This document shows positions 1-64,000 of a DNA stretch of 64,000 bases, one piece after another (positions within the stretch are counted from its first letter, which is position 1; each line of letters starts with the position of its first letter). Below the pieces are notes generated by a model that did not search any database, was not told the origin of the DNA, and saw nothing but the letters and a program-made list of their open reading frames with translations. Origin of the DNA: Gammaproteobacteria bacterium (GTDB lineage: Bacteria; Pseudomonadota; Gammaproteobacteria; Pseudomonadales; Pseudohongiellaceae); the NCBI GenBank assembly GCA_009692305.1, contig SHZK01000002.1, positions 124,001-188,000 on the forward strand, given 5' to 3'. Both the position numbers and the translations under genes were made by a program.

Positions 1-1449
1 ATCGCCACCTCGGATCATCCCTCCGTGCTGGGCTCCACGCTCGCCAATCCTTATATCACCACGGATTTCTCAGAGGCCCTGCTGGAGTTCATCACTCCCG
101 TCTACGACAACATCGATGAATGTCTGGGCATGCTGGAAAACATCCACCGCTTCACACTGCAGAATCTCGAAAACGATGAGATGATGTGGGTGTCGAGCAT
201 GCCCTGCCCGCTGGCCGCTGAATCAGATATTCGTCTGGCAGAATATGGCAGTTCCAATATCGGCAGACTGAAGTACCTGTACCGACAAGGCCTGAGCAAT
301 CGTTACGGCAGGTTGATGCAGGTTATCGCCGGCATTCATTACAATTTTTCCATGCCCGAATCATTCTGGCCCCCCTATCAGAAGATATGTGGTGACCAGG
401 GCTCCCTGCAGGAATTTCGCTCCAGAAAATACTTGCACCTGATTCGCAACTTCCATCGCTATTCCTGGTTACTGATTTATTTGTTCGGCGCATCGCCGGC
501 GGCCTGCAAATGTTTCGTACAGGGACGCAAGCACAACCTGCAGCCGCTGGATGACTACAGCCTGTATCTGCGCCACGCTACGTGTTTGCGCATGGGCAAT
601 CTCGGCTACAAGAGCGATGCGCAGAAGTCACTGTTCGTGTGCTACAACGATATGGCGTCTTACGCAGACTGTCTCGCTACCGCTATGCGCACACCCTACC
701 CGGATTATGAAAAAATCGGGCTCAAGAAAGATGGCGAATACCTGCAGATCAATGCCAACCTGCTACAGCTTGAGAACGAATTTTACAGCACTATTCGCCC
801 GAAGCGCGTGATCAAGAAAGGTCAGCGGCCATTGCATGCACTCACTAGCGAGGGCATTGAGTACGTGGAAGTACGGCTGCTGGACTTGAATCCCTATCTG
901 CCACTGGGCATCGATGCCGAGCAGATTAATTTTCTCGACACATTCCTGCTGCACTGTCTGTTGAGCGAGAGCCCGACGTGTCACAAGCAGGAATTTTTCG
1001 AAGTCTCCAGTAACATCGCCCTCGTGGTGGAGCAGGGTCGCGATCCTGCCCTGGAATTGAATCTTGAAGGGAAGACAAAGGGCATGCGCGAGTGGGCCAA
1101 TGAATTGTGTGCTGATCTTGCGCACAGCGCTGCACTGCTGGACGAGATTAAGGGCAGCAACAAGCATCAGGCGAGTCTCGATGTGCAGACAGCAAAGGTG
1201 AATAATCCGGCACTGACACCTTCCGGAAAAATTCTCGCCGAGATGCAAGCCAACAAACTTTCATTTTTTGATTTCTCCATGCAACAATCGCGTACAAACA
1301 AGGCGTATTTGCAAAACAATGGGCTGGATGCGAAAGCGGCGGCACATATGCGCACGACAGCTGCGCAATCAATAATCGAACAACGGGAAATCGAAGAGGC
1401 GGATGAATTGAGCTTTGATGATTTCCTGACTCAGTGGAATACCAATTAA
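1..1449 (+). CDS. gshA: Glutamate-cysteine ligase, 5' end outside the window
   Basis: Makes gamma-glutamylcysteine from glutamate, cysteine and ATP, the first step of glutathione synthesis in the cytoplasm. The frame is open from base 1, so the gene begins upstream. By comparison with my memory of E. coli GshA about 40 N-terminal residues are missing. Family blocks seen are ITTDFSEALLEFITP near the start, the SMPCPLA segment, the YGSSNIGR...YRQGLSNRYG block, the GIHYNFS strand and the FGASPA loop, then the IRPKR and YVEVRLLDLNP segments. This is the proteobacterial single-domain type. dsbB follows 21 bases downstream on the same strand. The second glutathione gene, gshB, lies 38 kb away. Confidence 0.95.
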   Translation: MATSDHPSVLGSTLANPYITTDFSEALLEFITPVYDNIDECLGMLENIHRFTLQNLENDEMMWVSSMPCPLAAESDIRLAEYGSSNIGRLKYLYRQGLSNRYGRLMQVIAGIHYNFSMPESFWPPYQKICGDQGSLQEFRSRKYLHLIRNFHRYSWLLIYLFGASPAACKCFVQGRKHNLQPLDDYSLYLRHATCLRMGNLGYKSDAQKSLFVCYNDMASYADCLATAMRTPYPDYEKIGLKKDGEYLQINANLLQLENEFYSTIRPKRVIKKGQRPLHALTSEGIEYVEVRLLDLNPYLPLGIDAEQINFLDTFLLHCLLSESPTCHKQEFFEVSSNIALVVEQGRDPALELNLEGKTKGMREWANELCADLAHSAALLDEIKGSNKHQASLDVQTAKVNNPALTPSGKILAEMQANKLSFFDFSMQQSRTNKAYLQNNGLDAKAAAHMRTTAAQSIIEQREIEEADELSFDDFLTQWNTN

Positions 1450-1470
1450 TTTTTTAGGCAGGAGCAAGTA

Positions 1471-1983
1471 ATGGCACTGGCAATCCCCGGCAATCGACTT
1501 TTAAACCTTGGCATTTTTATAACCAGCGTCATCACCATTGGCATTGTGCTCTACATGGAACACGTCATGCTGCTGTCGCCCTGCGGCTTGTGTATCACGC
1601 AGCGTGTGTTTGTCATTCTGTGCGGTGTAACCTGTCTTGCTGCTGCCATCCATAATCCCGGCGCGCAAGGCCAAAAGCTCTATGCCTTTGGTGGCGCATC
1701 CATGTGTGTGTTCGGCAGCTATTTCGCCGGTCGCCAGATCTGGCTGCAGAATTTGCCTGAGGACCAGGTGCCCGCCTGCGGACCCGGCCTCACTTACATC
1801 TACGAAAACTTTCCAATCATGGAAACTCTCAGCTTCCTTTTGAAAGGCGATGGCAACTGTGCGGAAGTAGGCTGGCAATTTCTTGGCATTCTGTCGATCC
1901 CGCAATTGGCGCTGATCGCATTCGTGTTCCTGTTCAGCATCTGCATGTTTATCGCCTTCAGAAATCAGCCACAGACTGCTTGA
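1471..1983 (+). CDS. dsbB: Disulfide bond formation protein DsbB
   Basis: Inner-membrane quinone reductase that reoxidises the periplasmic thiol oxidase DsbA. The 170 residues match the family length and hold four hydrophobic segments. The first periplasmic pair is Cys38-Gly-Leu-Cys41. The second pair is Cys103 and Cys130 in the long loop, almost the same spacing as E. coli. The ATG follows an AGGAG-like ribosome site 21 bases after gshA, so the two are probably co-transcribed. The pairing joins thiol-redox functions, glutathione in the cytoplasm and disulfides in the periplasm. Nothing unusual is seen. Confidence 0.95.
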   Translation: MALAIPGNRLLNLGIFITSVITIGIVLYMEHVMLLSPCGLCITQRVFVILCGVTCLAAAIHNPGAQGQKLYAFGGASMCVFGSYFAGRQIWLQNLPEDQVPACGPGLTYIYENFPIMETLSFLLKGDGNCAEVGWQFLGILSIPQLALIAFVFLFSICMFIAFRNQPQTA

Positions 1984-2114
1984 GACAAATAGGCAGCCGC
2001 GTAGCTTTCGGAAACCTTGTCTTTGATCTGTGCCTGACTATTCATTGCTGCGCCACTGCAAACTGGTGCAATAAATGACTGCAGGATCGCGCTTAAATCC
2101 CACTGTTTCCCCAG

Positions 2115-3629
2115 TTATTTCTTCGTATACGAATTAAAGAATTCAAACAGACCCGGAAAGCCCGGTGCCACCACATCGCCGTGGTTGCCACCTTGCACTT
2201 CAGTATACTGCACGGTCATTTCCAGTTCCTTCATGCGCGCGACCATGGTACGGGAACCCTCAACGCTCACTGTCGAGTCAGCGTCACCGTGTACCACATA
2301 CTGGGGAATATGCTGCATCTGGCTTAGCGTGGCGGGAGCACCGGCACCGGCGAACATGCCAATCGCTGCCCATACATCCGGAAACTTTGCGGCGACTTTC
2401 CAGGTACCGATGGCACCCATGGAGTGTCCGGCAAGATAGATTCGATCAGGATCAATGTTGTAATGCGCGCGCGCCAACTCCAGCACTTGCATCACATCTT
2501 CTTCGCTGCGCGCCTGCACGAATTGCACAGTCGGATCGACCGGTGCATTGCCGAGGCCCCAACCATAGGAACCATCGACACGAAAACCGAGCGGTGCCGC
2601 GACGATATAGCCGTGTTGTTCAGCGAGCCGCGGAAAATCCGCTTCATAGTTTTCGAAGAAAGAATTTTCGGTGCCACCGAGCCCGTGCAATGCCACGATC
2701 AAAGGTGCGCCACGGCTCGGGTCATAAGAGGAAGGCACGTACATGCGATATGGCATGATTTCATTGGCCGATTCCAGCAGATAGTGGCGTTTGAAATCGC
2801 CGCTGCGTCCAACAAATGGATTAGTGCCGGCGGCGCTAGCAGTGAGCACGGCTTCTGCCGCCGCAAAATCTTCGGCCGGATTAAAGGTACGCAGCTCCAG
2901 CTTGCCGCGATTGACCTGCCGCATGCGATCAACCGGATACAGAATGTCCGCCCTGATTTCTGCAGGTGCACTGCCTGCGCCTTGTTCCAGTTTCGCCACC
3001 AGCGCATTCAAACCCTGGCGCACGGTAATAAGCAAATCACTGGCACCAATGACCTGTGTATCTGCGACCACCTCCACATGTAACTGGTAATTGCCATCGG
3101 CCACATCGGCCAGATCAAGATCGAGGAAATACGGCGACTCGCGCAGGTCACGGCTCACTCCGGTGAATTGTCCAAAATCTTTCACAACCAGCGCTGCTTG
3201 CTGACCTGCGCCGGCGCGATTGAGTGTTGCACGCGCCTTCAGTGCATTGCTGATGGCAATGGCCGGTTGATAGATTTGTTCCAGCCGCACCGTGTAACGG
3301 TCAGCCGGATCTACCACCACGCGATCGCTGCGCAGAACCAGGGAATTGGCATAATCGACGGCGTCGGTCCAGGTGTTACCCGCTAACAGCACATTGCCCT
3401 TGGCCAGCAGACGCCGGCTTTCTCCCGTCTGGCCAAGCCGCGCCGCCTCGGCCAGCTCAGCATCGAGCAGATCCAGTTGCGTCTTGAGTTCACCCGCTGG
3501 TTGCGTTCTCACTTTGAGACTGTTGTAACGCACTCTTAATGAGGACAGGCTGGTGAGGGCCTGTGACTGCGCCAGTGCGGGCAGCAGTAAACTACTGATG
3601 GCCAGGGCGACGAGCAGACGATACTTCAT
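2115..3629 (-). CDS. Secreted alpha/beta-hydrolase (esterase/PHB-depolymerase-like)
   Basis: A predicted exported serine hydrolase of 504 residues. A signal peptide covers about residues 1-20 (hydrophobic run ending ALAQSQA). Residues 25-280 form a non-catalytic N-terminal region I do not recognise. The hydrolase domain covers about 290-504, with LHGLGG (oxyanion side), nucleophile Ser403 in GHSMG, a likely acid Asp451 in HGDADSTV and His483 in GGNHGD. This is the arrangement of feruloyl-esterase/PHB-depolymerase-like and prolyl-oligopeptidase-like hydrolases. The substrate cannot be told from sequence. It converges on dsbB with about 130 bases between, and stands alone. Confidence 0.8.
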   Translation of the reverse strand: MKYRLLVALAISSLLLPALAQSQALTSLSSLRVRYNSLKVRTQPAGELKTQLDLLDAELAEAARLGQTGESRRLLAKGNVLLAGNTWTDAVDYANSLVLRSDRVVVDPADRYTVRLEQIYQPAIAISNALKARATLNRAGAGQQAALVVKDFGQFTGVSRDLRESPYFLDLDLADVADGNYQLHVEVVADTQVIGASDLLITVRQGLNALVAKLEQGAGSAPAEIRADILYPVDRMRQVNRGKLELRTFNPAEDFAAAEAVLTASAAGTNPFVGRSGDFKRHYLLESANEIMPYRMYVPSSYDPSRGAPLIVALHGLGGTENSFFENYEADFPRLAEQHGYIVAAPLGFRVDGSYGWGLGNAPVDPTVQFVQARSEEDVMQVLELARAHYNIDPDRIYLAGHSMGAIGTWKVAAKFPDVWAAIGMFAGAGAPATLSQMQHIPQYVVHGDADSTVSVEGSRTMVARMKELEMTVQYTEVQGGNHGDVVAPGFPGLFEFFNSYTKK

Positions 3630-3785
3630 GGTGTGGCTCCTTGGAAAAGAGGGAAGGAAAAGCTGTCAGGCATATTCAGCTTGCCACTGTAATAGCAAAC
3701 CGGGCTTTAGAAAACCAAAAGTTGCTACCAGGAGATTGCTAGCTATACCTTGATGACACAATACAGAACTGCTTCCTTTATCCAC

Positions 3786-5918
3786 TCATCGGCGCCAGCG
3801 AAAGAAGCGCTCGGCCCAGGGGAATAATTTGGTGGGCAGGCGTGCGCTGCGCCAGGCATTGGCGGCAAACTTGTTCGCTTCATACAGGGTCGGATAAATA
3901 TGGGTGACGGCGGAGATCTTGCCTAACCCCATACCGTGGGTCATGGCCATGACAAATTCGCCAATCAGTTCGGCCGCGTGATAGCCGACGATGGTCACGC
4001 CCAGAATCTTGTCCTTGCCCGGCACGGTCAAAATTTTAATAAAGCCGTGCGCTTCAGAATCTGCCATCGCCCGATCCAGATCATCCAGCGCATAGCGGGT
4101 AATCTCATATGGAATCCTTTTAGCTTTCGCCTCTTCCTCACTGAGTCCGACGCGCGCCACTTCCGGGTCAGTAAATGTGGCCCATGGCACCACGTTGTAG
4201 TTGGTAGGCACTCGCCACAGCCCTCCGAGCAAGGCATTGAGCGCAGCAAACCAGGCTTGATAAGACGCCATGTGGGTAAATTGATAAGGTCCGGCGACGT
4301 CACCGCAGGCGAAGATATTCGGGTAATTCGTCTGCATGAAAGAATTGGTGCCCAAACTTCCCTGTGCCGTTAATGCCACCTTGAGTTGTTCCAGGCCAAA
4401 GCCCTCAACATTGGCCTTCCTGCCAATGGCCAACAGCACCTGATCGAATTTGACCCGCACCTGTTTACCTGCGTGCTCGGCCACCATCACCTTGCTGCCC
4501 GCGTTGGCTTCGAAGCGCAGCAGCTTGTGCGCCGTTAATACGCTGATGCCCTGCTCGCGAAATTTCGCAGCAATCAATTCCGACACTTCCGGGTCTTCCC
4601 GCGGCATGATGCGCGGCGCCATATCTACTTGCGTCACCTTTGCGCCGAGATTGCTGAATGCCTGTGCCAGTTCACAGCCAATCGGCCCGCCACCAACAAT
4701 GAGCAAGCGTGGCGGCAATTCGCGCAGAGACCACACAGTGTCCGAAGTCAGGTAGCCGACACTATCGAGACCGGGTATCGGTGGCACCAACGGACGCGCC
4801 CCGGTGGCGAGCACAATCGACCGCGTATTAATGCGACGACCATTCACACTCACGCAGTAAGGTGATTCCACCATCGCCTCACCCTGCACACATTCCACCC
4901 CAAGCGACGTGAAGCGCTCCACCGAGTCATGCGGTTCGATTGCAGTTATAACATTCTGTACACGTTGCATGACGGCGGCGAAGTTCACCTTGCCGCCTGC
5001 ATTCTCGACACCAAATTCCTGTGCGCGATTTATATAAGACATGATGCGGCCACTGCGAATCAGCGACTTGCTGGGAACGCAGCCGGTGTTCAGGCAATCG
5101 CCGCCCATCTTGTGTTTCTCGATCAGCACTACCTTCGCCTTGGCGCCAGCAACAATCAGCGCGGTCACGAGTCCGGCTGAACCCGCACCGATGACTACCA
5201 CATTGGCATCAAACTGTTTCGGTTTCAGGAATCCTTTCAAGGCTTTGTTCCTTTGAATAAACGTGATCGGCCAACGACCAAGCAAGGGTGCGACACCTAA
5301 CAACACAAGTGAGGAAATAACCGGAGCACTCACCAGACCTGACAAGGAAGAAATCTGAGACAGTTCCGAACCGGCGTTCACATACACCAGGGTGCTGAGC
5401 AACATGCCGAGCTGACTGACCCAGTAATAGGACCATACTCGTATCGGCGTCAGGCCCATTAGCAGGTTTACAACAAAGAACGGGAACAGCGGCACCATGC
5501 GCACACTGAATAGAAATAAATTGCCGTCGCGTTCAATGCCACGATTGATCGGTGTCAGGTAGTCGCCAAATCGGGATTGCACCCAGTCACGCAAAATCAG
5601 GCGTGAGGCGAGAAATGCACCGGTGGCGCCGATGCTGCTGGCAAAGGAGACGAGCAATGTGCCCCAGAACAAACCGAAGATCGCCCCGCCAAGAAGCGTT
5701 AGGATAATCGCCCCTGGAATGGAGATGCCAGTCGCCACTACATAAAAGGTAAAGTAGATAAAGGCAGTGAGTGCGAAGTTTTCTTGTTTGAGTTGCTGTA
5801 TATCACCCAATCTGGATTGCGCGTATTGCAGGGTCAGATACTGGTCCAGACCCAGAAAAAAATAGCCGCCCACGGCCAACAGCAACAGCCCTACTATAAG
5901 AAATTTAGTTTTCAACAC
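3786..5918 (-). CDS. TVP38/TMEM64-family membrane domain fused to a mercuric-reductase-like FAD disulfide oxidoreductase
   Basis: A 710-residue two-part protein. Residues 1-225 are a VTT/TVP38-type membrane domain with several hydrophobic helices and the GAIFG...GATGAFLASR region. Residues 235-700 are a complete class I pyridine-nucleotide disulfide oxidoreductase. It has an FAD-binding GAGSAG at 244, the redox pair Cys275-x4-Cys280 in GGDCLNTGCVPS, an NAD(P)-binding GGGPIG, and a C-terminal dimer domain with HIYPTLYE, where other members carry the catalytic His-Glu. The soluble half resembles mercuric reductase or dihydrolipoamide dehydrogenase without a metal-binding N-terminal domain. The fusion would hold a flavin reductase at the inner membrane. 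The substrate is unknown. The gene is monocistronic and divergent from hemB. Confidence 0.85.
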   Translation of the reverse strand: MLKTKFLIVGLLLLAVGGYFFLGLDQYLTLQYAQSRLGDIQQLKQENFALTAFIYFTFYVVATGISIPGAIILTLLGGAIFGLFWGTLLVSFASSIGATGAFLASRLILRDWVQSRFGDYLTPINRGIERDGNLFLFSVRMVPLFPFFVVNLLMGLTPIRVWSYYWVSQLGMLLSTLVYVNAGSELSQISSLSGLVSAPVISSLVLLGVAPLLGRWPITFIQRNKALKGFLKPKQFDANVVVIGAGSAGLVTALIVAGAKAKVVLIEKHKMGGDCLNTGCVPSKSLIRSGRIMSYINRAQEFGVENAGGKVNFAAVMQRVQNVITAIEPHDSVERFTSLGVECVQGEAMVESPYCVSVNGRRINTRSIVLATGARPLVPPIPGLDSVGYLTSDTVWSLRELPPRLLIVGGGPIGCELAQAFSNLGAKVTQVDMAPRIMPREDPEVSELIAAKFREQGISVLTAHKLLRFEANAGSKVMVAEHAGKQVRVKFDQVLLAIGRKANVEGFGLEQLKVALTAQGSLGTNSFMQTNYPNIFACGDVAGPYQFTHMASYQAWFAALNALLGGLWRVPTNYNVVPWATFTDPEVARVGLSEEEAKAKRIPYEITRYALDDLDRAMADSEAHGFIKILTVPGKDKILGVTIVGYHAAELIGEFVMAMTHGMGLGKISAVTHIYPTLYEANKFAANAWRSARLPTKLFPWAERFFRWRR

Positions 5919-6004
5919 GCAGAATCAACCATTATTGTTTATCAGGAGGTGAGTGACGCACCGCGTTACAGACGGCCAGTGCACATTGATGTGGGATATT
6001 ATCC

Positions 6005-6032
6005 TTGCTATCGATTTTCGGTATGCTATAAA
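6005..6032 (+). promoter_or_regulatory. Candidate sigma70 promoter for hemB
   Basis: TTGCTA at 6005-6010 and TATAAA at 6027-6032 are separated by 16 bases, about 100 bases before the hemB start. Judged by eye from consensus only. Confidence 0.4.
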
Positions 6033-6125
6033 CCTGTTGCAAACCCAAGGCACAAGCCTGAACACGCCATTAAACACACCACGTATTCGACTATAAACCC
6101 TTACATTTCATAAGTTAAGAGATAA

Positions 6126-7172
<1,047 letters not shown>

Positions 7173-7226
7173 ACGGGCAACCACTTAATAACATTTTAAA
7201 TCTACCTTACTTACAGGAAGCGACAC

Positions 7227-7553
7227 ATGAGCGACACTATCGTTCACATATCAGACAGCAGTTTCGACCAAGATGTATTAAAGGCAGATGGTCCTGTATT
7301 AGTGGACTTCTGGGCTGAATGGTGTGGACCGTGCAAGATGATCGCGCCCGTATTGGAGGAGCTCGCCACTGAATACAAGGGCAAGCTGAAAGTGTGCAAA
7401 ATGGACGTGGATTCAAACACAGATACCGCGCCTAAATATGGAATTCGCGGTATCCCAACACTGATCATATTCAATAATGGCGATGTTGCGGGCACTAAAG
7501 TCGGCGCTCTGTCCAAATCACAGTTGTCTGCTTTTATTGACAGCGTCATATAA
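7227..7553 (+). CDS. trxA: Thioredoxin 1
   Basis: Small cytoplasmic dithiol reductase serving ribonucleotide reductase, PAPS reductase and other targets. The 108 residues match the family length. The active site is Trp-Cys33-Gly-Pro-Cys36, the cis-proline loop is RGIPT, and the usual [10 protein letters not shown] strand-helix junction is intact. An AGGAAG ribosome site precedes the ATG. trxA directly upstream of rho is a common gammaproteobacterial order. Confidence 0.97.
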
Positions 7554-8078
7554 ATTGCGTTTAATGTGGCATCTCGCGCATCTTGGGATGCCACCAGTAC
7601 CAAATAAAGCACCACTAACCAAACAATAAATAAATACACAAACAAGATAACAACGGCCGGAATAACTCAACTCCTGCTGTAAAAACGCAACCTCGGTAAT
7701 CCGCCCTAATTAAAGTTTTTCCAATCGTGCATTGGTACTGGCTGTTAGCAAGCCCGGTTTACTGAATACGAAAAACGTGCAAATTCCGCACCTGGAACAG
7801 ATACAGAATAAATCTGGACACCTATAGAGAGTAGGACTATATTGACCCAATCGTGATTTATACGAACCACCTCCGATTATCTCGTTACGTCAAAATAGAT
7901 CTCACCCAATAAACATTACAGTTTGCAGCAAAGCAGCAGAAAACTAATTAGCCCCTAAAACCAGCTCCCGAATTTATTTCACTGATTTCATGACACTTGA
8001 GGTTTACGCCAAAAGCATTTCCGCTGGCATTCCTGTAAAGCATTAAATCTTTTTTTCCAACCCAGAAGACCCCCCTTT
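7554..8078 (+). other. 525-base gap between trxA and rho; long rho leader region
   Basis: No credible gene is seen on either strand. Soon after trxA an inverted repeat GTGGCATC...GATGCCAC (about 7565-7594) could end trxA transcription, but no T-run follows. The remainder is AT-richer than its surroundings. A long untranslated rho leader is known in other Proteobacteria, where Rho terminates within its own leader. That this happens here is inference. Confidence 0.5.
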
Positions 8079-9338
8079 ATGAATTTAACCGATCTCAAAC
8101 AAAAACCAATCGCAGAATTACTGGCAACTGCCCATGAAATGGGATTGGAGAATGTTTCCCGCACTCGCAAACAAGACATCATCTTCGTCATACTGAAAAA
8201 GCACGCCAAGAACGGCGAAGACATTTCAGGCGACGGTGTTCTCGAAATTCTGCAGGATGGTTTTGGATTTTTACGCTCAGCGGATTCTTCCTATCTGGCC
8301 GGCCCAGACGACATATACGTCTCCCCCAGCCAAATACGACGCTTTAATTTACGCACCGGCGACACCATTGCCGGCAAGATCAGACCACCGAAAGATGCCG
8401 AACGTTATTTCGCTCTACTCAAGATCAGCGAAATCAACTACACAAAACCCGAAGCTGCCAAGAACAAAATCCTTTTCGAAAACCTCACGCCTTTATTCCC
8501 GAACAAGCGCCTGCGTCTCCAGCTTGGTAACGGCAGCACTGAAGATCTCAGTTCACGGGTTATCGATTTAGTTGCACCGATTGGCAAAGGCCAGCGCGGA
8601 CTGATCGTGTCGCCACCGAAAGCGGGCAAGACATTAATACTGCAGAAAATTGCGCAGTCGATTACCAAGAACAATCCCGAGTGTCGCCTGATCGTATTGC
8701 TGATTGACGAACGCCCGGAAGAAGTCACCGAGATGCAGCGTTCCGTGCGCGGTGAAGTCGTCGCCAGTACCTTTGACGAACCACCGGCGCGACACGTACA
8801 AGTGGCCGAGATGGTAATCGAGAAGGCGAAGCGCCTGGTTGAACACAAGGAAGATGTGGTAATTCTGCTCGACTCCATCACCCGCCTTGCTCGCGCCTAT
8901 AACACCATTGTTCCTTCCTCCGGCAAAGTATTAACCGGCGGTGTGGATGCTCATGCACTAGAACGCCCAAAGCGTTTCTTCGGCGCCGCGCGTAATCTGG
9001 AAGAAGGCGGTAGTCTTACCATCATCGCCACGGCGTTGATTGAGACCGGTTCGAAAATGGATGAAGTGATTTATGAAGAATTCAAAGGCACCGGCAACAT
9101 GGAATTGATTCTCGACAGAAAGATCGCCGAGAAACGTGTGTACCCTGCCATCAACGTGCGCCGTTCCGGCACCCGTCGCGAAGATCTGTTAACCACCGAA
9201 GAAGAATTGCAACGCATGTGGATTCTGCGCAAGTTGCTGACCTCGATGGAAGATGTGCAAGCTACCGAGTTCATCCTCGACAAATTGAAAGACACCAAGA
9301 CCAATGAAGATTTCTTCAACTCAATGAAGCGGAAATAA
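8079..9338 (+). CDS. rho: Transcription termination factor Rho
   Basis: Hexameric RNA-dependent ATPase and 5'-3' RNA translocase that ends transcription. The 419 residues match the standard gammaproteobacterial length. The order is N-terminal helical Rho_N domain (1-45), cold-shock-like RNA-binding domain (about 50-120, with DGFGFLR) and the RecA-type ATPase. Walker A is PPKAGKT with Lys184; Walker B is [10 protein letters not shown]. The secondary RNA-binding Q and R loops are in the conserved C-terminal half. A hairpin and then ubiD follow. Confidence 0.98.
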
Positions 9339-9341
9339 CGC

Positions 9342-9383
9342 GAGCGCCAATTCCCAAAGCAAGCCAGGATTCGTCTGGCGCTC
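9342..9383 (+). terminator. Hairpin between rho and ubiD
   Basis: GAGCGCCA at 9342-9349 and TGGCGCTC at 9376-9383 form a perfect 8-bp stem with a 26-base loop just after the rho stop. There is no T-run, so it may be an attenuating or mRNA-protecting hairpin and not a strong intrinsic terminator. Confidence 0.35.
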
Positions 9384-9404
9384 ACTCCAGGCAGAAAACC
9401 ATCC

Positions 9405-10874
9405 ATGGCATTCAGAGATCTGCGAGACTTCATTGACACGCTCGAAAAAGCGGGCGAACTGAAACGAATCAAAACCGAAGTAGATCCCTATCTGGAAATC
9501 ACTGAAATCAGTGATCGCACCTTGCGTGCAGGCGGTCCCGCCCTGCTGTTTGAAAATCCCAAAGGCTCCACCATACCTGTGCTCGCCAATTTGTTTGGCA
9601 ACACGCGTCGCATTGCCATGGCGATGGGACAAGAAGATATCGAGGGACTGCGGGATGTGGGCAAATTACTCGCCTTTCTGAAAGAACCGACACCACCCTC
9701 CGGCTGGAAAGATTTGTGGCAGAGCCTGCCCAGTTACAAGAGCGTGTTAAATATCGCGCCGAATGTGAAGAAGTCAGCACCATGTCAGGAAGTAGTCATT
9801 GCTGAAGACGCCATCGATCTGTCGATGCTGCCAATTCAAACCTGCTGGCCCGGCGACGTAGCACCACTTGTCACCTGGCCGTTGGTAATTACCAAAGGTC
9901 CTGAGAAAGAACGGCAGAACCTCGGCATTTATCGCATGCAGTTACTGGCGAAGAACAAACTGATCATGCGTTGGTTGTCTCATCGTGGCGGTGCGCTGGA
10001 TTTTCGTGAATGGCAACAGCGCTATCCGGGCACTGCATTTCCGGTATCGATTGCTATAGGTGCCGACCCGGCCACTATTCTTGCCACGGTAACGCCAGTA
10101 CCTGACACCTTGTCCGAGTACGCCTTCGCTGGTTTACTGCGCGGCGAAAAGACTGACGTCATCAAATCTATGACCAATGATTTGCAGGTACCCGCCAGTG
10201 CCGAGTTTGTACTGGAGGGCGTGATCGAACCGGGAGAAATGGCGCTGGAAGGACCCTACGGCGACCACACCGGTTACTACAACGAAGTGGAACAATTTCC
10301 TGTATTCACCGTAAAGCGCATCACTCACAGAAAGAATCCGATTTATCACAGTACTTATACGGGCCGCCCACCGGATGAACCATCCATGCTGGGTGTGGCT
10401 CTGAATGAAGTGTTCGTGCCATTGCTGCAGAAACAGTTCCCCGAGATCATCGACTTCTACCTGCCGCCGGAAGGCTGTTCCTATCGCCTGGCGGTAGTGA
10501 GCATGAAGAAACAATACCCCGGCCACGCCAAGCGCGTGATGATGGGCGTGTGGTCATTCCTGCGGCAGTTCATGTACACGAAGTTTGTAATTGTGGTGGA
10601 TGACGATGTCAACATTCGCAGCTGGGAAGACGTGATCTGGGCCATAACCACTCGTATGGACCCGTCGCGGGATACCGTGCTTATCGAAAATACTCCTATC
10701 GACTATCTGGACTTCGCTTCACCTGTGTCCGGCTTGGGATCGAAGATGGGCATGGATGCTACCAACAAGATGCCTGGAGAGACGCAGCGGCAATGGGGCA
10801 AACCAATTGCGATGAGTGCGGACGTGAAGCAGCGGGTGGATGAGCTGTGGGCAGAGTTGGGGTTGGGTCCCTGA
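9405..10874 (+). CDS. ubiD: 4-hydroxy-3-polyprenylbenzoate decarboxylase UbiD
   Basis: Decarboxylates the polyprenyl-hydroxybenzoate intermediate of ubiquinone synthesis, using the prenylated flavin made by UbiX. The 489 residues match the family. Conserved blocks seen include [10 protein letters not shown] at the start, the LGIYRMQ and RWLSHRGGA segments, the [12 protein letters not shown] loop with the metal/prFMN-binding glutamate, and the VDDDVNIR motif. Its place directly after rho is the usual one in Pseudomonas and relatives. UbiX is not in the window. Confidence 0.96.
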
Positions 10875-10942
10875 TGGGCATGCAGCAGATCTGCCTGTAG
10901 CCACCTATAACAATCGATCAGCGAGTTAAGCGAAACCTTTAA

Positions 10943-11305
10943 ATGAGCACGCGCACGAAACAAACCTTCTACGGTAGCTGTCACTGCGGTTCGGTCAAAT
11001 TCAGGATCAGTACTGATTTCCCGGAATTGACTACCTGCAATTGCTCCATCTGCCGTCGCAAGAACGCGCTGATGGTTAAAGTGCACGAAGATGATTTCAC
11101 ACTGCTTGAGGGCGATGACAAGCTCACCGAGTATCAATTTCATACCAAAACGGCCAGACACTTTTTCTGCAAGGTATGCGGTATTTATCCTTTTCACAGG
11201 AAGCGCACTGCTCCGGATTCGTTTGGAGTGAACGTCTATTGCCCGGAAGGTATAGATCTTGCCGGGATACCGGTGAGAGAGACGGAAGGGATAAGCTTGC
11301 CCTGA
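10943..11305 (+). CDS. GFA/CENP-V family zinc protein
   Basis: A 120-residue member of the glutathione-dependent formaldehyde-activating (Gfa/CENP-V) fold. The zinc-binding cysteines are visible as CHC near residue 14, CNCSIC near 34 and CKVC near 74, followed by the HRKR...FGVNVYC strand typical of the family. Most members have no proven Gfa activity, so the name describes the fold only. It is 68 bases from ubiD and probably a separate unit. Confidence 0.85.
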   Translation: MSTRTKQTFYGSCHCGSVKFRISTDFPELTTCNCSICRRKNALMVKVHEDDFTLLEGDDKLTEYQFHTKTARHFFCKVCGIYPFHRKRTAPDSFGVNVYCPEGIDLAGIPVRETEGISLP

Positions 11306-11664
11306 TTAATACGGTTTACTGCTTTGCATAAAGTGATGCTGAGTGATTATCGAGTTCTTCTTTAAACAAGGAGTTCTGGCATGGATAAACTGTTTCGATT
11401 AATGGGTGGGGAAACATAGCAAATTGAATGCCGGCGCTTCGCTCGATAATCGGGCGCTGGATCACCTGATTAAACAGGCGTACCTGAATGTCTGGACCGC
11501 ACTGCGCACCGGCGTTACCTGATCCAGCCCGCTGGCATTGACCAGCCCGCAATAGCGGCATTGATGGCGGGTTTTCAGGGCCAGGTTGTAGCATTTTGTG
11601 TCCCCAGCTTTACCTGACTGGCAACCAAAAGTGGCATTAGTTAAAATTCACCAATGTACCTGCA
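11306..11664. other. 359-base gap, no recognised gene
   Basis: A 12-codon ORF (11381-11419, MDKLFRLMGGET) has a fair AAGGAG site. A downstream open stretch of about 33 codons ends ALRTGVT at about 11521. Neither resembles a protein I know. The stretch may be remnants of a lost gene; nothing else is seen. Confidence 0.4.
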
Positions 11665-12438
11665 ATGATCCCTGTTAGAGATTTAAGCAAGGCAATGGCT
11701 AAAACAAACAGAAAAGCTGAATACAGTATCGCCACTGGTCTTGTCGCAGGAGCGACGCTCGGCGCTGTGACTGGCGGGCTGGCTTTTGCCGAAGCGGGCG
11801 CCGGGCTCATCATCGGCGCCGGTATCGGGCTGGTTTTGTCTGCCGCCTATTGCGGCCTGGCTGGCACTGCAGCAAGCATTGCGTTACTGGTGTTCGCCGT
11901 AACCTTTGATCGCGGTGGTCCCGTGTCAGGCCCTATTCTCACCAGCATCGGACTCTCCGCCGGCATTTTCGCAGCAAGCTCTGACCATACTACCCTGGCA
12001 TTGTTAAAAGAAGTGATGCCCGGCGCTGACAGCTTTTCCGAAAAGGAAGGCGTCGTGCCAGTCTACAAGGCCTATCGCACGGACCCGACGACTGGCGAGA
12101 AGACCTTGATTGGCTACGCGGTCGTCACTTCGGATGTACTGCCCGAACCCAGTGGCTACAGTGGCCCGATTGACAGCTTGATCGGCATGAATCTCGAAGG
12201 CACCATCGTTGGTCTGCGGGTTATCTATTACAAGGAATCACTCCGCTACTCGATTGGAGACTTCTTCGAGTGGCCCGGCTATGAAGACCAGTTTATTGGC
12301 AAGGTCCCTTCTGACAAGTTTCGCGTGCATAAAGACGGTGATATCGATGGCATCGCACGCGCCACTATTTCCGTAAAAGCAATGACTGCTGGTGTACGCC
12401 AGACGGTAAGAGCGGTGTATGCGGCTTACATCGAGTAA
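11665..12438 (+). CDS. Membrane protein with a NosR/RnfG-type FMN-binding domain
   Basis: A 257-residue protein with two parts. Residues about 20-110 are glycine- and alanine-rich hydrophobic segments likely to cross the membrane. Residues about 120-257 resemble the FMN-binding domain of NosR, NqrC and RnfG. The strand GYAVVTSDVL, the GYSGPID...GMNLEG turn and the DGIARATIS motif match the SGAT-type flavinylation site, with Thr as expected for covalent FMN. No downstream Rnf or Nos genes follow, so the partner is unknown. A later in-frame ATG at 11695 is possible. The function is inferred from fold only; I suggest an extracytoplasmic electron-transfer or sensing role. Confidence 0.65.
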   Translation: MIPVRDLSKAMAKTNRKAEYSIATGLVAGATLGAVTGGLAFAEAGAGLIIGAGIGLVLSAAYCGLAGTAASIALLVFAVTFDRGGPVSGPILTSIGLSAGIFAASSDHTTLALLKEVMPGADSFSEKEGVVPVYKAYRTDPTTGEKTLIGYAVVTSDVLPEPSGYSGPIDSLIGMNLEGTIVGLRVIYYKESLRYSIGDFFEWPGYEDQFIGKVPSDKFRVHKDGDIDGIARATISVKAMTAGVRQTVRAVYAAYIE

Positions 12439-12620
12439 CGCCCGCAGGCTGCATTCACTCGCACGATCAAAGCACTAGTCAGCGCAGACATGGGCTTTGA
12501 TTTCTTCGGCACCTATACCCGGATTATTCCCAACCAGTTAGTTGAATTTTCGATGGGTGATGCGCGCACCGTTCTCGACTCAGTTTAAAGTCGAGCACGG
12601 CGAGGTTAGCGAAAATTAGT
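12439..12620 (+). pseudogene. Remnant of an SRPBCC/AHSA1-family gene
   Basis: From ATG 12490 the frame reads MGFDFFGTYTRIIPNQLVEF and SMGDARTV, which matches the middle of START-like SRPBCC (AHSA1) proteins. It stops at TAA 12586-12588. The same homology resumes in the +1 frame from 12584 (FKVEHGEVSEN) and stops at 12617-12619. The N-terminal strand-helix and the long C-terminal helix are absent. This is a frameshifted and truncated fragment, about 45 of the usual 140-160 residues. Family assignment rests on motif memory. Confidence 0.6.
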
Positions 12621-12643
12621 AACCGTCTGGCAGGACTACGAAA

Positions 12644-13096
12644 TTAGTCGTTCGCTCGATGACAGTTGATACAGGACGCTGCAATACGACCCGCCATATA
12701 ATAGCGAGGCGAACTTCGCGACGCTTCTTCACGGGCCTTGGCCACATCAGCCAGAAATTTCCGCATGTCATTTCGCAGGAATGGATGTTTGGAGCTGAGA
12801 TCAGTTGCTCCAAGTAATCCACCGATGCGCTCTATATTAGTCAGGGAAGTGACGACGCCTTGTCGAAACTCAGGTCGGCCATCGGCCTCGCTTAACAATG
12901 CCAGATCGAGTTTTTGCAATTCAAAGGCAAGCTGATGCATGCCAGAACGCAACTCCTCTCCATCCAAAATGTCAAAGTCGGGCGGAGAAGCCACCACGGG
13001 AAATCCGCCCGCGCCATTGCTGCAGGCTGAAATTGCAAACAGGACAACCAACAAAAGAGGCAATCGGAAAAACGGTTTTCGTAAATAGCTCGTCAT
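12644..13096 (-). CDS. Small lipoprotein with C-terminal c-type haem motif
   Basis: A 150-residue predicted lipoprotein. The signal sequence ends in the lipobox Ala-Ile-Ser-Ala-Cys25, and GGAGC precedes the ATG as ribosome site. The mature part is mostly helical. The very C-terminus carries Cys-Ile-Asn-Cys-His, a CxxCH haem-attachment motif. A C-terminal CxxCH after a helical bundle is the arrangement of cytochrome c' (class II), though I see no clear homology to it. It is probably periplasmic and membrane-anchored, in redox or gas-ligand binding. It stands alone and converges on the decayed SRPBCC gene. Confidence 0.65.
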   Translation of the reverse strand: MTSYLRKPFFRLPLLLVVLFAISACSNGAGGFPVVASPPDFDILDGEELRSGMHQLAFELQKLDLALLSEADGRPEFRQGVVTSLTNIERIGGLLGATDLSSKHPFLRNDMRKFLADVAKAREEASRSSPRYYMAGRIAASCINCHRAND

Positions 13097-13357
13097 AATT
13101 ACTTGCTCCTATAACTTTGTTCTACTCTAGGAGTAAGTGGAAAAGCGAGAATTGATCTCTATCACTAATAGCGCAGATAATCGAACACAGACCACAAGTT
13201 CTTCTCCCCGGTTCCAGCAGGCATTTCCAGAAAAAGTAAATGTAACCTGACCCACGCATGATTTGACCTTCGTCAGGTCTGACTGCGGAGTTTCTGAGAT
13301 GAAAAATTGCGGCGGTGTCGGGCAGCGGCGCATTCACTGAGTGAACTCCAGGTAGAA

Positions 13358-14611
13358 TCAGTGCGAAGTTTTCGGTAATGGCAGATCCAGCAAGCCGGAG
13401 CCGATCAGATCACCGTATTTTTTGAGGTTGGCGGCACTGGCCTTGTCATCACCAAGTTGTTTCAGCAAACGGCCCAGCTCTCCATATGCCTGCGCACTGG
13501 GTGCAAGCTTGATGCTGGCCTCGTAATACTCCCGTGCCTTGCCCCACAACTCATTGCGCAGGGACAAGCGGGCCAGAGTGAGAAACAAATTGGCGTTTGC
13601 GGGACGGGATTTCAGCCAGCTTTCTGCCTGTAATAATTGCTGGTCACTGCACTCATAATCTTTTTCGCCATAGCGCAACACCAGTGCATCGCTCCAGCGT
13701 TTCGCCAGCGCCTGCTCCAGTACCCTGGCTGCTTCGGGTTTGGCGTTAACACCACACAGTAATTTCAGGTAGTGCTTGACCACCTTCTCGTCTTCCTTGT
13801 ATTTGCCCGCTGCCTTCTTCCAGAGTTTGGCCATGTCTATAACTGCTGCTTCGGGGTCGGCACTGGCCTTGGAACTCTTGCCTGCAGCATAGAGATGCTC
13901 CACGAACAGACGCACTTGAATCCGTTCCAGCTCTTCCGTTGCCAGCAACTTGTGGCTCTCCAGCGCTGGCAACAGCGCTTCCAATTGCTCCCAGGCCTCC
14001 AGACGCACATACACTTCCTTCAGCATATTCAATAATTGCGCGTCATTGACTGCGGTCTTTTTTAATTGTTCGAGAACGGCGAGGCATTGCTCCAGCTGAT
14101 CCGATCTGAACAGGAGCAAGGCGCGCAAGTAATTGACCGTAGAACGAGCGCTTGGATAACGCGACTCCGCTTCGTTCAACAATCGTGACCATGCGTCCTT
14201 GTCACCAACTTCGTATGCCGCATAAGCGGCGGCAAGGTGATTAATGACAGACGCATCGGCATCATTCCTGGCTCCATTCAACAACTTGAACGCAGGCCCC
14301 CAGTTACCACGCGTTAGATACAACAATCCATCTAGAGTTTTGCTGCGGGCCTTGGCATGGCACTGGCCGCGTATGTGTCTGCCGTACCTGACCCAGTACC
14401 ACGGATTGAGCCAATGCCATAACAGGAGCAGCAGTCGAAACACCAGATAAATGACTGCCAGAGCAACGATCAACGCCAACAAACTGGTTTCGAACGTGTA
14501 ATTGCTAAATGCCAATAACAGATAGCCAGGATCCGCAGGGAAACCCAGATAGAGAGTAACCAGCAGAGCGAGGACAATGACAATCAGGCTAAAGATGAAA
14601 AGCTTGATCAT
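13358..14611 (-). CDS. hemY: HemY, TPR membrane protein of the haem operon
   Basis: Inner-membrane protein of gammaproteobacterial hem operons; its exact role in late haem synthesis is not settled. The 417 residues match the family. Two transmembrane helices lie in about 1-65 (the second followed by the WLNPWYWVRYGR segment typical of HemY_N). The rest is tetratricopeptide-like helical repeats, including NLFLTLARLSLRNELWGKAR. It is not the oxygen-dependent protoporphyrinogen oxidase also called HemY in Gram-positives. It is last in hemC-hemD-hemX-hemY, 24 bases after hemX. Confidence 0.93.
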   Translation of the reverse strand: MIKLFIFSLIVIVLALLVTLYLGFPADPGYLLLAFSNYTFETSLLALIVALAVIYLVFRLLLLLWHWLNPWYWVRYGRHIRGQCHAKARSKTLDGLLYLTRGNWGPAFKLLNGARNDADASVINHLAAAYAAYEVGDKDAWSRLLNEAESRYPSARSTVNYLRALLLFRSDQLEQCLAVLEQLKKTAVNDAQLLNMLKEVYVRLEAWEQLEALLPALESHKLLATEELERIQVRLFVEHLYAAGKSSKASADPEAAVIDMAKLWKKAAGKYKEDEKVVKHYLKLLCGVNAKPEAARVLEQALAKRWSDALVLRYGEKDYECSDQQLLQAESWLKSRPANANLFLTLARLSLRNELWGKAREYYEASIKLAPSAQAYGELGRLLKQLGDDKASAANLKKYGDLIGSGLLDLPLPKTSH

Positions 14612-14635
14612 GGGTTGATTGGGATCATGGGTGGT

Positions 14636-15787
14636 TTAGCGATTGCTCGCCGTCAATTGATTGATGGCGCTCAGCGTGCGTTCAAGCGCCGGTAGTGGCG
14701 GATCGATATCAATTGCCAGCAATTCATTCAGGCTCACCAATAGATTATTGCCTATTGCAGAATCCGGTGCGGTGTAGCGACCTAACCAGGCAATGCCATT
14801 CTCAAGGCTGCGTCGATACAGTGTATGGTCCCGCAGTAACAGCGCCAGCTGAGCCTGCTCCAGCACCAATTGCAGATTCTGCTTGATCAGCGTGTCCGCT
14901 CCGGGTGCGATCATTGCGGCAGGTGTTTCGTCCCATTTACGCCATACGAATACCGAGCTGAGAAATGCCAGGCTGGCATCGATCATGCCATTGGTGTTGG
15001 TGTTGGTGTTGGTGTTGGCGGTGGTAGTATTGGTATTTGTGGCGGCGTTAACTGACAGTGCTTGTACCTCGTTGTCACGGCGGCTTTGAAAGCTGTCGCG
15101 CATGGACTCCAGTAAATCAATCGCCTGTACCTGTCCAATCAGCGCATCGAGACGCAGATACATTCCCGCATGATCAATCGGTACTTCTTTGCGCAACGAC
15201 ACTAGATCATCTGCTATAGCTTGTCGTGTCGCAAACGCGGCATTGCTGCCGGATGCCAGTAGAGCCGCATCGGCATTTTCCAACAAGGTGATTGCAGAAG
15301 GCAGGTCGCCCTGCAACTGGAGTTTCTGGCTGGCGAGACCGAGCAGATATTCGGCTTCCAGAATTTTCCATTCAAGATTCGCTTGGGCATTTACCGAATC
15401 TTGTTGCTGCTGCACGGTGGCGAGTTGCTGACGCAGTCCGGTGATTTCTGTATTCTGCTGCGTCTCCAGTTCGCGCATAGCTGAGTCATCTACGGGAGCT
15501 GTTACAACTGGCTGCGACTGGATGGTACGCAATTGTTCGATTTCGGCGTTTTGAATGGTGAGTGTGCTGGACAGTTGCTGGTTCTGGTCCTGCAGCTCAG
15601 TGAAGCGCTGTTGCACAGTCCACTGCTGAAAACCGAGCAGGGCGATACTGCCGATCAGTACAGTGAAGCTGCACAGGACCACAATAAACCGCTTGCGGGC
15701 CGTCGATTGCTGGCGACTGGCGGGCTTGGCTGAATTGCTTCTGGACAGCTCGTCCAGAATTTTGGGCGTTTCCGGTTGTTCTTCCAC
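14636..15787 (-). CDS. hemX: HemX, coiled-coil membrane protein of the haem operon
   Basis: The 383-residue protein has one transmembrane helix at about 32-52 after a short charged N-terminus. A long glutamine-rich coiled coil follows (about 55-130) and then a helical C-terminal domain, the HemX family plan. It was once annotated as uroporphyrinogen-III methyltransferase, but no methyltransferase motif is present. A low-complexity Asn-Thr run near residues 250-265 is encoded by a GGTGTT-type hexamer repeat (plus strand 14990-15036). It lies between hemD and hemY with short spacers. Confidence 0.92.
   Translation of the reverse strand: MEEQPETPKILDELSRSNSAKPASRQQSTARKRFIVVLCSFTVLIGSIALLGFQQWTVQQRFTELQDQNQQLSSTLTIQNAEIEQLRTIQSQPVVTAPVDDSAMRELETQQNTEITGLRQQLATVQQQQDSVNAQANLEWKILEAEYLLGLASQKLQLQGDLPSAITLLENADAALLASGSNAAFATRQAIADDLVSLRKEVPIDHAGMYLRLDALIGQVQAIDLLESMRDSFQSRRDNEVQALSVNAATNTNTTTANTNTNTNTNGMIDASLAFLSSVFVWRKWDETPAAMIAPGADTLIKQNLQLVLEQAQLALLLRDHTLYRRSLENGIAWLGRYTAPDSAIGNNLLVSLNELLAIDIDPPLPALERTLSAINQLTASNR
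14990..15036 (-). repeat. In-frame hexanucleotide repeat inside hemX
   Basis: Four to five direct copies of GGTGTT followed by decayed copies (GGCGGT, GGTAGT) on the plus strand encode alternating Asn-Thr. The copies keep the reading frame, so slippage would change the length of the linker without breaking hemX. Confidence 0.8.
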
Positions 15788-15854
15788 AGGTTTACCAATA
15801 ATTCTCGGGAATCCGCTGCAAGTCCCTGGCTAGCGGGTCGGTATCAGACTGGAT

Positions 15855-16646
15855 TTAGGCAGAAGCCGCACCCGCGAGGTCGGCCAATGCGGTCATGTAA
15901 GACGCCACATCGGCACCACCGGTATTGATGACCCGCTTAAAACCTGCTGTACTGGCCTGCTCAGCAACACGCTGGGAAGGCACCAGCAATGGTATCAGAC
16001 TCATTTGGGCTTTGTTATCCCGAAGTAGCTGTGCCAAATAAAGCATCGACTCACCACTGCTCACGGTAAACACATTGATGGCATGGGTTTGCAATTGCCT
16101 GCCGAAATCCTGTGCCCCATAGGGCACCAGCTGGCGCTCATACACCTCGAGATAGTCCACTACCGCGCCCCGGTCCTGTAACGTCTGCGCCAGCAGCTCG
16201 CGCCCGCCACGACCACGTACTATGCCGATGCGCATGTTCCTCACAGCTGTGAATACGGGTAGTTGGAGCAAATCTTCGCTGGTAGTGCCTGCTTCGGAAT
16301 GGATGACATGCTGGCCCAGCGCGGCAGACAGTGCGCGGGCCGTACCGGGCCCGATCGCGACCAGTTGCACACCTGCCGGAAATTGCGGCCAATATTGTTC
16401 AATCCAGTACACACCATGGCGCACCGCGTTGGTACTGACAAAAATCAGGATCCGGTAGTTATCCAGATTCTGGATTTTTCCGATCAACCCTACTGGCTCA
16501 TCCGGCGTGGTCAGCCCCTTGATATCAAGCAATGGCAATTGCAGCGCGTGACCCGACGCCGCCTCGATGGCTGCTACCAGATCCTGCTGCTGAGGCAGTG
16601 GTCTCGTCACTAACACGTGTAATGCGGCGAATGGCTTGTCAATCAT
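15855..16646 (-). CDS. hemD: Uroporphyrinogen-III synthase
   Basis: Closes and inverts ring D of hydroxymethylbilane to give uroporphyrinogen III. The 263 residues match the family. The N-terminal VLVTRPLPQQQDL, the central RGRGGRELLAQTL segment and TVSSGESMLYL toward the C-terminus are the recognisable family blocks. This enzyme is poorly conserved, so the operon position (63 bases after hemC, before hemX) adds weight. Confidence 0.94.
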   Translation of the reverse strand: MIDKPFAALHVLVTRPLPQQQDLVAAIEAASGHALQLPLLDIKGLTTPDEPVGLIGKIQNLDNYRILIFVSTNAVRHGVYWIEQYWPQFPAGVQLVAIGPGTARALSAALGQHVIHSEAGTTSEDLLQLPVFTAVRNMRIGIVRGRGGRELLAQTLQDRGAVVDYLEVYERQLVPYGAQDFGRQLQTHAINVFTVSSGESMLYLAQLLRDNKAQMSLIPLLVPSQRVAEQASTAGFKRVINTGGADVASYMTALADLAGAASA

Positions 16647-16709
16647 TGGCTATGCTGACTTCATATTATTTTGAAAGGTTGGGACTCTCGCATGAATTTC
16701 GATTTAAAC

Positions 16710-17636
16710 TCAAGCAGACAAGGCGCCAAGAATTTCAGCGGCGCCTTGCGACAGCAGGTCTTCTGCCACTCTCAATCCGATTTGTTCGGCATGATGTGGA
16801 TTGCCGCGCAACTCACTGCGGATAATTTGTGTACCGTCGAGATTGCCAACCAGTGCACGCAGATACAGCTCATTATTTTCCAGCTCCGCGAAGCTGGCGA
16901 TAGGAACCTGGCAGCCGCCTTGCAGACGACCGTTGACGGCGCGTTCGGCAACCACACGCGCGGCAGTGGCCTGATGATGCAGACAATCCAGTAATTTTAG
17001 TGTGTCGATATCCTGTGTGCGTGTCTCGATACCTACGGCACCCTGCCCGCCAGCTGGTAAACATATGTCATAGGGCAGGCGCTGCCGAATACGATCAGCC
17101 ATGTCCAAGCGCAGCAATCCTGCGGCTGCGAGAATGATGGCGTCGTATTCTCCGGCATCCAGTTTCGACAAACGGGTACCGACGTTGCCCCGCAAATCCA
17201 GAATGCGCAGGTCAGGACGCTCCTGTCGTAACTGGCACTGACGGCGGAAACTGGAGGTTCCTACCCTGGCGCCAACCGGCAGATCATTGAAGCTGATATA
17301 GGTATTGGAGACGAGGGCATCGGACGGATCTTCCCGTTCACAGATGACAGCCAGACCCAGGCCCTCAGGGAAATCCATTGGCACATCTTTCATGGAATGT
17401 ACGGCGATATCGGCCCGATCTTCCAGCATCGCCTGTTCCAGTTCCTTGACGAACAGACCCTTGCCGCCGATCTTTGCCAATGGTGTGTCGAGGATCTTGT
17501 CACCCCGGGTACTCATTGCCAGCAACTCAACCTGTAGTCCGACATGGTGCCGTTCCAGCATCTGTTTGACGTAATTGGCCTGCCACAATGCGAGTGGGCT
17601 TTTGCGGGTGGCGATTCTCAGAATTTGCTCGGGCAT
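16710..17636 (-). CDS. hemC: Porphobilinogen deaminase (hydroxymethylbilane synthase)
   Basis: Polymerises four porphobilinogens into hydroxymethylbilane. The 308 residues match. Motifs seen are [13 protein letters not shown], the catalytic Asp loop SMKDVPMD, the arginine-rich [12 protein letters not shown] substrate site, [13 protein letters not shown], and Cys242 in GGCQVPIA, which carries the dipyrromethane cofactor. First gene of the leftward hem operon, divergent from argH across 263 bases. Confidence 0.97.
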
Positions 17637-17850
17637 GGGAAATTACGGCTCGTTGTACCTGGGTGTATACCAATGGACATTTTCAAATTAGCAAGCCGGC
17701 ATTTTACGGCAATTAACTGGCTTTGTCCGATTCCGGGAGCGGCAACAATCGTGGCCTCGGCTGGTGAATCGTCTTCGGTGATACCCTTCACTTGATGTCC
17801 GATTGGTGACACCCTGCCTTTGATGAGGGTTATTCAGCCTAAGCCGATCC

Positions 17851-17859
17851 TGTTATAAT
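17851..17859 (+). promoter_or_regulatory. Extended -10 promoter element for argH
   Basis: TGTTATAAT at 17851-17859 fits the extended -10 consensus TGnTATAAT exactly and ends 40 bases before the argH ATG. No good -35 is seen, which extended -10 promoters can lack. Confidence 0.55.
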
Positions 17860-17899
17860 CGCCAGCCCGATAAATCCGCCAGAATCAAGAGCACATAGC

Positions 17900-19285
17900 A
17901 TGAGCGAGAAAAAAGACTCTGCCAAACCCTGGGGTGGTCGTTTCAGCGAAGCCACCGACGCGTTTGTAGAACGTTTCACAGCCTCAGTGACCTTTGACCA
18001 GCGTCTGTATCAACACGATATAGATGGCTCGATTGCCCATGCCAAAATGTTGCAGAAGGTGGGCATTCTCACTGCCGCCGAATTAACACAAATCTGTGAT
18101 GGGCTGGAGGCGATTCGTAAAGACATCGCCGCCGGGCGCTTCCAGTGGTCTGTGCGTCTGGAAGATGTGCATATGAACATCGAAGCGACCCTCACGCAGC
18201 AGATTGGCGAAGTCGGCAAGAAATTGCACACCGGTCGTTCACGCAATGACCAGGTTGCCACTGACCTCAGACTGTATGTGCGCGAAGAAATTGATCAGGT
18301 GCTATTGCTCATCACCAAGGTACAGGACGCACTGCTGAATCTGGCTGAACGCGAAGCCAGCACCATCATGCCTGGCTTCACGCATTTGCAAACTGCGCAA
18401 CCGGTGACGTTTGGCCATCACATGCTGGCTTGGCGGGAAATGCTGGAGCGTGATTCCGGTCGACTGATCGATTGTCGCAAACGTGTAAACGTGTCGCCGC
18501 TGGGCGCCGCCGCACTCGCTGGCACCAGTTATCCGATTGATCGGGAATACACAGCAAAACTGTTAGGGTTTGATGGCCCAACGCGCAACTCACTCGACTC
18601 GGTCAGTGACCGCGACTTCGCCATCGAACTGGCCGCTTGTGCGAGCATGCTGATGACGCACCTGTCCCGCTTTTCCGAAGATCTCGTGTTATGGAACTCG
18701 GTACAGTTCAAGTTTGTCGATCTGCCCGATCGATTCTGCACTGGCTCTTCCATCATGCCGCAAAAGAAAAATCCGGATGTGCCGGAACTCGTGCGTGGCA
18801 AGACCGGACGCGTGTACGGGCACTTAATGTCACTGCTCACGCTGATGAAATCGCAACCGCTTGCGTATAACAAGGACAATCAGGAAGACAAGGAGCCGGT
18901 GTTTGATTTACTCGACACGGTGAAGGATTGTCTGTACGCCTACAGCGAAATGCTGCCTGCCATCGAATGCAAGCGCGACGTCATGTATGCGGCCGCGAAG
19001 CAGGGCTACAGCACGGCAACTGATCTCGCCGATTATCTGGTAAAGAAAGGATTGCCATTTCGTGATGCCCATGAAGTGGTGGGCAAGTCCGTGGCGAGCG
19101 CGATAAGCAAAGGCAAGGATCTCAGTGAATTGTCACTGAGCGAACTGCAGTCCTTCTCAAAGTTGATTACTGATGATGTGTTCGACGTGTTGACACTGGA
19201 AGGCTCAGTGAACGCGCGTAATCACATTGGTGGCACGGCACCGCAGCAGGTGCTAGCGGCAATAAAAGCGGCGCGCCGAAAATAG
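17900..19285 (+). CDS. argH: Argininosuccinate lyase
   Basis: Splits argininosuccinate into arginine and fumarate, the last step of arginine synthesis. The 461 residues match. The fumarase/ASL superfamily signature [12 protein letters not shown] is intact, with the catalytic serine in its flexible loop. The N-terminal WGGRF and HTGRSRNDQ motifs are also present. It faces the hem operon and converges with the Deg protease gene, with 16 bases between stops. argA and argE are near 50 kb, so the pathway is scattered. Confidence 0.98.
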
Positions 19286-19301
19286 TTTAACCAGGCCCGG
19301 A

Positions 19302-20369
19302 CTAACGTCTGGGCGGCGGCTGCAGTTCCACTTGGTAATTTACCGGGCGATTATCGCGAGTGGTTGTTACTGTAACCACGTCACCCGCTGCTTTTTCCTC
19401 CAACACCGAAATTAAATCGTCTTCGTTGTTGATCTGCACACCATCGATAGCGGTGATGACATCACCCAATACGATGCCGCGATTATTGCGCGCGATACCA
19501 CGCATGCCGAGTTGTTCCGGAATGCTGCCAGCCTGCACATCCAGCACCGCCACACCCTGCACGCCCCACAAACGGCTGTAATATTCAGCCTGCGGTATTG
19601 GTGTGATACCAAGAACGGGTGTTTGCACCCGGCCAAAAGTAATTAACTCCGGTACTACTTTCTTCACCGTGTTTACGGGTATCGCAAAGCCGATGCCGGA
19701 GCTGGCGCCGCTGGGGCTATAGATAGCGGTATTCACACCTACCAGTTGTCCTAGTGAATTCAACAGCGGCCCACCTGAGTTACCGGGGTTGATGGCGGCA
19801 TCGGTCTGGATGACATCGCGAATCTTACGTTGCCCTACCGAATCGATCTCTCGCCCGAGCGCGCTGACGATGCCAACTGTCATCGTCGTATCCAGACCAA
19901 ATGGATTACCTATCGCAATTACCTTGCGACCCACCTCCAGCAGTGCCGAGTTGCCTGGAATAATTGGCACCAATGTCGCCGTCGGCGCATCGATCTTGAT
20001 TACGGCCAGATCCTTGTCCGGCTCGGCACCTACAAACGAAGCGTCATAGATAGTGCCATCTTGCAATGTAACTTCCACCCGATTGGCCTGCTGTACCACA
20101 TGATAATTGGTGACGATGTAACCGTCCTCACTCCAGATAAATCCAGTGCCGCTGCCCTGTGGCACCTGCTGCGGATTGAGCGAGTAAAATGAACGCACCA
20201 GTCTGGAATTGGTAATGTTTACTACCGAGGGGCTCACCTGCTTGAAAATCTGGATGTTGTTGGTTTCGTCAATGGTGCTGAACTCACTGTAGTCCTGGGT
20301 TTGGGTGAGACTGGCAATGGGTTGGGCAAATAGGGCAAGACTGACTAGCAGGGACTGCAAGGGTTTCAT
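19302..20369 (-). CDS. Deg/HtrA-type periplasmic serine protease with one PDZ domain
   Basis: Predicted envelope quality-control protease, 355 residues from the ATG at 20369, which is followed by a signal sequence (hydrophobic run to about residue 20). A longer frame to 20525 adds a low-complexity repeat with no homology, so I prefer 20369. The trypsin fold has His in TNYHVV, Asp in PDKDLAVIK and Ser in GNSGGPL. One C-terminal PDZ domain follows (about 255-345). The GASSGIGFAIPV loop and AINPGNSGG resemble the Deg1/HhoA group more than E. coli DegS. The single-PDZ size matches DegS/AlgW, so regulated intramembrane signalling is possible but unproven. Confidence 0.85.
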   Translation of the reverse strand: MKPLQSLLVSLALFAQPIASLTQTQDYSEFSTIDETNNIQIFKQVSPSVVNITNSRLVRSFYSLNPQQVPQGSGTGFIWSEDGYIVTNYHVVQQANRVEVTLQDGTIYDASFVGAEPDKDLAVIKIDAPTATLVPIIPGNSALLEVGRKVIAIGNPFGLDTTMTVGIVSALGREIDSVGQRKIRDVIQTDAAINPGNSGGPLLNSLGQLVGVNTAIYSPSGASSGIGFAIPVNTVKKVVPELITFGRVQTPVLGITPIPQAEYYSRLWGVQGVAVLDVQAGSIPEQLGMRGIARNNRGIVLGDVITAIDGVQINNEDDLISVLEEKAAGDVVTVTTTRDNRPVNYQVELQPPPRR

Positions 20370-20434
20370 ATGTCGGTACCTTTGGCGAACGGGCTCTTGG
20401 CTACATAGTGGCGGATGTTGGAATATCAATGGGT

Positions 20435-20470
20435 TTTGGGTGTCTGGTTTGCTTTGGGTGTCTGGTTTGC
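20435..20470. repeat. Perfect 18-base tandem duplication
   Basis: The unit TTTGGGTGTCTGGTTTGC at 20435-20452 is repeated exactly at 20453-20470. It lies 66 bases upstream of the Deg protease start, in its likely leader. Confidence 0.9.
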
Positions 20471-20502
20471 TGGTTGGCTCACTGGGATTGTGCCTTTGAG
20501 TC

Positions 20503-20641
20503 GCACTGCGGGCTGTCAGCTCCAACCACTGTCGCCCCGGCCCTCCGGGCTACCATCTCTGCGGAAAAAGCCCTGTAAAGCGGTCTTTTTCCTTGCTCGG
20601 CGTGGCGCCTTTATGTGGTCTCCGCTGACAACCCGCAGTGC
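20503..20641 (-). repeat. Structured repeat A, copy 1 (reverse orientation)
   Basis: Outer arms 20503-20520 and 20624-20641 pair over 18 positions with one mismatch, which becomes a G-U pair on the minus strand. Read on the minus strand, an inner hairpin has an 8-bp stem GGAAAAAG/CTTTTTCC around the loop ACCGCTTTACAGGG (20563-20592). A second hairpin is GCCC-GGA-GGGC (20540-20550). The same two loops recur in copies 2 and 3 with different stem sequences. Confidence 0.8.
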
Positions 20642-20696
20642 TGGTTGATTGTGCATAACTATGTGAATTGGTGGCTTCGAAATAAAAGGGCGAAAT

Positions 20697-20775
20697 AAAA
20701 GGGGACAGACCTCTTTTTCATATAAGAAATCCGACAACTATATGTATTTGGCGAAAAAGGGGTCTGTCCCCTTTT
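20697..20775. repeat. Inverted repeat with GGGGACAGACC arms
   Basis: Arms 20697-20719 and 20753-20775 match as inverted repeats with one mismatch or so, with a 33-base spacer. The motif AAAAGGGGACAGACC resembles palindromes common in marine gammaproteobacterial genomes, some of which are REP-like units next to tyrosine transposases. No transposase is present. Confidence 0.75.
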
Positions 20776-20790
20776 TACTGCAAATTGTGA

Positions 20791-20950
20791 AGTGGGAACT
20801 GCGAGCGCAGGGGCGGGGGGATGCGTTGGCTCGGCGATCAAGCGCAGCACCGACTGACCGAGGAAAACCGCTTTACAGGGCTTCCGACCGAGGAAGGGAA
20901 CCCCGGAGGGGGGCAAGCTGCCGAGCGAACGCATCCCCTGCCCCGGCGCG
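20791..20950 (+). repeat. Structured repeat A, copy 2
   Basis: Outer arms 20805-20835 and 20920-20949 are near-perfect inverted repeats containing GATGCGTT.GCTCGGC. Inside, ACCGCTTTACAGGG (20867-20880) is held by a GGAA/TTCC stem (20862-20865, 20882-20885). The hairpin CCCC-GGA-GGGG is at 20901-20911. It is about 78% similar to copy 3 in the core, but the arm sequences differ. Confidence 0.85.
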
Positions 20951-21005
20951 TACTCTCAGCATTCAAAAATCCGAAATGCAATTTACCCCGCTAGCTCTAA
21001 ATATT

Positions 21006-22886
21006 TTAATCAGCGAGCAGTTCTTGCAACTCCAGCCACTCATCCTCGCTCTTGGTCAATCGCGATTTTAGTTCGCCCTGCTGCTGCAATAGAGTAGTTA
21101 GTTTTGACTTGTTTGATTCTTCATAGAGCGCAGCATCAGCCAGTTTTTCTTCCAGCTGTGTCAGTTGCTTCTGGATTTTATCGATATCTTTTTCCAGGGC
21201 TTGTTCCTGTTTACGCAGCGGCGCCTGTTGTTCGCGTTTGGCGGCGGCTTCCTGTCGTTGTTGTTTCTTGTCCAGTTTTTCCACGGGGGCTTTCACGGGT
21301 AATGCAGTTACACCGGGTGCTTCCTGTTTGCTGAGCCATTTCTCGTAGTCCTTGAGGTCGCCGCGGAATTCGGCGAAGACACCCTTGTGAATCGAATAGA
21401 ACTCATCCACCGTGTTGCCGAGCAGATGGCGATCGTGGGAGACGATGACCAGTGCGCCTTCGTATTCCTGCAAGGCTACGGTGAGGGCGTGCACCATGTC
21501 GAGGTCGAGGTGGTTAGTGGGTTCGTCCATCAACAGCAAGTTAGGTTGCTCCCACACGACTTTGGCCAGGGCGAGGCGGGCTTTTTCGCCGCCGGAAAAT
21601 ATTTTGATCTGCTGGTCGATGCGTTCGCCGTTGAAGTCAAAACCGCCGAGATAATTGCGAATCTCCTGCGCGTGTGCCTTGCGCTCCATTTTCTGGATGA
21701 GTTCAAAAGGCGTCGCGTCCAGATTCAGCTCGTCGACCTGGTGCTGGGCGAAATAGCCGATGCGCAATTTGCGCGCGCAGGTAATCTCGCCGCCCAGTTT
21801 CGGTAATTGTCCGGCCAGCACTTTCAACAGGGTAGATTTACCGCTGCCATTAAAACCCAGCAATCCGATGCGCGTATCAGAGCGAATACCAAGATTGATA
21901 TTACTTACCAGCGGCTCTCCGAATCCGATGACAAGTTCATCCACCTGCATCAGAAAATCCGGCAGTTGATCGAGCGCTGGAAAATGGAATGTGAAGGGAG
22001 AATCAATATGCGCCGGTGCGATATCCTGCATACGGTTCAATTCTTTTAGGCGGCTCTGCGCCTGCGTGGCTTTACTCGCCTTGGCACGGAAACGACGCAC
22101 GAATGCTTCGATCTCTGAACGGCGCCGCTGCTGCTTCTCATATAATGCTTGTTGTAGTGCCATGCGCTCGGCGCGCAGTTTCTCATAAGCGCTGTAATTG
22201 CCCGCGTACGCTATCAGTTTGCGATTTTCGAAACTGATTACCTGATCGATTACCGAGTCGAGAAAGGTACGATCATGGGAAATCAGCAGCAGCGTACCTT
22301 CGTAACGTTGTAACCACTGTTCCAGCCAGACTGTCGCTTCTAGGTCCAGGTGGTTGGTCGGTTCGTCCAGCATCAGAAGGTCTGAGGGGCACATGAGTGC
22401 GGCAGCGAGATTAAGCCGTACGCGCCAGCCACCGGAAAAACTGCTTATGGGCTGATCGTACATTTCCTTGTTGAAGCCGAGGCCGGACAGCAACTGCTCA
22501 GCGCGATTGGTAGTGCTATAGCCGTCGATATTTTCCAGTTCGCTGTGCAGTTTCGCCAGCGCGTTGTGATCGTGTCGCTCTTCGGCTGCAGCCAATGCTT
22601 GTTCGATGCGACGGTATTCTGTGTGCGCGTCGATTACAAACTCGAGTGCTGTGCGCGAACTACCGGGGGTCTCTTGCGACATGGTGGACGAGCGCATGCC
22701 GTTAGGCATGTCGATCGAACCCTGTTCAACGGGAATCTCGTGGGCCAGAGCCTTGAATAAACTGGTCTTGCCGGCACCATTGCGCCCGATAATACCGGTA
22801 CGCTGGCCACCGCGCAGCATCAGGCTTGCGTCTTCAATCAGGACCTGGGTCCCGCGCATCAGCACTACGTTATTTAGCGAAATCAT
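21006..22886 (-). CDS. ABC-F family ATPase, YheS-like
   Basis: A soluble protein with two ABC domains and no membrane part, of the ribosome-associated ABC-F group (626 residues). The first domain has Walker A GRNGAGKTS, signature FSGGW and Walker B LLMLDEPTNHLDL. The second has GFNGSGKST, FSGGEKARL and LLLMDEPTNHLDL. The inter-domain linker (about 235-300) is basic and helical. A lysine/glutamine-rich coiled coil ends the protein (about 535-625). This plan fits YheS/Uup. The role is probably in translation, and the exact function is unproven. Monocistronic, divergent from the two-component system. Confidence 0.9.
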   Translation of the reverse strand: MISLNNVVLMRGTQVLIEDASLMLRGGQRTGIIGRNGAGKTSLFKALAHEIPVEQGSIDMPNGMRSSTMSQETPGSSRTALEFVIDAHTEYRRIEQALAAAEERHDHNALAKLHSELENIDGYSTTNRAEQLLSGLGFNKEMYDQPISSFSGGWRVRLNLAAALMCPSDLLMLDEPTNHLDLEATVWLEQWLQRYEGTLLLISHDRTFLDSVIDQVISFENRKLIAYAGNYSAYEKLRAERMALQQALYEKQQRRRSEIEAFVRRFRAKASKATQAQSRLKELNRMQDIAPAHIDSPFTFHFPALDQLPDFLMQVDELVIGFGEPLVSNINLGIRSDTRIGLLGFNGSGKSTLLKVLAGQLPKLGGEITCARKLRIGYFAQHQVDELNLDATPFELIQKMERKAHAQEIRNYLGGFDFNGERIDQQIKIFSGGEKARLALAKVVWEQPNLLLMDEPTNHLDLDMVHALTVALQEYEGALVIVSHDRHLLGNTVDEFYSIHKGVFAEFRGDLKDYEKWLSKQEAPGVTALPVKAPVEKLDKKQQRQEAAAKREQQAPLRKQEQALEKDIDKIQKQLTQLEEKLADAALYEESNKSKLTTLLQQQGELKSRLTKSEDEWLELQELLAD

Positions 22887-22989
22887 CCTGCAAAATTCAT
22901 CGCGTTGAAAACCGTTTCTGATGGCACAAAGCGGCGTATCATACTACAAAATTGCTTTCATCAGATTAGATTCGTACTATTGCCCCCCC

Positions 22990-23688
22990 ATGAAGCAAAT
23001 CCTGATAATTGATGACGATGAAAAGCTGGGGCAACTGCTTACTCAGTACCTCGAACGTTATGATATGCAGGTGCACGTAGCACTGGCTCCCAGCAAAGGC
23101 TTCGAAATGTTAAAGCGGCTTAAGCCTGACCTTCTGATACTCGATGTTATGCTTCCGGAGAAAGATGGTTTCGAAATCTGTCGCGAGATTCGCGCCAAGT
23201 CTTCCATTTACGGGCAACTGCCTATTCTGATGCTCACTGCACACGCCGAAGTTACCGATCGCATTGTCGGCCTTGAACTTGGCGCCGATGATTACCTGCC
23301 CAAACCATTCGAACCACGTGAGCTGGTCGCGCGCATTCATAACATTCTTAGACGCAGCAGTGATGACAACTCGATGCGCGATATCAAGGCAATTAATGGC
23401 CTGGATGTCGAACTGTCACGACGAGAAGTCAAACTGGATGGCGAAATACTCGATCTGACTACAATGGAGTACGAGCTGCTGATCCTGTTCATGCAGTTTC
23501 CCAACAAGACTTTTACCCGTGACGAACTTATGAATCGTTTGCGTGGCATCGACGCAGAACTCTTCTCTCGAGCAGTAGATACTTTGGTAAGTCGCTTACG
23601 ATACAAGTTGAAAGACACCTCCAAGACACCGCGGTTCATCAAGACCGTGTGGGGACGTGGCTACACTTTTGTCGGCGAGCAAATATGA
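22990..23688 (+). CDS. OmpR-family response regulator
   Basis: DNA-binding partner of the kinase that follows. I use ATG 22990 (MKQILIIDDDE), which begins exactly at the receiver fold. A longer frame to 22921 adds an unrelated leader. The receiver has acidic residues at 8-10, phosphoacceptor Asp52 in LLILDVMLPEKDG, a Thr in MLTAH and Lys in LPKPFEP. The winged-helix domain covers about 130-230, with TFTRDELMNRL and RFIKTVWGRGYTF. It resembles RstA/OmpR. The stop overlaps the kinase start as ATGA. Confidence 0.92.
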   Translation: MKQILIIDDDEKLGQLLTQYLERYDMQVHVALAPSKGFEMLKRLKPDLLILDVMLPEKDGFEICREIRAKSSIYGQLPILMLTAHAEVTDRIVGLELGADDYLPKPFEPRELVARIHNILRRSSDDNSMRDIKAINGLDVELSRREVKLDGEILDLTTMEYELLILFMQFPNKTFTRDELMNRLRGIDAELFSRAVDTLVSRLRYKLKDTSKTPRFIKTVWGRGYTFVGEQI

Positions 23689-25010
23689 CCACACTCGTAC
23701 AAACTGTCAGACGCTCGCTTTTCTTCCGGCTGCTGCTCATCTTTGGTCTCACCGTTTTATTGTTTCTGATCATCATCTGGGGGTCGCTGCAGGCGATGAA
23801 CCAGAACGTGAACGTAGTCGATACCATTCCTGATTTCTTCACACGTAACATCGAATCCATCATCGAAGACATCGGCACACCGCCGAACCTCGGCAATGCG
23901 GTGCGTCTCGCCGACGAACTGGGGTGGATTATCAATATTCGCAACCCAATCATGCGCTGGAGTTCGGATAGTATTGATCGACTGGATGTGGATGCTTCCG
24001 AGTTTAGTCGAGTACTCACACCTGACGCCGAGGTTCGCACTGTTGCCACTGAAGACATTATCAAGGTGCAGCGTGGCGGCTATGATTTCTTCCTCTATCC
24101 GCGTGCGCTTGAGAATACTGGCCCGTCCTACGGCGTGTTATATATTGGCCTGGCACTTGCCAGTCTGGTGCTGTTCGCGAATTACTTCATGGTCAACCGG
24201 TTGCTTGACCCGGTGCGCTTGCTCAAGCGCGGTGCCGAACGAATTCGCAAAGGTGATTTAAGTTTTCGCGTGAAAACCAATCGGCAGGATGAGTTGGGCG
24301 AACTCACCGAAAGCATCAATCACATGGCAGACTCACTGCAATCGATGCTGGAGGCGAAGCGGCAATTGTTGCTCGCAATCAGTCACGAACTGCGCACGCC
24401 GCTTACGAGGGCAAAATTGCGCCTGGAATTCATGGAAGAGTCTGACGTCAAAGAGCAGTTGCGCGAAGACATCGATGAGATCGACTTGTTGATTTCAGAT
24501 CTGGTGGAAGCGGAACGTCTCAATAATGAACACGTGGCGCTTTCTTCAGAGTGGGTAGAAATCGGAGATTTCGTGCGCGCCGTAGCCTCACAGTATGAAT
24601 CCTGCGCAGGTGGTCTCGAACTGATAACGCCCAAACCGGATATCGAAGTATTCATCGACCGCTTGCGTATTCGCCTGCTAATTACCAATCTAATGAACAA
24701 CGCGATTCGGCATGGCCAGGAAAATCCGATTACGCTGGATATTTCTGGTGACGAAGAATGGGTGCAACTAAAAGTAATTGATCAAGGGGAAGGCATCGCG
24801 GCTGAACATCTGTCGAAATTGAGCGAGCCTTTCTATCGAGCCGACCGCTCACGCCAGCGCAATACTGGCGGCTTCGGACTCGGTCTGTATCTGTGTCGCC
24901 TGATCGCCGAGGCACATGGCGGCTCGCTCGCTATCTCCAGTAAAATTGGCGAAGGCACTCAGGTTACCGTGAAACTGCCCCGCCACCCTTCCCGCCCGGA
25001 TTCCGAGTAG
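23685..25010 (+). CDS. Two-component sensor histidine kinase, RstB/EnvZ-like
   Basis: Membrane sensor kinase of 441 residues from the ATG at 23685, translationally coupled to the regulator. Transmembrane helices lie near residues 15-38 and 150-170 and bracket a periplasmic domain of about 110 residues. A HAMP domain follows (RLLDPVRLLKRG...). The dimerisation box is ISHELRTPLTRAKLRLEF with the phosphoacceptor His. The ATPase has an N box (NNAIRHG), G1 (DQGEGI) and G2 (GGFGLGLYL). The signal is unknown. It converges on the ABC operon 15 bases on. Confidence 0.93.
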   Translation: MTTLVQTVRRSLFFRLLLIFGLTVLLFLIIIWGSLQAMNQNVNVVDTIPDFFTRNIESIIEDIGTPPNLGNAVRLADELGWIINIRNPIMRWSSDSIDRLDVDASEFSRVLTPDAEVRTVATEDIIKVQRGGYDFFLYPRALENTGPSYGVLYIGLALASLVLFANYFMVNRLLDPVRLLKRGAERIRKGDLSFRVKTNRQDELGELTESINHMADSLQSMLEAKRQLLLAISHELRTPLTRAKLRLEFMEESDVKEQLREDIDEIDLLISDLVEAERLNNEHVALSSEWVEIGDFVRAVASQYESCAGGLELITPKPDIEVFIDRLRIRLLITNLMNNAIRHGQENPITLDISGDEEWVQLKVIDQGEGIAAEHLSKLSEPFYRADRSRQRNTGGFGLGLYLCRLIAEAHGGSLAISSKIGEGTQVTVKLPRHPSRPDSE

Positions 25011-25024
25011 GAAAAGACCGGAAA

Positions 25025-26989
25025 TTACGCGGCGCGCCGACGGCGCTGCCCGCGTAAATAACCTGTCATCAACAATAGTATGGTCAGCAGAATCGGCACC
25101 AGTGCGGTGTTGATTGCTTTCAGGCGACTGCCCAATTGTTCGATGTCTTCCGTGAGCTGAAATTGCACGTCGCGCAGACGGCGGCGGGTATCTACCAGCT
25201 CGCTGTTGAACTGGTCAATTTCAGTCTGGATTTCCGGCGTGACCTGACCGACCAGTTGACCATCCTCGCCCTGATTCAGCTCTGCCAACTTTTGTTCTGT
25301 CTCGGCAAGTCGGTCCAGCAATTCCGCTTCTTCGGTGCGCAAGCGATCATCGGCCGTACGCTGCAAATCAATCACCCGGTTAAAGGGTCGGGAATATCTG
25401 CCACGACTGCGAATACTCACTAGATCGGCGCCGCCGCTCAAATTATCCAGAGCATTGATCACGAGGTCGCCATTGTTGGCAAACGGCTGTGGTATGCGCT
25501 GTCCAAGAAACTGGCCGACCTGAACCCACATACGGTCACTCAGCAGGTCAGTGTCTGCAAACAAGAGCAGATTAACTTCACTGCTGGAGCTAGCCAGATG
25601 GGGCACGACTGGTTCTTCGACGACAGGAGCTGCTGGGTCGGCCGCGGAGTCAATGCTAGTGTCTGCATCAGTTTCCGCCACCGCCGCTTCTGCCGCGACC
25701 GCTACCACCGGTCGCCCATTGGGAAACGCACTATTGATAGTGCCGCTGACCCGAGCCGCAATGGTAAATATCTGATTGGCGGAGACGAACTCATCGAACA
25801 ATATTGAAGGGTCCGAGACATCTTCGATAAAACCGCGATCCATCAGCATCGCATTGGTGGATGACTGCATGAGTGGTTCGAAGCGTGTGGTCGCGCCTGC
25901 CACCTGGGCAATGGCGCCACTGGAAGACAGGTTTATGGTTTCCAGGCGACTGGTGACAATGTCATCTCCTGCCAGATTGCCGCGCTGCACGCCCAACATA
26001 CCGAGGTGCGGCGCCGGACGTCCACCCTGACTCATCATCACTCGCAGAGCCAGGTCGCTGTCGGTGAGCACCTTGTCATTCTGGAATTCAACGCCCCAGC
26101 TCGTCAGCAGCACCGACAATTCAGAACTCATACCCGCCGGCACAAGCGTGCCTTGAGGGGAACGTCCAACCATGGAATCTGTGTTAGGATCGAGGAACAC
26201 GATGGTCTCGCCGCCACCAAGTACAAACTGGTCGATGGCATACAATAGCTGCTCGCTCAACCCTTCGGGATGCACAATCATGAGGATATCGATATCTTCA
26301 TCAATCGACTCGCTCGTAGCATCGACCCTGCGCACCTCATACATCTGGCGAATAATTTCCATGATCATCCAGGGTGATGTCGCCTGACCCATGGCAGGAT
26401 CGAAGCCTCCATCGATGCTCAAATCGGTGAGCAGACCAATTACCTGGCGCTCCGGATTGGCGACGTTTGCCACCAGCTTCATGAATTCATATTCGAGAAA
26501 CTCTTCCTGGTCCGGACGAATCAGCGACATCGTTTCGGTTACGGGCAAGCCCAATGGTGTGTCTTCAGTCTGGGCGACCACCAGACCGAAGTAAATTGCC
26601 TGTCCGCCCTGCGATACGGGTACGGCCTGCACACCATATTGCGTTGCAAGATCTTCGTCCTCGGAAAACGGCTCCGGGTCGATTGTGCGCATACTCAGGT
26701 TGCCGTTGGAGGCAATAACAATTTCGCGCAACAACTCCTGCACGCGCGTGCCATAGCTGCGAATCTGCGGCACATCTTCGGTCAGGCTCTCCGAATAGAA
26801 GAACATGAATTCGATTGGGTGCTCCAGATTCGACACGATATTGCGGGTGCCGTCAGCCAGTGAATACAAACGATCTTCGGTGAGATCGATTCTGAGACTG
26901 GGCAAGGCACTGATGATTGCCACGCTGATCACCAGCACCACTGCAATTGCTATGAGTCCAATGCCTGAAAATAGGGATTTACTGTTCAT
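25025..26989 (-). CDS. GldG-like periplasmic component of an ABC transporter
   Basis: A 655-residue membrane-anchored protein. The ATG at 26989 has a GGAGAC site and starts a transmembrane helix (residues 8-30). The long extracytoplasmic part matches the GldG/ABC-type 'auxiliary component' family, with SLADGTRNIVSNL and the DLTEDRLY motif. A low-complexity Ala/Asp/Val segment (about 425-460) and a coiled coil (about 560-620) precede a C-terminal helix. With the two genes upstream it forms a GldA-F-G-type exporter. Such systems are widespread in bacteria that do not glide, and the substrate is unknown. Confidence 0.85.
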   Translation of the reverse strand: MNSKSLFSGIGLIAIAVVLVISVAIISALPSLRIDLTEDRLYSLADGTRNIVSNLEHPIEFMFFYSESLTEDVPQIRSYGTRVQELLREIVIASNGNLSMRTIDPEPFSEDEDLATQYGVQAVPVSQGGQAIYFGLVVAQTEDTPLGLPVTETMSLIRPDQEEFLEYEFMKLVANVANPERQVIGLLTDLSIDGGFDPAMGQATSPWMIMEIIRQMYEVRRVDATSESIDEDIDILMIVHPEGLSEQLLYAIDQFVLGGGETIVFLDPNTDSMVGRSPQGTLVPAGMSSELSVLLTSWGVEFQNDKVLTDSDLALRVMMSQGGRPAPHLGMLGVQRGNLAGDDIVTSRLETINLSSSGAIAQVAGATTRFEPLMQSSTNAMLMDRGFIEDVSDPSILFDEFVSANQIFTIAARVSGTINSAFPNGRPVVAVAAEAAVAETDADTSIDSAADPAAPVVEEPVVPHLASSSSEVNLLLFADTDLLSDRMWVQVGQFLGQRIPQPFANNGDLVINALDNLSGGADLVSIRSRGRYSRPFNRVIDLQRTADDRLRTEEAELLDRLAETEQKLAELNQGEDGQLVGQVTPEIQTEIDQFNSELVDTRRRLRDVQFQLTEDIEQLGSRLKAINTALVPILLTILLLMTGYLRGQRRRRAA

Positions 26990-27000
26990 TGTCCGTCTCC

Positions 27001-27747
27001 CTAACTTGCTTTTCTGATTTCGATAACAATGGCGCTGGCAAACAGCCATGCACCGATAAACACGCTGAAGAACAGTATGTCGCGAATATCCAGCACACCC
27101 TTGGCGATGGAATCAAAATGGGTCAGAAAACCCATGGCAGAGAACGCATCGACAATTCCCTGCGGTACCCAGTCTGGAAATGCATCGAGCAGTATCGGCG
27201 AGCCCATGATCACAAACAGGAAGCAGATGCTGACTGTGAGGATAAAAGCAATTACCGAATTCTTGGTGCTTGCAGACATGCAGGAACCGATGGCGAGGAA
27301 GCCGCCTGCCATAAACCAGCTGCCGATGTAAGCTGCTGTAATTACGCCGTTGTCTGGATCGCCAAGATAGTTGACTGTAATCCAGATAGGGAATGTGAGG
27401 AACAAAGCGATTCCGGTCAATGCCCACGCCGCGAGAAACTTGCCAATAATTGCATCAGACAACTTCACCGGCAGGGTGAGCAATAATTCGATCGTGCCAG
27501 TCTTGCGCTCGTCTGCCCACAGGTTCATGGCAATTGCGGGAACCATGAACAGATAGAGCCAGGGATGAAAGCTGAAGAACGGCAACAAGTCGGCCTGGCC
27601 GCGGGCATAGAAGCCACCCAAATCAAATGTAAAGATGCCGTTGGAGATCAGAAAAATAACGATGAACACATAAGCCAGTGGTGTAGCGAAATAGCTGAAC
27701 AATTCGCGCTTGAAAATAATGCCAATGCTGCTTGCGGGAATAGCCAT
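27001..27747 (-). CDS. ABC-2 type permease, GldF-like
   Basis: A 248-residue permease with six hydrophobic helices. It starts IGIIFKRELFSYFATPLAYVF, the usual GldF/NosY-type N-terminus. The ADERKTGTIELLLTLP motif, a coupling helix of ABC-2 permeases, lies at about 78-93. Its ATG overlaps the ATPase stop (TAATG), so the two are translationally coupled. GldG follows 12 bases later. Confidence 0.9.
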   Translation of the reverse strand: MAIPASSIGIIFKRELFSYFATPLAYVFIVIFLISNGIFTFDLGGFYARGQADLLPFFSFHPWLYLFMVPAIAMNLWADERKTGTIELLLTLPVKLSDAIIGKFLAAWALTGIALFLTFPIWITVNYLGDPDNGVITAAYIGSWFMAGGFLAIGSCMSASTKNSVIAFILTVSICFLFVIMGSPILLDAFPDWVPQGIVDAFSAMGFLTHFDSIAKGVLDIRDILFFSVFIGAWLFASAIVIEIRKAS

Positions 27748-28682
27748 TACACACCTCCCTGTGCGCGTTGAGTTACGTTTCTGAACACATCTTCGAGTTG
27801 TCCGCGATTAACGTGAAACTCCAGCACCGGCCAGTGTTTGTCCTGGGCGATGGCAGACACTTTGGCGAATATTGGAACGCCACCGCTGGCGAAAATGGTA
27901 AAGCTGTGTTCCGCGTCGACATCTTTTTCGACACTGCCGACATCGGCGACACCGGCGAGATCAGCCACAAGATCATAGCTGTTGTTTAAGCGCACACTCA
28001 CGGCATGATGATACTTCGACTTGGCTTCCAGATTCGCAGGGGTACCGTCAGCCACGATCTTGCCATGGGCAATGATGATGGCGCGAGTGCATACCGCAGT
28101 CACTTCTTCCAGAATGTGTGTGGAGATGATGACGATCTTGTCGCGCGCCAGATTCTTGATCAGCTGCCTGACATGATGTTTCTGGTTCGGGTCGAGTCCG
28201 TCGGTAGGCTCATCCAGAATCAGCACCTTGGGGTCGTGCATAATTGCCTGCGCCAAACCAACGCGACGCTTGAATCCTTTCGACAGGGTGTCGATGGTCT
28301 GCTGGCAAACCGATTGCAGTTCCACTTCATTGATTACGTGCTGCACACGCTTGCTCAGTTCGTCGCCGGAGTAACCACGCACCCGTGCAATAAAATTCAG
28401 AAATTCCAGCGTGGTCATGTCGCTGTAGCAAGGTGCCCCTTCCGGCAGGTAGCCGATCAGCGACTTTGCCTCGATGGGGTGTTTGGTAATGTCGTAACCA
28501 TCGATAGTGACTGTACCCAAGGTGGGTGACAGAAATCCGGTGATGACTTTCATGGTGGTAGACTTGCCGGCGCCATTCGGGCCGAGAAAGCCCAGCACCT
28601 CACCTTCCTTTACATTAAAACTCAAGTCATCAACTGCGGTGAATTGATCAAATTTTTTCGTCAGCTTGTGTATTTCGATCAT
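27747..28682 (-). CDS. ABC transporter ATP-binding protein, GldA-like
   Basis: A 311-residue ATPase driving the GldF/GldG-like membrane parts. Walker A is GPNGAGKSTT, the signature region is LSKGFKRRVGLAQAI and Walker B is VLILDEPTDGLDPNQ. The switch His is in ISTHILEE. The signature serine-lysine-glycine (SKGF) in place of SGGQ is common in this subfamily. The C-terminal 90 residues are a regulatory extension of the DUF4162 kind. First gene of the leftward three-gene operon. Confidence 0.92.
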   Translation of the reverse strand: MIEIHKLTKKFDQFTAVDDLSFNVKEGEVLGFLGPNGAGKSTTMKVITGFLSPTLGTVTIDGYDITKHPIEAKSLIGYLPEGAPCYSDMTTLEFLNFIARVRGYSGDELSKRVQHVINEVELQSVCQQTIDTLSKGFKRRVGLAQAIMHDPKVLILDEPTDGLDPNQKHHVRQLIKNLARDKIVIISTHILEEVTAVCTRAIIIAHGKIVADGTPANLEAKSKYHHAVSVRLNNSYDLVADLAGVADVGSVEKDVDAEHSFTIFASGGVPIFAKVSAIAQDKHWPVLEFHVNRGQLEDVFRNVTQRAQGGV

Positions 28683-28824
28683 GTACTTGTTGATCCTTCA
28701 CATAGAAATATTAGTTAAATAAACGTCTCTAACGCCTCTAATGCGTACAGTCTCAGCGCCAAATTGCGAGGGGTAACTTGCGAGGGGCAAATATAGGCGG
28801 CTTGTGTGCAATTTTCAAGGCATC

Positions 28825-28859
28825 TTGACCTGTGTTTCCAGCGGTGCCCGGTTTATAAT
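28825..28859 (+). promoter_or_regulatory. Candidate promoter for lptM-lysA
   Basis: TATAAT at 28854-28859 is a perfect -10, 37 bases before lptM. TTGACC at 28825-28830 is a good -35, but its spacing of 23 bases is too long. The -10 call is firmer than the pair. Confidence 0.4.
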
Positions 28860-28895
28860 TGGCAGCAATCTGAATTCCGGTTCTGGCCTGCGCGT

Positions 28896-29021
28896 ATGAA
28901 ACCAATTAACACATTGTTATTGTTAGTCCTGCTGGGCAGCGGCTGTGTTGCCTGTGGCCAGAAAGGCGGTCTCACACGACCCGAACCCGCCACTTTCACC
29001 GTTATTTCTACGCAGCGCTGA
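28896..29021 (+). CDS. lptM: Small lipoprotein LptM (YifL-like)
   Basis: A 41-residue lipoprotein starting at ATG 28896. The signal helix LLLLVLLGSGC ends in a lipobox, and the mature end CGQKGGLTRPEP matches the CGxKGPL motif of LptM/LppL. Known LptM assists maturation of the LptD-LptE lipopolysaccharide translocon. A gene of this type directly before lysA is a standard gammaproteobacterial arrangement, which supports the call despite the small size. Confidence 0.85.
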   Translation: MKPINTLLLLVLLGSGCVACGQKGGLTRPEPATFTVISTQR

Positions 29022-29072
29022 TGCGCTGGACTAAAATTCACTCACTGCTCTTCTATTTATATCAAGTTGCCG

Positions 29073-30317
29073 ATGGATCATTTTAATTACCGCGGGGATA
29101 GCCTGTTTGCAGAAGACGTCCCGGTGGCTGACATCGCGGCGCAATATGGCACGCCTTGTTACATCTATTCTCGCGCCACACTGGAACGGCACTATCGTGC
29201 CTATCAACAAGCCATGGGCGACTTCCCGCACCTGATCTGTTTCGCGGTGAAGGCGAATTCCAATCTGGCGGTGCTCAACGTTCTGGCCAAACTCGGCTCT
29301 GGTTTCGATATCGTCTCTGGCGGTGAATTGGCGCGAGTGATGGCGGCCGGTGGTGATCCAGCCAAGGTAATTTTTTCCGGCCTTGGCAAAACTACAGCCG
29401 AGATTGAACAGGCGCTGAAACTTGGTATTCATTGTTTCAACCTGGAATCGGACGCAGAGCTGGACCGGATTGATACAGTGGCCCAGCGTTTGCAGATGCG
29501 TGCACCCATTTCCGTGCGGGTAAATCCTGATGTGGATGCCGGCACCCATCCTTATATTTCCACCGGCCTGAAAACCAACAAGTTCGGCATTGCCACCGAA
29601 CAAGCCCTGGCCGTGTATCGGCGTGCGGCTCAGCTGCCCGGCATCGACATCGTCGGTATCGACTGCCACATTGGCTCCCAGCTGACTTCGATCGCGCCGT
29701 TCCTGCATGCCATTGATCGCCTGCTGGCCATGGTGGATCAGCTGGCAATGGAAGGCATCAAGCTGCAGCACTTCGACATGGGCGGCGGCCTTGGTGTGAA
29801 TTACGATAAAGAGACACCGCCGCAGCCGGAAGAATTGATGCGTGCAGTGAAGACCCGCCTCAGCGACCGAGGTCTGACTCTGCTGGTGGAACCTGGCCGC
29901 TCCATTGCCGCCAATGCCGGCATCTTTGTTACTCGAGTCGAATTCCTGAAGTGCAACGAACACAAAAACTTCGCCATCGTCGACGGCGCCATGAATGACT
30001 TGTTACGCCCGGCTCTGTACAGCGCATGGCAGGCGATTATTCCAGTCATCAAACAAGACGGCGCCACTGCGGTCTACGATGTAGTGGGTCCGGTATGCGA
30101 GTCGGCGGATTTTCTCGGCAAGGAACGCCTATTGCGTATAAAGGCCGGTGACTTGCTGGCAGTGCGCACGGCCGGTGCCTACGGATTCGTGATGAGCTCG
30201 AACTACAACACCCGACCGCGCGTGCCTGAAATCATGGTGGATGGTGAGAATACGCATCTGGTTCGACGACGGGAAACTTTGGCGGATCTGCTGGATCTTG
30301 AATCGTTGCTGCCCTGA
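29073..30317 (+). CDS. lysA: Diaminopimelate decarboxylase
   Basis: PLP enzyme converting meso-diaminopimelate to lysine. The ATG at 29073 (MDHFNYRG) is preferred to the TTG six bases earlier, because homologues start with this motif. The 414 residues contain Lys60 in CFAVKANSN (PLP Schiff base) and the HIGSQ and GGGLGV phosphate loops. The EPGRSI block and the C-terminal GPVCESADF and GAYG motifs form the substrate and dimer sites. It sits between lptM and dapF. Confidence 0.96.
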   Translation: MDHFNYRGDSLFAEDVPVADIAAQYGTPCYIYSRATLERHYRAYQQAMGDFPHLICFAVKANSNLAVLNVLAKLGSGFDIVSGGELARVMAAGGDPAKVIFSGLGKTTAEIEQALKLGIHCFNLESDAELDRIDTVAQRLQMRAPISVRVNPDVDAGTHPYISTGLKTNKFGIATEQALAVYRRAAQLPGIDIVGIDCHIGSQLTSIAPFLHAIDRLLAMVDQLAMEGIKLQHFDMGGGLGVNYDKETPPQPEELMRAVKTRLSDRGLTLLVEPGRSIAANAGIFVTRVEFLKCNEHKNFAIVDGAMNDLLRPALYSAWQAIIPVIKQDGATAVYDVVGPVCESADFLGKERLLRIKAGDLLAVRTAGAYGFVMSSNYNTRPRVPEIMVDGENTHLVRRRETLADLLDLESLLP

Positions 30318-30365
30318 TATAAACAAAGTTCGATTGGACCAGTAAGTCGGAGGTGTGCAATAGCA

Positions 30366-30478
30366 GGGGGCGCGGGTTGGTGAAGCATCGCGGGGCCCGC
30401 CGTGAACCCGTCCCTGGGGGCTTGGGCTCGGCATCCATGCCTCGCACATCCCCGCCATGCTTCACCAACCCGCACCCC
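30366..30478 (-). repeat. Structured repeat B, copy 1
   Basis: Arms 30366-30395 and 30450-30478 are inverted repeats over about 29 bases with two mismatches. The core, read on the minus strand, contains the hairpin GGCATGGATGCC and the segment CCCCCAGGGACGGGTTCACG. It lies between lysA and dapF and is the inverse of copy 2 at 38947. Several small open frames here are by-products of the repeat. Confidence 0.85.
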
Positions 30479-30538
30479 TTTGAGTGCAGTTATACTTTCA
30501 TGCTGAGAATTTTTTTTCGTAAATACAAGACTGGAATA

Positions 30539-31381
30539 ATGGATCTACCCTTTACCAAAATGCACGGACTCGGGAACGACCTCGTAGTCGTAGATCTCGT
30601 CTCCAATCATGTTGACCTCACAGTCGAGCAAATTCGATTGATGGGTGATCGCCATCTGGGCATTGGTTTCGATCAACTGCTGTTGATCGAACCTCCGTCA
30701 GACCCGACTGTGGATTTCAATTACCGGATTTATAATTGTGATGGTGCCGAGGTCGAGCACTGTGGCAATGGGGCGCGTTGTTTTGCCACCTATGTTACCG
30801 AAAAAGGACTCACCAATCGCAATCCCATTCGCGTGAAAACCGCGAACCGGCTGCTATCGCTGCAGATCCTTGCGGATGGCCAGGTGACTGTGGACATGGC
30901 GCAACCACAGTTTGCGCCAGCCAATATTCCCTTCGTCACCGCAGCACTGGCTAAAACCTATCGGCGCAATATCGAGGTAAACGGGCAGCGTCAGACTGTA
31001 GAGTTCTGTGCGCTCTCGATGGGCAATCCCCATGCGGTAATTATTGTTGAAGACCTGGACAATACGGCCGTAACAGATATTGGGAAAGCGCTGGGTGCGC
31101 ATCCGGATTTTCCGGAAGGCGTAAACGTCGGTTTCATGCAAATTCTTGGCAGGGATACGATCAAGTTACGCGTATTTGAACGCGGCGCGGGCGAGACCTT
31201 AGCCTGCGGAACCGGGGCCTGTGCGGCGGTCGTGGCCGGTTGCTTACTGGGACATTTAGATGATACCGTCAAGGTCAATCTGCGCGGCGGATCTTTGCAC
31301 ATAACATGGCAGCAAGGCACAGCACCTGTGTTAATGACTGGCCCGACGACAATAGTATATGAAGGAATAATTCAACTATGA
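30539..31381 (+). CDS. dapF: Diaminopimelate epimerase
   Basis: Converts LL- to meso-diaminopimelate for lysine and peptidoglycan. I start at ATG 30539 (MDLPFTKMHGLGND), the family N-terminus. A longer frame from 30353 only reads through repeat B. The two catalytic cysteines are Cys75 in EHCGNGARC and Cys223 in ACGTGACA, giving the symmetric two-base mechanism. The 280 residues match. The stop overlaps the next gene's ATG by four bases. Confidence 0.96.
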   Translation: MDLPFTKMHGLGNDLVVVDLVSNHVDLTVEQIRLMGDRHLGIGFDQLLLIEPPSDPTVDFNYRIYNCDGAEVEHCGNGARCFATYVTEKGLTNRNPIRVKTANRLLSLQILADGQVTVDMAQPQFAPANIPFVTAALAKTYRRNIEVNGQRQTVEFCALSMGNPHAVIIVEDLDNTAVTDIGKALGAHPDFPEGVNVGFMQILGRDTIKLRVFERGAGETLACGTGACAAVVAGCLLGHLDDTVKVNLRGGSLHITWQQGTAPVLMTGPTTIVYEGIIQL

Positions 31382-32109
31382 GCAATGATGCAGCAACGGC
31401 CGAGAAAGTAACGATTGCGCCAGAGAGTGGACCAACTGCCGATCAGGTTGCACTCTACTTGCGTACCCATCCGGATTTCTTCATTAGCCAGGAAGACGTA
31501 CTCGCCGCTTTGACCCTGCCCCATCAGAGTGGCAAGGCAATATCCCTGTTGGATCGTCAGGTCACTATATTGCGCGAACGCGTCATCGAGTCGCGCCAGA
31601 AGTTGAACAATCTGCTGGAAAACGCTCGCAACAACGATCAATTATTTGATACCACCCGCAACCTCGTACTGGCATTGTTACGCGCGAAGAATGTAACCGA
31701 AATCGCCAATGTCACCCAGGACCAGTTGTCCAATCATGCCAACATCGATGCCTGCGAACTTATCATGCTGCAACATCCTGAATTGAACGTATCAGATTCT
31801 GTGCGCACCGAGTTATCCGATCAGCTGCGCCAGGACTTCAACGATGTATTTCGCCTCAAGCGTACCCATTGCGGCACGCTGCGAGCAGAACAGATCAACT
31901 ATCTGTTCCCCAACTCCGGCGGCAAGATCAAATCCACCGCACTCTGTCCCGTGCTTAACAATGGCGAAGTGCTGGCCCTGATTGCGTTCGGCAATCAAGC
32001 CGACAATTTTTTCAACATCAACCTGGACACGCTGTTCCTGGATTTTATCGGCAGAGTGGTTGGCGCCGTACTGGATAAACAACTCGCAGCTGGCGCCACA
32101 CAATCCTGA
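31378..32109 (+). CDS. DUF484 family protein (GAF-like)
   Basis: A 243-residue cytoplasmic protein of the DUF484 family, usually found between dapF and xerC. Family marks are YLRTHPDFF near residue 28, a coiled coil (VTILRERVIESRQKLNNLLENA) and a C-terminal GAF-like domain with ALIAFGNQADNFFN. The function is unknown. It overlaps dapF, so the two are coupled. The xerC and HAD genes that normally follow are missing, and a glycosyltransferase island begins 48 bases later. Confidence 0.9.
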   Translation: MSNDAATAEKVTIAPESGPTADQVALYLRTHPDFFISQEDVLAALTLPHQSGKAISLLDRQVTILRERVIESRQKLNNLLENARNNDQLFDTTRNLVLALLRAKNVTEIANVTQDQLSNHANIDACELIMLQHPELNVSDSVRTELSDQLRQDFNDVFRLKRTHCGTLRAEQINYLFPNSGGKIKSTALCPVLNNGEVLALIAFGNQADNFFNINLDTLFLDFIGRVVGAVLDKQLAAGATQS

Positions 32110-32157
32110 TCGAACCCGGAATCCCGACCGCGCAGACTGATCAGAGTCTAACAATCG

Positions 32158-33252
32158 ATGTCACCTGAAAAATCTGCACAAGAGTTACCACTGGTTTCTG
32201 TGATTTGTCGCAGCATGGGTCACCCGGAACTATCCCATGCCTTGCAATCGATCAACGCCCAAAATTACCCGAATCTGGAAATCGTGCTGGTCGATGCGTC
32301 TGGCAAAGGTCTCGGCGATGTCAGCGCGTATTGTGCGACCGTCAAACTCGCGCTGGTTGCAGATGGCAAGCCACACCGGCGCGCGGCGGCGGCAAACGCC
32401 GGGCTGGATGCCGCCAGTGGTGAATTTCTGTTGCTGCTTGACGATGATGACTGGATTGCTCCAGCGCACATCAGCAATCTGGTGCGTTGCCTGCAAAGCC
32501 AGAGCACGATAAAAGCCGCCTACAGCAATACGCAGAAGACCGATGCTGCCGGCACCCCGGTAGATTATGTATTCGGAATGGCATACGACCCTGTACTGCT
32601 CAGACGCGACAACTATATTCCCATTCATGCCATGCTGTTTCATCGTTCACTGCTTCAGGCGCAATGCCGTTTCGATACGGCGTTTGATATTTACGAAGAC
32701 TGGGACTTCTGGTTGCAACTGAATCAGCACACCGAGTTTGCTCACGTCGACGCCATCACGGCTTTCTATCGTGAGGGCGGTGAATCCGGGACAGCGAGCC
32801 ACGATCCGCAGTCGCGCTATAACAATGATTCCTTGTTGGGCCGGGGACGGGCTGCGATCTTTAACAAATGGCTACCGCGCTGGTCCGGGGCGCAACTGAA
32901 TCAACTTATCGGTAGTCTCGATCAGTCACAAACCCTCGAACAACTGGCGACGCAATTGCACGACGTGCGTGTAAACCTTGATACAGCAAATTCCGCGCAA
33001 CAGGCGCTGGCAGCGGCGAATGCCCAATTGCAGGGTGAGCTGGATCGCGCCAATTTGAATCTAAAGGACAAAGACCAACACATCGAAAACTTGCAACTGC
33101 ATGCTGCCAGGCAGTCGCGGCATATTGTCGAGCTTACTGCTGCCTTACAAGGTATTCATGCTTCACTCTCGTGGAAAATAATGGGGCCATTACGCCGGAC
33201 CTACCGTTTGCTGCGGTCCCTGTTCAGCAAGGGAAGTGACCTGGACCCATGA
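32158..33252 (+). CDS. Family 2 glycosyltransferase with C-terminal coiled coil
   Basis: A GT2 enzyme of 364 residues. The N-terminal GT-A domain (about 10-230) has PLVSVICRS, EIVLVDASGKG and the metal-binding FLLLLDDDDW motif. YEDWDFWLQL is the likely acceptor or base region. A coiled coil (about 255-330) is followed by SWKIMGPLRRTYRLLRSLF, a basic amphipathic tail also seen in the next gene (FWRITAPLRWLKRKV), which may bind the membrane. Probably O-antigen or capsule assembly. The stop overlaps the next ATG. Confidence 0.88.
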   Translation: MSPEKSAQELPLVSVICRSMGHPELSHALQSINAQNYPNLEIVLVDASGKGLGDVSAYCATVKLALVADGKPHRRAAAANAGLDAASGEFLLLLDDDDWIAPAHISNLVRCLQSQSTIKAAYSNTQKTDAAGTPVDYVFGMAYDPVLLRRDNYIPIHAMLFHRSLLQAQCRFDTAFDIYEDWDFWLQLNQHTEFAHVDAITAFYREGGESGTASHDPQSRYNNDSLLGRGRAAIFNKWLPRWSGAQLNQLIGSLDQSQTLEQLATQLHDVRVNLDTANSAQQALAAANAQLQGELDRANLNLKDKDQHIENLQLHAARQSRHIVELTAALQGIHASLSWKIMGPLRRTYRLLRSLFSKGSDLDP

Positions 33253-36200
33253 GCAATGTAGTCGCCTGTTCGATAATCATTCCCACGCGCGATCGCCTCG
33301 ATTTCCTGAAAGCTTGCGTCGATAGCATCCTGCCCACGTTAACTGGAGTGGCAGTAGAAATAATTATTGTAGACAACGGCAGCACTGAAGCTGTCACCAT
33401 CGACTATCTGGCAGCACTGGGCTCTGACTCCCGTTTCAACCCCCGTTTAAAGATTCTCAGCTGGAACAGGCCCTTCAACTTCTCCGCGATAAACAATTTT
33501 GCCGCGCAACAAAGTGTGGGCAATGTGCTGTGCTTTCTGAACAATGATATTGAAATAATCAATGCTCAATGGCTGGCAACGTTATTGCCTATTGCCGCAC
33601 GTGCAGATGTCGGCGCGGTAGGCTGCACGTTGTTATATCCGGATAACACGATTCAGCACGGCGGCATAGCATTGCATGCAAAAGCCGTGGCGAAACACAT
33701 TGCGCTGGGTGAGCCTGCCGACTTCTTTGCACAGCAGCACGTGACCCAACCGTTCGCTGTTGATGCGGTAACCGCTGCTTGCATGTTTATTCGTAAAGAT
33801 TTGTTTTTGCGGCTAGGCGGTTTTAACGCCACCAAGCTGTCGGTTGCCTACAACGACGTTGATTTGTGTCTGCGACTTGGAGAGAAAGGCCTGCCGGTAC
33901 TGCTGCATCCGGCAGTGCAATTGATTCATCATGAATCCGTGAGTCGCAAGAGCGATGATCTGCCATCGAACCGTGCCAGAGCCGAGAAAGAACATGCTTT
34001 TATGCACTTCCGCTGGCAACAGCGTCTGGCCGGGCAGCGTTATACAACCGGATTGCCCACCGCATTACTCCGAAATCTTCAGGCAGACGCCCACACACTG
34101 GATGACACAATTGCAACGGCCACTGCCAATATGTATCTGGGACGCTACTCCGATATCGATCCGCTGGCGGCGTTCGAACAAGATACGGACACAACCGCAA
34201 ACTACTGGCAGCAACATTACGCCACACTTCGACAAGACATCGAGAATCTGCGCGCCCATGCTTTGCGTATGGAACAGGCGCATGCGCTCATAGAAAAATC
34301 GATTTTCTGGCGTATCACTGCGCCACTGCGCTGGCTCAAGCGCAAAGTGTGGCGGGAGGAACATCGACCACCGACCCTGCTGATCAGTGAACACATGCTG
34401 GCGGGTTCCGGCGCCACCACGCAAGACGATGACGTTAAACCTGACGCTGTAGCGCGTGCACCAGTCGATTCCAGCAAGGCCGCCTACGACTATAGTGCGA
34501 AGAAAAAATGCAGCGCCTTTCTGCAGGCTGGCAAAACACTGGCATTTCCGCAAGAAGCGCAGCCGGTCATATCAATCATCCTGGTATTTTACAATCAGGT
34601 ACACCTGAGCCTGTTGTGTCTGCAGTCAATCCTGGAACACGCGGATGTCGCCTACGAACTGGTGATCGTCGACAACAATTCAACCGATGCCAGCAGCGAC
34701 TTGCTGGCACAACTGGAGCATGTAACCGTCATTCGCAATAGCGACAATTCCGGATTTGTGAAGGCGGTAAACCAGGGCGCCAGAGTTGGTCGGGGCGAGT
34801 ATCTGTTGCTGCTGAACAATGATGCATTGCTGGAGCCCAGGACATTGTCCAGCGCCCTGGCCGTGTTTGATGAGGAAACTGACACCGGCGCGGTCGGCGC
34901 CATGATCAAAATGCTGGACGGCACACTGCAGGAAGCTGGCAGCATCATCTGGAACGACGGCGCCTGTCTCGGTTACGGCCGTGGCGCCGATCCTCTGCAG
35001 CCCGAGTTTCGTTACCGACGCGAGGTTGATTACTGTTCCGGTGCCTTTCTGCTTTTCAAAAAGTCTGTCTATGAGGAGCTGCATGGATTCGATGAAATCT
35101 ATGCGCCGGCATATTACGAAGAGTCCGATTTCTGTATTCGATTACAGCAGCGCGGGCTTCGTGTCATTTACAATCCAGACACCCGGATCACTCACTATGA
35201 ATTTGCCAGTTCCGGCGGGCTTGAGGGTGCTACCAAATTGCAATTGGCTCATCGCCAATTATTGTGTGAGCGACATGTTGACTATCTTGCCAGGAAATAC
35301 CCCAACTCCCCTGCCAATATCCTGCGTGCACGAACCAGCCGCCGCGTTCCCAACCTGTTGGTGATTGATGACCGGGTGCCTTATCCCAGTCTTGGCGCAG
35401 GCTATCCTCGTGCCGCGAACATGCTGCACACACTGGCAAAGCTTGATCTGAATATCAGTTTCTATCCGCTGCTGTTCCCGGAGGATGACTGGACCAACAC
35501 CTATGCCTTGCTCGACCACCACATCGAAGTCATGCTGAATCACGGCAAGGTCGGACTGAAGAGTTTCCTGCAGCAACGTCAGGGATTTTACGATTACATC
35601 CTGATTAGCCGTTGTCACAACATGGAATACTTCAACTTCGTTGTGAACATGGCGCTCGATGTCATTCGTGATGCCAGAATTATCTATGACGCAGAAGCGG
35701 TTACCGCGCCACGTGATTTCCTCAAGCAACAGATTCTCAGGTCACCTGTGTCGGAAGCGGATCAGCATATTATATTGAAGAAAGAACTGGAGCAGGCACT
35801 TATCGCCGACACCATCGTCACCGTCTCGGATCGCGAGGCCGCGATCTTCGAGAAAATGCAGTTTCAGAATACGGTTGTCATCGGGCATACCATTGCCCCG
35901 GCACCAACCGCAAAGGATTTTCACGCCCGTGAGGGTCTGTTATTCGTGGGCGCACTGCGTGACGACGCCTCGCCTAATGTCGATTCGCTGTTGTGGTTTA
36001 TCATCAATGTACTGCCATTGATAGAACGGCGCATTCCCGGTATTCAATTACACGTTGTCGGCGACAACTCGGCGCCTTCGCTTGCCACAGTCGAAGTTGA
36101 TGCGGTGCGTTTTCGCGGTCGCATGGGATCCATCGAATCCCTGTATGACAGTTGCCGCGTCTTCGTTGCGCCTACCCGCTTCGCCGCTGGCATTCCCCAC

Positions 36201-36449
36201 AAGGTGCACGAGGCAGCCGCGAAAGGTCTGCCTGCTGTTACTACGGCTCTGTTAGCGGAACAATTGGGTTGGCACGATGACGAGCAGCTGCTGGTCGCTG
36301 ACGCCGCCAAAGATTTTGCCGAACAATGTGTGCGGCTTTATCAGGATGAAAAACTGTGGCAACAGTTGCGACGCAATGGCCTGGAAGCGATTGCCAGAGA
36401 TTGTGCGGAGCAGCAATTTAACGACAGACTGGCGCAGTTATTTCAATAA
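33249..36449 (+). CDS. Three-domain glycosyltransferase: GT2-GT2-GT4
   Basis: A 1066-residue multi-domain enzyme. Domain 1 (about 5-300) is a GT2 with SIIIPTRDR, VDNGSTEA and a CFLNNDIE metal site. It ends in the FWRITAPLRWLKRK segment (about 350). Domain 2 (about 437-690) is a second GT2 with SIILVFYNQ, IVDNNSTDAS and LLLNNDALLEP. Domain 3 (about 702-1066) resembles GT4/GT1 enzymes, with LLVIDDRVPYPSLGAGYPR and GLLFVGALRDDASPNVDSLLW. It lacks an obvious EX7E motif but keeps the HKVHEAAAKGLPAV donor-binding stretch. Such proteins can build repeating surface glycans by alternating transfers. The sugars are unknown. Confidence 0.88.
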   Translation: MSNVVACSIIIPTRDRLDFLKACVDSILPTLTGVAVEIIIVDNGSTEAVTIDYLAALGSDSRFNPRLKILSWNRPFNFSAINNFAAQQSVGNVLCFLNNDIEIINAQWLATLLPIAARADVGAVGCTLLYPDNTIQHGGIALHAKAVAKHIALGEPADFFAQQHVTQPFAVDAVTAACMFIRKDLFLRLGGFNATKLSVAYNDVDLCLRLGEKGLPVLLHPAVQLIHHESVSRKSDDLPSNRARAEKEHAFMHFRWQQRLAGQRYTTGLPTALLRNLQADAHTLDDTIATATANMYLGRYSDIDPLAAFEQDTDTTANYWQQHYATLRQDIENLRAHALRMEQAHALIEKSIFWRITAPLRWLKRKVWREEHRPPTLLISEHMLAGSGATTQDDDVKPDAVARAPVDSSKAAYDYSAKKKCSAFLQAGKTLAFPQEAQPVISIILVFYNQVHLSLLCLQSILEHADVAYELVIVDNNSTDASSDLLAQLEHVTVIRNSDNSGFVKAVNQGARVGRGEYLLLLNNDALLEPRTLSSALAVFDEETDTGAVGAMIKMLDGTLQEAGSIIWNDGACLGYGRGADPLQPEFRYRREVDYCSGAFLLFKKSVYEELHGFDEIYAPAYYEESDFCIRLQQRGLRVIYNPDTRITHYEFASSGGLEGATKLQLAHRQLLCERHVDYLARKYPNSPANILRARTSRRVPNLLVIDDRVPYPSLGAGYPRAANMLHTLAKLDLNISFYPLLFPEDDWTNTYALLDHHIEVMLNHGKVGLKSFLQQRQGFYDYILISRCHNMEYFNFVVNMALDVIRDARIIYDAEAVTAPRDFLKQQILRSPVSEADQHIILKKELEQALIADTIVTVSDREAAIFEKMQFQNTVVIGHTIAPAPTAKDFHAREGLLFVGALRDDASPNVDSLLWFIINVLPLIERRIPGIQLHVVGDNSAPSLATVEVDAVRFRGRMGSIESLYDSCRVFVAPTRFAAGIPHKVHEAAAKGLPAVTTALLAEQLGWHDDEQLLVADAAKDFAEQCVRLYQDEKLWQQLRRNGLEAIARDCAEQQFNDRLAQLFQ

Positions 36450-36467
36450 CTGTAGTTCCGAAATAGA

Positions 36468-37400
36468 TTAAAAGCAGCGCGCCACTCGATAGCAGAGCCG
36501 TTGCAAAAACCCGCTGCGAACCCGCATCGCGGCACTCACGCGCAGTCCACTGCGCTGTCGCCAACTCAATTGCCTGCCATAGCACATACTGAATTCCTGC
36601 GCCTGCCGCGCCACCTCATACAGATGTTCATTGGGTTTGCACGCGAAGACTCGTTGCCACAATGACAGACTGATCACCGGCAGTTTCGCGTGCTCCTTGG
36701 CGCCAATGGTATTGCGACCATGCTGCCGGTAGCGCACCAGCGGTGCATCCAGCAAGACCAGCTTGCCGAACGCCGTTGCCACCAGCGCCAACCACCAGTC
36801 ATGCATGATCGCCTGCTGCGGCACGGGACAGGCCTGTCTTGCGAGTGCCTCATTGATGAACGCGGTGCAGCCGGTGACCAGATTGCTGATCACGATTTGG
36901 CAAAATTGATTGCATTGTATTTCCAGGCCCTGATAGCGGATAAAAGACGGTGCAATTTGCACCAGCGCCTCCGAGACCACTTCCAGATCACTGTGTACAA
37001 GCACCGGCAAATTCACCGCAGCGGCCTCCGCCGCCAACATCGATTGCACCTGCCGCTCGATCTTGTCGCTGTACCACACATCGTCCTGATCACAAAACAT
37101 CATGTATGCGCGGTCCAGCTCCAGCACTTGTTTGTGTTGCAGCACATATTCAAGCAGACAGGAGAAGCTGGCACTGGCGCCCTGGTTGCGGACATCCGGC
37201 TCCAGTAAATGCATTTTGTCTGCATGGGTTTGCCGATAATCCTCAAGCATCGACCGCGTGTTATCCGTCGAACAGTCATCGCGTACTACCAGAATAAAAT
37301 TAGTGTATGTCTGGGACAGGATGGAATCGAGCTGCTCAGACAAGAATCTACTGCCATTGTAGGTGGCCAGCAGAATCGCAATTTTTGGTGACTGATTCAT
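36468..37400 (-). CDS. Family 2 glycosyltransferase, rhamnosyltransferase-like
   Basis: A GT2 of 310 residues with IAILLATYNGSRFL, SEQLDSILSQTY, RDDCSTDNT and the MMFCDQDDVW metal motif, matching the O-antigen rhamnosyl/glycosyl transferase group. The acceptor-side HDWWLALVATAFG block is conserved in that group. It opposes the two right-going transferases and converges on the 1066-residue gene. It follows the next gene (37407) by six bases in one operon. Confidence 0.9.
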   Translation of the reverse strand: MNQSPKIAILLATYNGSRFLSEQLDSILSQTYTNFILVVRDDCSTDNTRSMLEDYRQTHADKMHLLEPDVRNQGASASFSCLLEYVLQHKQVLELDRAYMMFCDQDDVWYSDKIERQVQSMLAAEAAAVNLPVLVHSDLEVVSEALVQIAPSFIRYQGLEIQCNQFCQIVISNLVTGCTAFINEALARQACPVPQQAIMHDWWLALVATAFGKLVLLDAPLVRYRQHGRNTIGAKEHAKLPVISLSLWQRVFACKPNEHLYEVARQAQEFSMCYGRQLSWRQRSGLRVSAAMRVRSGFLQRLCYRVARCF

Positions 37401-37406
37401 GCCCGC

Positions 37407-38348
37407 CTAAGCCAGGGATTTCGCATCGTGGATACCAGAGCGGATGCAATGCCAGTACTGCTTGCGCTCGGGTGATGACAGCAACAACCAGCTGGCCTTG
37501 ATCGTGAAACGCACCATGTCGCGCAGTTTCCAACCCAACAGGGCATAGCTCACTCCATACAGATGTATGCGGTTACGACTGGAATAATAGGTGCGAGCCG
37601 GATTGTGTTGCGCCATGAAGCCAGCGCGCACGAGCGGATTCAGACTGCGCTCGCCGATGGCGTGATACAACACCGCGTCATCAGTACCTATCAACGCAAA
37701 GCCGAGGGATTTGGCGCGAAAGCACCATTCGAGATCGATGTTGTCGATGAAATAATTTTCTTTCATGTCGCCAATCTTTTCCAGATGCTGCGTCACCAGT
37801 AAGGTGCCAGATGTAATGAGGAAATCAGCAATGAAAAAAGACTTGGCGTGTGAATAGGGGCGATCGGCTCGAAACAGTATCCGGTTGAATACCTTGAATG
37901 GTGTCTGCCGCATGGTTTGCGGATTGATAATGCGCGGACCCACGGCCGCAATATTGGCTGAGCTCCTGGAGCTGGCGGAATGATAGGCGCCAATCATGCG
38001 GCTGATGAACAGGTCACAAAGGCTGCTATCCTGATCGAACAGAAAGACAAACTCCCTGCCATGCTCGCACGCCCAGGCTATGCCGCGATTCAGCGCCTTG
38101 GCGAGGCCTTCATTCTCGGGTAGTCGCATGAATTGGCGGCAGCGCTTGTACACACTGATCGTCTGTACCAAACGCTCGATATCGGGGGTGCCATTGTCGA
38201 TTACGACGAAGTCAGTTTCTTTATTCAGTTGCCCGAGCAGTTTCAACAGCGCAGTTATATCCGGGTTGTACGTGACAACAACTGCGCAGCTCTTGTTCGA
38301 TGCCGAATCAACCATAGTACGAGTATCCAAGGCCTGGAGTTCGCTCAC
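37407..38348 (-). CDS. Family 2 glycosyltransferase, RfbF/rhamnosyltransferase type
   Basis: A GT2 of 313 residues with AVVVTYNPDITALL, VVIDNGTPD and EFVFLFDQDSSL, the pattern of rhamnosyltransferases of the RfbF kind. The FIDNIDLEWCFRAK motif is the acceptor loop. Its ATG overlaps the stop of the upstream membrane protein gene by four bases, so they are coupled. Confidence 0.88.
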   Translation of the reverse strand: MSELQALDTRTMVDSASNKSCAVVVTYNPDITALLKLLGQLNKETDFVVIDNGTPDIERLVQTISVYKRCRQFMRLPENEGLAKALNRGIAWACEHGREFVFLFDQDSSLCDLFISRMIGAYHSASSRSSANIAAVGPRIINPQTMRQTPFKVFNRILFRADRPYSHAKSFFIADFLITSGTLLVTQHLEKIGDMKENYFIDNIDLEWCFRAKSLGFALIGTDDAVLYHAIGERSLNPLVRAGFMAQHNPARTYYSSRNRIHLYGVSYALLGWKLRDMVRFTIKASWLLLSSPERKQYWHCIRSGIHDAKSLA

Positions 38349-38854
38349 GAATCAGTCGGCACTTCCGCAGAAGCTACCAACCGTTCCGGTTTAAAAATGA
38401 TGACAATCAGGAAATACATTATTGATCCGATCCCGATCGCCAATCCGATGACAACGCCAGCATCAACTATGCCACGCCAGGGTTGCGGCAACATGCGCGC
38501 GACCAACACGAAACTTACAATCATCAGACTCAAACCATACGACAACAGTTTGCGTCTGCGCGTGGCATAGATGTAACCCATGCAGAAAATCGGTGCCAGC
38601 AGCACATGCAACACGCGTGGATTCTGCCTGAGATAGTCGGCGCGAATTACCACTCGCGGGGCGAAACCCTGATGAAAGCCCTTATAGCCTTCGGCATATG
38701 CCATATAAAGCATGCTGAATACCAGCGCTGCCCAATGCAACAGACTGAGCGGCAGACATTCCAGTGCCAGCGCCACGGGCGCCAATCGATATACGGCGGA
38801 CGTGAGCAGCAATAAAATCCCGCCAATTCCCCAGACAAATCCAAATGCTTTCAC
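38345..38854 (-). CDS. Small integral membrane protein of the glycosyltransferase operon
   Basis: I do not recognise this 169-residue protein. It has four to five hydrophobic segments (about 2-22, 38-52, 87-97, 104-122, 131-153) separated by short basic loops (YIYATRRRKLL). It overlaps the following glycosyltransferase and so is probably made together with it. A role in handling lipid-linked sugar or in anchoring is a guess from context. Repeat B copy 2 lies just upstream. Confidence 0.6.
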   Translation of the reverse strand: MKAFGFVWGIGGILLLLTSAVYRLAPVALALECLPLSLLHWAALVFSMLYMAYAEGYKGFHQGFAPRVVIRADYLRQNPRVLHVLLAPIFCMGYIYATRRRKLLSYGLSLMIVSFVLVARMLPQPWRGIVDAGVVIGLAIGIGSIMYFLIVIIFKPERLVASAEVPTDS

Positions 38855-39231
38855 TGTTTGCGGTCACTTCAAGTTGAATTCGCTAGTATAGCGGCATTCG
38901 TAGGCCAGCGGAAAACTCTCCTGATCAATGCACAGGTCTATCCGAAGGGGCGCGAGCGGGTGAAGCATAGCGGGGACGTGCGAGGCATGGATGCCGAGCC
39001 CGAGCCCCCAGGGATGGGTTCACGGCGGGCCCCGCAATGCTTTACCCTCTCGCGGCCCGAAGCGGCACAAAACACAATAGTGATGAGCCACAATACCAAT
39101 CCTTCATCAAAGTAGCACCGTCGATTCCGGGGTTGAAGTGAGATATCATCGCTTTGAGTATTCGCTGCATTTATGCAGTCTTTTCAACCAGTCTTTGCAC
39201 CTGTTCAGGGCACGTTTCACGGGATCAAGTA
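38855..39231. other. 377-base gap before gshB
   Basis: Holds repeat B copy 2 (38947-39058). The rest, to the gshB start, shows no gene. A longer frame from 39154 runs in front of gshB but lacks homology. Confidence 0.6.
38947..39058 (+). repeat. Structured repeat B, copy 2
   Basis: Arms 38947-38975 and 39030-39058 pair over 29 positions with four mismatches. The core matches copy 1 with few changes, including GGCATGGATGCC and CCCCCAGGGATGGGTTCACG. The outer ends differ from copy 1 (GCGAGCGGGT against GCGGGTTGGT) while staying complementary to their own partner arm. Confidence 0.85.
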
Positions 39232-40179
39232 ATGAGTGTAAAACTCGGTGTAGTGATGGACCCAATTGAGTCCATCAATGTCAAGAAAGACACAACCCTG
39301 GCTATGTTATTGGCAGCGCAGGAGCGCGGCTGGGTAATTCATTACATGTTGCAATCCGATTTGTATCTGGATCAGGGGCGGGCCTATGCCTCGGTGCAGA
39401 CCCTGTCAGTCCGCGATGATCCGGCCGATTGGTTCAGCTTTGGCAGCAAGTCCAACATGCCACTGGCGGAACTGGATGTCATCCTGATGCGCAAGGACCC
39501 GCCATTCAATATGGACTATATTTATAGTACGTATTTGCTGGAGCAGGCACAGCACGAAGGCACGCTGGTGGTAAATGACCCCCGCAGCCTGCGCGACTGC
39601 AATGAAAAGTTGTTCGCTACGCAGTTTCCCCAGTGTTGCCCGCCATTAATGGTGAGTTGTTCACCGGAAAAGCTAAAGGCTTTCCAACAATTGCACGAAG
39701 ACGTTATATACAAGCCGCTGGATGGCATGGGGGGAGCATCGATCTTCAGGGTAGCGGCGAAAGACCCGAACCTGAGTGTCATCATCGAGACCCTGACCAT
39801 GGGTGGTCAAAAGCAGATCATGGCGCAGAAATATATTCCGGCAATCACCGCGGGCGACAAGCGCATTCTGATGATCGATGGCAAGCCGGTGGATTATGCG
39901 CTGGCGCGGATTCCGTCAGTGGGTGAGACCCGCGGCAACCTGGCTGCAGGCGGCAAGGGTGTGGCGCAGGAGCTGAGTGACAGGGATCGCTGGATCTGTG
40001 AACAGGTTGGTCCAACCCTGCGGGAAAAGGGTTTACTGTTTGTAGGTCTGGATGTAATTGGCGACTTCCTGACAGAAATAAATGTGACGAGCCCAACCTG
40101 CGTCAGGGAAATTAACCGGGCGTTTAATCTGGATATCGCCGGCGACTTGATGGATTGCATTCAGGCCAAGCTGAACTAG
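39232..40179 (+). CDS. gshB: Glutathione synthetase
   Basis: ATP-grasp ligase adding glycine to gamma-glutamylcysteine. The ATG at 39232 (MSVKLGVVMDPIESI) is the family N-terminus. The 315 residues match. The ILMRKDPPFNMDYI, YKPLDGMGGASIFR and EINVTSPTCVREI blocks are family signatures for substrate, ATP and metal binding. gshB before tonB, yqgE and ruvX is the Pseudomonas order. Confidence 0.97.
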   Translation: MSVKLGVVMDPIESINVKKDTTLAMLLAAQERGWVIHYMLQSDLYLDQGRAYASVQTLSVRDDPADWFSFGSKSNMPLAELDVILMRKDPPFNMDYIYSTYLLEQAQHEGTLVVNDPRSLRDCNEKLFATQFPQCCPPLMVSCSPEKLKAFQQLHEDVIYKPLDGMGGASIFRVAAKDPNLSVIIETLTMGGQKQIMAQKYIPAITAGDKRILMIDGKPVDYALARIPSVGETRGNLAAGGKGVAQELSDRDRWICEQVGPTLREKGLLFVGLDVIGDFLTEINVTSPTCVREINRAFNLDIAGDLMDCIQAKLN

Positions 40180-40202
40180 ATATTTACTGTTAGGATGAAT
40201 TG

Positions 40203-41078
40203 ATGGCCGTGAACGATACTGATCTGTCCAGGGAACGCTTCGGCTTCACATTTTTCCTGTCCGCTAGTGTGCATGCCATCATTATTCTTGGCCTTGGTTT
40301 CATTTACCTGGAAGAAATCAACAGCGAACCCGCGCTGGAAATCACCATGGCGCAATACCGCAGCGAATTGGCTCCGGAAGATGCCGATTTTCTCGCGCAG
40401 GAAAACCAGATTGGTAGTGGCGTGCTGGATGACACGACAGCGCCAAGCTCACTTTTCGAATCGGATTTTCACGCAGATACCATTCAGGAAGTATTGCCGA
40501 TTCCGCGCGTACGGGAACAGTTGAATCCGGTAGAGTTGCAGGATGTGGCAGTCATCGCCAGTGTGCAACAGGAAAATCAGGTGCGCCAGCAATTGGAGGT
40601 TGAGGAAGAGGATAACAAGATTCCTGTTTCCGAAATTGCATCACCTGAAGAACTGAGCCTCGCCATCGTCAGCTTGCAGGCACAACTTGATTTACGACGC
40701 GAGGAGTATGCGAAGCGTCCGCGCCGCTACACAATTTCTTCCGCTTCCACCAAAAAGAGTCAGGACGCTCTCTATCTGGATAATTGGCGACGGCGCATCG
40801 AAGCGGTCGGCAATTTGAATTATCCGGAAGCCGCACGGCAGGGGCAAATGTATGGCAGTTTGCGCATGCTGGTGGCGATTCTCCCTGACGGTGCAGTTGC
40901 TGACGTGCAGATATTGCAGTCTTCAGGACAGAGTATTCTGGACCAGGCCGCACTCGAAATTGTCAAACTCGCCGCACCGTTTGCACCATTCCCGGACGCA
41001 ATGCGTGCGGAAGCTGATATACTGGAAATCATTCGAACCTGGCGCTTCCATGAAGGCAATGCGCTAACCAGCTATTAG
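40203..41078 (+). CDS. tonB: TonB-family energy transducer
   Basis: A 291-residue protein from ATG 40203, with a GGATGA site and a TTG alternative three bases upstream. One N-terminal transmembrane helix (about 17-38) is followed by a long charged, glutamine-rich linker instead of the usual proline-rich one. A C-terminal TonB domain (about 195-290) has YPEAARQGQMYGSLRMLVAILPDG and the ...SGQSILDQAALEIV motif. It would couple ExbBD proton flow to outer-membrane transport or, as for TonB3 of Pseudomonas, pilus-related functions. The latter link is inference from synteny. Confidence 0.88.
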   Translation: MAVNDTDLSRERFGFTFFLSASVHAIIILGLGFIYLEEINSEPALEITMAQYRSELAPEDADFLAQENQIGSGVLDDTTAPSSLFESDFHADTIQEVLPIPRVREQLNPVELQDVAVIASVQQENQVRQQLEVEEEDNKIPVSEIASPEELSLAIVSLQAQLDLRREEYAKRPRRYTISSASTKKSQDALYLDNWRRRIEAVGNLNYPEAARQGQMYGSLRMLVAILPDGAVADVQILQSSGQSILDQAALEIVKLAAPFAPFPDAMRAEADILEIIRTWRFHEGNALTSY

Positions 41079-41134
41079 TGCTAACACAAATAGTACTAAC
41101 ACAAAGACCGAAGGTTACAGGCAGTGATGACGCT

Positions 41135-41713
41135 ATGAGCGCTGACTCCAAGTCTACTTATCTTGAAAATCATTTCCTGATTGCGATGCCGCAAATGCAG
41201 GATCCATATTTCGCCGATACGGTTACGTATTTGTGGAAACACAATGCGGACGGCGCGCTGGGCATTGTCATCAACAAACCACTGCAGGCTTGCATCGCTG
41301 ATATTTTCGAAGAACTCGAGATTGTCTGCTCTATCAAAGAAAATATTTTTCGGCAGCGCCAGGTATTGGCAGGCGGCCCGGTGGAGCGGGACAAGGGCTT
41401 TATACTGCATGACAGCGGACTGTCCTGGGAGTCATCAATAGCGGTTACGGAAAACGTGACGATCTGTACATCAAAATCCATTCTGCAAGATATCGCCGCT
41501 GGCGCCGGACCGCAGAACTATCTGGTGGCACTGGGCTGCGCCGGCTGGGATGCCGGCCAACTGGAACGTGAAATCAGTGACAACGCCTGGCTCACGGCAC
41601 CGGCGCGAGCCGATGTGATTTTCTCCACTGACCACTCCAGCAAACGGCGCGCCGCCAGCGCCATTCTCGGCATCGATCTGAACAAGATCTCAACTGCGGC
41701 AGGTCACTCCTGA
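41135..41713 (+). CDS. yqgE: YqgE/AlgH family protein (UPF0301)
   Basis: A 192-residue member of UPF0301. I start at ATG 41135 (MSADSKSTYLENHFLIAMP), since the longer frame from 41078 adds an unlike leader. Family blocks are FLIAMPQMQDPYFADTVTY, GALGIVINKPL, the GGPVERDKGF turn and the LGCAGWDAGQLE motif. The role is uncertain; in Pseudomonas it is named AlgH. It lies between tonB and ruvX with short gaps. Confidence 0.93.
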   Translation: MSADSKSTYLENHFLIAMPQMQDPYFADTVTYLWKHNADGALGIVINKPLQACIADIFEELEIVCSIKENIFRQRQVLAGGPVERDKGFILHDSGLSWESSIAVTENVTICTSKSILQDIAAGAGPQNYLVALGCAGWDAGQLEREISDNAWLTAPARADVIFSTDHSSKRRAASAILGIDLNKISTAAGHS

Positions 41714-41730
41714 GCAAACAGGATTGCTGC

Positions 41731-42213
41731 ATGACTCTGCCCCAATTCCCAACAATCTCTGACGCCCCGCTGGCTGCCCTGGCGTTTGATTACGGCACGC
41801 AGCGCATTGGCGTGGCCTACGGACAGAGCCTCACCGGCACTGCCCAGCCGGTGGCTGTGCTGAAAGCCATTGATGGCATTCCGGTGTGGGATGAGATCGC
41901 CGCATTAATCAGGCAATGGCAACCACAGGTGTTCGTGATTGGCATGCCTTACAACATGGATGGTTCAGATAGCGAGATATTGCCGCGTGCGATCAAATTT
42001 GCCAATCGCCTGCACGGCCGTTTCAATCTGCCCAGCTTCGGTATCGATGAACGGCTGTCGTCACGGGAGGCAAGGACCCAGCTGGAAGAACGGGCGGGAG
42101 CAGGCAGAACCGGAAACAGCGGTCCCAAAAAAAAAGCCGCTATAGATGCCATAGCGGCTCAGATTATTCTGAAGAACTGGTTCTCCGAATGGCAGCTCAG
42201 GCAACAGCCCTGA
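41731..42213 (+). CDS. ruvX: RuvX/YqgF RNase H-like nuclease
   Basis: Putative Holliday-junction resolvase with an additional role in 16S rRNA 5' processing in other bacteria. The 160 residues show the RNase H-like metal sites: Asp in AFDYGTQRIGVAYG, Glu in GIDERLSSREA and Asp in AAIDAIAAQI. The Lys-Lys-Lys-Ala codons near the end (GPKKKAAID) coincide with a terminator for pilT on the other strand. Confidence 0.94.
   Translation: MTLPQFPTISDAPLAALAFDYGTQRIGVAYGQSLTGTAQPVAVLKAIDGIPVWDEIAALIRQWQPQVFVIGMPYNMDGSDSEILPRAIKFANRLHGRFNLPSFGIDERLSSREARTQLEERAGAGRTGNSGPKKKAAIDAIAAQIILKNWFSEWQLRQQP
42127..42159 (-). terminator. Rho-independent terminator of pilT, inside ruvX
   Basis: On the minus strand a perfect 9-bp stem (AGCCGCTAT/ATAGCGGCT, 42135-42143 and 42151-42159) with a 7-base loop is followed by a run of T (42127-42135). 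It lies 64 bases past the pilT stop, inside the 3' coding part of the convergent ruvX. Confidence 0.85.
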
Positions 42214-42222
42214 GCAACAGCT

Positions 42223-43257
42223 TCAGAAATTTTCGGGCATCTTCGCTTTTAGTTTCGCATCCATCCTTGAGACTATACCCTTCGCAACCAATTCCTTGAG
42301 GCATTGATCCAGCGTAGTCATGCCTACCGACGCGCCGGTCTGAATCGCAGAATACATTTGTGCAACCTTGTCTTCACGAATCAGGTTCCGTATCGCTGGC
42401 GTGCCGATCATGATCTCGTGAGCCGCACAGCGGCCACCGCCAGACTTCTTCAGCAATGCCTGCGAGATAACCGCCTGCAGAGATTCAGACAACATTGAGC
42501 GCACCATGTCTTTCTCTGCCGCAGGAAACACGTCAATAACCCGGTCGATGGTCTTTGCCGCAGAAGTTGTATGCAAGGTGCCGAAGACCAGGTGACCAGT
42601 TTCCGCGGCGGTCAAGGCCAGGCGAATCGTCTCGAGGTCATGCAACTCACCCACCAGAATGATATCCGGGTCTTCCCGCAAGGCTGAGCGCAGCGCCTGG
42701 CTGAAACCGTGCGTGTCACGATGCACTTCGCGCTAGTTTATCAGGCACTTCTTGCTCTGATGCACGAATTCGATCGGGTCCTCAATGGTGAGAATATGTT
42801 CGTACTTCGTGTCGTTGATGTAGTCGATCATCGCCGCCAGGGTGGCACTCTTGCCGGAACCGGTAGGTCCAGTGACGCAAACCAGACCCCGTGGCACTGT
42901 GGCAATCTTTCTGAATATTTCGCCCATGCCCAGTTGTTCCATGGACAGCACCTTGGACGGAATCGTTCGAAACACAGCTCCAGCTCCACGATTCTGCACG
43001 AATGCGTTCACCCGGAAACGGGCCAGATTCGGTATTTCGAAGGAAAAGTCGGTTTCGAGAAATTCTTCGTAATCCTTGCGCTGCTTGTCATTCATGATCT
43101 CATAGATCATAGCATGTACTTCCTTGTGATCCATTTCCGGAACATTGATACGTCGAATATCACCATTCACTCTAATCAAAGGTGGCATACCTGCGGTCAA
43201 GTGCAAATCCGAAGCGCCCTGCTTAACGCTGAATCCCAATAATTCTGTAATGTCCAT
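42223..43257 (-). pseudogene. pilT: Type IV pilus retraction ATPase PilT, interrupted by an in-frame TAG
   Basis: The gene spans the 344 codons normal for PilT, but codon 175 is TAG (plus strand 42733-42735). The first part (174 residues, from ATG 43257) has the N-terminal PAS-like domain and Walker A GPTGSGKSAT, and stops after KKCLIN. The rest continues in the same frame as REVHRDTHGF..., where homologues read NQREVHRDTHG, so a CAG-to-TAG change explains it. The second part (GTG 42726 could restart it) keeps ALREDPDIILVGE and GHLVFGTLHT, the C-terminal AIRNLIRE motif and the end. A second change is GELHD in place of the usual GEMRD. It is either a nonsense mutation, a sequence error or readthrough. 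No pilU follows. Confidence 0.9.
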
Positions 43258-43363
43258 ATGCCTTACCTGTGACTATATTGTGGTGATTTTTTTGTTCCGA
43301 ATCGGATGTGGCCAATTCGGTAGTTGCTGCTGTCTGCTCAATTGTCGCCCGTCAGCAAATATA

Positions 43364-43377
43364 ATAACAATTGTTAT
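43364..43377. promoter_or_regulatory. 14-base perfect palindrome between pilT and yggS
   Basis: ATAACAATTGTTAT is a perfect palindrome, 107 bases upstream of pilT and 110 upstream of yggS, in a region rich in A and T. It has the look of a dimeric regulator operator. The regulator is unknown. Confidence 0.35.
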
Positions 43378-43486
43378 GGCTGATTTTATTGTTCTGGCGA
43401 AGAATTTGCAGCTCACCTATAGTACCTGTCATTAAGGGAATATCCTACATTCAGGGATTCCGGGCGGCGCAGATAACAACCAAAAC

Positions 43487-44170
43487 GTGACCAGCATAGC
43501 AGATAACATCAGCTCGGTTATCGAGCAGATTCAAGAGTTTGAAAGGAAATACCAGCGCGGGAGTGGCGCTGTGGTATTGCTGGCTGTCAGCAAACAACAG
43601 GATGTCGCAAGTATTCGGCTTGCGTACGCCGCAGGACTTAAAAATTTTGGCGAGAATTATCTGCAGGAAGCCGAGCCGAAAATTCAGGCACTGCGGGAAC
43701 TCGACATTTGCTGGCACTTCATCGGTCCGATACAAACCAACAAGACCCGCGGCATCGCCACACATTTTAGCTGGGTACACAGCGTTGACCGGGAGAAGGT
43801 GGCGCGACGCCTGAGCGAACAACGCGACCCCGCCCTGGGTCCGCTCAATGTGTGCGTACAGGTTAACCTGTCGCTGGAGGCAAGCAAATCGGGTGTGGAG
43901 CTGGCCGAGTGTCGGCATTTATGCGAGCTTGTCAGCACCCTGCCCAACCTGCGTCTACGCGGATTGATGGCCATTCCTGCGCCTTCCAACCAGCTTGCCG
44001 CACAACGGGCCGGCTTTCGGCGACTGGCTGCTGAATATCATCTGCTGGCCCAGCGTTACCCGACGCTGGACACGCTGTCGATGGGAATGAGCAATGATTT
44101 CGAGGCGGCGATTGCCGAAGGCACCACGCTGGTGCGCATCGGCAGCGCCCTGTTTGGTGCACGGCACTGA
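43487..44170 (+). CDS. yggS: PLP homeostasis protein YggS (PLPBP family)
   Basis: A 227-residue PLP-binding protein without a known reaction that buffers the cofactor. The Lys in VLLAVSKQQ is the PLP lysine. GENYLQEAEPKI, WHFIGPIQTNK, the GLMAIP loop and SMGMSNDFEAAIAEGTTLVRIGSALFG are family blocks. The likely start is the GTG at 43487. It begins the yggS-proC-yggT-metX-metW-rdgB-hemW series, as in Pseudomonas. Confidence 0.95.
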   Translation: MTSIADNISSVIEQIQEFERKYQRGSGAVVLLAVSKQQDVASIRLAYAAGLKNFGENYLQEAEPKIQALRELDICWHFIGPIQTNKTRGIATHFSWVHSVDREKVARRLSEQRDPALGPLNVCVQVNLSLEASKSGVELAECRHLCELVSTLPNLRLRGLMAIPAPSNQLAAQRAGFRRLAAEYHLLAQRYPTLDTLSMGMSNDFEAAIAEGTTLVRIGSALFGARH

Positions 44171-44212
44171 TCGAGCCCGATGCCAAATGTATATGCTAGA
44201 ATAGCGCTGCAC

Positions 44213-44254
44213 AGTTCGCACCGCATAGTTTGCACTGCATAGTTCGAACCGCAT
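44213..44254 (+). repeat. Three tandem copies of a 14-base unit
   Basis: AGTTCGCACCGCAT (44213-44226), AGTTTGCACTGCAT (44227-44240) and AGTTCGAACCGCAT (44241-44254) run head to tail between yggS and proC. They lie just downstream of a TGCTAGAAT -10-like element (44194-44202), so they would fall in the 5' leader. Confidence 0.85.
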
Positions 44255-44291
44255 AGACCGACAGCCCCCACAGATGCGGGCAGGAGACATC

Positions 44292-45116
44292 TTGGAATCC
44301 ACACGAATTGGCTTCATTGGCGCTGGCAACATGGCGAACAGCCTGATTCGCGGATTGCTTGCCAAAGGTGTCAATAACACTTCAATCTCGGCTGCTGATA
44401 TAGACTCGCACAAGCTGGAGCAATTGCGCAGAGCTTGCAAAATTCACACTAGTACCAGTACCGAGATCGTCGCAAATTGCGACGTCATTGTCCTGGCTGT
44501 AAAACCGCAAGTGATGAAGGCAGTGTGCCTCGATCTGGCCAAAGCATTGCAGGGGCGCAAGGTATTGCTGATCTCAATTGCGGCTGGCATAACTCTCGAG
44601 CACATGCAAAATTGGTTCGGCCCCGAAAGTGCGATTGTGCGTTGCATGCCTAACACACCGGCTCTGGTCGGCAAAGGTGCAACCGGACTTTTCGCCAATT
44701 CACAGGTTAACCAGGCACAGCGAAAACTCGCCGCGGATATCCTGTCAAGTGTTGGACTCAGTCTGTGGGTACCAAACGAAACTGATATCGATTCGGTCAC
44801 TGCTCTCTCCGGCAGTGGACCGGCGTATTTCTTCTTGTTCATGGAGGCAATGCAGGCAGCTGCTCAGGAGATGGGATTGCATCAGGAATTGGCCCGCAAA
44901 CTCACCTATCAAACCGCATTGGGCGCGGCCGAATTGGCTATGCGCAGCGAGGAGGATACAGCAGACCTGCGCCGCAACGTCACTTCTCCCGGGGGAACCA
45001 CCGAGCAGGCAATCAAACAGTTTACCGATGGCGGGTTACAGAAACTGGTGAGCAAAGCATTGCATGCGGCACGCAAACGCTCTGTCGAGCTGGCATCGGA
45101 GTTTGGCAAAGACTAA
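44292..45116 (+). CDS. proC: Pyrroline-5-carboxylate reductase
   Basis: Reduces pyrroline-5-carboxylate to proline with NAD(P)H. I prefer the TTG at 44292, which has an AGGAG site five bases before it. The ATG at 44274 lacks one. The Rossmann motif is IGFIGAGNMA. VKPQVM, PNTPALVGKG and the ALSGSGPAYFFLFMEA active-site helix are conserved, as is RRNVTSPGGTTEQAI. About 274 residues, normal length. Confidence 0.96.
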   Translation: MESTRIGFIGAGNMANSLIRGLLAKGVNNTSISAADIDSHKLEQLRRACKIHTSTSTEIVANCDVIVLAVKPQVMKAVCLDLAKALQGRKVLLISIAAGITLEHMQNWFGPESAIVRCMPNTPALVGKGATGLFANSQVNQAQRKLAADILSSVGLSLWVPNETDIDSVTALSGSGPAYFFLFMEAMQAAAQEMGLHQELARKLTYQTALGAAELAMRSEEDTADLRRNVTSPGGTTEQAIKQFTDGGLQKLVSKALHAARKRSVELASEFGKD

Positions 45117-45200
45117 TATTTCTGGCACATTCACGGCACATATTCCACGCAGTTTTAACGGCAGCTTGACTCACTTCAAACCAGGGAATCTTGAAACATA

Positions 45201-45800
45201 ATGGGCGCGACCAGTAATTCACTTATACTACTTTTCAATACACTCGGCGGATTGTACTTGTTGGCGATTCTATTACGATTTCTGCTGCAGATCGCCAAAG
45301 CCGATTTCTATAATCCTGTGTCACAATCCGTGGTAAAAATTACCGATCCATTGGTCCGGGTGTTGCGGAATTTCATACCCGGCTATCGCGGCGTGGATTT
45401 CTCGACTCTTGTGCTGGCGCTCATCATCGAAGCAGTGGCAATCTTTGTGCTGGTCCTTTTATATGGCGGCAGCCTTCCCGGCGTTGGTTATGTCATTACA
45501 TGGTCATTCGTCGGCATCCTGTATTTCATCATTAATATTTACTATTACGCCATTATTGCTTCGATTATCATGTCATTTGTTATGATGTTTTCCGGCAACA
45601 TGAACCCGCATCCGATTTTACGAGTAATTTGGCAACTCACTGAACCAGTCATGGCACCAATTCGCAAAATCATTCCTGCCATTGGCGGTCTGGATTTCTC
45701 CCCAATATTTATTTTTCTCGCTATCCAGATTATCCAGAGCTTCCTGATTTCCAGTTTTGGCATTACCGACCAGCATGCGATGGTAATCATAGGCATCTAG
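45201..45800 (+). CDS. yggT: YggT family membrane protein
   Basis: A 199-residue integral membrane protein with two YGGT repeats (about 15-85 and 105-180). Each repeat ends in a VxPxxRxIP-type motif; here they are DPLVRVLRNFIPGYRGVDFS and VMAPIRKIIPAIGGLDFS. The role is unknown, and a link to cation homeostasis or division has been proposed elsewhere. It lies between proC and metX. Confidence 0.93.
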   Translation: MGATSNSLILLFNTLGGLYLLAILLRFLLQIAKADFYNPVSQSVVKITDPLVRVLRNFIPGYRGVDFSTLVLALIIEAVAIFVLVLLYGGSLPGVGYVITWSFVGILYFIINIYYYAIIASIIMSFVMMFSGNMNPHPILRVIWQLTEPVMAPIRKIIPAIGGLDFSPIFIFLAIQIIQSFLISSFGITDQHAMVIIGI

Positions 45801-45869
45801 AGTGCTGGAGATTCAAGTAACTGTGCAATTCCCGAACACTAATTCACTTTTGGCCATAAACATTACATC

Positions 45870-47069
45870 ATGACTATCGCGATACCCTCAGATTCAGTTG
45901 GCCTCGTGCAACCCCGAGTGGAACATTTCGATGAACCTCTGGCATTGCGTAGTGGCGCCATATTGCCTGCTTATGATCTGGTCATTGAAATCTATGGCAC
46001 ATTGAATGCGGCACGCAGCAATGCCGTGCTCATCTGTCATGCCCTGTCCGGTGATCATCACGCAGCCGGTTACCACACGCTTGAGGACTCGAAGCCGGGC
46101 TGGTGGGACTCCGCGATCGGGCCGGGCAAGGCCATCGACACGAACCGGTTTTATGTAGTGAGCCTGAATAACCTTGGTGGCTGCGCCGGCAGTACCGGAC
46201 CGGTTTCAATCAATCCGGAAACCGGCAAACATTACGGGCCAAACTTCCCGATCATCACGGTACGGGACTGGGTAAACAGCCAGATGCGCCTGATGAATCG
46301 ACTCAAGATCGGCAAGTGGGCCGCCGTGATCGGCGGCAGCCTCGGCGGCATGCAGGTACTGCGCTGGGCGATCAGTTATCCAGAGCGATTGCGCAATGCG
46401 ATAGTAATCGCCGCCGCACCGAAACTGTCTGCACAGAACATTGCGTTCAATGAAGTTGCAAGGCATTCCATCACCAGCGATCCGAACTTTTTCGGAGGAC
46501 ACTACCTGGAGCATGGCACTTACCCCAAGCAGGGGCTCATGCTGGCGCGCATGGTTGGTCATATTACTTACTTGTCGGATACCGCGATGAGCGCTAAGTT
46601 TGGCAAGACAGTTACGGACTTCGAGAAACAGGGCGCGAACTTCGGACGGGATCTGCGCACTGGTAAACTGAGCTTTGGTTTCAATGCCGATTTTCAGGTG
46701 GAGAGTTATCTGCATTATCAGGGCGAACGCTTCTCCGAAAATTTCGATGCCAATACCTATTTGCTGATGACCAAGGCGCTGGACTATTTCGATCCTTCCG
46801 TTGATTACGACGGCGACCTGACGAAGGCGTTCGAGCACAGTGACTGCAGTTTTCTGATCATGTCCTTCAGTACCGACTGGCGCTTTCCGCCGGAACGATC
46901 ACGCGAGTTGGTGAATACTTTATTGCGCGCGAAATGCGATGTGAGTTATCTGGAGATTGATGCCGACCAGGGACACGACGCATTTCTGATGCCCATTCCA
47001 CGTTACATATCCGCCTTGTCTACCTATCTGGGCCGGGTGCATGAGGAGTTAGGTGAAGATGCGGCCTGA
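45870..47069 (+). CDS. metX: Homoserine O-acyltransferase MetX
   Basis: Activates homoserine for methionine synthesis. The 399-residue alpha/beta hydrolase has nucleophile Ser157 in GGSLGGMQ, and the [13 protein letters not shown] oxyanion region. The GHDAFL-type His-Asp end is also present (QGHDAFLMP). In gammaproteobacteria with a partner MetW, this enzyme usually prefers succinyl-CoA, and the sequence alone does not settle acetyl against succinyl. metW overlaps it by 17 bases. Confidence 0.94.
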
Positions 47070-47658
47070 CCAGGAAATTATTCAGGAATGGATTCAGCCA
47101 GGCAGTCGTGTACTCGATCTGGGATGTGGCGATGGCAGCCTGTTACTCTATCTCCAGAAAAGCAAAGGAGTGCGCGGAGTTGGACTCGAGATTGATGCCG
47201 GTAATATAGAGCAATGCCTGAGGAATGGTGTTAATGTCGTCGAACAAAATTTGAATAGCGGTTTGTCGAATTTTCGGAGCGCAAGTTTCGATACTGTTTT
47301 GCTCGCACAGACATTGCAGGCGCTCAGCAAACCGGATCTGTTGATTAACGAGATGCTGCGCATCGGCAAGAACGGCATTGTAACTTTTCCTAACTTTGGT
47401 AATTGGAAGAGTCGTGTATATCTCTGGTTCAAGGGTCGTATGCCGGTTTCAAAATTTATGCCACACCAGTGGTATAACACACCGAATATACATTTCTGCA
47501 CGGTGAAAGATTTTGACGCATTGTGCGAAGAGAATAAAATCAAGGTATTGGCGCGAACTGTTGTGGACTCGCAACACCAGGGTAGCTGGTACATGCGCGT
47601 CTGGCCAAATTTTCTGGGAGAGATTGCTATTTATCACATCACGAAGAGCCAACAATGA
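47053..47658 (+). CDS. metW: MetW, methyltransferase-like methionine biosynthesis protein
   Basis: A 201-residue SAM-methyltransferase-fold protein that accompanies and in some species activates MetX. The SAM motif is [12 protein letters not shown], and [13 protein letters not shown] is the family signature near the C-terminus. It begins inside metX and ends in ATGA overlap with rdgB, which shows tight translational coupling. Confidence 0.94.
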
Positions 47659-48263
47659 GCATGCATGAAATTGTGTTGGCTAGCGCTAACGCCGGCAAAC
47701 TGCGTGAGTTGCAGGCGATTCTGGATGCTTACGATGTGACGCTCGTACCCCAATCGGAATTTGAAATTGAGCCTGCGGAAGAAACCGGACTCAGCTTCGT
47801 CGAAAATGCCTTGATCAAGGCACGTCATGCTTGCAATGTCTCTGGCCTGCCGGCAATTGCCGATGATTCAGGTATAGAAGTGGATGCCCTGGAAGGCGAA
47901 CCGGGTATCTATTCCGCACGTTATGCCGGCATCAGTGGGCCTACTGCCGATGCGGCGAATAATGCATTGCTGCTGGCCGAATTGGAGCAGGTTCCGGAAT
48001 TGGAGCGCACGGCGCGCTTTCAGTGTGCCATCGTATTCATGCGACACGCGCTGGATCCGATGCCGCTAATCTGCCAGGGCACCTGGGAAGGCCGTATTTT
48101 ATTTGCGGAGAGCGGCGCCAACGGTTTCGGATATGATCCGCTGTTTTATGTACCGACCCATGCGTGTTCGTCCGCGGAACTTGATCCTGCCATCAAGAAC
48201 GCAATCAGCCATCGTGGGCAAGCCTTGCAACAACTGGTGAAATGCTGGAACTTCCACCTCTAA
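47655..48263 (+). CDS. rdgB: dITP/XTP pyrophosphatase (HAM1/RdgB)
   Basis: Removes inosine and xanthosine triphosphates from the nucleotide pool. The 202 residues show [15 protein letters not shown] (substrate site), [27 protein letters not shown] and SHRGQALQ, all family signatures. It overlaps metW by four bases and hemW by 22. Confidence 0.97.
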
Positions 48264-49387
48264 GTCTCTACATTCACGTTCCCTGGTGTATGCGGAAATG
48301 CCCGTATTGTGATTTCAATTCACACGAGGCAAGCGGCGCTATTCCCGAAGCACAATATGTAAAAGCTCTCTGTGAAGACTTCGACCAGGATCTTGAATTC
48401 ATCCAGGGTCGCCCGATTCAATCCATGTTCATTGGCGGTGGCACGCCCAGCCTGTTCAGTGCCAATGCCTACCGCCAACTGTTCGAACATATACAACAGC
48501 GCGCACAGTTCGCAGTTGCTTGCGAAATTACGCTTGAGGCAAATCCAGGTACGGCGGAGGCAGAGAAATTTGCCGCCTATCGTGCCGCTGGCATTAATCG
48601 GTTGTCGCTTGGCATTCAGAGTTTCGATGATGACCAACTAAAAACCCTGGGGCGGATTCATAGCGCGGCAGAGGCGCGCGCCGCGATAGCGATGGCGCGC
48701 GCCGCGGGTTATGACAATTTCAACCTCGATCTTATGTATGGCCTGCCGCAGCAAACCCCGACGCAGGCACTGTTCGATCTGGAGCAGGCCCTGACCTTTG
48801 GCCCTGCCCATCTGTCCTGGTATCAACTGACGATTGAACCGAACACGGTGTTTTACCACCAGCCTCCAGTCATTACGGCAGAAGAACCCATCATCGAGAT
48901 GCAGGACCTGGGGCGCGAACTACTCGACCAGCACGCATTGCTGCGCTATGAAGTTTCTGCCTACGCGCTGCCGCAGCGCAATTCTCTTCACAACCTGAAT
49001 TACTGGCAGTTCGGTGATTATCTGGGTATCGGTGCCGGTGCCCACGGCAAGATCACGCGTGCAAGCGCCGACGGCACCTCCGTATGGCGTATCCGCAAGC
49101 ACAAGCAGCCCAGGCATTATCTCGCCAATTCACTCAGTCGCCGCGCCGAGCAAGTTCAGCTGACAAGCGCTGCACTACCGCTTGAATTTCTCCTCAATGC
49201 CCTGCGCCTGCGCACCGGCTTCAGCACTGAACTGTTTGAGCGCCGCACCGGCATCTCTTTTAGCACCATAGGAAAGCGGGTAGAATACCTCGTCAATCAG
49301 GGCTTGCTTGTCTGGCACGAGGCTCACATTGTACCCACTGACAAGGGCTATGAATTACTCAACAGTGTGCTGGAAGAATTTGTCTAG
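48242..49387 (+). CDS. hemW: HemW, radical SAM haem chaperone
   Basis: A 381-residue radical SAM protein long annotated as oxygen-independent coproporphyrinogen oxidase (HemN-like). The cluster motif is [14 protein letters not shown] (CxxxCxxC). The HemW-type GGGTPSLF and LEANPGT follow, with a C-terminal HemN_C domain (about 300-370). Lacking the extra N-terminal HemN segment, it fits HemW, which binds and delivers haem. Last gene of the rightward series. Confidence 0.94.
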
Positions 49388-49465
49388 CGGCTGTTGGTGC
49401 CGGGCGATACCAAATTTAGTAAAGTGAATTAATCTCAGACTGATAAATCAATTAGCGAGAGTCGC

Positions 49466-49819
49466 ATGGAAAATCTCTATGAGAAACACTGCGAAGCGTG
49501 CCGACTGGGCGCACCGGTGGTTACTGTTGAGGAAGCGCACAAGCTGCTCATCAGCATTCCAGCCTGGAAAAAACAATTCCACGATGGTGTAGAAAAACTG
49601 ATCAGGGAATTCTATTTTGTGGAATTCAATGATGCCTTCAGTTTCACCTACAAGATCGCCAGCCTCGCCGAACGGGAAAACCATCACCCATCGATACTGA
49701 CGGAGTATGGCAAGGTTACGGTGTACTGGTGGACACATAAAATAAACGGATTACATGTCAACGATTTCATCATGGCCGCAAAGACAGACATGATCGCCAA
49801 GCTGGCAGCGAAAGCCTGA
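49466..49819 (+). CDS. phhB: Pterin-4a-carbinolamine dehydratase
   Basis: Regenerates the pterin cofactor of aromatic amino acid hydroxylases. The 117 residues include the active-site signature ENHHPSI with its paired histidines and the VTVYWWTHKINGLHVNDF strand. No phenylalanine hydroxylase is in the window. The GAG-type ribosome site and the ATG at 49466 fit. Confidence 0.94.
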   Translation: MENLYEKHCEACRLGAPVVTVEEAHKLLISIPAWKKQFHDGVEKLIREFYFVEFNDAFSFTYKIASLAERENHHPSILTEYGKVTVYWWTHKINGLHVNDFIMAAKTDMIAKLAAKA

Positions 49820-49848
49820 AGCCGCCCCATCAAACCTGGATTCCCATT

Positions 49849-51018
49849 ATGCCCAGCAAGATTCCAGACCTGTTGCACCAACTCGACAGCGTGATTCGTA
49901 TTCCAAGTATCAGTTCGGCGAACCCCGCTATCGACATGGGCAATCGTCTGGTAATCGAGCACCTCGCGGAACAATTTGAAGCACTCGGATTTACCTGCGA
50001 GATCATGCCTTGCGGTGAAGACACCGATAACCTTCAATCCAATAAATGTAATTTGCTGGCGACTCTGGGCAGCGGCCCCGGCGGGCTGGTACTAGCAGGA
50101 CACACGGATACAGTACCCATGGATGCCGCGTTATGGACGGTTGACCCGCTACGCCTGACCGACCGCCACGGCAAACTGTACGGACTCGGCGTTACCGACA
50201 TGAAGGGTTTCTTCCCGATTGTAATGGAAGCCGTGAAGCCATTTCTGGACGCGACATTCAAGGAACCGCTGATCGTACTCGCCACTGCTGACGAAGAGAC
50301 TTCCATGCAAGGCGCCCATCGAATCGTTGAACTGGGCCGACCGCGCGCACGCGTGGCGATTGTGGGCGAACCCACCAGTTTGCAACCGGTGCGTACTCAC
50401 AAGGGCGTCATGATGGAATCGATTCGTCTGCGCGGGCGCAGCGGCCATTCCTCCAATCCAGCGCTCGGCAATAATGCACTGGATGCAATGCATGCTGTGA
50501 TTGCCGAGCTGCTTGACTACAGGAAAGAATTGAAGCAACGCTATACCAGTAATCTGTTCGAGATTCCTTATCCGACACTGAATCTGGGCAGCATTCACGG
50601 CGGTGACAATCCGAATCGAATCTGTGGACACTGCGATCTCGAATTCGATGTGCGACTGCTGCCGGGAATGCACATCGATACGATACGGGAAGAGATTCGT
50701 AAAAGAGTGCAGCGAGTGACTGAGCCTCTGGATATCCAGTTTGAGCTGGTACCTTTGTTTGCCGGTGCTCCTGCCTTTCTCGCCAATGCCGATAGCAGAA
50801 TTCTGCAAGCCGCAGAAAAAATGACCGGGCACGGCGGTATCAGCGTTGGGTTCGGCTCGGAAGCGCCCTTTCTGCAACAGCTGGGCATTGATACGATTGT
50901 GCTGGGTCCGGGCAATATAGATCAGGCTCATCAGCCCGATGAATATATGACTGCAGATATGATACGGCCCTGCATTGAGATACTGCGCCAACTGATTACC
51001 CAGAACTGCCTGCAGTAA
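49849..51018 (+). CDS. argE: Acetylornithine deacetylase
   Basis: Zinc peptidase-family M20 enzyme that removes the acetyl group of N-acetylornithine. The 389 residues show the metal ligands in LAGHTDTVPMD and GVTDMKGF, the general base region TADEET and the dimerisation domain with KGVMMESIRLRGRSGHSS. It lies 55 bases before argA, so both arginine genes may be one unit. Confidence 0.95.
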   Translation: MPSKIPDLLHQLDSVIRIPSISSANPAIDMGNRLVIEHLAEQFEALGFTCEIMPCGEDTDNLQSNKCNLLATLGSGPGGLVLAGHTDTVPMDAALWTVDPLRLTDRHGKLYGLGVTDMKGFFPIVMEAVKPFLDATFKEPLIVLATADEETSMQGAHRIVELGRPRARVAIVGEPTSLQPVRTHKGVMMESIRLRGRSGHSSNPALGNNALDAMHAVIAELLDYRKELKQRYTSNLFEIPYPTLNLGSIHGGDNPNRICGHCDLEFDVRLLPGMHIDTIREEIRKRVQRVTEPLDIQFELVPLFAGAPAFLANADSRILQAAEKMTGHGGISVGFGSEAPFLQQLGIDTIVLGPGNIDQAHQPDEYMTADMIRPCIEILRQLITQNCLQ

Positions 51019-51073
51019 GCTTTACTGTCAGCACACCCAGAACAAGAAACAATACAACACAGAAGCAAGCTAT

Positions 51074-52396
51074 ATGGCCAATAACAATGAAATGATCGAG
51101 TGGTTTCGCTCATCCTCGACCTACATCAATGCCCATCGCAACAAAATCTTTGTCGTGTTGTTAAGCGGCGAGACACTGGCAAGCGCGAACTTGCCGAATA
51201 TAATTTATGATCTCAATCTGCTGCACAGCCTCGGCGTAAAACTGGTGCTCGTACACGGCTCGCGACCCCAGATCACCGCCGCGCTCGCCGCCAGTGGCAA
51301 GCAATCTGCTTATCGCCGCAAGCTTCGCATCACCGAAGCACACAGCATGGCCACCATCAAACAGGTGGTAGGCGGGCTCAGCATCGATCTGGAAGCAATG
51401 TTTTCCATGGGTCTGCGCAATTCACCGATGCAGGGCACCGACATTCGTGTCTGCCGCGGTAATTTTGTCACAGCGAAACCGGTCGGCATTCATGACGGCA
51501 TAGATTTTCAGTACACGGGCAAAGTCCGCAAAATTCACACACGCGCGATCGAACAGCAACTGGCACAAAATAACATCGTGTTGTTGTCCAACCTCGGCTA
51601 TTCCCGTACCGGCGAAGTATTCAACCTTACCGGTGAAGAAGTAGCGACCGAAGCTGCTATCGCCCTCAACGCTGAAAAACTGATTCTGTTTATTCCCAGT
51701 GATGGCATCAAAGACAGCAAGGGCAATCTGCTGGAAGCGCTGTCACCTGCCGATGCACAAACCTATGCCGCAGCTCTGGCGCAAAAGGAAGACACCGAAT
51801 CCGTATGTCTAAGTCACGCGCTGGATGCCGCCGTAAAAGCCTGCGCCAACAAAATCAATCGCTCGCATTTAATCAGTTTCGAAAAGAACGGTGCGTTGTT
51901 GCAGGAATTGTTTACCCGTGAAGGCAACGGTAGCCTAGTCAGCACCGATAGTTTCGCGGAACTCATCGATGCCACTATCGACGACGTCGTCGGCATCATT
52001 GAGCTGATTAAACCGCTGGAACAGGAAGGCATTCTGGTAGAACGTTCTCGTGAATTATTGGAAACCGAGATCGAAAATTTCAAGATTGTAAAACTGGAAG
52101 GCACTGTCATCGCCTGCGCCGCACTCTACCCTTACGCGGACAATCGCGGTGAACTCGCCTGCATCGCGATTCACCCGCAATACCAGAAAAACGGACACGG
52201 CGATCGCTTACTCGCCAGCCTCGAACTGCGCGCGCGCACCCTCAAATTAAACACGCTGTTCGTACTTACCACCGTCACCGATCACTGGTTCCTGGAAAAA
52301 GGCTTCGTAGCCGCCAGCCTTGCCGACCTCCCTGAGAAGAAACAACAGCTATACAACTACCAGCGCAAATCCAAAGTACTGATCAAAAATCTCTGA
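51074..52396 (+). CDS. argA: N-acetylglutamate synthase
   Basis: First step of arginine synthesis, acetylating glutamate. The 440 residues join an N-terminal amino-acid-kinase domain (about 1-285, FVVLLSGETLAS...VHGSRPQITAAL), which in this family binds arginine for feedback, to a C-terminal GNAT domain (about 295-440) with HPQYQKNGHGDRLL for acetyl-CoA. This is the bacterial ArgA fusion. Repeat A copy 3 follows 17 bases downstream. Confidence 0.97.
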   Translation: MANNNEMIEWFRSSSTYINAHRNKIFVVLLSGETLASANLPNIIYDLNLLHSLGVKLVLVHGSRPQITAALAASGKQSAYRRKLRITEAHSMATIKQVVGGLSIDLEAMFSMGLRNSPMQGTDIRVCRGNFVTAKPVGIHDGIDFQYTGKVRKIHTRAIEQQLAQNNIVLLSNLGYSRTGEVFNLTGEEVATEAAIALNAEKLILFIPSDGIKDSKGNLLEALSPADAQTYAAALAQKEDTESVCLSHALDAAVKACANKINRSHLISFEKNGALLQELFTREGNGSLVSTDSFAELIDATIDDVVGIIELIKPLEQEGILVERSRELLETEIENFKIVKLEGTVIACAALYPYADNRGELACIAIHPQYQKNGHGDRLLASLELRARTLKLNTLFVLTTVTDHWFLEKGFVAASLADLPEKKQQLYNYQRKSKVLIKNL

Positions 52397-52413
52397 TTAT
52401 TTTAAAGATGTTC

Positions 52414-52575
52414 AGTGGGAACTGCGAGCGCAGGGTGAATGGGTATTGTGACCGCAGCGATCAAAGCTTAGCACCGACTGACCGAGGGAGACCGCTTTAC
52501 AGGGCTCCCGACCGAGGGAGGGAACCCCGGAGGGGTGCAAGCTACGGAGGTCACAAAACCCATTTACCCGGCGCG
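52414..52575 (+). repeat. Structured repeat A, copy 3
   Basis: Outer arms 52428-52453 and 52549-52574 pair over 26 positions with three changes. The inner stem GGGAG/CTCCC (52486-52490, 52505-52509) holds ACCGCTTTACAGGG (52491-52504). CCCC-GGA-GGGG is at 52525-52535. It sits between convergent argA and folA. Confidence 0.85.
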
Positions 52576-52666
52576 ATCTCCAATTATCCCAGAGCCCAGC
52601 GAAACCAACCCCGGCGCGGTCCAGCCGTATACCAATAACCAGTAAACTTTAAATCAAAGCACTTAC

Positions 52667-53176
52667 TCAACTACGCACACGCTCCAACACACATATACTG
52701 TAATCAAACGGATTACTGTGATCGTGCAAATAATCCACACGACTAACCTCCAACCAATTCCGTTCATCAAACTGCGCAAGCGAAGTATCACCATCCACAA
52801 TCGCATGCACCCGCGTCAGGTGAAAGCGATCCGCGAGCGGTAAAGCTGCGGCATAGAGCGCGGCACCACCAATCACGAATGCTTCTTCTGTACCATCTTT
52901 CACCGCCTGCTCGCGCGCAAACTGAATAGCGTCAGAGATCGAGTGCACCACGTGAATACCTTCAGCCTGGTAGTGCGGATTGGTTGTGACAACAATATGG
53001 GTGCGGCCCGGCAACAACAGTCCTATAGACTCCCAGGTCTTGCGACCCATGATGATGCATTTGCCCATGGTAGTGCGTTTGAAGTATTTGAGATCTTCGG
53101 AAAGATGCCACGGCAAGGCGTTATCACGACCAATAACACGATTGGTCGCCATGGCGCAGATCAGGGATAGCTGCAT
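52667..53176 (-). CDS. folA: Dihydrofolate reductase
   Basis: Reduces dihydrofolate with NADPH. I start at ATG 53176 (MQLSLICAMATNRVIG), matching the family N-terminus. An ATG at 53194 is possible. The 169 residues show the substrate-binding LPWHLSEDLKYFK with the catalytic acid region, TMGKCIIMGRKTWESIG, and VIGGAALYAAALP. It ends 92 bases after the repeat and follows thyA by 31 bases, the natural folA-thyA pair. Confidence 0.96.
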   Translation of the reverse strand: MQLSLICAMATNRVIGRDNALPWHLSEDLKYFKRTTMGKCIIMGRKTWESIGLLLPGRTHIVVTTNPHYQAEGIHVVHSISDAIQFAREQAVKDGTEEAFVIGGAALYAAALPLADRFHLTRVHAIVDGDTSLAQFDERNWLEVSRVDYLHDHSNPFDYSICVLERVRS

Positions 53177-53206
53177 AAATTGAAACTCAAGCATTGGCTG
53201 TAGCAG

Positions 53207-54058
53207 CTACACAGAAAACGGATAGGCGATAGGTTCATGGTGTTGATAGCCAGCAACCTCGAAATCATCGAGTGTTACCCAGGATTCCAGATCATGCAGG
53301 GTTTTGATAGCAGGATTGATGTGCAGGCGCGGCGGCGGGAAAGGATCCCGTTTTAGTTGCACGCTGCGCATCAATTCCAGCTGGTCTTCATAGATGTGGG
53401 CATTGACGATCTTGTGGTACGCGAGACCCGGCGTCTTGCCGCAGATCTGCGCTACCAGTGCGAGCAAGGTGAAGACCTGAATCTGATTGAAGTTGAGACC
53501 CAGAGGCACGTCACAGGAACGCTGGTAACTGGTGAGATAGAGCGTGTCGTTGAGCAGGGAAAAATTGTGCGTGTGCATGCAGGGACGCAGACAGCCTAAC
53601 TCGAACTCGCCGGGATTGTAAAAAGTGACTATTTCGGCGCGGTCATCGATGCCTTGCTGCAGGTTAGTGATAACCTTCTGCAACTGATCTACAGTCGAGC
53701 CATCGGGCTTGCGCCAGGTGCGACCCTGCACACCATAAACCCGACCCATGTCGTCTTTACCCTTGCGCACCGGATTATCAAGCCACGCCTGATTCTGGTT
53801 GGCATTGGCATCCCAGGATTTGGTGCCCAATGCGCGAAAATCCGCGGCATTGTCATAGCCGCGTAAATAGCCCAGCAACTCGGCGATGGCGGCCTTCCAA
53901 TAGCTCTTGCGGGTGGTGATGATCGGGAACTGATTGTTGGCGACATCATAGGTCATGTCGGCATTGATCACCGTGAAGCATTTTTTGCCGGTGCGCTGGT
54001 TCGTAATCCAGACACCCTGATCGATGATACGTTGGCACAAACTGAGATATTGATGCAT
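53207..54058 (-). CDS. thyA: Thymidylate synthase, Vibrio/Shewanella-type ThyA
   Basis: Makes dTMP from dUMP with methylene-tetrahydrofolate. The ATG at 54058 follows a GAGG-like site eight bases after the lgt stop; a longer frame from 54127 runs inside lgt. The 283 residues are longer than E. coli ThyA. The catalytic region is [10 protein letters not shown] with Cys160, followed by [14 protein letters not shown] and the C-terminal YPFSV tail. The arginine loop reads [15 protein letters not shown]. This pattern is the divergent subfamily I know from Vibrio, Shewanella and Alteromonas, not the Pseudomonas type. folA follows. Confidence 0.95.
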
Positions 54059-54065
54059 GCGCTGC

Positions 54066-54872
54066 TCAGCCTCGTGCTCGAGTTGGACTGCTGGCCCCGG
54101 GATAGTAAGCAAAGTACAACAGGCCAAGTCCGGCCAATATCATTGGCAAGGACAGCAACTGCCCCATCGTCAACCAGTCGAAGGCAATGTAGCCGAGGTC
54201 GCGGTCTGGCTCCCGGAAGAATTCGATAAAAATCCGGAAGACACCATAACCTATACCGAACACCCCGGCGACAGCGCCACGGAGACGGGGTTTGGATGAA
54301 AACCACCAGACGATAATCAGCAGGGCCACGCCTTCCAGCGCGACCTCATACAGTTGCGAGGCGTGCCGGGGCACTGCATCCACATGGGGAAACACCATGC
54401 CCCAGGGCACGTCAGTGGGACGGCCCCATAGTTCGCCGCCAATGAAATTGCCAAGCCGGCCGGCACCGAGCCCAAAGGGCGCGAAGGGTGCGATAAAGTC
54501 TGCTACATCCAGCAGATTGCGTTTGATACTGCGCGCATAGAGAAATAACGCCGCCAGCACACCAAGCAGCCCGCCGTGAAAGGACATACCGCCCTCCCAT
54601 ACCCGCAGCAGCCACAGAGGATCTTGCAGGAAGCGATCGAAGTTATAAAAGAATACCGAACCGAAGCGACCGCCAAGGACAGCGCCCAATGCACAATAAA
54701 ACACCAGATCGGACAGATGTTCTGCGGTCCAGACTCCTGGCTGGCGTCTGGTCCGGTAGGTTGCCAGACCCCAGGCACCACCGAAAGCGACGATATACAT
54801 AATGCCATACCAGTGAATACTGATTGGGCCTAATGACAGTGCGACGGGATCAATTTGGGGAAAGGTAAACAT
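54066..54872 (-). CDS. lgt: Prolipoprotein diacylglyceryl transferase
   Basis: Inner-membrane enzyme that transfers diacylglycerol to the lipobox cysteine of prolipoproteins, several of which appear in this window. The 268 residues have seven hydrophobic helices, the SFHGGLLG motif with the essential His, and the signature [16 protein letters not shown]. lgt-thyA-folA is the Pseudomonas order. Confidence 0.97.
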
Positions 54873-55027
54873 GTCTGGAACTTTGGTACCGTGGTTTGAC
54901 CACTGCGGAATTCCTGGTGGCGGTGATTATAGCAAGCCTGCGCCCGGATGCCTGCGATTAATTCCCCCGCAGTCTTCCGAGGCTTCTTTGATTGCTAGTT
55001 GCCAGCAGTTTGCCTACCATTTCAGCG

Positions 55028-55807
55028 ATGTGTCTAATCTTATTCGCGCACCAGTTTGAGTCCCGTTACCCGCTGGTAGTTGCCGCTAACCGGGACGAAC
55101 TTTATTCCCGCCCTTCCCGTCACGCCGACTTCTGGCCCAAGACCGAAGTGAGCAAGCAATTGTTGGCTGGAAAGGATTTGCAGGCCGATGGTACCTGGCT
55201 TGGCCTTGGTGCGAATGGCCGTTTCGCGGCAGTTACCAATATTCGCGATCCTTCCCAACCTGAACGCAAAATCCGTTCCCGTGGCGAGCTGACTCTCGAC
55301 TTTCTGCAAGGCAATAGTTCGCCGGAGGATTACAGCGGGCAATTACAGACTCGCTTCGATGAGTACGCGGGATTTAACTTGCTCATTGGCGACAGGGAAT
55401 CACTTTTCTATCTCAACAACCTGCACCGGGTGCGGGAACGCCTCTCTGCTGGCGTATACGGCTTATCCAATGGTTTGCTGGAATCGCCCTGCCCAAAAGT
55501 CAGCCGGGGTCGCAGGCAATTGCAGCAACTGTTGCAAAGTACAGCCGATTTAACCACTGATCAGTTGCTAGCTATAATGAATGACCGAACCGAAGCGCCT
55601 GATTCCGAACTGCCTGACACCGGCATTCCCATAGAACTCGAGCGTAAGCTATCATCGGCCTTTATCCATAACAGCGAACGCCGCTATGGCACGCTGTGCT
55701 CCACCGCTATCATCGTTGACGCGAACCAGCAGTGCCGCTTCAGCGAACAAAATTTTAGCGACACAGGCAATGTAACTGCGGCACATTATTACGAGTTTTC
55801 CTTTTAA
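55028..55807 (+). CDS. TANGO2/NRDE-family protein
   Basis: A 259-residue member of the NRDE (TANGO2) family. I start at ATG 55028 because the family begins Met-Cys with Cys2 exposed after Met removal, a likely N-terminal nucleophile. The NRDE motif is at 18-27 (VVAANRDELYSRP). AAVTNIRDP and FNLLIGD follow. The function is not established; human TANGO2 is tied to lipid and haem handling. Confidence 0.9.
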   Translation: MCLILFAHQFESRYPLVVAANRDELYSRPSRHADFWPKTEVSKQLLAGKDLQADGTWLGLGANGRFAAVTNIRDPSQPERKIRSRGELTLDFLQGNSSPEDYSGQLQTRFDEYAGFNLLIGDRESLFYLNNLHRVRERLSAGVYGLSNGLLESPCPKVSRGRRQLQQLLQSTADLTTDQLLAIMNDRTEAPDSELPDTGIPIELERKLSSAFIHNSERRYGTLCSTAIIVDANQQCRFSEQNFSDTGNVTAAHYYEFSF

Positions 55808-55858
55808 ATTCTTCTCCAATACTGCTCCCATCCAAATCATTACAGCGCAGGCACTACC

Positions 55859-56440
55859 ATGTATATCCCGGATCATTTTCTGGTAAACAACAGCAAGGAA
55901 ATCGACCGCTTCATCGTCAGCAATGGCTTCGGACAATTGATTTCCAAAGTAGCAGGCGGATTGTTCGCCACGCATTTGCCCTTGCTGTATCAGAGAGATG
56001 CGAAAAAACTGCTGGGACATATCGCGCGCGCCAATCCTCAGTGGCAGGAACTGGAAGGGCAACGGGTATTGGTGATCCTCCCCGGACCCCATGATTATGT
56101 CAGCCCGAGCTGGTATTCAGACCCTGGGGTACCCACCTGGAATTATCAGGCCGTGCACATTACTGGAGTGGCAAAATGCCTCACCGCACCTGAGCAGCTG
56201 GAATATATAGTGCGAGAGCTGACCAGTCAGTACGAGTCCCACTTCGAGTCACCCTGGGTACCGACATTCGAAACCAGCAAGATCAGAGGCATCGTTGGTA
56301 TCGAGATCGCCATCGAAGAGATTCAGTGCAAGTACAAGTTAAGCCAGAATCGTTCTATGGCAGAGCGGCGCAATGTCGCGCTGCAGCTGCAAGATGCGGG
56401 CAATGTGGCGTTAGCCGTGGCAATGCAGAAATTGCCGTAG
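55859..56440 (+). CDS. PaiB-like FMN-binding protein
   Basis: A 193-residue protein of the FMN-binding negative transcriptional regulator (PaiB/Pai2) family. MYIPDHF at the start, FATHLPLLY, GPHDYVSPSWYSDPG and VPTWNYQAVHITG are the conserved strands of this split-barrel fold. Whether it regulates transcription or only binds a flavin is unknown. It stands near the start of the accessory stretch. Confidence 0.88.
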   Translation: MYIPDHFLVNNSKEIDRFIVSNGFGQLISKVAGGLFATHLPLLYQRDAKKLLGHIARANPQWQELEGQRVLVILPGPHDYVSPSWYSDPGVPTWNYQAVHITGVAKCLTAPEQLEYIVRELTSQYESHFESPWVPTFETSKIRGIVGIEIAIEEIQCKYKLSQNRSMAERRNVALQLQDAGNVALAVAMQKLP

Positions 56441-56531
56441 TCGATATTTTCCGACACTGGATCAAAAATGCCCGGCTGGGAAGTTATACCCTTCACGAGT
56501 GAGTAATTAACTCGATAAAGGATCTGTTTGC

Positions 56532-56603
56532 ATGAAGACGCGAGTACACGCTGTCTGGTTGCCTGGTATTTTCCTGCTGACCAGCTGTCCTATTCGCACC
56601 TGA
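56532..56603 (+). CDS. Very short lipoprotein-like ORF
   Basis: An ATG at 56532 opens 23 codons, a hydrophobic signal-like run ending in LLTSC, then PIRT and a stop. It could be a tiny lipoprotein, or the signal end of a lost gene. There is no homology I can name. Confidence 0.25.
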   Translation: MKTRVHAVWLPGIFLLTSCPIRT

Positions 56604-56673
56604 TTCGTCTTTAGCCTCTACTTGACGTAATATTCCTACTGTCTAAATACTGGAATACGGTCAGGAGAGTTGT

Positions 56674-56790
56674 ATGGCGAATGAAGGTTACCACGAGCCT
56701 GTAGAAGAGTTATCGGACGCAACTCGCGATATGCATCGTGCGATATTGAGAGACTATTTGTTTACCGCGAAGTCGCTCAAGCATGATTAA
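56674..56790 (+). pseudogene. Encapsulin-associated ferritin with internal deletion
   Basis: ATG 56674, with a fine AGGAGA site, opens 38 codons. The beginning NEGYHEPVEELSDATRDMHRAI matches the N-terminus of encapsulin-associated ferritin-like proteins (EncFtn). The next residues, LRDYLFT, match a point about 60 residues further on. The middle with the Glu-Glu-His iron sites is gone in frame, and the tail (AKSLKHD) is too short for the usual encapsulin-targeting peptide. It cannot bind iron as EncFtn does. No encapsulin shell gene is present in the window. The stop overlaps the carbonic anhydrase start. Confidence 0.75.
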
Positions 56791-57394
56791 CTCGAAACAG
56801 GCACTACAGCGACTGAAAGACGGCAACCTGCGCTACCTTTCCGATGACATTGCGCCAATACTGATTAACGCAGAGAGTCGTCGGCAATTATTGATATCCC
56901 AAAATCCATTCGCAATCATCCTCGGCTGTTCGGACTCACGGGTACCTGCCGAAATAGTTTTCGGTCAGGGGCTTGGTGATCTGTTCGTTATCCGCGTCGC
57001 TGGCAATGTGGTGGCGCCATCGCAGATTGGCAGTGTCGAATTTGCAGCTGAGAAATTTGGCACATCACTGGTGGTGGTATTGGGCCATACGATGTGTGGC
57101 GCTGTGGAAGCAACCATTGAGCAATTGCAGCGGCCCACCGAATTACGTTCTCCCCACCTGCACTCGATTGTGAGTCGCATTCGTCCCGGTGTGGAACCAC
57201 TGCTGGACGGGGAAGGCAGCGACGATATGCAAGTTCTCATGCGTCGCGCCGTTCGCGCCAACATCGAATCATCCGTGGCAAACCTGCGCCACGGTTCCGA
57301 GATTCTGGAAAGTCTCATCGATAGTGAGAAATTAATGATAGTTGGTGCCGAGTACTGCCTCGAAACCGGCGTGGTTGATTTCATCGAAGAATGA
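56783..57394 (+). CDS. Beta-class carbonic anhydrase
   Basis: Interconverts CO2 and bicarbonate. The 203 residues show zinc ligands Cys49 and Asp51 (CSDSR), His102 and Cys105 (GHTMCG). VFGQGLGDLFVIRVAGN and the IGSVEFAAEKFG strand are typical. The start overlaps the truncated ferritin ORF by eight bases in another frame, so it may use that ORF's ribosome site. The end is followed directly by a piece of NhaA. Confidence 0.94.
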   Translation: MINSKQALQRLKDGNLRYLSDDIAPILINAESRRQLLISQNPFAIILGCSDSRVPAEIVFGQGLGDLFVIRVAGNVVAPSQIGSVEFAAEKFGTSLVVVLGHTMCGAVEATIEQLQRPTELRSPHLHSIVSRIRPGVEPLLDGEGSDDMQVLMRRAVRANIESSVANLRHGSEILESLIDSEKLMIVGAEYCLETGVVDFIEE

Positions 57395-57593
57395 CCTTGT
57401 CGCGGGTTGTGGAGCAGGTTTTACCATGAGCCTCTTTATTGGCTCACTCGCATTCGAAGAAACCCGGGCGAATCTGTTGTTTGACGAGCGGGTTGGAATT
57501 CTGGCTGGATCAATTCTTTCGGGGCTACTCGGCTACCTGATCCTGCGCAGCTGTTATCGAAACAACTCGACAGAATCGGTTGATCAATCCTGA
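57394..57593 (+). pseudogene. nhaA: C-terminal fragment of Na+/H+ antiporter NhaA
   Basis: The frame open through 57342-57593 reads, from about 57400, VAGCGAGFTMSLFIGSLAFEE...ERVGILAGSILSGLLGYLIL, the last transmembrane region of NhaA (about 60 of 390 residues). Everything upstream is replaced by the carbonic anhydrase 3' end. It has no likely function. The ptsP stop is on the other strand immediately after its own stop. Confidence 0.8.
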
Positions 57594-59867
57594 CTAGTTG
57601 ATACGGGAAGAACGTAACAAGCGATCGACGCCTGCATTATAGAGGGCAAGATCTACGGCGCTGCGAATCATCTGCACATCATCCAGCGCCATTACCTGCT
57701 CGAGCAGATCCTTGGCCGCTTCCAGCGTTATGCTGCGAATTACTGATTTTACTTTCAACAGGGTTGATGCGTTCATGGACAACACATCGAAGCCCATGGC
57801 GACAAGCAATACTGCAGCTCCAGGATCACCTGCCATCTCACCACAAATGCTCACCGGCTTGCCTTCCAGACGTGCCTGTTGGACGACCTGCTGCAGTGCA
57901 GCCAGTACTGCGGGATGAAAGGAAGAATACAGATGTGCGACGCGCGCATTATTGCGATCTACAGCCAATATATACTGTGTCAGGTCATTGCTGCCAACTG
58001 ACACGAAGTCGACCATTTTCGCCAGCACTCGCGTCTGGTACACCGCCGCGGGCAATTCGATCATTACGCCGATTGGCGGAAATTTGATTTCCAGTCCTTC
58101 CTGGATTAATTCCCGGTACGACTTCTTGATCAACTGCATGGCCGAGTTGACTTCATGTACGTTGCTGATCATCGGCAACATGATCTGCAAATTTTCCAGT
58201 CCTATACTGGCACGTAACATCGCGCGAATCTGTGCTGTGAATATTTCCGGATGATCGAGCGTCACACGAATGCCGCGCCAGCCAAGGAACGGATTCGCTT
58301 CTACTATAGGGAAGTACGACAGGGCCTTGTCGCCGCCCACATCCAGCGTGCGCATCGTCACCAGCTTCGGCGCAAAGGCCTGCAACTGTTCGCGGTAGAT
58401 ATCCGTCTGTTCTTTCTCGCTGGGGAATCTTTCCCGCAGCAGGAACGGCACTTCAGTACGGAACAAGCCGATGCCTTCTGCACCTTGATCCAGCGAATGC
58501 ATAACATCCGACAAAAGGCCTGTATTTACCCACAGGTTTACCCGGTGATGATCGGCTGTCTCACAGATTACATCCTTGAGTCCTTCCAGGCCCTTATTGA
58601 ACTGCTCCTGTTCCTTGATCGTTTCCAGATAACGATTGCGCAACTGCTCCGATGGATTACTGATGACCTCGCCCCTGTAACCATCAACAATCACCTCGCG
58701 ATCATTTAACTGATTAAGGGGCAAATCGACTGTGCCCATTACCGTGGGAATGCCCATGGTACGCGCCAGAATTGCCACGTGAGAGTTACCGGAACCCTTC
58801 ACTGAGATCAAACCCTTGAGTTTGTCTCTTGGCACCTCGACCAGCATGGCAGGAGTAAGTTCTTCGCTGACAAGAATGGTGTCGTGCTGATACTCAGTAG
58901 TGAGCGGCTCTTTTTCCTGCAGGTAGAACAGCACCCGGCTGCAGAGATCCTTGATATCAATTGCGCGCTCTCTGAAATAGGGATCATCCATTTTCTCGAA
59001 TGCGCGCACGTGTTCGTCCGCGACATAGGCAAGGGCGCCCTGCGCCCAGGAACCCATCTGAATAAGTTGTACTACTTCCTTGCCAAGTGCGTCGTCATCA
59101 AGCATGCGCACGTATACATCAAATATCTGGCGCTCTTCTTCTGCAATTTGTCCTGCCATTTTGCTATGCAGGTTGCGCATATCCTGGCGGACAGAATTGA
59201 GACAAACCTTGAAGAATTCTATTTCCTTGTTGATATCTTTCGTTTGTTTTTCCGGGATCTGACGCAGGTCAGCATGGGGAAACACTACAACGACATGACC
59301 GATCGCTACACCCGAGGACCCGGAGACACCGGCGAATATCGTGTCGGAAGTTTTTTGTCCCGACGGACTCAGACCGGCAATTGCACCGGTTGCTTCTGCG
59401 TGGGCGATAACACCGGCCAATTGCGCAGACAAGGTAATGAGAAATGCTTCTTCCGCCTCATCGAAGCGCCGCCGCTCCCTGTTCTGCACCACGAGCACAC
59501 CCAGCACAGAGCGATGGTGGATAATCGGAACTCCAAGGAACGAGTGATATTCTTCTTCGCCGGTTTCCTGCAGATAGTGAAAGCTGGGGTGAAGCGGAGC
59601 ATCTTGCAGATTGATTGGTTCGGCATGCTTTGCCACGAGACCCACGAGGCCCTCGTCCAGAGCGAGACTTACATGTCCCACCGCTTCCTGCTTGAGACCT
59701 TCAGATGCCATCAACACGTGGGAATTGATATCACTGTCCAGCAGATAGACAGAACAAACCTGGGTCTTGAGTGCGAGGCGTACACTGCTGACAATAATAT
59801 CCAGCGCCGACTTCAGATCCCTGGCCGCGTTTACTTTTTGCACTATGCCACGCAATTCGTTCAGCAT
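57594..59867 (-). CDS. ptsP: Nitrogen-PTS phosphoenolpyruvate phosphotransferase (EI-Ntr)
   Basis: First enzyme of the nitrogen phosphotransferase chain, phosphorylating NPr from PEP. The 757 residues order as a GAF domain (about 1-165), a linker, the PTS EI swivel with catalytic His363 in KGSGNSHVAILAR, and the PEP-binding barrel with EGIGLFRTEVPFL, DVGGDKAL and CGEMAGDP. This is the EI-Ntr plan. rppH lies 40 bases upstream in the same direction, as in Pseudomonas. Confidence 0.97.
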   Translation of the reverse strand: MLNELRGIVQKVNAARDLKSALDIIVSSVRLALKTQVCSVYLLDSDINSHVLMASEGLKQEAVGHVSLALDEGLVGLVAKHAEPINLQDAPLHPSFHYLQETGEEEYHSFLGVPIIHHRSVLGVLVVQNRERRRFDEAEEAFLITLSAQLAGVIAHAEATGAIAGLSPSGQKTSDTIFAGVSGSSGVAIGHVVVVFPHADLRQIPEKQTKDINKEIEFFKVCLNSVRQDMRNLHSKMAGQIAEEERQIFDVYVRMLDDDALGKEVVQLIQMGSWAQGALAYVADEHVRAFEKMDDPYFRERAIDIKDLCSRVLFYLQEKEPLTTEYQHDTILVSEELTPAMLVEVPRDKLKGLISVKGSGNSHVAILARTMGIPTVMGTVDLPLNQLNDREVIVDGYRGEVISNPSEQLRNRYLETIKEQEQFNKGLEGLKDVICETADHHRVNLWVNTGLLSDVMHSLDQGAEGIGLFRTEVPFLLRERFPSEKEQTDIYREQLQAFAPKLVTMRTLDVGGDKALSYFPIVEANPFLGWRGIRVTLDHPEIFTAQIRAMLRASIGLENLQIMLPMISNVHEVNSAMQLIKKSYRELIQEGLEIKFPPIGVMIELPAAVYQTRVLAKMVDFVSVGSNDLTQYILAVDRNNARVAHLYSSFHPAVLAALQQVVQQARLEGKPVSICGEMAGDPGAAVLLVAMGFDVLSMNASTLLKVKSVIRSITLEAAKDLLEQVMALDDVQMIRSAVDLALYNAGVDRLLRSSRIN

Positions 59868-59907
59868 GCCTGCTTCCGTTTTGGTTCGGGGATCTTGCCT
59901 TAAGAAG

Positions 59908-60396
59908 TTATGGCAGCTTTACGTAGTTGTGGAGCGGATCAACCAACTCTCTCAAGGCTCTACGGTAAACATCTCGCTTGAATTCAATTACCTGGTTAAT
60001 TGGATACCAGTAACTCACCCAGCGCCATTGATCAAACTCAGGCGTATCGGACCGGCTCAACTCCACACTGCTGTCTTCGCTTTCCAGTCCCAGCAAAAAC
60101 CATTTCTGCTTTTGACCGATGCAAAGCGGGTCCTGTTTATGCCGGATATAATTTTTGGGCAATCGATAATGCAGCCAATCCGTGGTCTGGTGCAATAGCG
60201 TGACATTATGTGCGCCCAGCCCGACTTCTTCGTGCAATTCCCGATACATGGCTGCTTCGAGCGATTCAGTCTCCTTAATCCCTCCCTGCGGAAACTGCCA
60301 GGCACTTTGCCCGATACGCTTCGCCCAGAGTACTTGTCCCCTGCGGTTGCAGATGACAATACCCACATTGGAGCGAAAACCTTCTGAATCGATCAC
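59908..60396 (-). CDS. rppH: RNA pyrophosphohydrolase
   Basis: Removes pyrophosphate from 5'-triphosphate RNA to start mRNA decay. The family starts Met-Ile-Asp, so I choose the GTG at 60396 ([12 protein letters not shown]), which has AAGGA nine bases before. ATG 60402 and GTG 60414 are also open. The Nudix box is [23 protein letters not shown] in two pieces as usual. About 162 residues. Confidence 0.94.
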
Positions 60397-60616
60397 GAGC
60401 ATCAGTCCTTGCACAAGCCGAAACGGCTATTGTTTCACAACCGGTCTGGCCGGAGCAATGTCGCACAGCGTTTCCATCTCCATATTATGTATATTATTCA
60501 ACATGTTATTTACAAGGCGCAGGACCAATAGTGGCGGCTCGGGGCAGCCCACTGCAACCGCGAGCTGCTACAGTGCCGGATCCGGGGAAATCCTGCTGTC
60601 GTCATGCGGCTATGGG

Positions 60617-60622
60617 TATAAT
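60617..60622 (+). promoter_or_regulatory. -10 element upstream of the HAD gene
   Basis: A perfect TATAAT lies 39 bases before the HAD start. The -35 at the right distance (TGCTGT) is weak. Confidence 0.4.
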
Positions 60623-60661
60623 GCCGCGTCTATTTACCATTGAGAGTGTTAGGGAGCAGGG

Positions 60662-61327
60662 ATGGCACGGCGATTGGCACTGTTTGACCTCGACAATACC
60701 CTGCTGGCCGGCGACAGCGATCATGCCTGGGGCGAGTTCCTGATCAGCAAGCAACTTGTAGAAGAGACAACGCACCGTGCGGAAAATGACCGGTATTACC
60801 AGCAGTATCGTGAAGGCAAACTCGACATACATGCTTATGTGCGCTTTACGCTGCTGCCCATATTGGCATTGAGCAGGGCACAGCGACTGGCGCTGCACGC
60901 CGAATTCATGCGTAACGCTATTACCCCTTTATACCTGCCCAAGGCTGATGCTCTGGTGGAGCAGCATCTCAATTCGGGCGACCTTACGGTTATTGTCACC
61001 GCTACCAATGAGTTCATCACCCAACCCATAGCCGAACGATTCAGGGTAGAACACCTGATTGCCACGGAACTGGAGATGGAGAAGGATCGATTCACTGGTA
61101 GAATCGAAGGCATCCCTTGTTATCAATTTGGCAAGGTGGAAAAGCTCGAGAAGTGGCTGCAAAGACAGACCGCGAAACTCAGTTTGAATGAAGCGGTCTT
61201 CTATAGCGACTCAATCAATGACCTGCCTCTGCTGGAACGAGTAGCTGTTCCGGTAGCGGTTGATCCTGATGCGCAACTACACGCGGAAGCAACGAGCAGA
61301 GGCTGGAAAATCATCAGTTTACGTTAA
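60662..61327 (+). CDS. HAD-superfamily phosphatase, subfamily IB
   Basis: A 221-residue HAD hydrolase of the SerB-like IB group. LFDLDNTLLAGDSD holds the DxD nucleophile pair, VIVTATNEF motif II and YSDSINDLPLLE motif IV. The middle helical cap (about 25-95) suits small phosphates. The substrate is unknown. This gene with rppH and ptsP matches Pseudomonas order. Confidence 0.9.
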   Translation: MARRLALFDLDNTLLAGDSDHAWGEFLISKQLVEETTHRAENDRYYQQYREGKLDIHAYVRFTLLPILALSRAQRLALHAEFMRNAITPLYLPKADALVEQHLNSGDLTVIVTATNEFITQPIAERFRVEHLIATELEMEKDRFTGRIEGIPCYQFGKVEKLEKWLQRQTAKLSLNEAVFYSDSINDLPLLERVAVPVAVDPDAQLHAEATSRGWKIISLR

Positions 61328-61343
61328 CCAAAGACTGAACTTT

Positions 61344-62624
61344 ATGCAGATGCCTGATCCAATTGTCATACTCACCACTTTTCGCAAACAAACCAGCCTG
61401 CGAATTCTTTTGGCGTGCTTTTGTGCCATTCTCCCAAGTTGTGATAGCGAGACTGCGCCGGTTGCTGTGAACGATTCGATTCCAGCAGCCACACAGAATA
61501 CGGCGCAGGAATTTAAACCAGAACTAACTGCCGGTATTCAGCAACTGTCGGCTGCATATCTGCAACAAATCGATGTCGATTTCGATGCGGTCAGTGATGC
61601 CTTGTCTGCGCTGCAAACCGGTGTCAGTGATTTTCTCGACAACCCCACCGAAGCTTCTCTGGATTCCGCGCGCGATGCCTGGCTGAATGCGCACATTGCC
61701 TATGAACTCACCGCATTGCACAGATATTTCGCCATTCGGGTATTACCCGACCCACAAGGTCTGCAACTTTTCCAGATGCAGTACCAGATTAACCAGTGGT
61801 CGATCCTGCCTGGCTACATCGACTATGTAGGTGATTATCCTGATAGCGGCATCGTAAATGATACGACCGTGCTGCTTACAACCCAGAACCTGCGCGACCA
61901 ACATGGCGTCTTCGAGGTAACCGAGGCCACCCTCGGTTTCCATGTCATAGAATATCTTCTATGGGGGCTGAACGAGAATGAAGATTCGCCACGACCAGCA
62001 TCCGACTATGTCGCAACAACCAATCTGACCAGCGCTCAAATCGAAAGTGGCATCACCATCGAGCAGTTACCGAGCAACCGCCGGCGCCAGCTATTGAGTC
62101 TGGTCGCAGACATGCTGCAGACGGATTTTCAATCACTCCTGTCACTCTGGGATGGCAACAATGTTTTGGTACGCAGCAACTTGCAAGCAATGGATGGCCC
62201 GCGCCTCCTCTCTGCAATGACCGGTTCCATGACAGATATGCTCACGGAAGAACTGCTGGTGCGCTCGCTCTATCCACTACTCAACGGCGAGTACAATGAA
62301 AGTATTCAATCCCCTTACAGTCATGCCACGCAGAATGCCGTATCGGCGCAACTGAGCAGCCTGGAACGCCTGCTGCTGGAGACGCGCACACCAGATGGGG
62401 TAACGCTCGACTCACTGATCAGCTCCATGTCGCAAGACTTTGCTGATTTCTTTTACCAGAACTTTGACAGCAGCAAGGAATGTCTGGTGCTGCTATATTC
62501 GAATCTGGAAATACCTGCGGATTCCCCGGCCTCTACTCGCGCCGAATTTGAGATAGTGGAGTGCATAAATCTGGTTTCGAATATGATCGATCATCTGGGA
62601 CAAGTGGTAATAGTCGCTCTCTAG
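61344..62624 (+). CDS. Imelysin-family (M75) lipoprotein
   Basis: A 426-residue lipoprotein starting at ATG 61344. The signal runs to LLACFCAILPSC, giving a lipidated cysteine. The imelysin domain carries the GFHVIEYLLWG (GxHxxE) motif, which coordinates metal in related iron-regulated proteins. A second helical repeat (about 270-410) follows. A role in iron acquisition or sensing is usual for relatives. Its stop overlaps the stop of the opposing ACT gene. Confidence 0.85.
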   Translation: MQMPDPIVILTTFRKQTSLRILLACFCAILPSCDSETAPVAVNDSIPAATQNTAQEFKPELTAGIQQLSAAYLQQIDVDFDAVSDALSALQTGVSDFLDNPTEASLDSARDAWLNAHIAYELTALHRYFAIRVLPDPQGLQLFQMQYQINQWSILPGYIDYVGDYPDSGIVNDTTVLLTTQNLRDQHGVFEVTEATLGFHVIEYLLWGLNENEDSPRPASDYVATTNLTSAQIESGITIEQLPSNRRRQLLSLVADMLQTDFQSLLSLWDGNNVLVRSNLQAMDGPRLLSAMTGSMTDMLTEELLVRSLYPLLNGEYNESIQSPYSHATQNAVSAQLSSLERLLLETRTPDGVTLDSLISSMSQDFADFFYQNFDSSKECLVLLYSNLEIPADSPASTRAEFEIVECINLVSNMIDHLGQVVIVAL

Positions 62625-63007
62625 CTCAGTTGAATCTCGACAATCAAGTCATCTGCCAGTTTTTCCAGCGCTGCCTGCAACACAGTTAATTCGACATCTG
62701 TCGGCACTTTTAAGATTGCCTTCGCCTTGAACAGAATTTCTGCTGACATTGGTGCCGGTACACATTCTGTTTCCAGATCTTCGACATTGACGCCTCGTTT
62801 GGCCAATATATGGCTAATCTCGCGAATTATTCCAGGCCGGTCGTTACCCACCAGAGACAATGTCACAGTTTGCTGGGGCTCATCCCTGACTACGTCGTCG
62901 GCTTTCTCAATAACCAATTTTAAACCAGAGCTCATACCCTGTAGCGCCTTGATGAGCGCGTCGGCATGCTGGTCTGGCACGCTGAAACTGTCCCGCACAG
63001 CTGGCAC
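62621..63007 (-). pseudogene. GcvR-like ACT-domain protein, 5' end lost
   Basis: The 128 codons match the last three quarters of two-ACT GcvR-like proteins (about 175 residues). The second ACT is complete (SLVGNDRPGIIREISHILAKRGVNVEDLETEC) and the end IVEIQLS is normal. The first ACT lacks about 45 residues. A TAA lies two codons upstream of the GTG at 63007, so no longer frame exists. It abuts the next truncated gene. Confidence 0.75.
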
Positions 63008-63008
63008 G

Positions 63009-63908
63009 CTTTATAACCTGCCGGACAGTTCCGAGATAGAAGAAGATGACGAGCGTATTTGCCATCATTCGATCATGAAAGCTGACGTGCGCGGCTCGAC
63101 TACAGTGACCGATGAATTACAGGCCAAGGGCTTGAATCCCGCCTCGTATTTCAGTATGCGCTTCTTCAATCCAATCAATAAAATTCTTGAAACCTATGGT
63201 GCGCAGAAGGTATTCATCGAAGGCGATGCCATCATTCTGAGTTTTCTCGAATATGAACACACACCGCAGCAATGGTTTGCAGTATCCAGGGCTTGCGGAT
63301 ATGCGCGTGACATGTTGAAAATTGTTGGCTCGAACAATCGCTACTCGACACAGATGGGCCTGCCTCTGCTTGAACTCGGCGTGGGCATTTGCTATTCCAA
63401 AGAGCCGCCGCGTTACCTGTACGATGAAGACAAACCGATCATGATTTCCGGCGCCATTGGACTTGCTGATCGCATGTCATCCTGTTCCTGGAATTTGCGC
63501 GCGGTTATCAAGAAGAGCCTGTTCAACATTGAGGTATTACGCATCGCTGAGGGCGACATCGAGAAGGGCGAGAAGGGTCAGCATTACATGCGTTACAACG
63601 TCAATGGCATTCTTGTTGATGATGATGGCTTCGCTAAATTGCAGCAAGAGATTCCGCTGCAGAAAGTTCGCATGAAACTGAACGGCAAGGACTACCTGTT
63701 CCATGTCGGTCAATATCCGGACACTACCGGTCGCAAGAAGGATCTGGTGATTCGGGAAGGCAAGATTGGCATCTGGCGCGATGAAGCGATTCATGAAGAT
63801 CCCACCAGCCAGGATAGCTACTATGAAGTTGTCGTTAACCGCAAAGTGATTCCATTGGTACTGGAATCAATTACTGGCAAACAAGCCGCCACTGCCAGTT
63901 CCGATTAA
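63009..63908 (+). pseudogene. Class III nucleotidyl-cyclase-like protein, 5' end lost
   Basis: About 300 codons of a larger protein. The sequence from LYNLPDSSEIEEDD is clearly internal. A cyclase-like fold follows, with the first metal site in KADVRGST and the second in FIEGDAIILSF, then the ISGAIGLADRMSSCSW helix. Residues after about 200 form a further domain with FHVGQYPDTTGRKKDLVIREGKIGIWRD. An ATG at 63075 could restart it (277 residues). I believe homologues carry several hundred more N-terminal residues, so I call it truncated. The family name is from motif memory. Confidence 0.6.
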
Positions 63909-63928
63909 TCACTGAGTCCGACAGCCTC

Positions 63929-64000
63929 CTAGTGATGATGACCGCCTGCGCCGTGGGCATGGCCGTGCGCGATTTCATCTGCGGTAGCAGCGCGCACTGA
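63929..64000 (-). CDS. slyD: C-terminus of peptidyl-prolyl isomerase SlyD
   Basis: The last 23 codons read SVRAATADEIAHGHAHGAGGHHH before TAG at 63929-63931, the histidine-rich tail of the FKBP-type isomerase and nickel-binding protein SlyD. The rest lies outside the window. Confidence 0.85.
   Translation of the reverse strand, partial: SVRAATADEIAHGHAHGAGGHHH

Follow-up and report, generated by a model that had tools for sequence, protein, structure and literature searches.

A covarying three-way-junction repeat family in outward-facing inverted doublets between genes of a gammaproteobacterial lineage

Modules and insertion sites in the window

The DNA analysed here (a contig stretch of 64,000 nucleotides from a gammaproteobacterium, hereafter the window) carries three copies of a palindromic module, placed by a covariance model, R2 (Table 1). 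The first two form an inverted doublet, the usual form of the element, which the sequence-only reading that drew attention to the copies had missed. The third has no detected partner and occupies the spacer between an argA-like gene and a DHFR gene.

Table 1. Coordinates of modules, module parts and neighboring genes in the window.
Feature	Position	Strand	Remarks
Module, subfamily C	20504..20640	-	Left member of inverted doublet; R2 match 99.8 bits, E 7.5e-19; layout: outer stem P1, 5' bulge, P2, P3 hairpin, P4 hairpin with GGA loop
P3 loop motif ACCGCTTTACAGGG	20571-20584	-	In subfamily C module
Doublet spacer	20641..20808		168 bp, between subfamily C and subfamily A modules
Inverted repeat AAAAGGGGACAGACCTCTTTTTC / GAAAAAGGGGTCTGTCCCCTTTT	~20697-20719 and ~20753-20775		In doublet spacer
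GGGAACTGCGAGCGC	20794-20808		Right end of spacer; conserved 5' edge of A modules, common to other A copies
Module, subfamily A	20809..20945	+	Right doublet member; R2 match 107.6 bits, E 1.6e-20
P3 loop motif ACCGCTTTACAGGG	20867-20880	+	In right doublet member
argA-like gene	51074-52396	+	Gene-family match; convergent with DHFR gene
argA-DHFR spacer	52397..52666		Third module plus flanks; gained relative to 14 syntenic relatives
Module, subfamily A	52432..52570	+	No partner detected; R2 match 119.0 bits, E 5.1e-23
P3 loop motif ACCGCTTTACAGGG	52491-52504	+	In partnerless module
DHFR gene	52667-53194	-	Gene-family match; convergent with argA-like gene

The observation on which the sequence-only reading was built is confirmed. 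The loop ACCGCTTTACAGGG, said to be common to the three copies, is present in each, and these are its only matches in the window at up to two mismatches (chance mean 0.27; three matches were reached in none of 100 shuffles). The stems quoted for that loop (GGAAAAAG/CTTTTTCC, GGAA/TTCC and GGGAG/CTCCC) and for the GGA loop (GCCC/GGGC and CCCC/GGGG) are likewise as described. The further statement that the outer arms differ almost fully among copies does not hold for the second and third, which are sister copies of one subfamily, with 83.9% identity over 137 nt; the first belongs to another subfamily.

Both sites were compared with relatives. Measured between protein alignments, the argA-DHFR gap is 276 nt here; argA and DHFR lie together on the stretch in 14 relatives, and in all of these the gap is 1-52 nt. 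At the other window site, degP-ABC, 11 relatives have the two genes on the stretch and none of them shows a module match; other sequence occupies the site in some, which makes it a less clean example of an empty site than argA-DHFR. Both window insertions are thus absent from all syntenic relatives checked, and were, most simply, gained in this lineage.

Fold and strand of the modules

An alignment of 91 copies supports a fold of 45 pairs, in which an outer stem, long and variable, is followed by a bulge on the 5' side and by a junction from which two hairpins extend. Double-sided changes occur at all 45 pairs, and none of 500 shuffles reached the observed value of any of five measures. The covariation in this larger alignment is therefore strong, and the proposal that selection acts on an RNA or single-stranded DNA fold is supported. 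The outer stem varies in sequence and is nearly perfect in most copies; the bulge and junction contain many conserved unpaired bases. (For the selection of A3 rows, antisense and weak matches were removed beforehand and the E limit was 1e-9.) Pairing of the AUNAAAG bulge with CUUU in the P3 loop, as a pseudoknot, was considered and rejected: across 74 distinct combinations of bulge and loop the mean complementarity was 3.23, against 3.28 when loops were shuffled among copies, and 246 of the 300 shuffles scored at least as high.

In the window the motif strands fold with z scores of -7.65 (20504-20640), -4.67 (20809-20945) and -6.66 (52432-52570), each beating 200 dinucleotide shuffles. The antisense strands of the three modules also fold well, as palindromes do (z scores of -5.95, -5.12 and -5.26), and stability alone therefore does not pick the strand. 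Mismatches in the outer stem are more informative. In an alignment scoring all mismatches alike, G·U exceeds A·C on the motif strand by 240 to 39, approximately six-fold; the excess is found in left (64:10) and right (61:4) doublet members. Short-arm copies and duplicates were left out of these counts, leaving 160 copies for the 240:39 comparison and 157 in a parallel count, the two numbers differing because duplicates were removed in different ways. Across 36 divergent pairs, both members show the excess in 23, one member in 10 and neither in three. Given that G·U prevails over A·C in both doublet members, we conclude that the fold is selected on each module's own strand.

Doublet layout, distribution and gene context

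Modules are ~137-140 nt long. With an adjacency cut of 450 bp, set by us, 44 adjacent pairs were recorded, comprising 36 divergent pairs (outward-pointing inverted doublets), four convergent and four tandem; the median doublet spacer is 98 bp. Members of a doublet are often of different subfamilies: that of the window is C+A, and all five doublets examined in a second genome (G382) are A'+C', with types read by eye. One of the five, L088, spans 3.4 kb and encloses three genes, none of which has a Pfam match; no transposase was found among them or, on reading by eye, among the genes enclosed by wide-set modules at three further loci (L204, L107 and L158). Copies without a detected partner, such as the 52432 module, also occur. 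Upstream of seven of eight solitary-looking B copies, at 46-105 nt, lies a second conserved hairpin of ~76 nt, which is partial in the eighth; a genome search with the middle 25 nt of this hairpin, at up to three mismatches, gave 10 occurrences, compared to zero for a reversed control. Homology between some insertions of the own genome, for example the window doublet and L121, is doublet-wide. When insertions of the own genome were aligned with one another, only 38 of the 722 colinear alignments extended more than 20 nt beyond the outer end of the module; relatives are too diverged to give the exact junction.

None of the three outcomes by which the sequence-only reading would have been refuted occurred; one of them was that only three copies exist worldwide. 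The covariance-model search that it suggested returned 41 matches in the own genome (model R1, E<=0.1); of 389 other genomes sampled from the order, 14 gave matches. Nine of 142 genera, the own genus included, carry the family, and presence is patchy; the cultured, harmless species Pseudomaricurvus alkylphenolicus is among the carriers; with at most eight candidates scored per genome in the order scan and 13 in the class scan, copy counts for other genomes are lower bounds. Model R3, restricted to the core, was derived from 185 cores. Seven were removed by length and others by similarity, leaving 87; a further 12 (with large inserts or odd ends) and then six were discarded, leaving 69, of which 49 were aligned and not used for a model, while the other 20, aligned, became the source of R3. 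This model found 32 own-genome places at E<=0.01 and, in a scan of 369 genomes from the class, hit a single genome other than the own (E 6.6e-6). The family is seen in one order, and an inner domain of it in Chitinibacteraceae. As R3 stems from a single branch and recovers fewer places in the own genome than R1 does, the scan no more than suggests that the family is rare outside the order.

A pattern search returned at least 114 stretches; the 80 among the matches listed were checked together with one viral locus, and the model matched 70 of the 81 at E<=0.01. In appearance the remaining 11 are either chance hits of the pattern in other phyla or fragments at the ends of contigs. The viral locus, the only pattern match among viral contigs, received no support from the model, and two queries against plasmids gave no match. 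Scans with Rfam 15 yielded nothing at gathering score in the window, and when 22 loci were scanned permissively, no module was matched. The permissive scans did give two sub-threshold plastid-UTR matches, both within the palindrome in L005's spacer, and a true tRNA elsewhere in L188.

Gene orientation was taken from simple ORF calls of at least 150 aa in 40 fetched stretches and the window. Convergent genes border 21 of 45 copy-bearing spacers, compared to 78 of the 532 spacers without a copy (odds ratio 5.1, p 1.4e-6). Module orientation relative to genes is mixed. When the 792 ORFs within 4 kb of copies were clustered, no transposase-like cluster was seen by eye among those present in at least four loci, a survey that a mover in fewer than four loci would escape. 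By eye, these clusters (ABC transporters, dehydrogenases, two-component proteins and others) resemble ordinary host genes, and no mobility gene was seen among them.

The family can be compared with several described repeats. MRSC-65-2, one of the mobile/repeat sequence candidates, is similarly a covarying motif that occurs in many copies without a consistent orientation, and it has been judged to be possibly selfish and to work, possibly, as DNA; as described, it forms one long stem that contains a UYCCGG repeat, and has more than 20,000 members in diverse phyla (PMC11109978), whereas the fold here is branched, set in outward doublets and found in one order, plus the inner domain in Chitinibacteraceae. 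By their descriptions, ERIC, YPAL and RU elements are also intergenic, of similar size (103-168 bp) and in several cases predicted to fold; covariation of all helices across genera and heterotypic doublets, as found here, were not seen in those descriptions (PMC2759123, PMC2267715).

Candidate readings of the family

In its behavior the family resembles parasitic mobile DNA, and it has come to occupy intergenic positions in proteobacteria of patchy distribution. We consider it somewhat probable (roughly 0.55) that it consists of non-autonomous, REPIN-like mobile doublets with much larger ends than those of REPINs. The unit would usually be an inverted doublet of two non-identical, outward-facing modules of ~140 nt; in each, the module's own strand folds as a long stem, variable in sequence, that carries the conserved junction and its two hairpins. 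An enzyme encoded elsewhere may recognise each module as folded single-stranded DNA, one doublet end on each DNA strand, and copy or move the doublet into spacers, where it would survive best between convergent genes. A mobile palindromic unit moved by such an enzyme was among the options listed by the sequence-only reading; the absence of the insertions from relatives supports it. Against a mobile doublet stand the eight of 44 adjacent pairs that are not divergent, the partnerless copies (including 52432), and the 13 divergent pairs of 36 in which the G·U excess is not shared by both members; no mobilising enzyme was found among the ORF clusters recurring within 4 kb of copies or the genes enclosed by wide-set modules, the alignments yielded neither defined insertion ends nor a target-site duplication, and the G·U excess fits RNA equally well. 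Only tentatively, and at less than even odds, do we suggest a new class of mobile element, with three-way-junction ends read as folded single strands from opposite strands by a mover other than RAYT; such ends could act as single-stranded DNA aptamers or as RNA.

The main rival takes each module to be a structured non-coding RNA, transcribed either outward from the doublet or through read-through of the flanking genes. Such an RNA would be selfish, with spread by way of an RNA intermediate, or would serve convergent genes as a stabiliser of their 3' ends or as a processing site. This reading draws on the six-fold excess of G·U, the conserved unpaired bases of bulge and junction, and the preference for convergent-gene spacers, in which read-through from either side meets one sense module. 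Nevertheless, no conserved neighbor gene and no Rfam relative has emerged, presence among genomes is patchy and orientation to genes is mixed; moreover, a retro-copied transcript needs one sense module only, yet both members show own-strand bias. We therefore regard an RNA as unlikely, though a serious contender.

A good deal less probable is that the modules are REPs or REPINs proper, moved by a host RAYT (a Y1 HUH transposase). Dispersed extragenic inverted doublets, alternating arrays, compensatory changes, lack of an own gene and pairing of different types within a doublet, as in the Y and Z2 units of E. coli, are all features that the family shares with REPINs and BIMEs as described (PMC3116915, PMC2817692). 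REPs, however, are given as hairpins of 20-40 bp (PMC3733652), compared to ~140 nt, 45 pairs and a three-way junction here; conserved bulge and junction nucleotides and 41 own-genome copies further set the family apart, and by eye no GTAG-like foot was noticed in the flanks of copies. The distribution of the transposase is equivocal. Matches to PF01797 (Y1 transposase; E<=1e-5, some genomes incomplete) are present in 12 of 15 carrier genomes, and so absent from three, compared to 10 of 15 non-carriers; all nine carriers with at least four order-scan matches have one. The single match of the own genome (C21:9588) lies ~5 kb from a doublet (C21:4029-4381) but contains an in-frame TGA. It is reported that REPs always flank their RAYT genes (PMC2817692). 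Here, none of 21 Y1 stretches from carrier genomes, which extend ~4 kb to each side of the match, some shortened by contig ends, and cover 22 of 23 PF01797 matches, holds a module by R2 or R3. Over 30 Y1 stretches from carriers and non-carriers the sole R2 match is a 60-nt piece at a non-carrier contig end (L326, E 0.0021), and R3 gave none. RAYT presence does not clearly track the family. In these stretches no RAYT gene had modules at its sides, which weakens RAYT as a candidate mover.

It is very improbable that template switching or gene conversion involving the two arms merely maintains perfect palindromes, with no selection on the fold: this would account for a long, variable and nearly perfect outer stem, but strand-symmetric repair predicts equal G·U and A·C, against the 240:39 observed, and the conserved bulge and junction are left unexplained. 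Least probable of all are attC-like folded recombination sites used by a tyrosine recombinase, since, despite a structure kept while sequence varies and a doublet (L088) set around three genes, the copies are dispersed, mostly without a gene between them, and neither a cassette array nor an integrase-like cluster was noticed in the neighbor survey.

The doublets provide a clear case of a bacterial intergenic repeat with own-strand bias for a complex fold at both ends, and comparison of G·U with A·C could be applied elsewhere to ask which palindrome strand matters in other repeat families. The family also marks structured sequences that might otherwise be mistaken for riboswitches or new non-coding RNAs. 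The mover of the doublets, if found, would be a further recombinase or retro-element, one with a three-way junction as its recognition target.

A folded module and its subfamilies

The loop ACCGCTTTACAGGG, on which the sequence-only reading had based a family of three repeats, was confirmed at 20571-20584 (minus), 20867-20880 (plus) and 52491-52504 (plus), and the stems quoted with it were all found in the sequence. With up to two mismatches allowed, these are the only three sites in the window (chance expectation 0.27); genome-wide the loop has 19 occurrences and the reversed pattern none. The three copies stand as placed, but the distance implied between copies 2 and 3 does not: the two agree at 83.9% over 137 nt. 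For every copy, none of 200 shuffles folds as well as the copy itself on the motif strand, and the same is true of the opposite strand.

Alignment (MAFFT) and inspection by eye distinguish three subfamilies in this genome, A, B and C, with window copies 2 and 3 in A and window copy 1 in C. A covariance model built on seven B copies (R1) found 41 places in the genome at E<=0.1 and also hit 4 of 18 relatives; a second model (R2), built on 48 copies, served for wide searches. In a 91-copy alignment, which is biased towards the structure because it was fitted to the model, 89.8% of cells are paired in a 45-pair structure compared to 56.2% when shuffled, and sliding the partners reduces paired cells to 37-46%. 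Two-sided changes occur at all 45 pairs and the covariation score is 0.796, as against 0.185. P1, the outer helix in the table, is paired in nearly all of 19 copies folded singly. A pseudoknot from bulge to loop was tested and found no support. No Rfam family matched the modules.

Module copies, elements of the module fold, and examples of the hairpin upstream of B copies
Feature	Position	Strand	Remark
Module copy 1	20504-20640	-	ends from covariance model
Module copy 2	20809-20945	+	ends from covariance model
Module copy 3	52432-52570	+	ends from covariance model
P1			at least 24 pairs; sequence mostly free
5' bulge			about AUNAAAG in most copies
P2			two parts
Junction			many GA steps
P3			GAC...GGC head; loop variable
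P4			GGA loop in most copies
Hairpin upstream of B	C52:10266-10290		own genome
Hairpin upstream of B	C36:15886-15910		own genome

Inverted pairs and their genomic sites

In the window, copies 1 and 2 together make up a single element, each being one of its arms. Of 44 neighbouring pairs less than 450 bp apart at the loci examined, 36 are divergent (median gap 98 bp), four convergent and four tandem. The arms are frequently of unlike subfamilies, as in the window doublet (C with A); in another genome, G382, types A' and C' (assigned by eye) are joined in all five doublets examined, one of which spans 3.4 kb. Pairs of equal type exist too (A with A in locus L125), as do arrays of alternating modules (L096, L097 and L082). 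At L088:5819-9533 outward modules A' and C' surround 3.4 kb with three genes; a Pfam search of these gave no match, and by eye they look secreted and are possible cargo.

Seven of eight seemingly solitary B copies have, 46-105 nt upstream, a conserved hairpin of ~76 nt on which the models are silent, and the eighth has a partial one; we read it as an inverted, reduced partner. Its central 25 nt recur at 10 genome sites with up to three mismatches (reversed control, 0). One strand of the hairpin also reads as an open frame (about ...EVIVTEQSDAQRREGMITCESGGK), which may be coding.

Among insertions in the window's own genome, 38 of 722 colinear alignments extend more than 20 nt beyond the outer module end. 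Short direct repeats lie past the outer ends of several modules, in the 3' flanks of L118 (~21 nt, GATCGAAGGAGAACTGTTTGA), L126 (GCGATCCAGCC...CATC), L113 and L120, and look as though they arose by repeated copying of the end. Between the arms of the window doublet, the spacer holds an inverted repeat, AAAAGGGGACAGACC.../...GGTCTGTCCCCTTTT (20697-20775), which resembles short REP-type palindromes; another copy has a comparable repeat, AAAAAAGGGTCAGACACCTTTTTT, within its P3 hairpin (L112:9921-10117).

Copies prefer the spacers of convergent genes (21 of 45 versus 78 of 532; odds ratio 5.1, p 1.4e-6). The gap between the argA-like and DHFR genes, measured as the distance between protein alignments, is 276 nt here and 1-52 nt, with no match, in all 14 relatives whose fetched stretch covers the two genes; two further relatives have argA, with DHFR absent from that stretch. 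At the degP-like/ABC site a module match is lacking in all 11 relatives whose stretch includes both genes, and some of these, including the closest (L284, gap 852 nt), hold other sequence. Because modules are absent from the relatives checked, both window insertions were either gained in this lineage or lost from every relative, and gain is far simpler; the relatives are too divergent for exact insertion ends to be read. The degP-like ORF (19302-20525), whose called start is a TTG at 20525, overlaps module C. Alignments of its protein begin at residue 48-56 in 10 of 11 relatives, which points to a true start probably near 20380, with the doublet upstream.

Distribution, mover and known systems

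In the order, matches at E<=1e-4 turned up in 14 of 389 other genomes; within the class, R3, a core-only model from 20 sequences of one branch, matched 1 of 368 others. Named genomes were covered by a pattern scan, followed by R2 on the resulting stretches. Among the matches listed, titles of R2-matched records name Pseudomaricurvus, Mangrovimicrobium, Halioglobus, Haliea, Oceanicoccus, Dasania, Seongchinamella, Pseudoteredinibacter and Pseudohongiella; also among those listed, Deefgea, Chitinibacter, Formivibrio and Jeongeupia, which we take to be Chitinibacteraceae, are matched weakly and in the inner domain only (E 6e-5 to 0.0035), save one full-length Chitinibacter copy (E 3.2e-5). In the folds inspected from these four genera (L138, L175, L188, L189, L202, L156 and L164) a separate long hairpin comes after the inner domain (in L175, for example, CTGACTTTCTTTGGCGAAGCAAAGAAAGTCAG) and has the look of a further structured module joined to the first.

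No gene recurring beside the copies suggests a mover. RAYTs are Y1 transposases (PF01797), and PMC2817692 gives it as a rule that their genes always lie between two inverted REPs. No modules were found flanking Y1 transposases, and these are about equally common in genomes with module matches (12 of 15) and without (10 of 15). The window's own genome, 94% complete, has a single Y1 match at E<=1e-5 (G000:C21:9588-9911, ~5 kb from a doublet); it carries one in-frame TGA, which suggests that this genome may be without an intact RAYT.

The family's layout works as in REPINs (PMC3116915), but it differs from them in size and in the matter of a cognate RAYT, and for these two reasons we do not file it as a REPIN. 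Judged by description, it also fits the loose class of mobile or repeat structured motifs of PMC11109978. A search among open-access papers, supplements aside, found no account of the family.

The strand probably under selection

In each module the 5' arm was aligned to the reverse complement of the 3' arm, with every mismatch scored equally. G·U outnumbers A·C by 237 to 39 in 157 copies (240 to 39 in 160); copy by copy (n=157), G·U is in excess in 112 and A·C in 7, with 38 ties. Strand-symmetric processes predict equal numbers of the two. For the 36 divergent doublets the ratio is 64:10 in left members and 61:4 in right members, and a lean towards G·U is shared by both members in 23 doublets, shown by one member in 10 and by neither in 3. 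The p-values of this analysis are nominal because related copies share a common history. Transcriptional mutational strand bias could contribute to the excess, which is compatible with RNA and single-stranded DNA alike. Since the excess is present in both members of doublets, selection looks to act on each module's own strand and thus, within a doublet, on opposite DNA strands for its two modules. Such selection argues against mere maintenance of a palindrome and against one folded strand bearing both modules.
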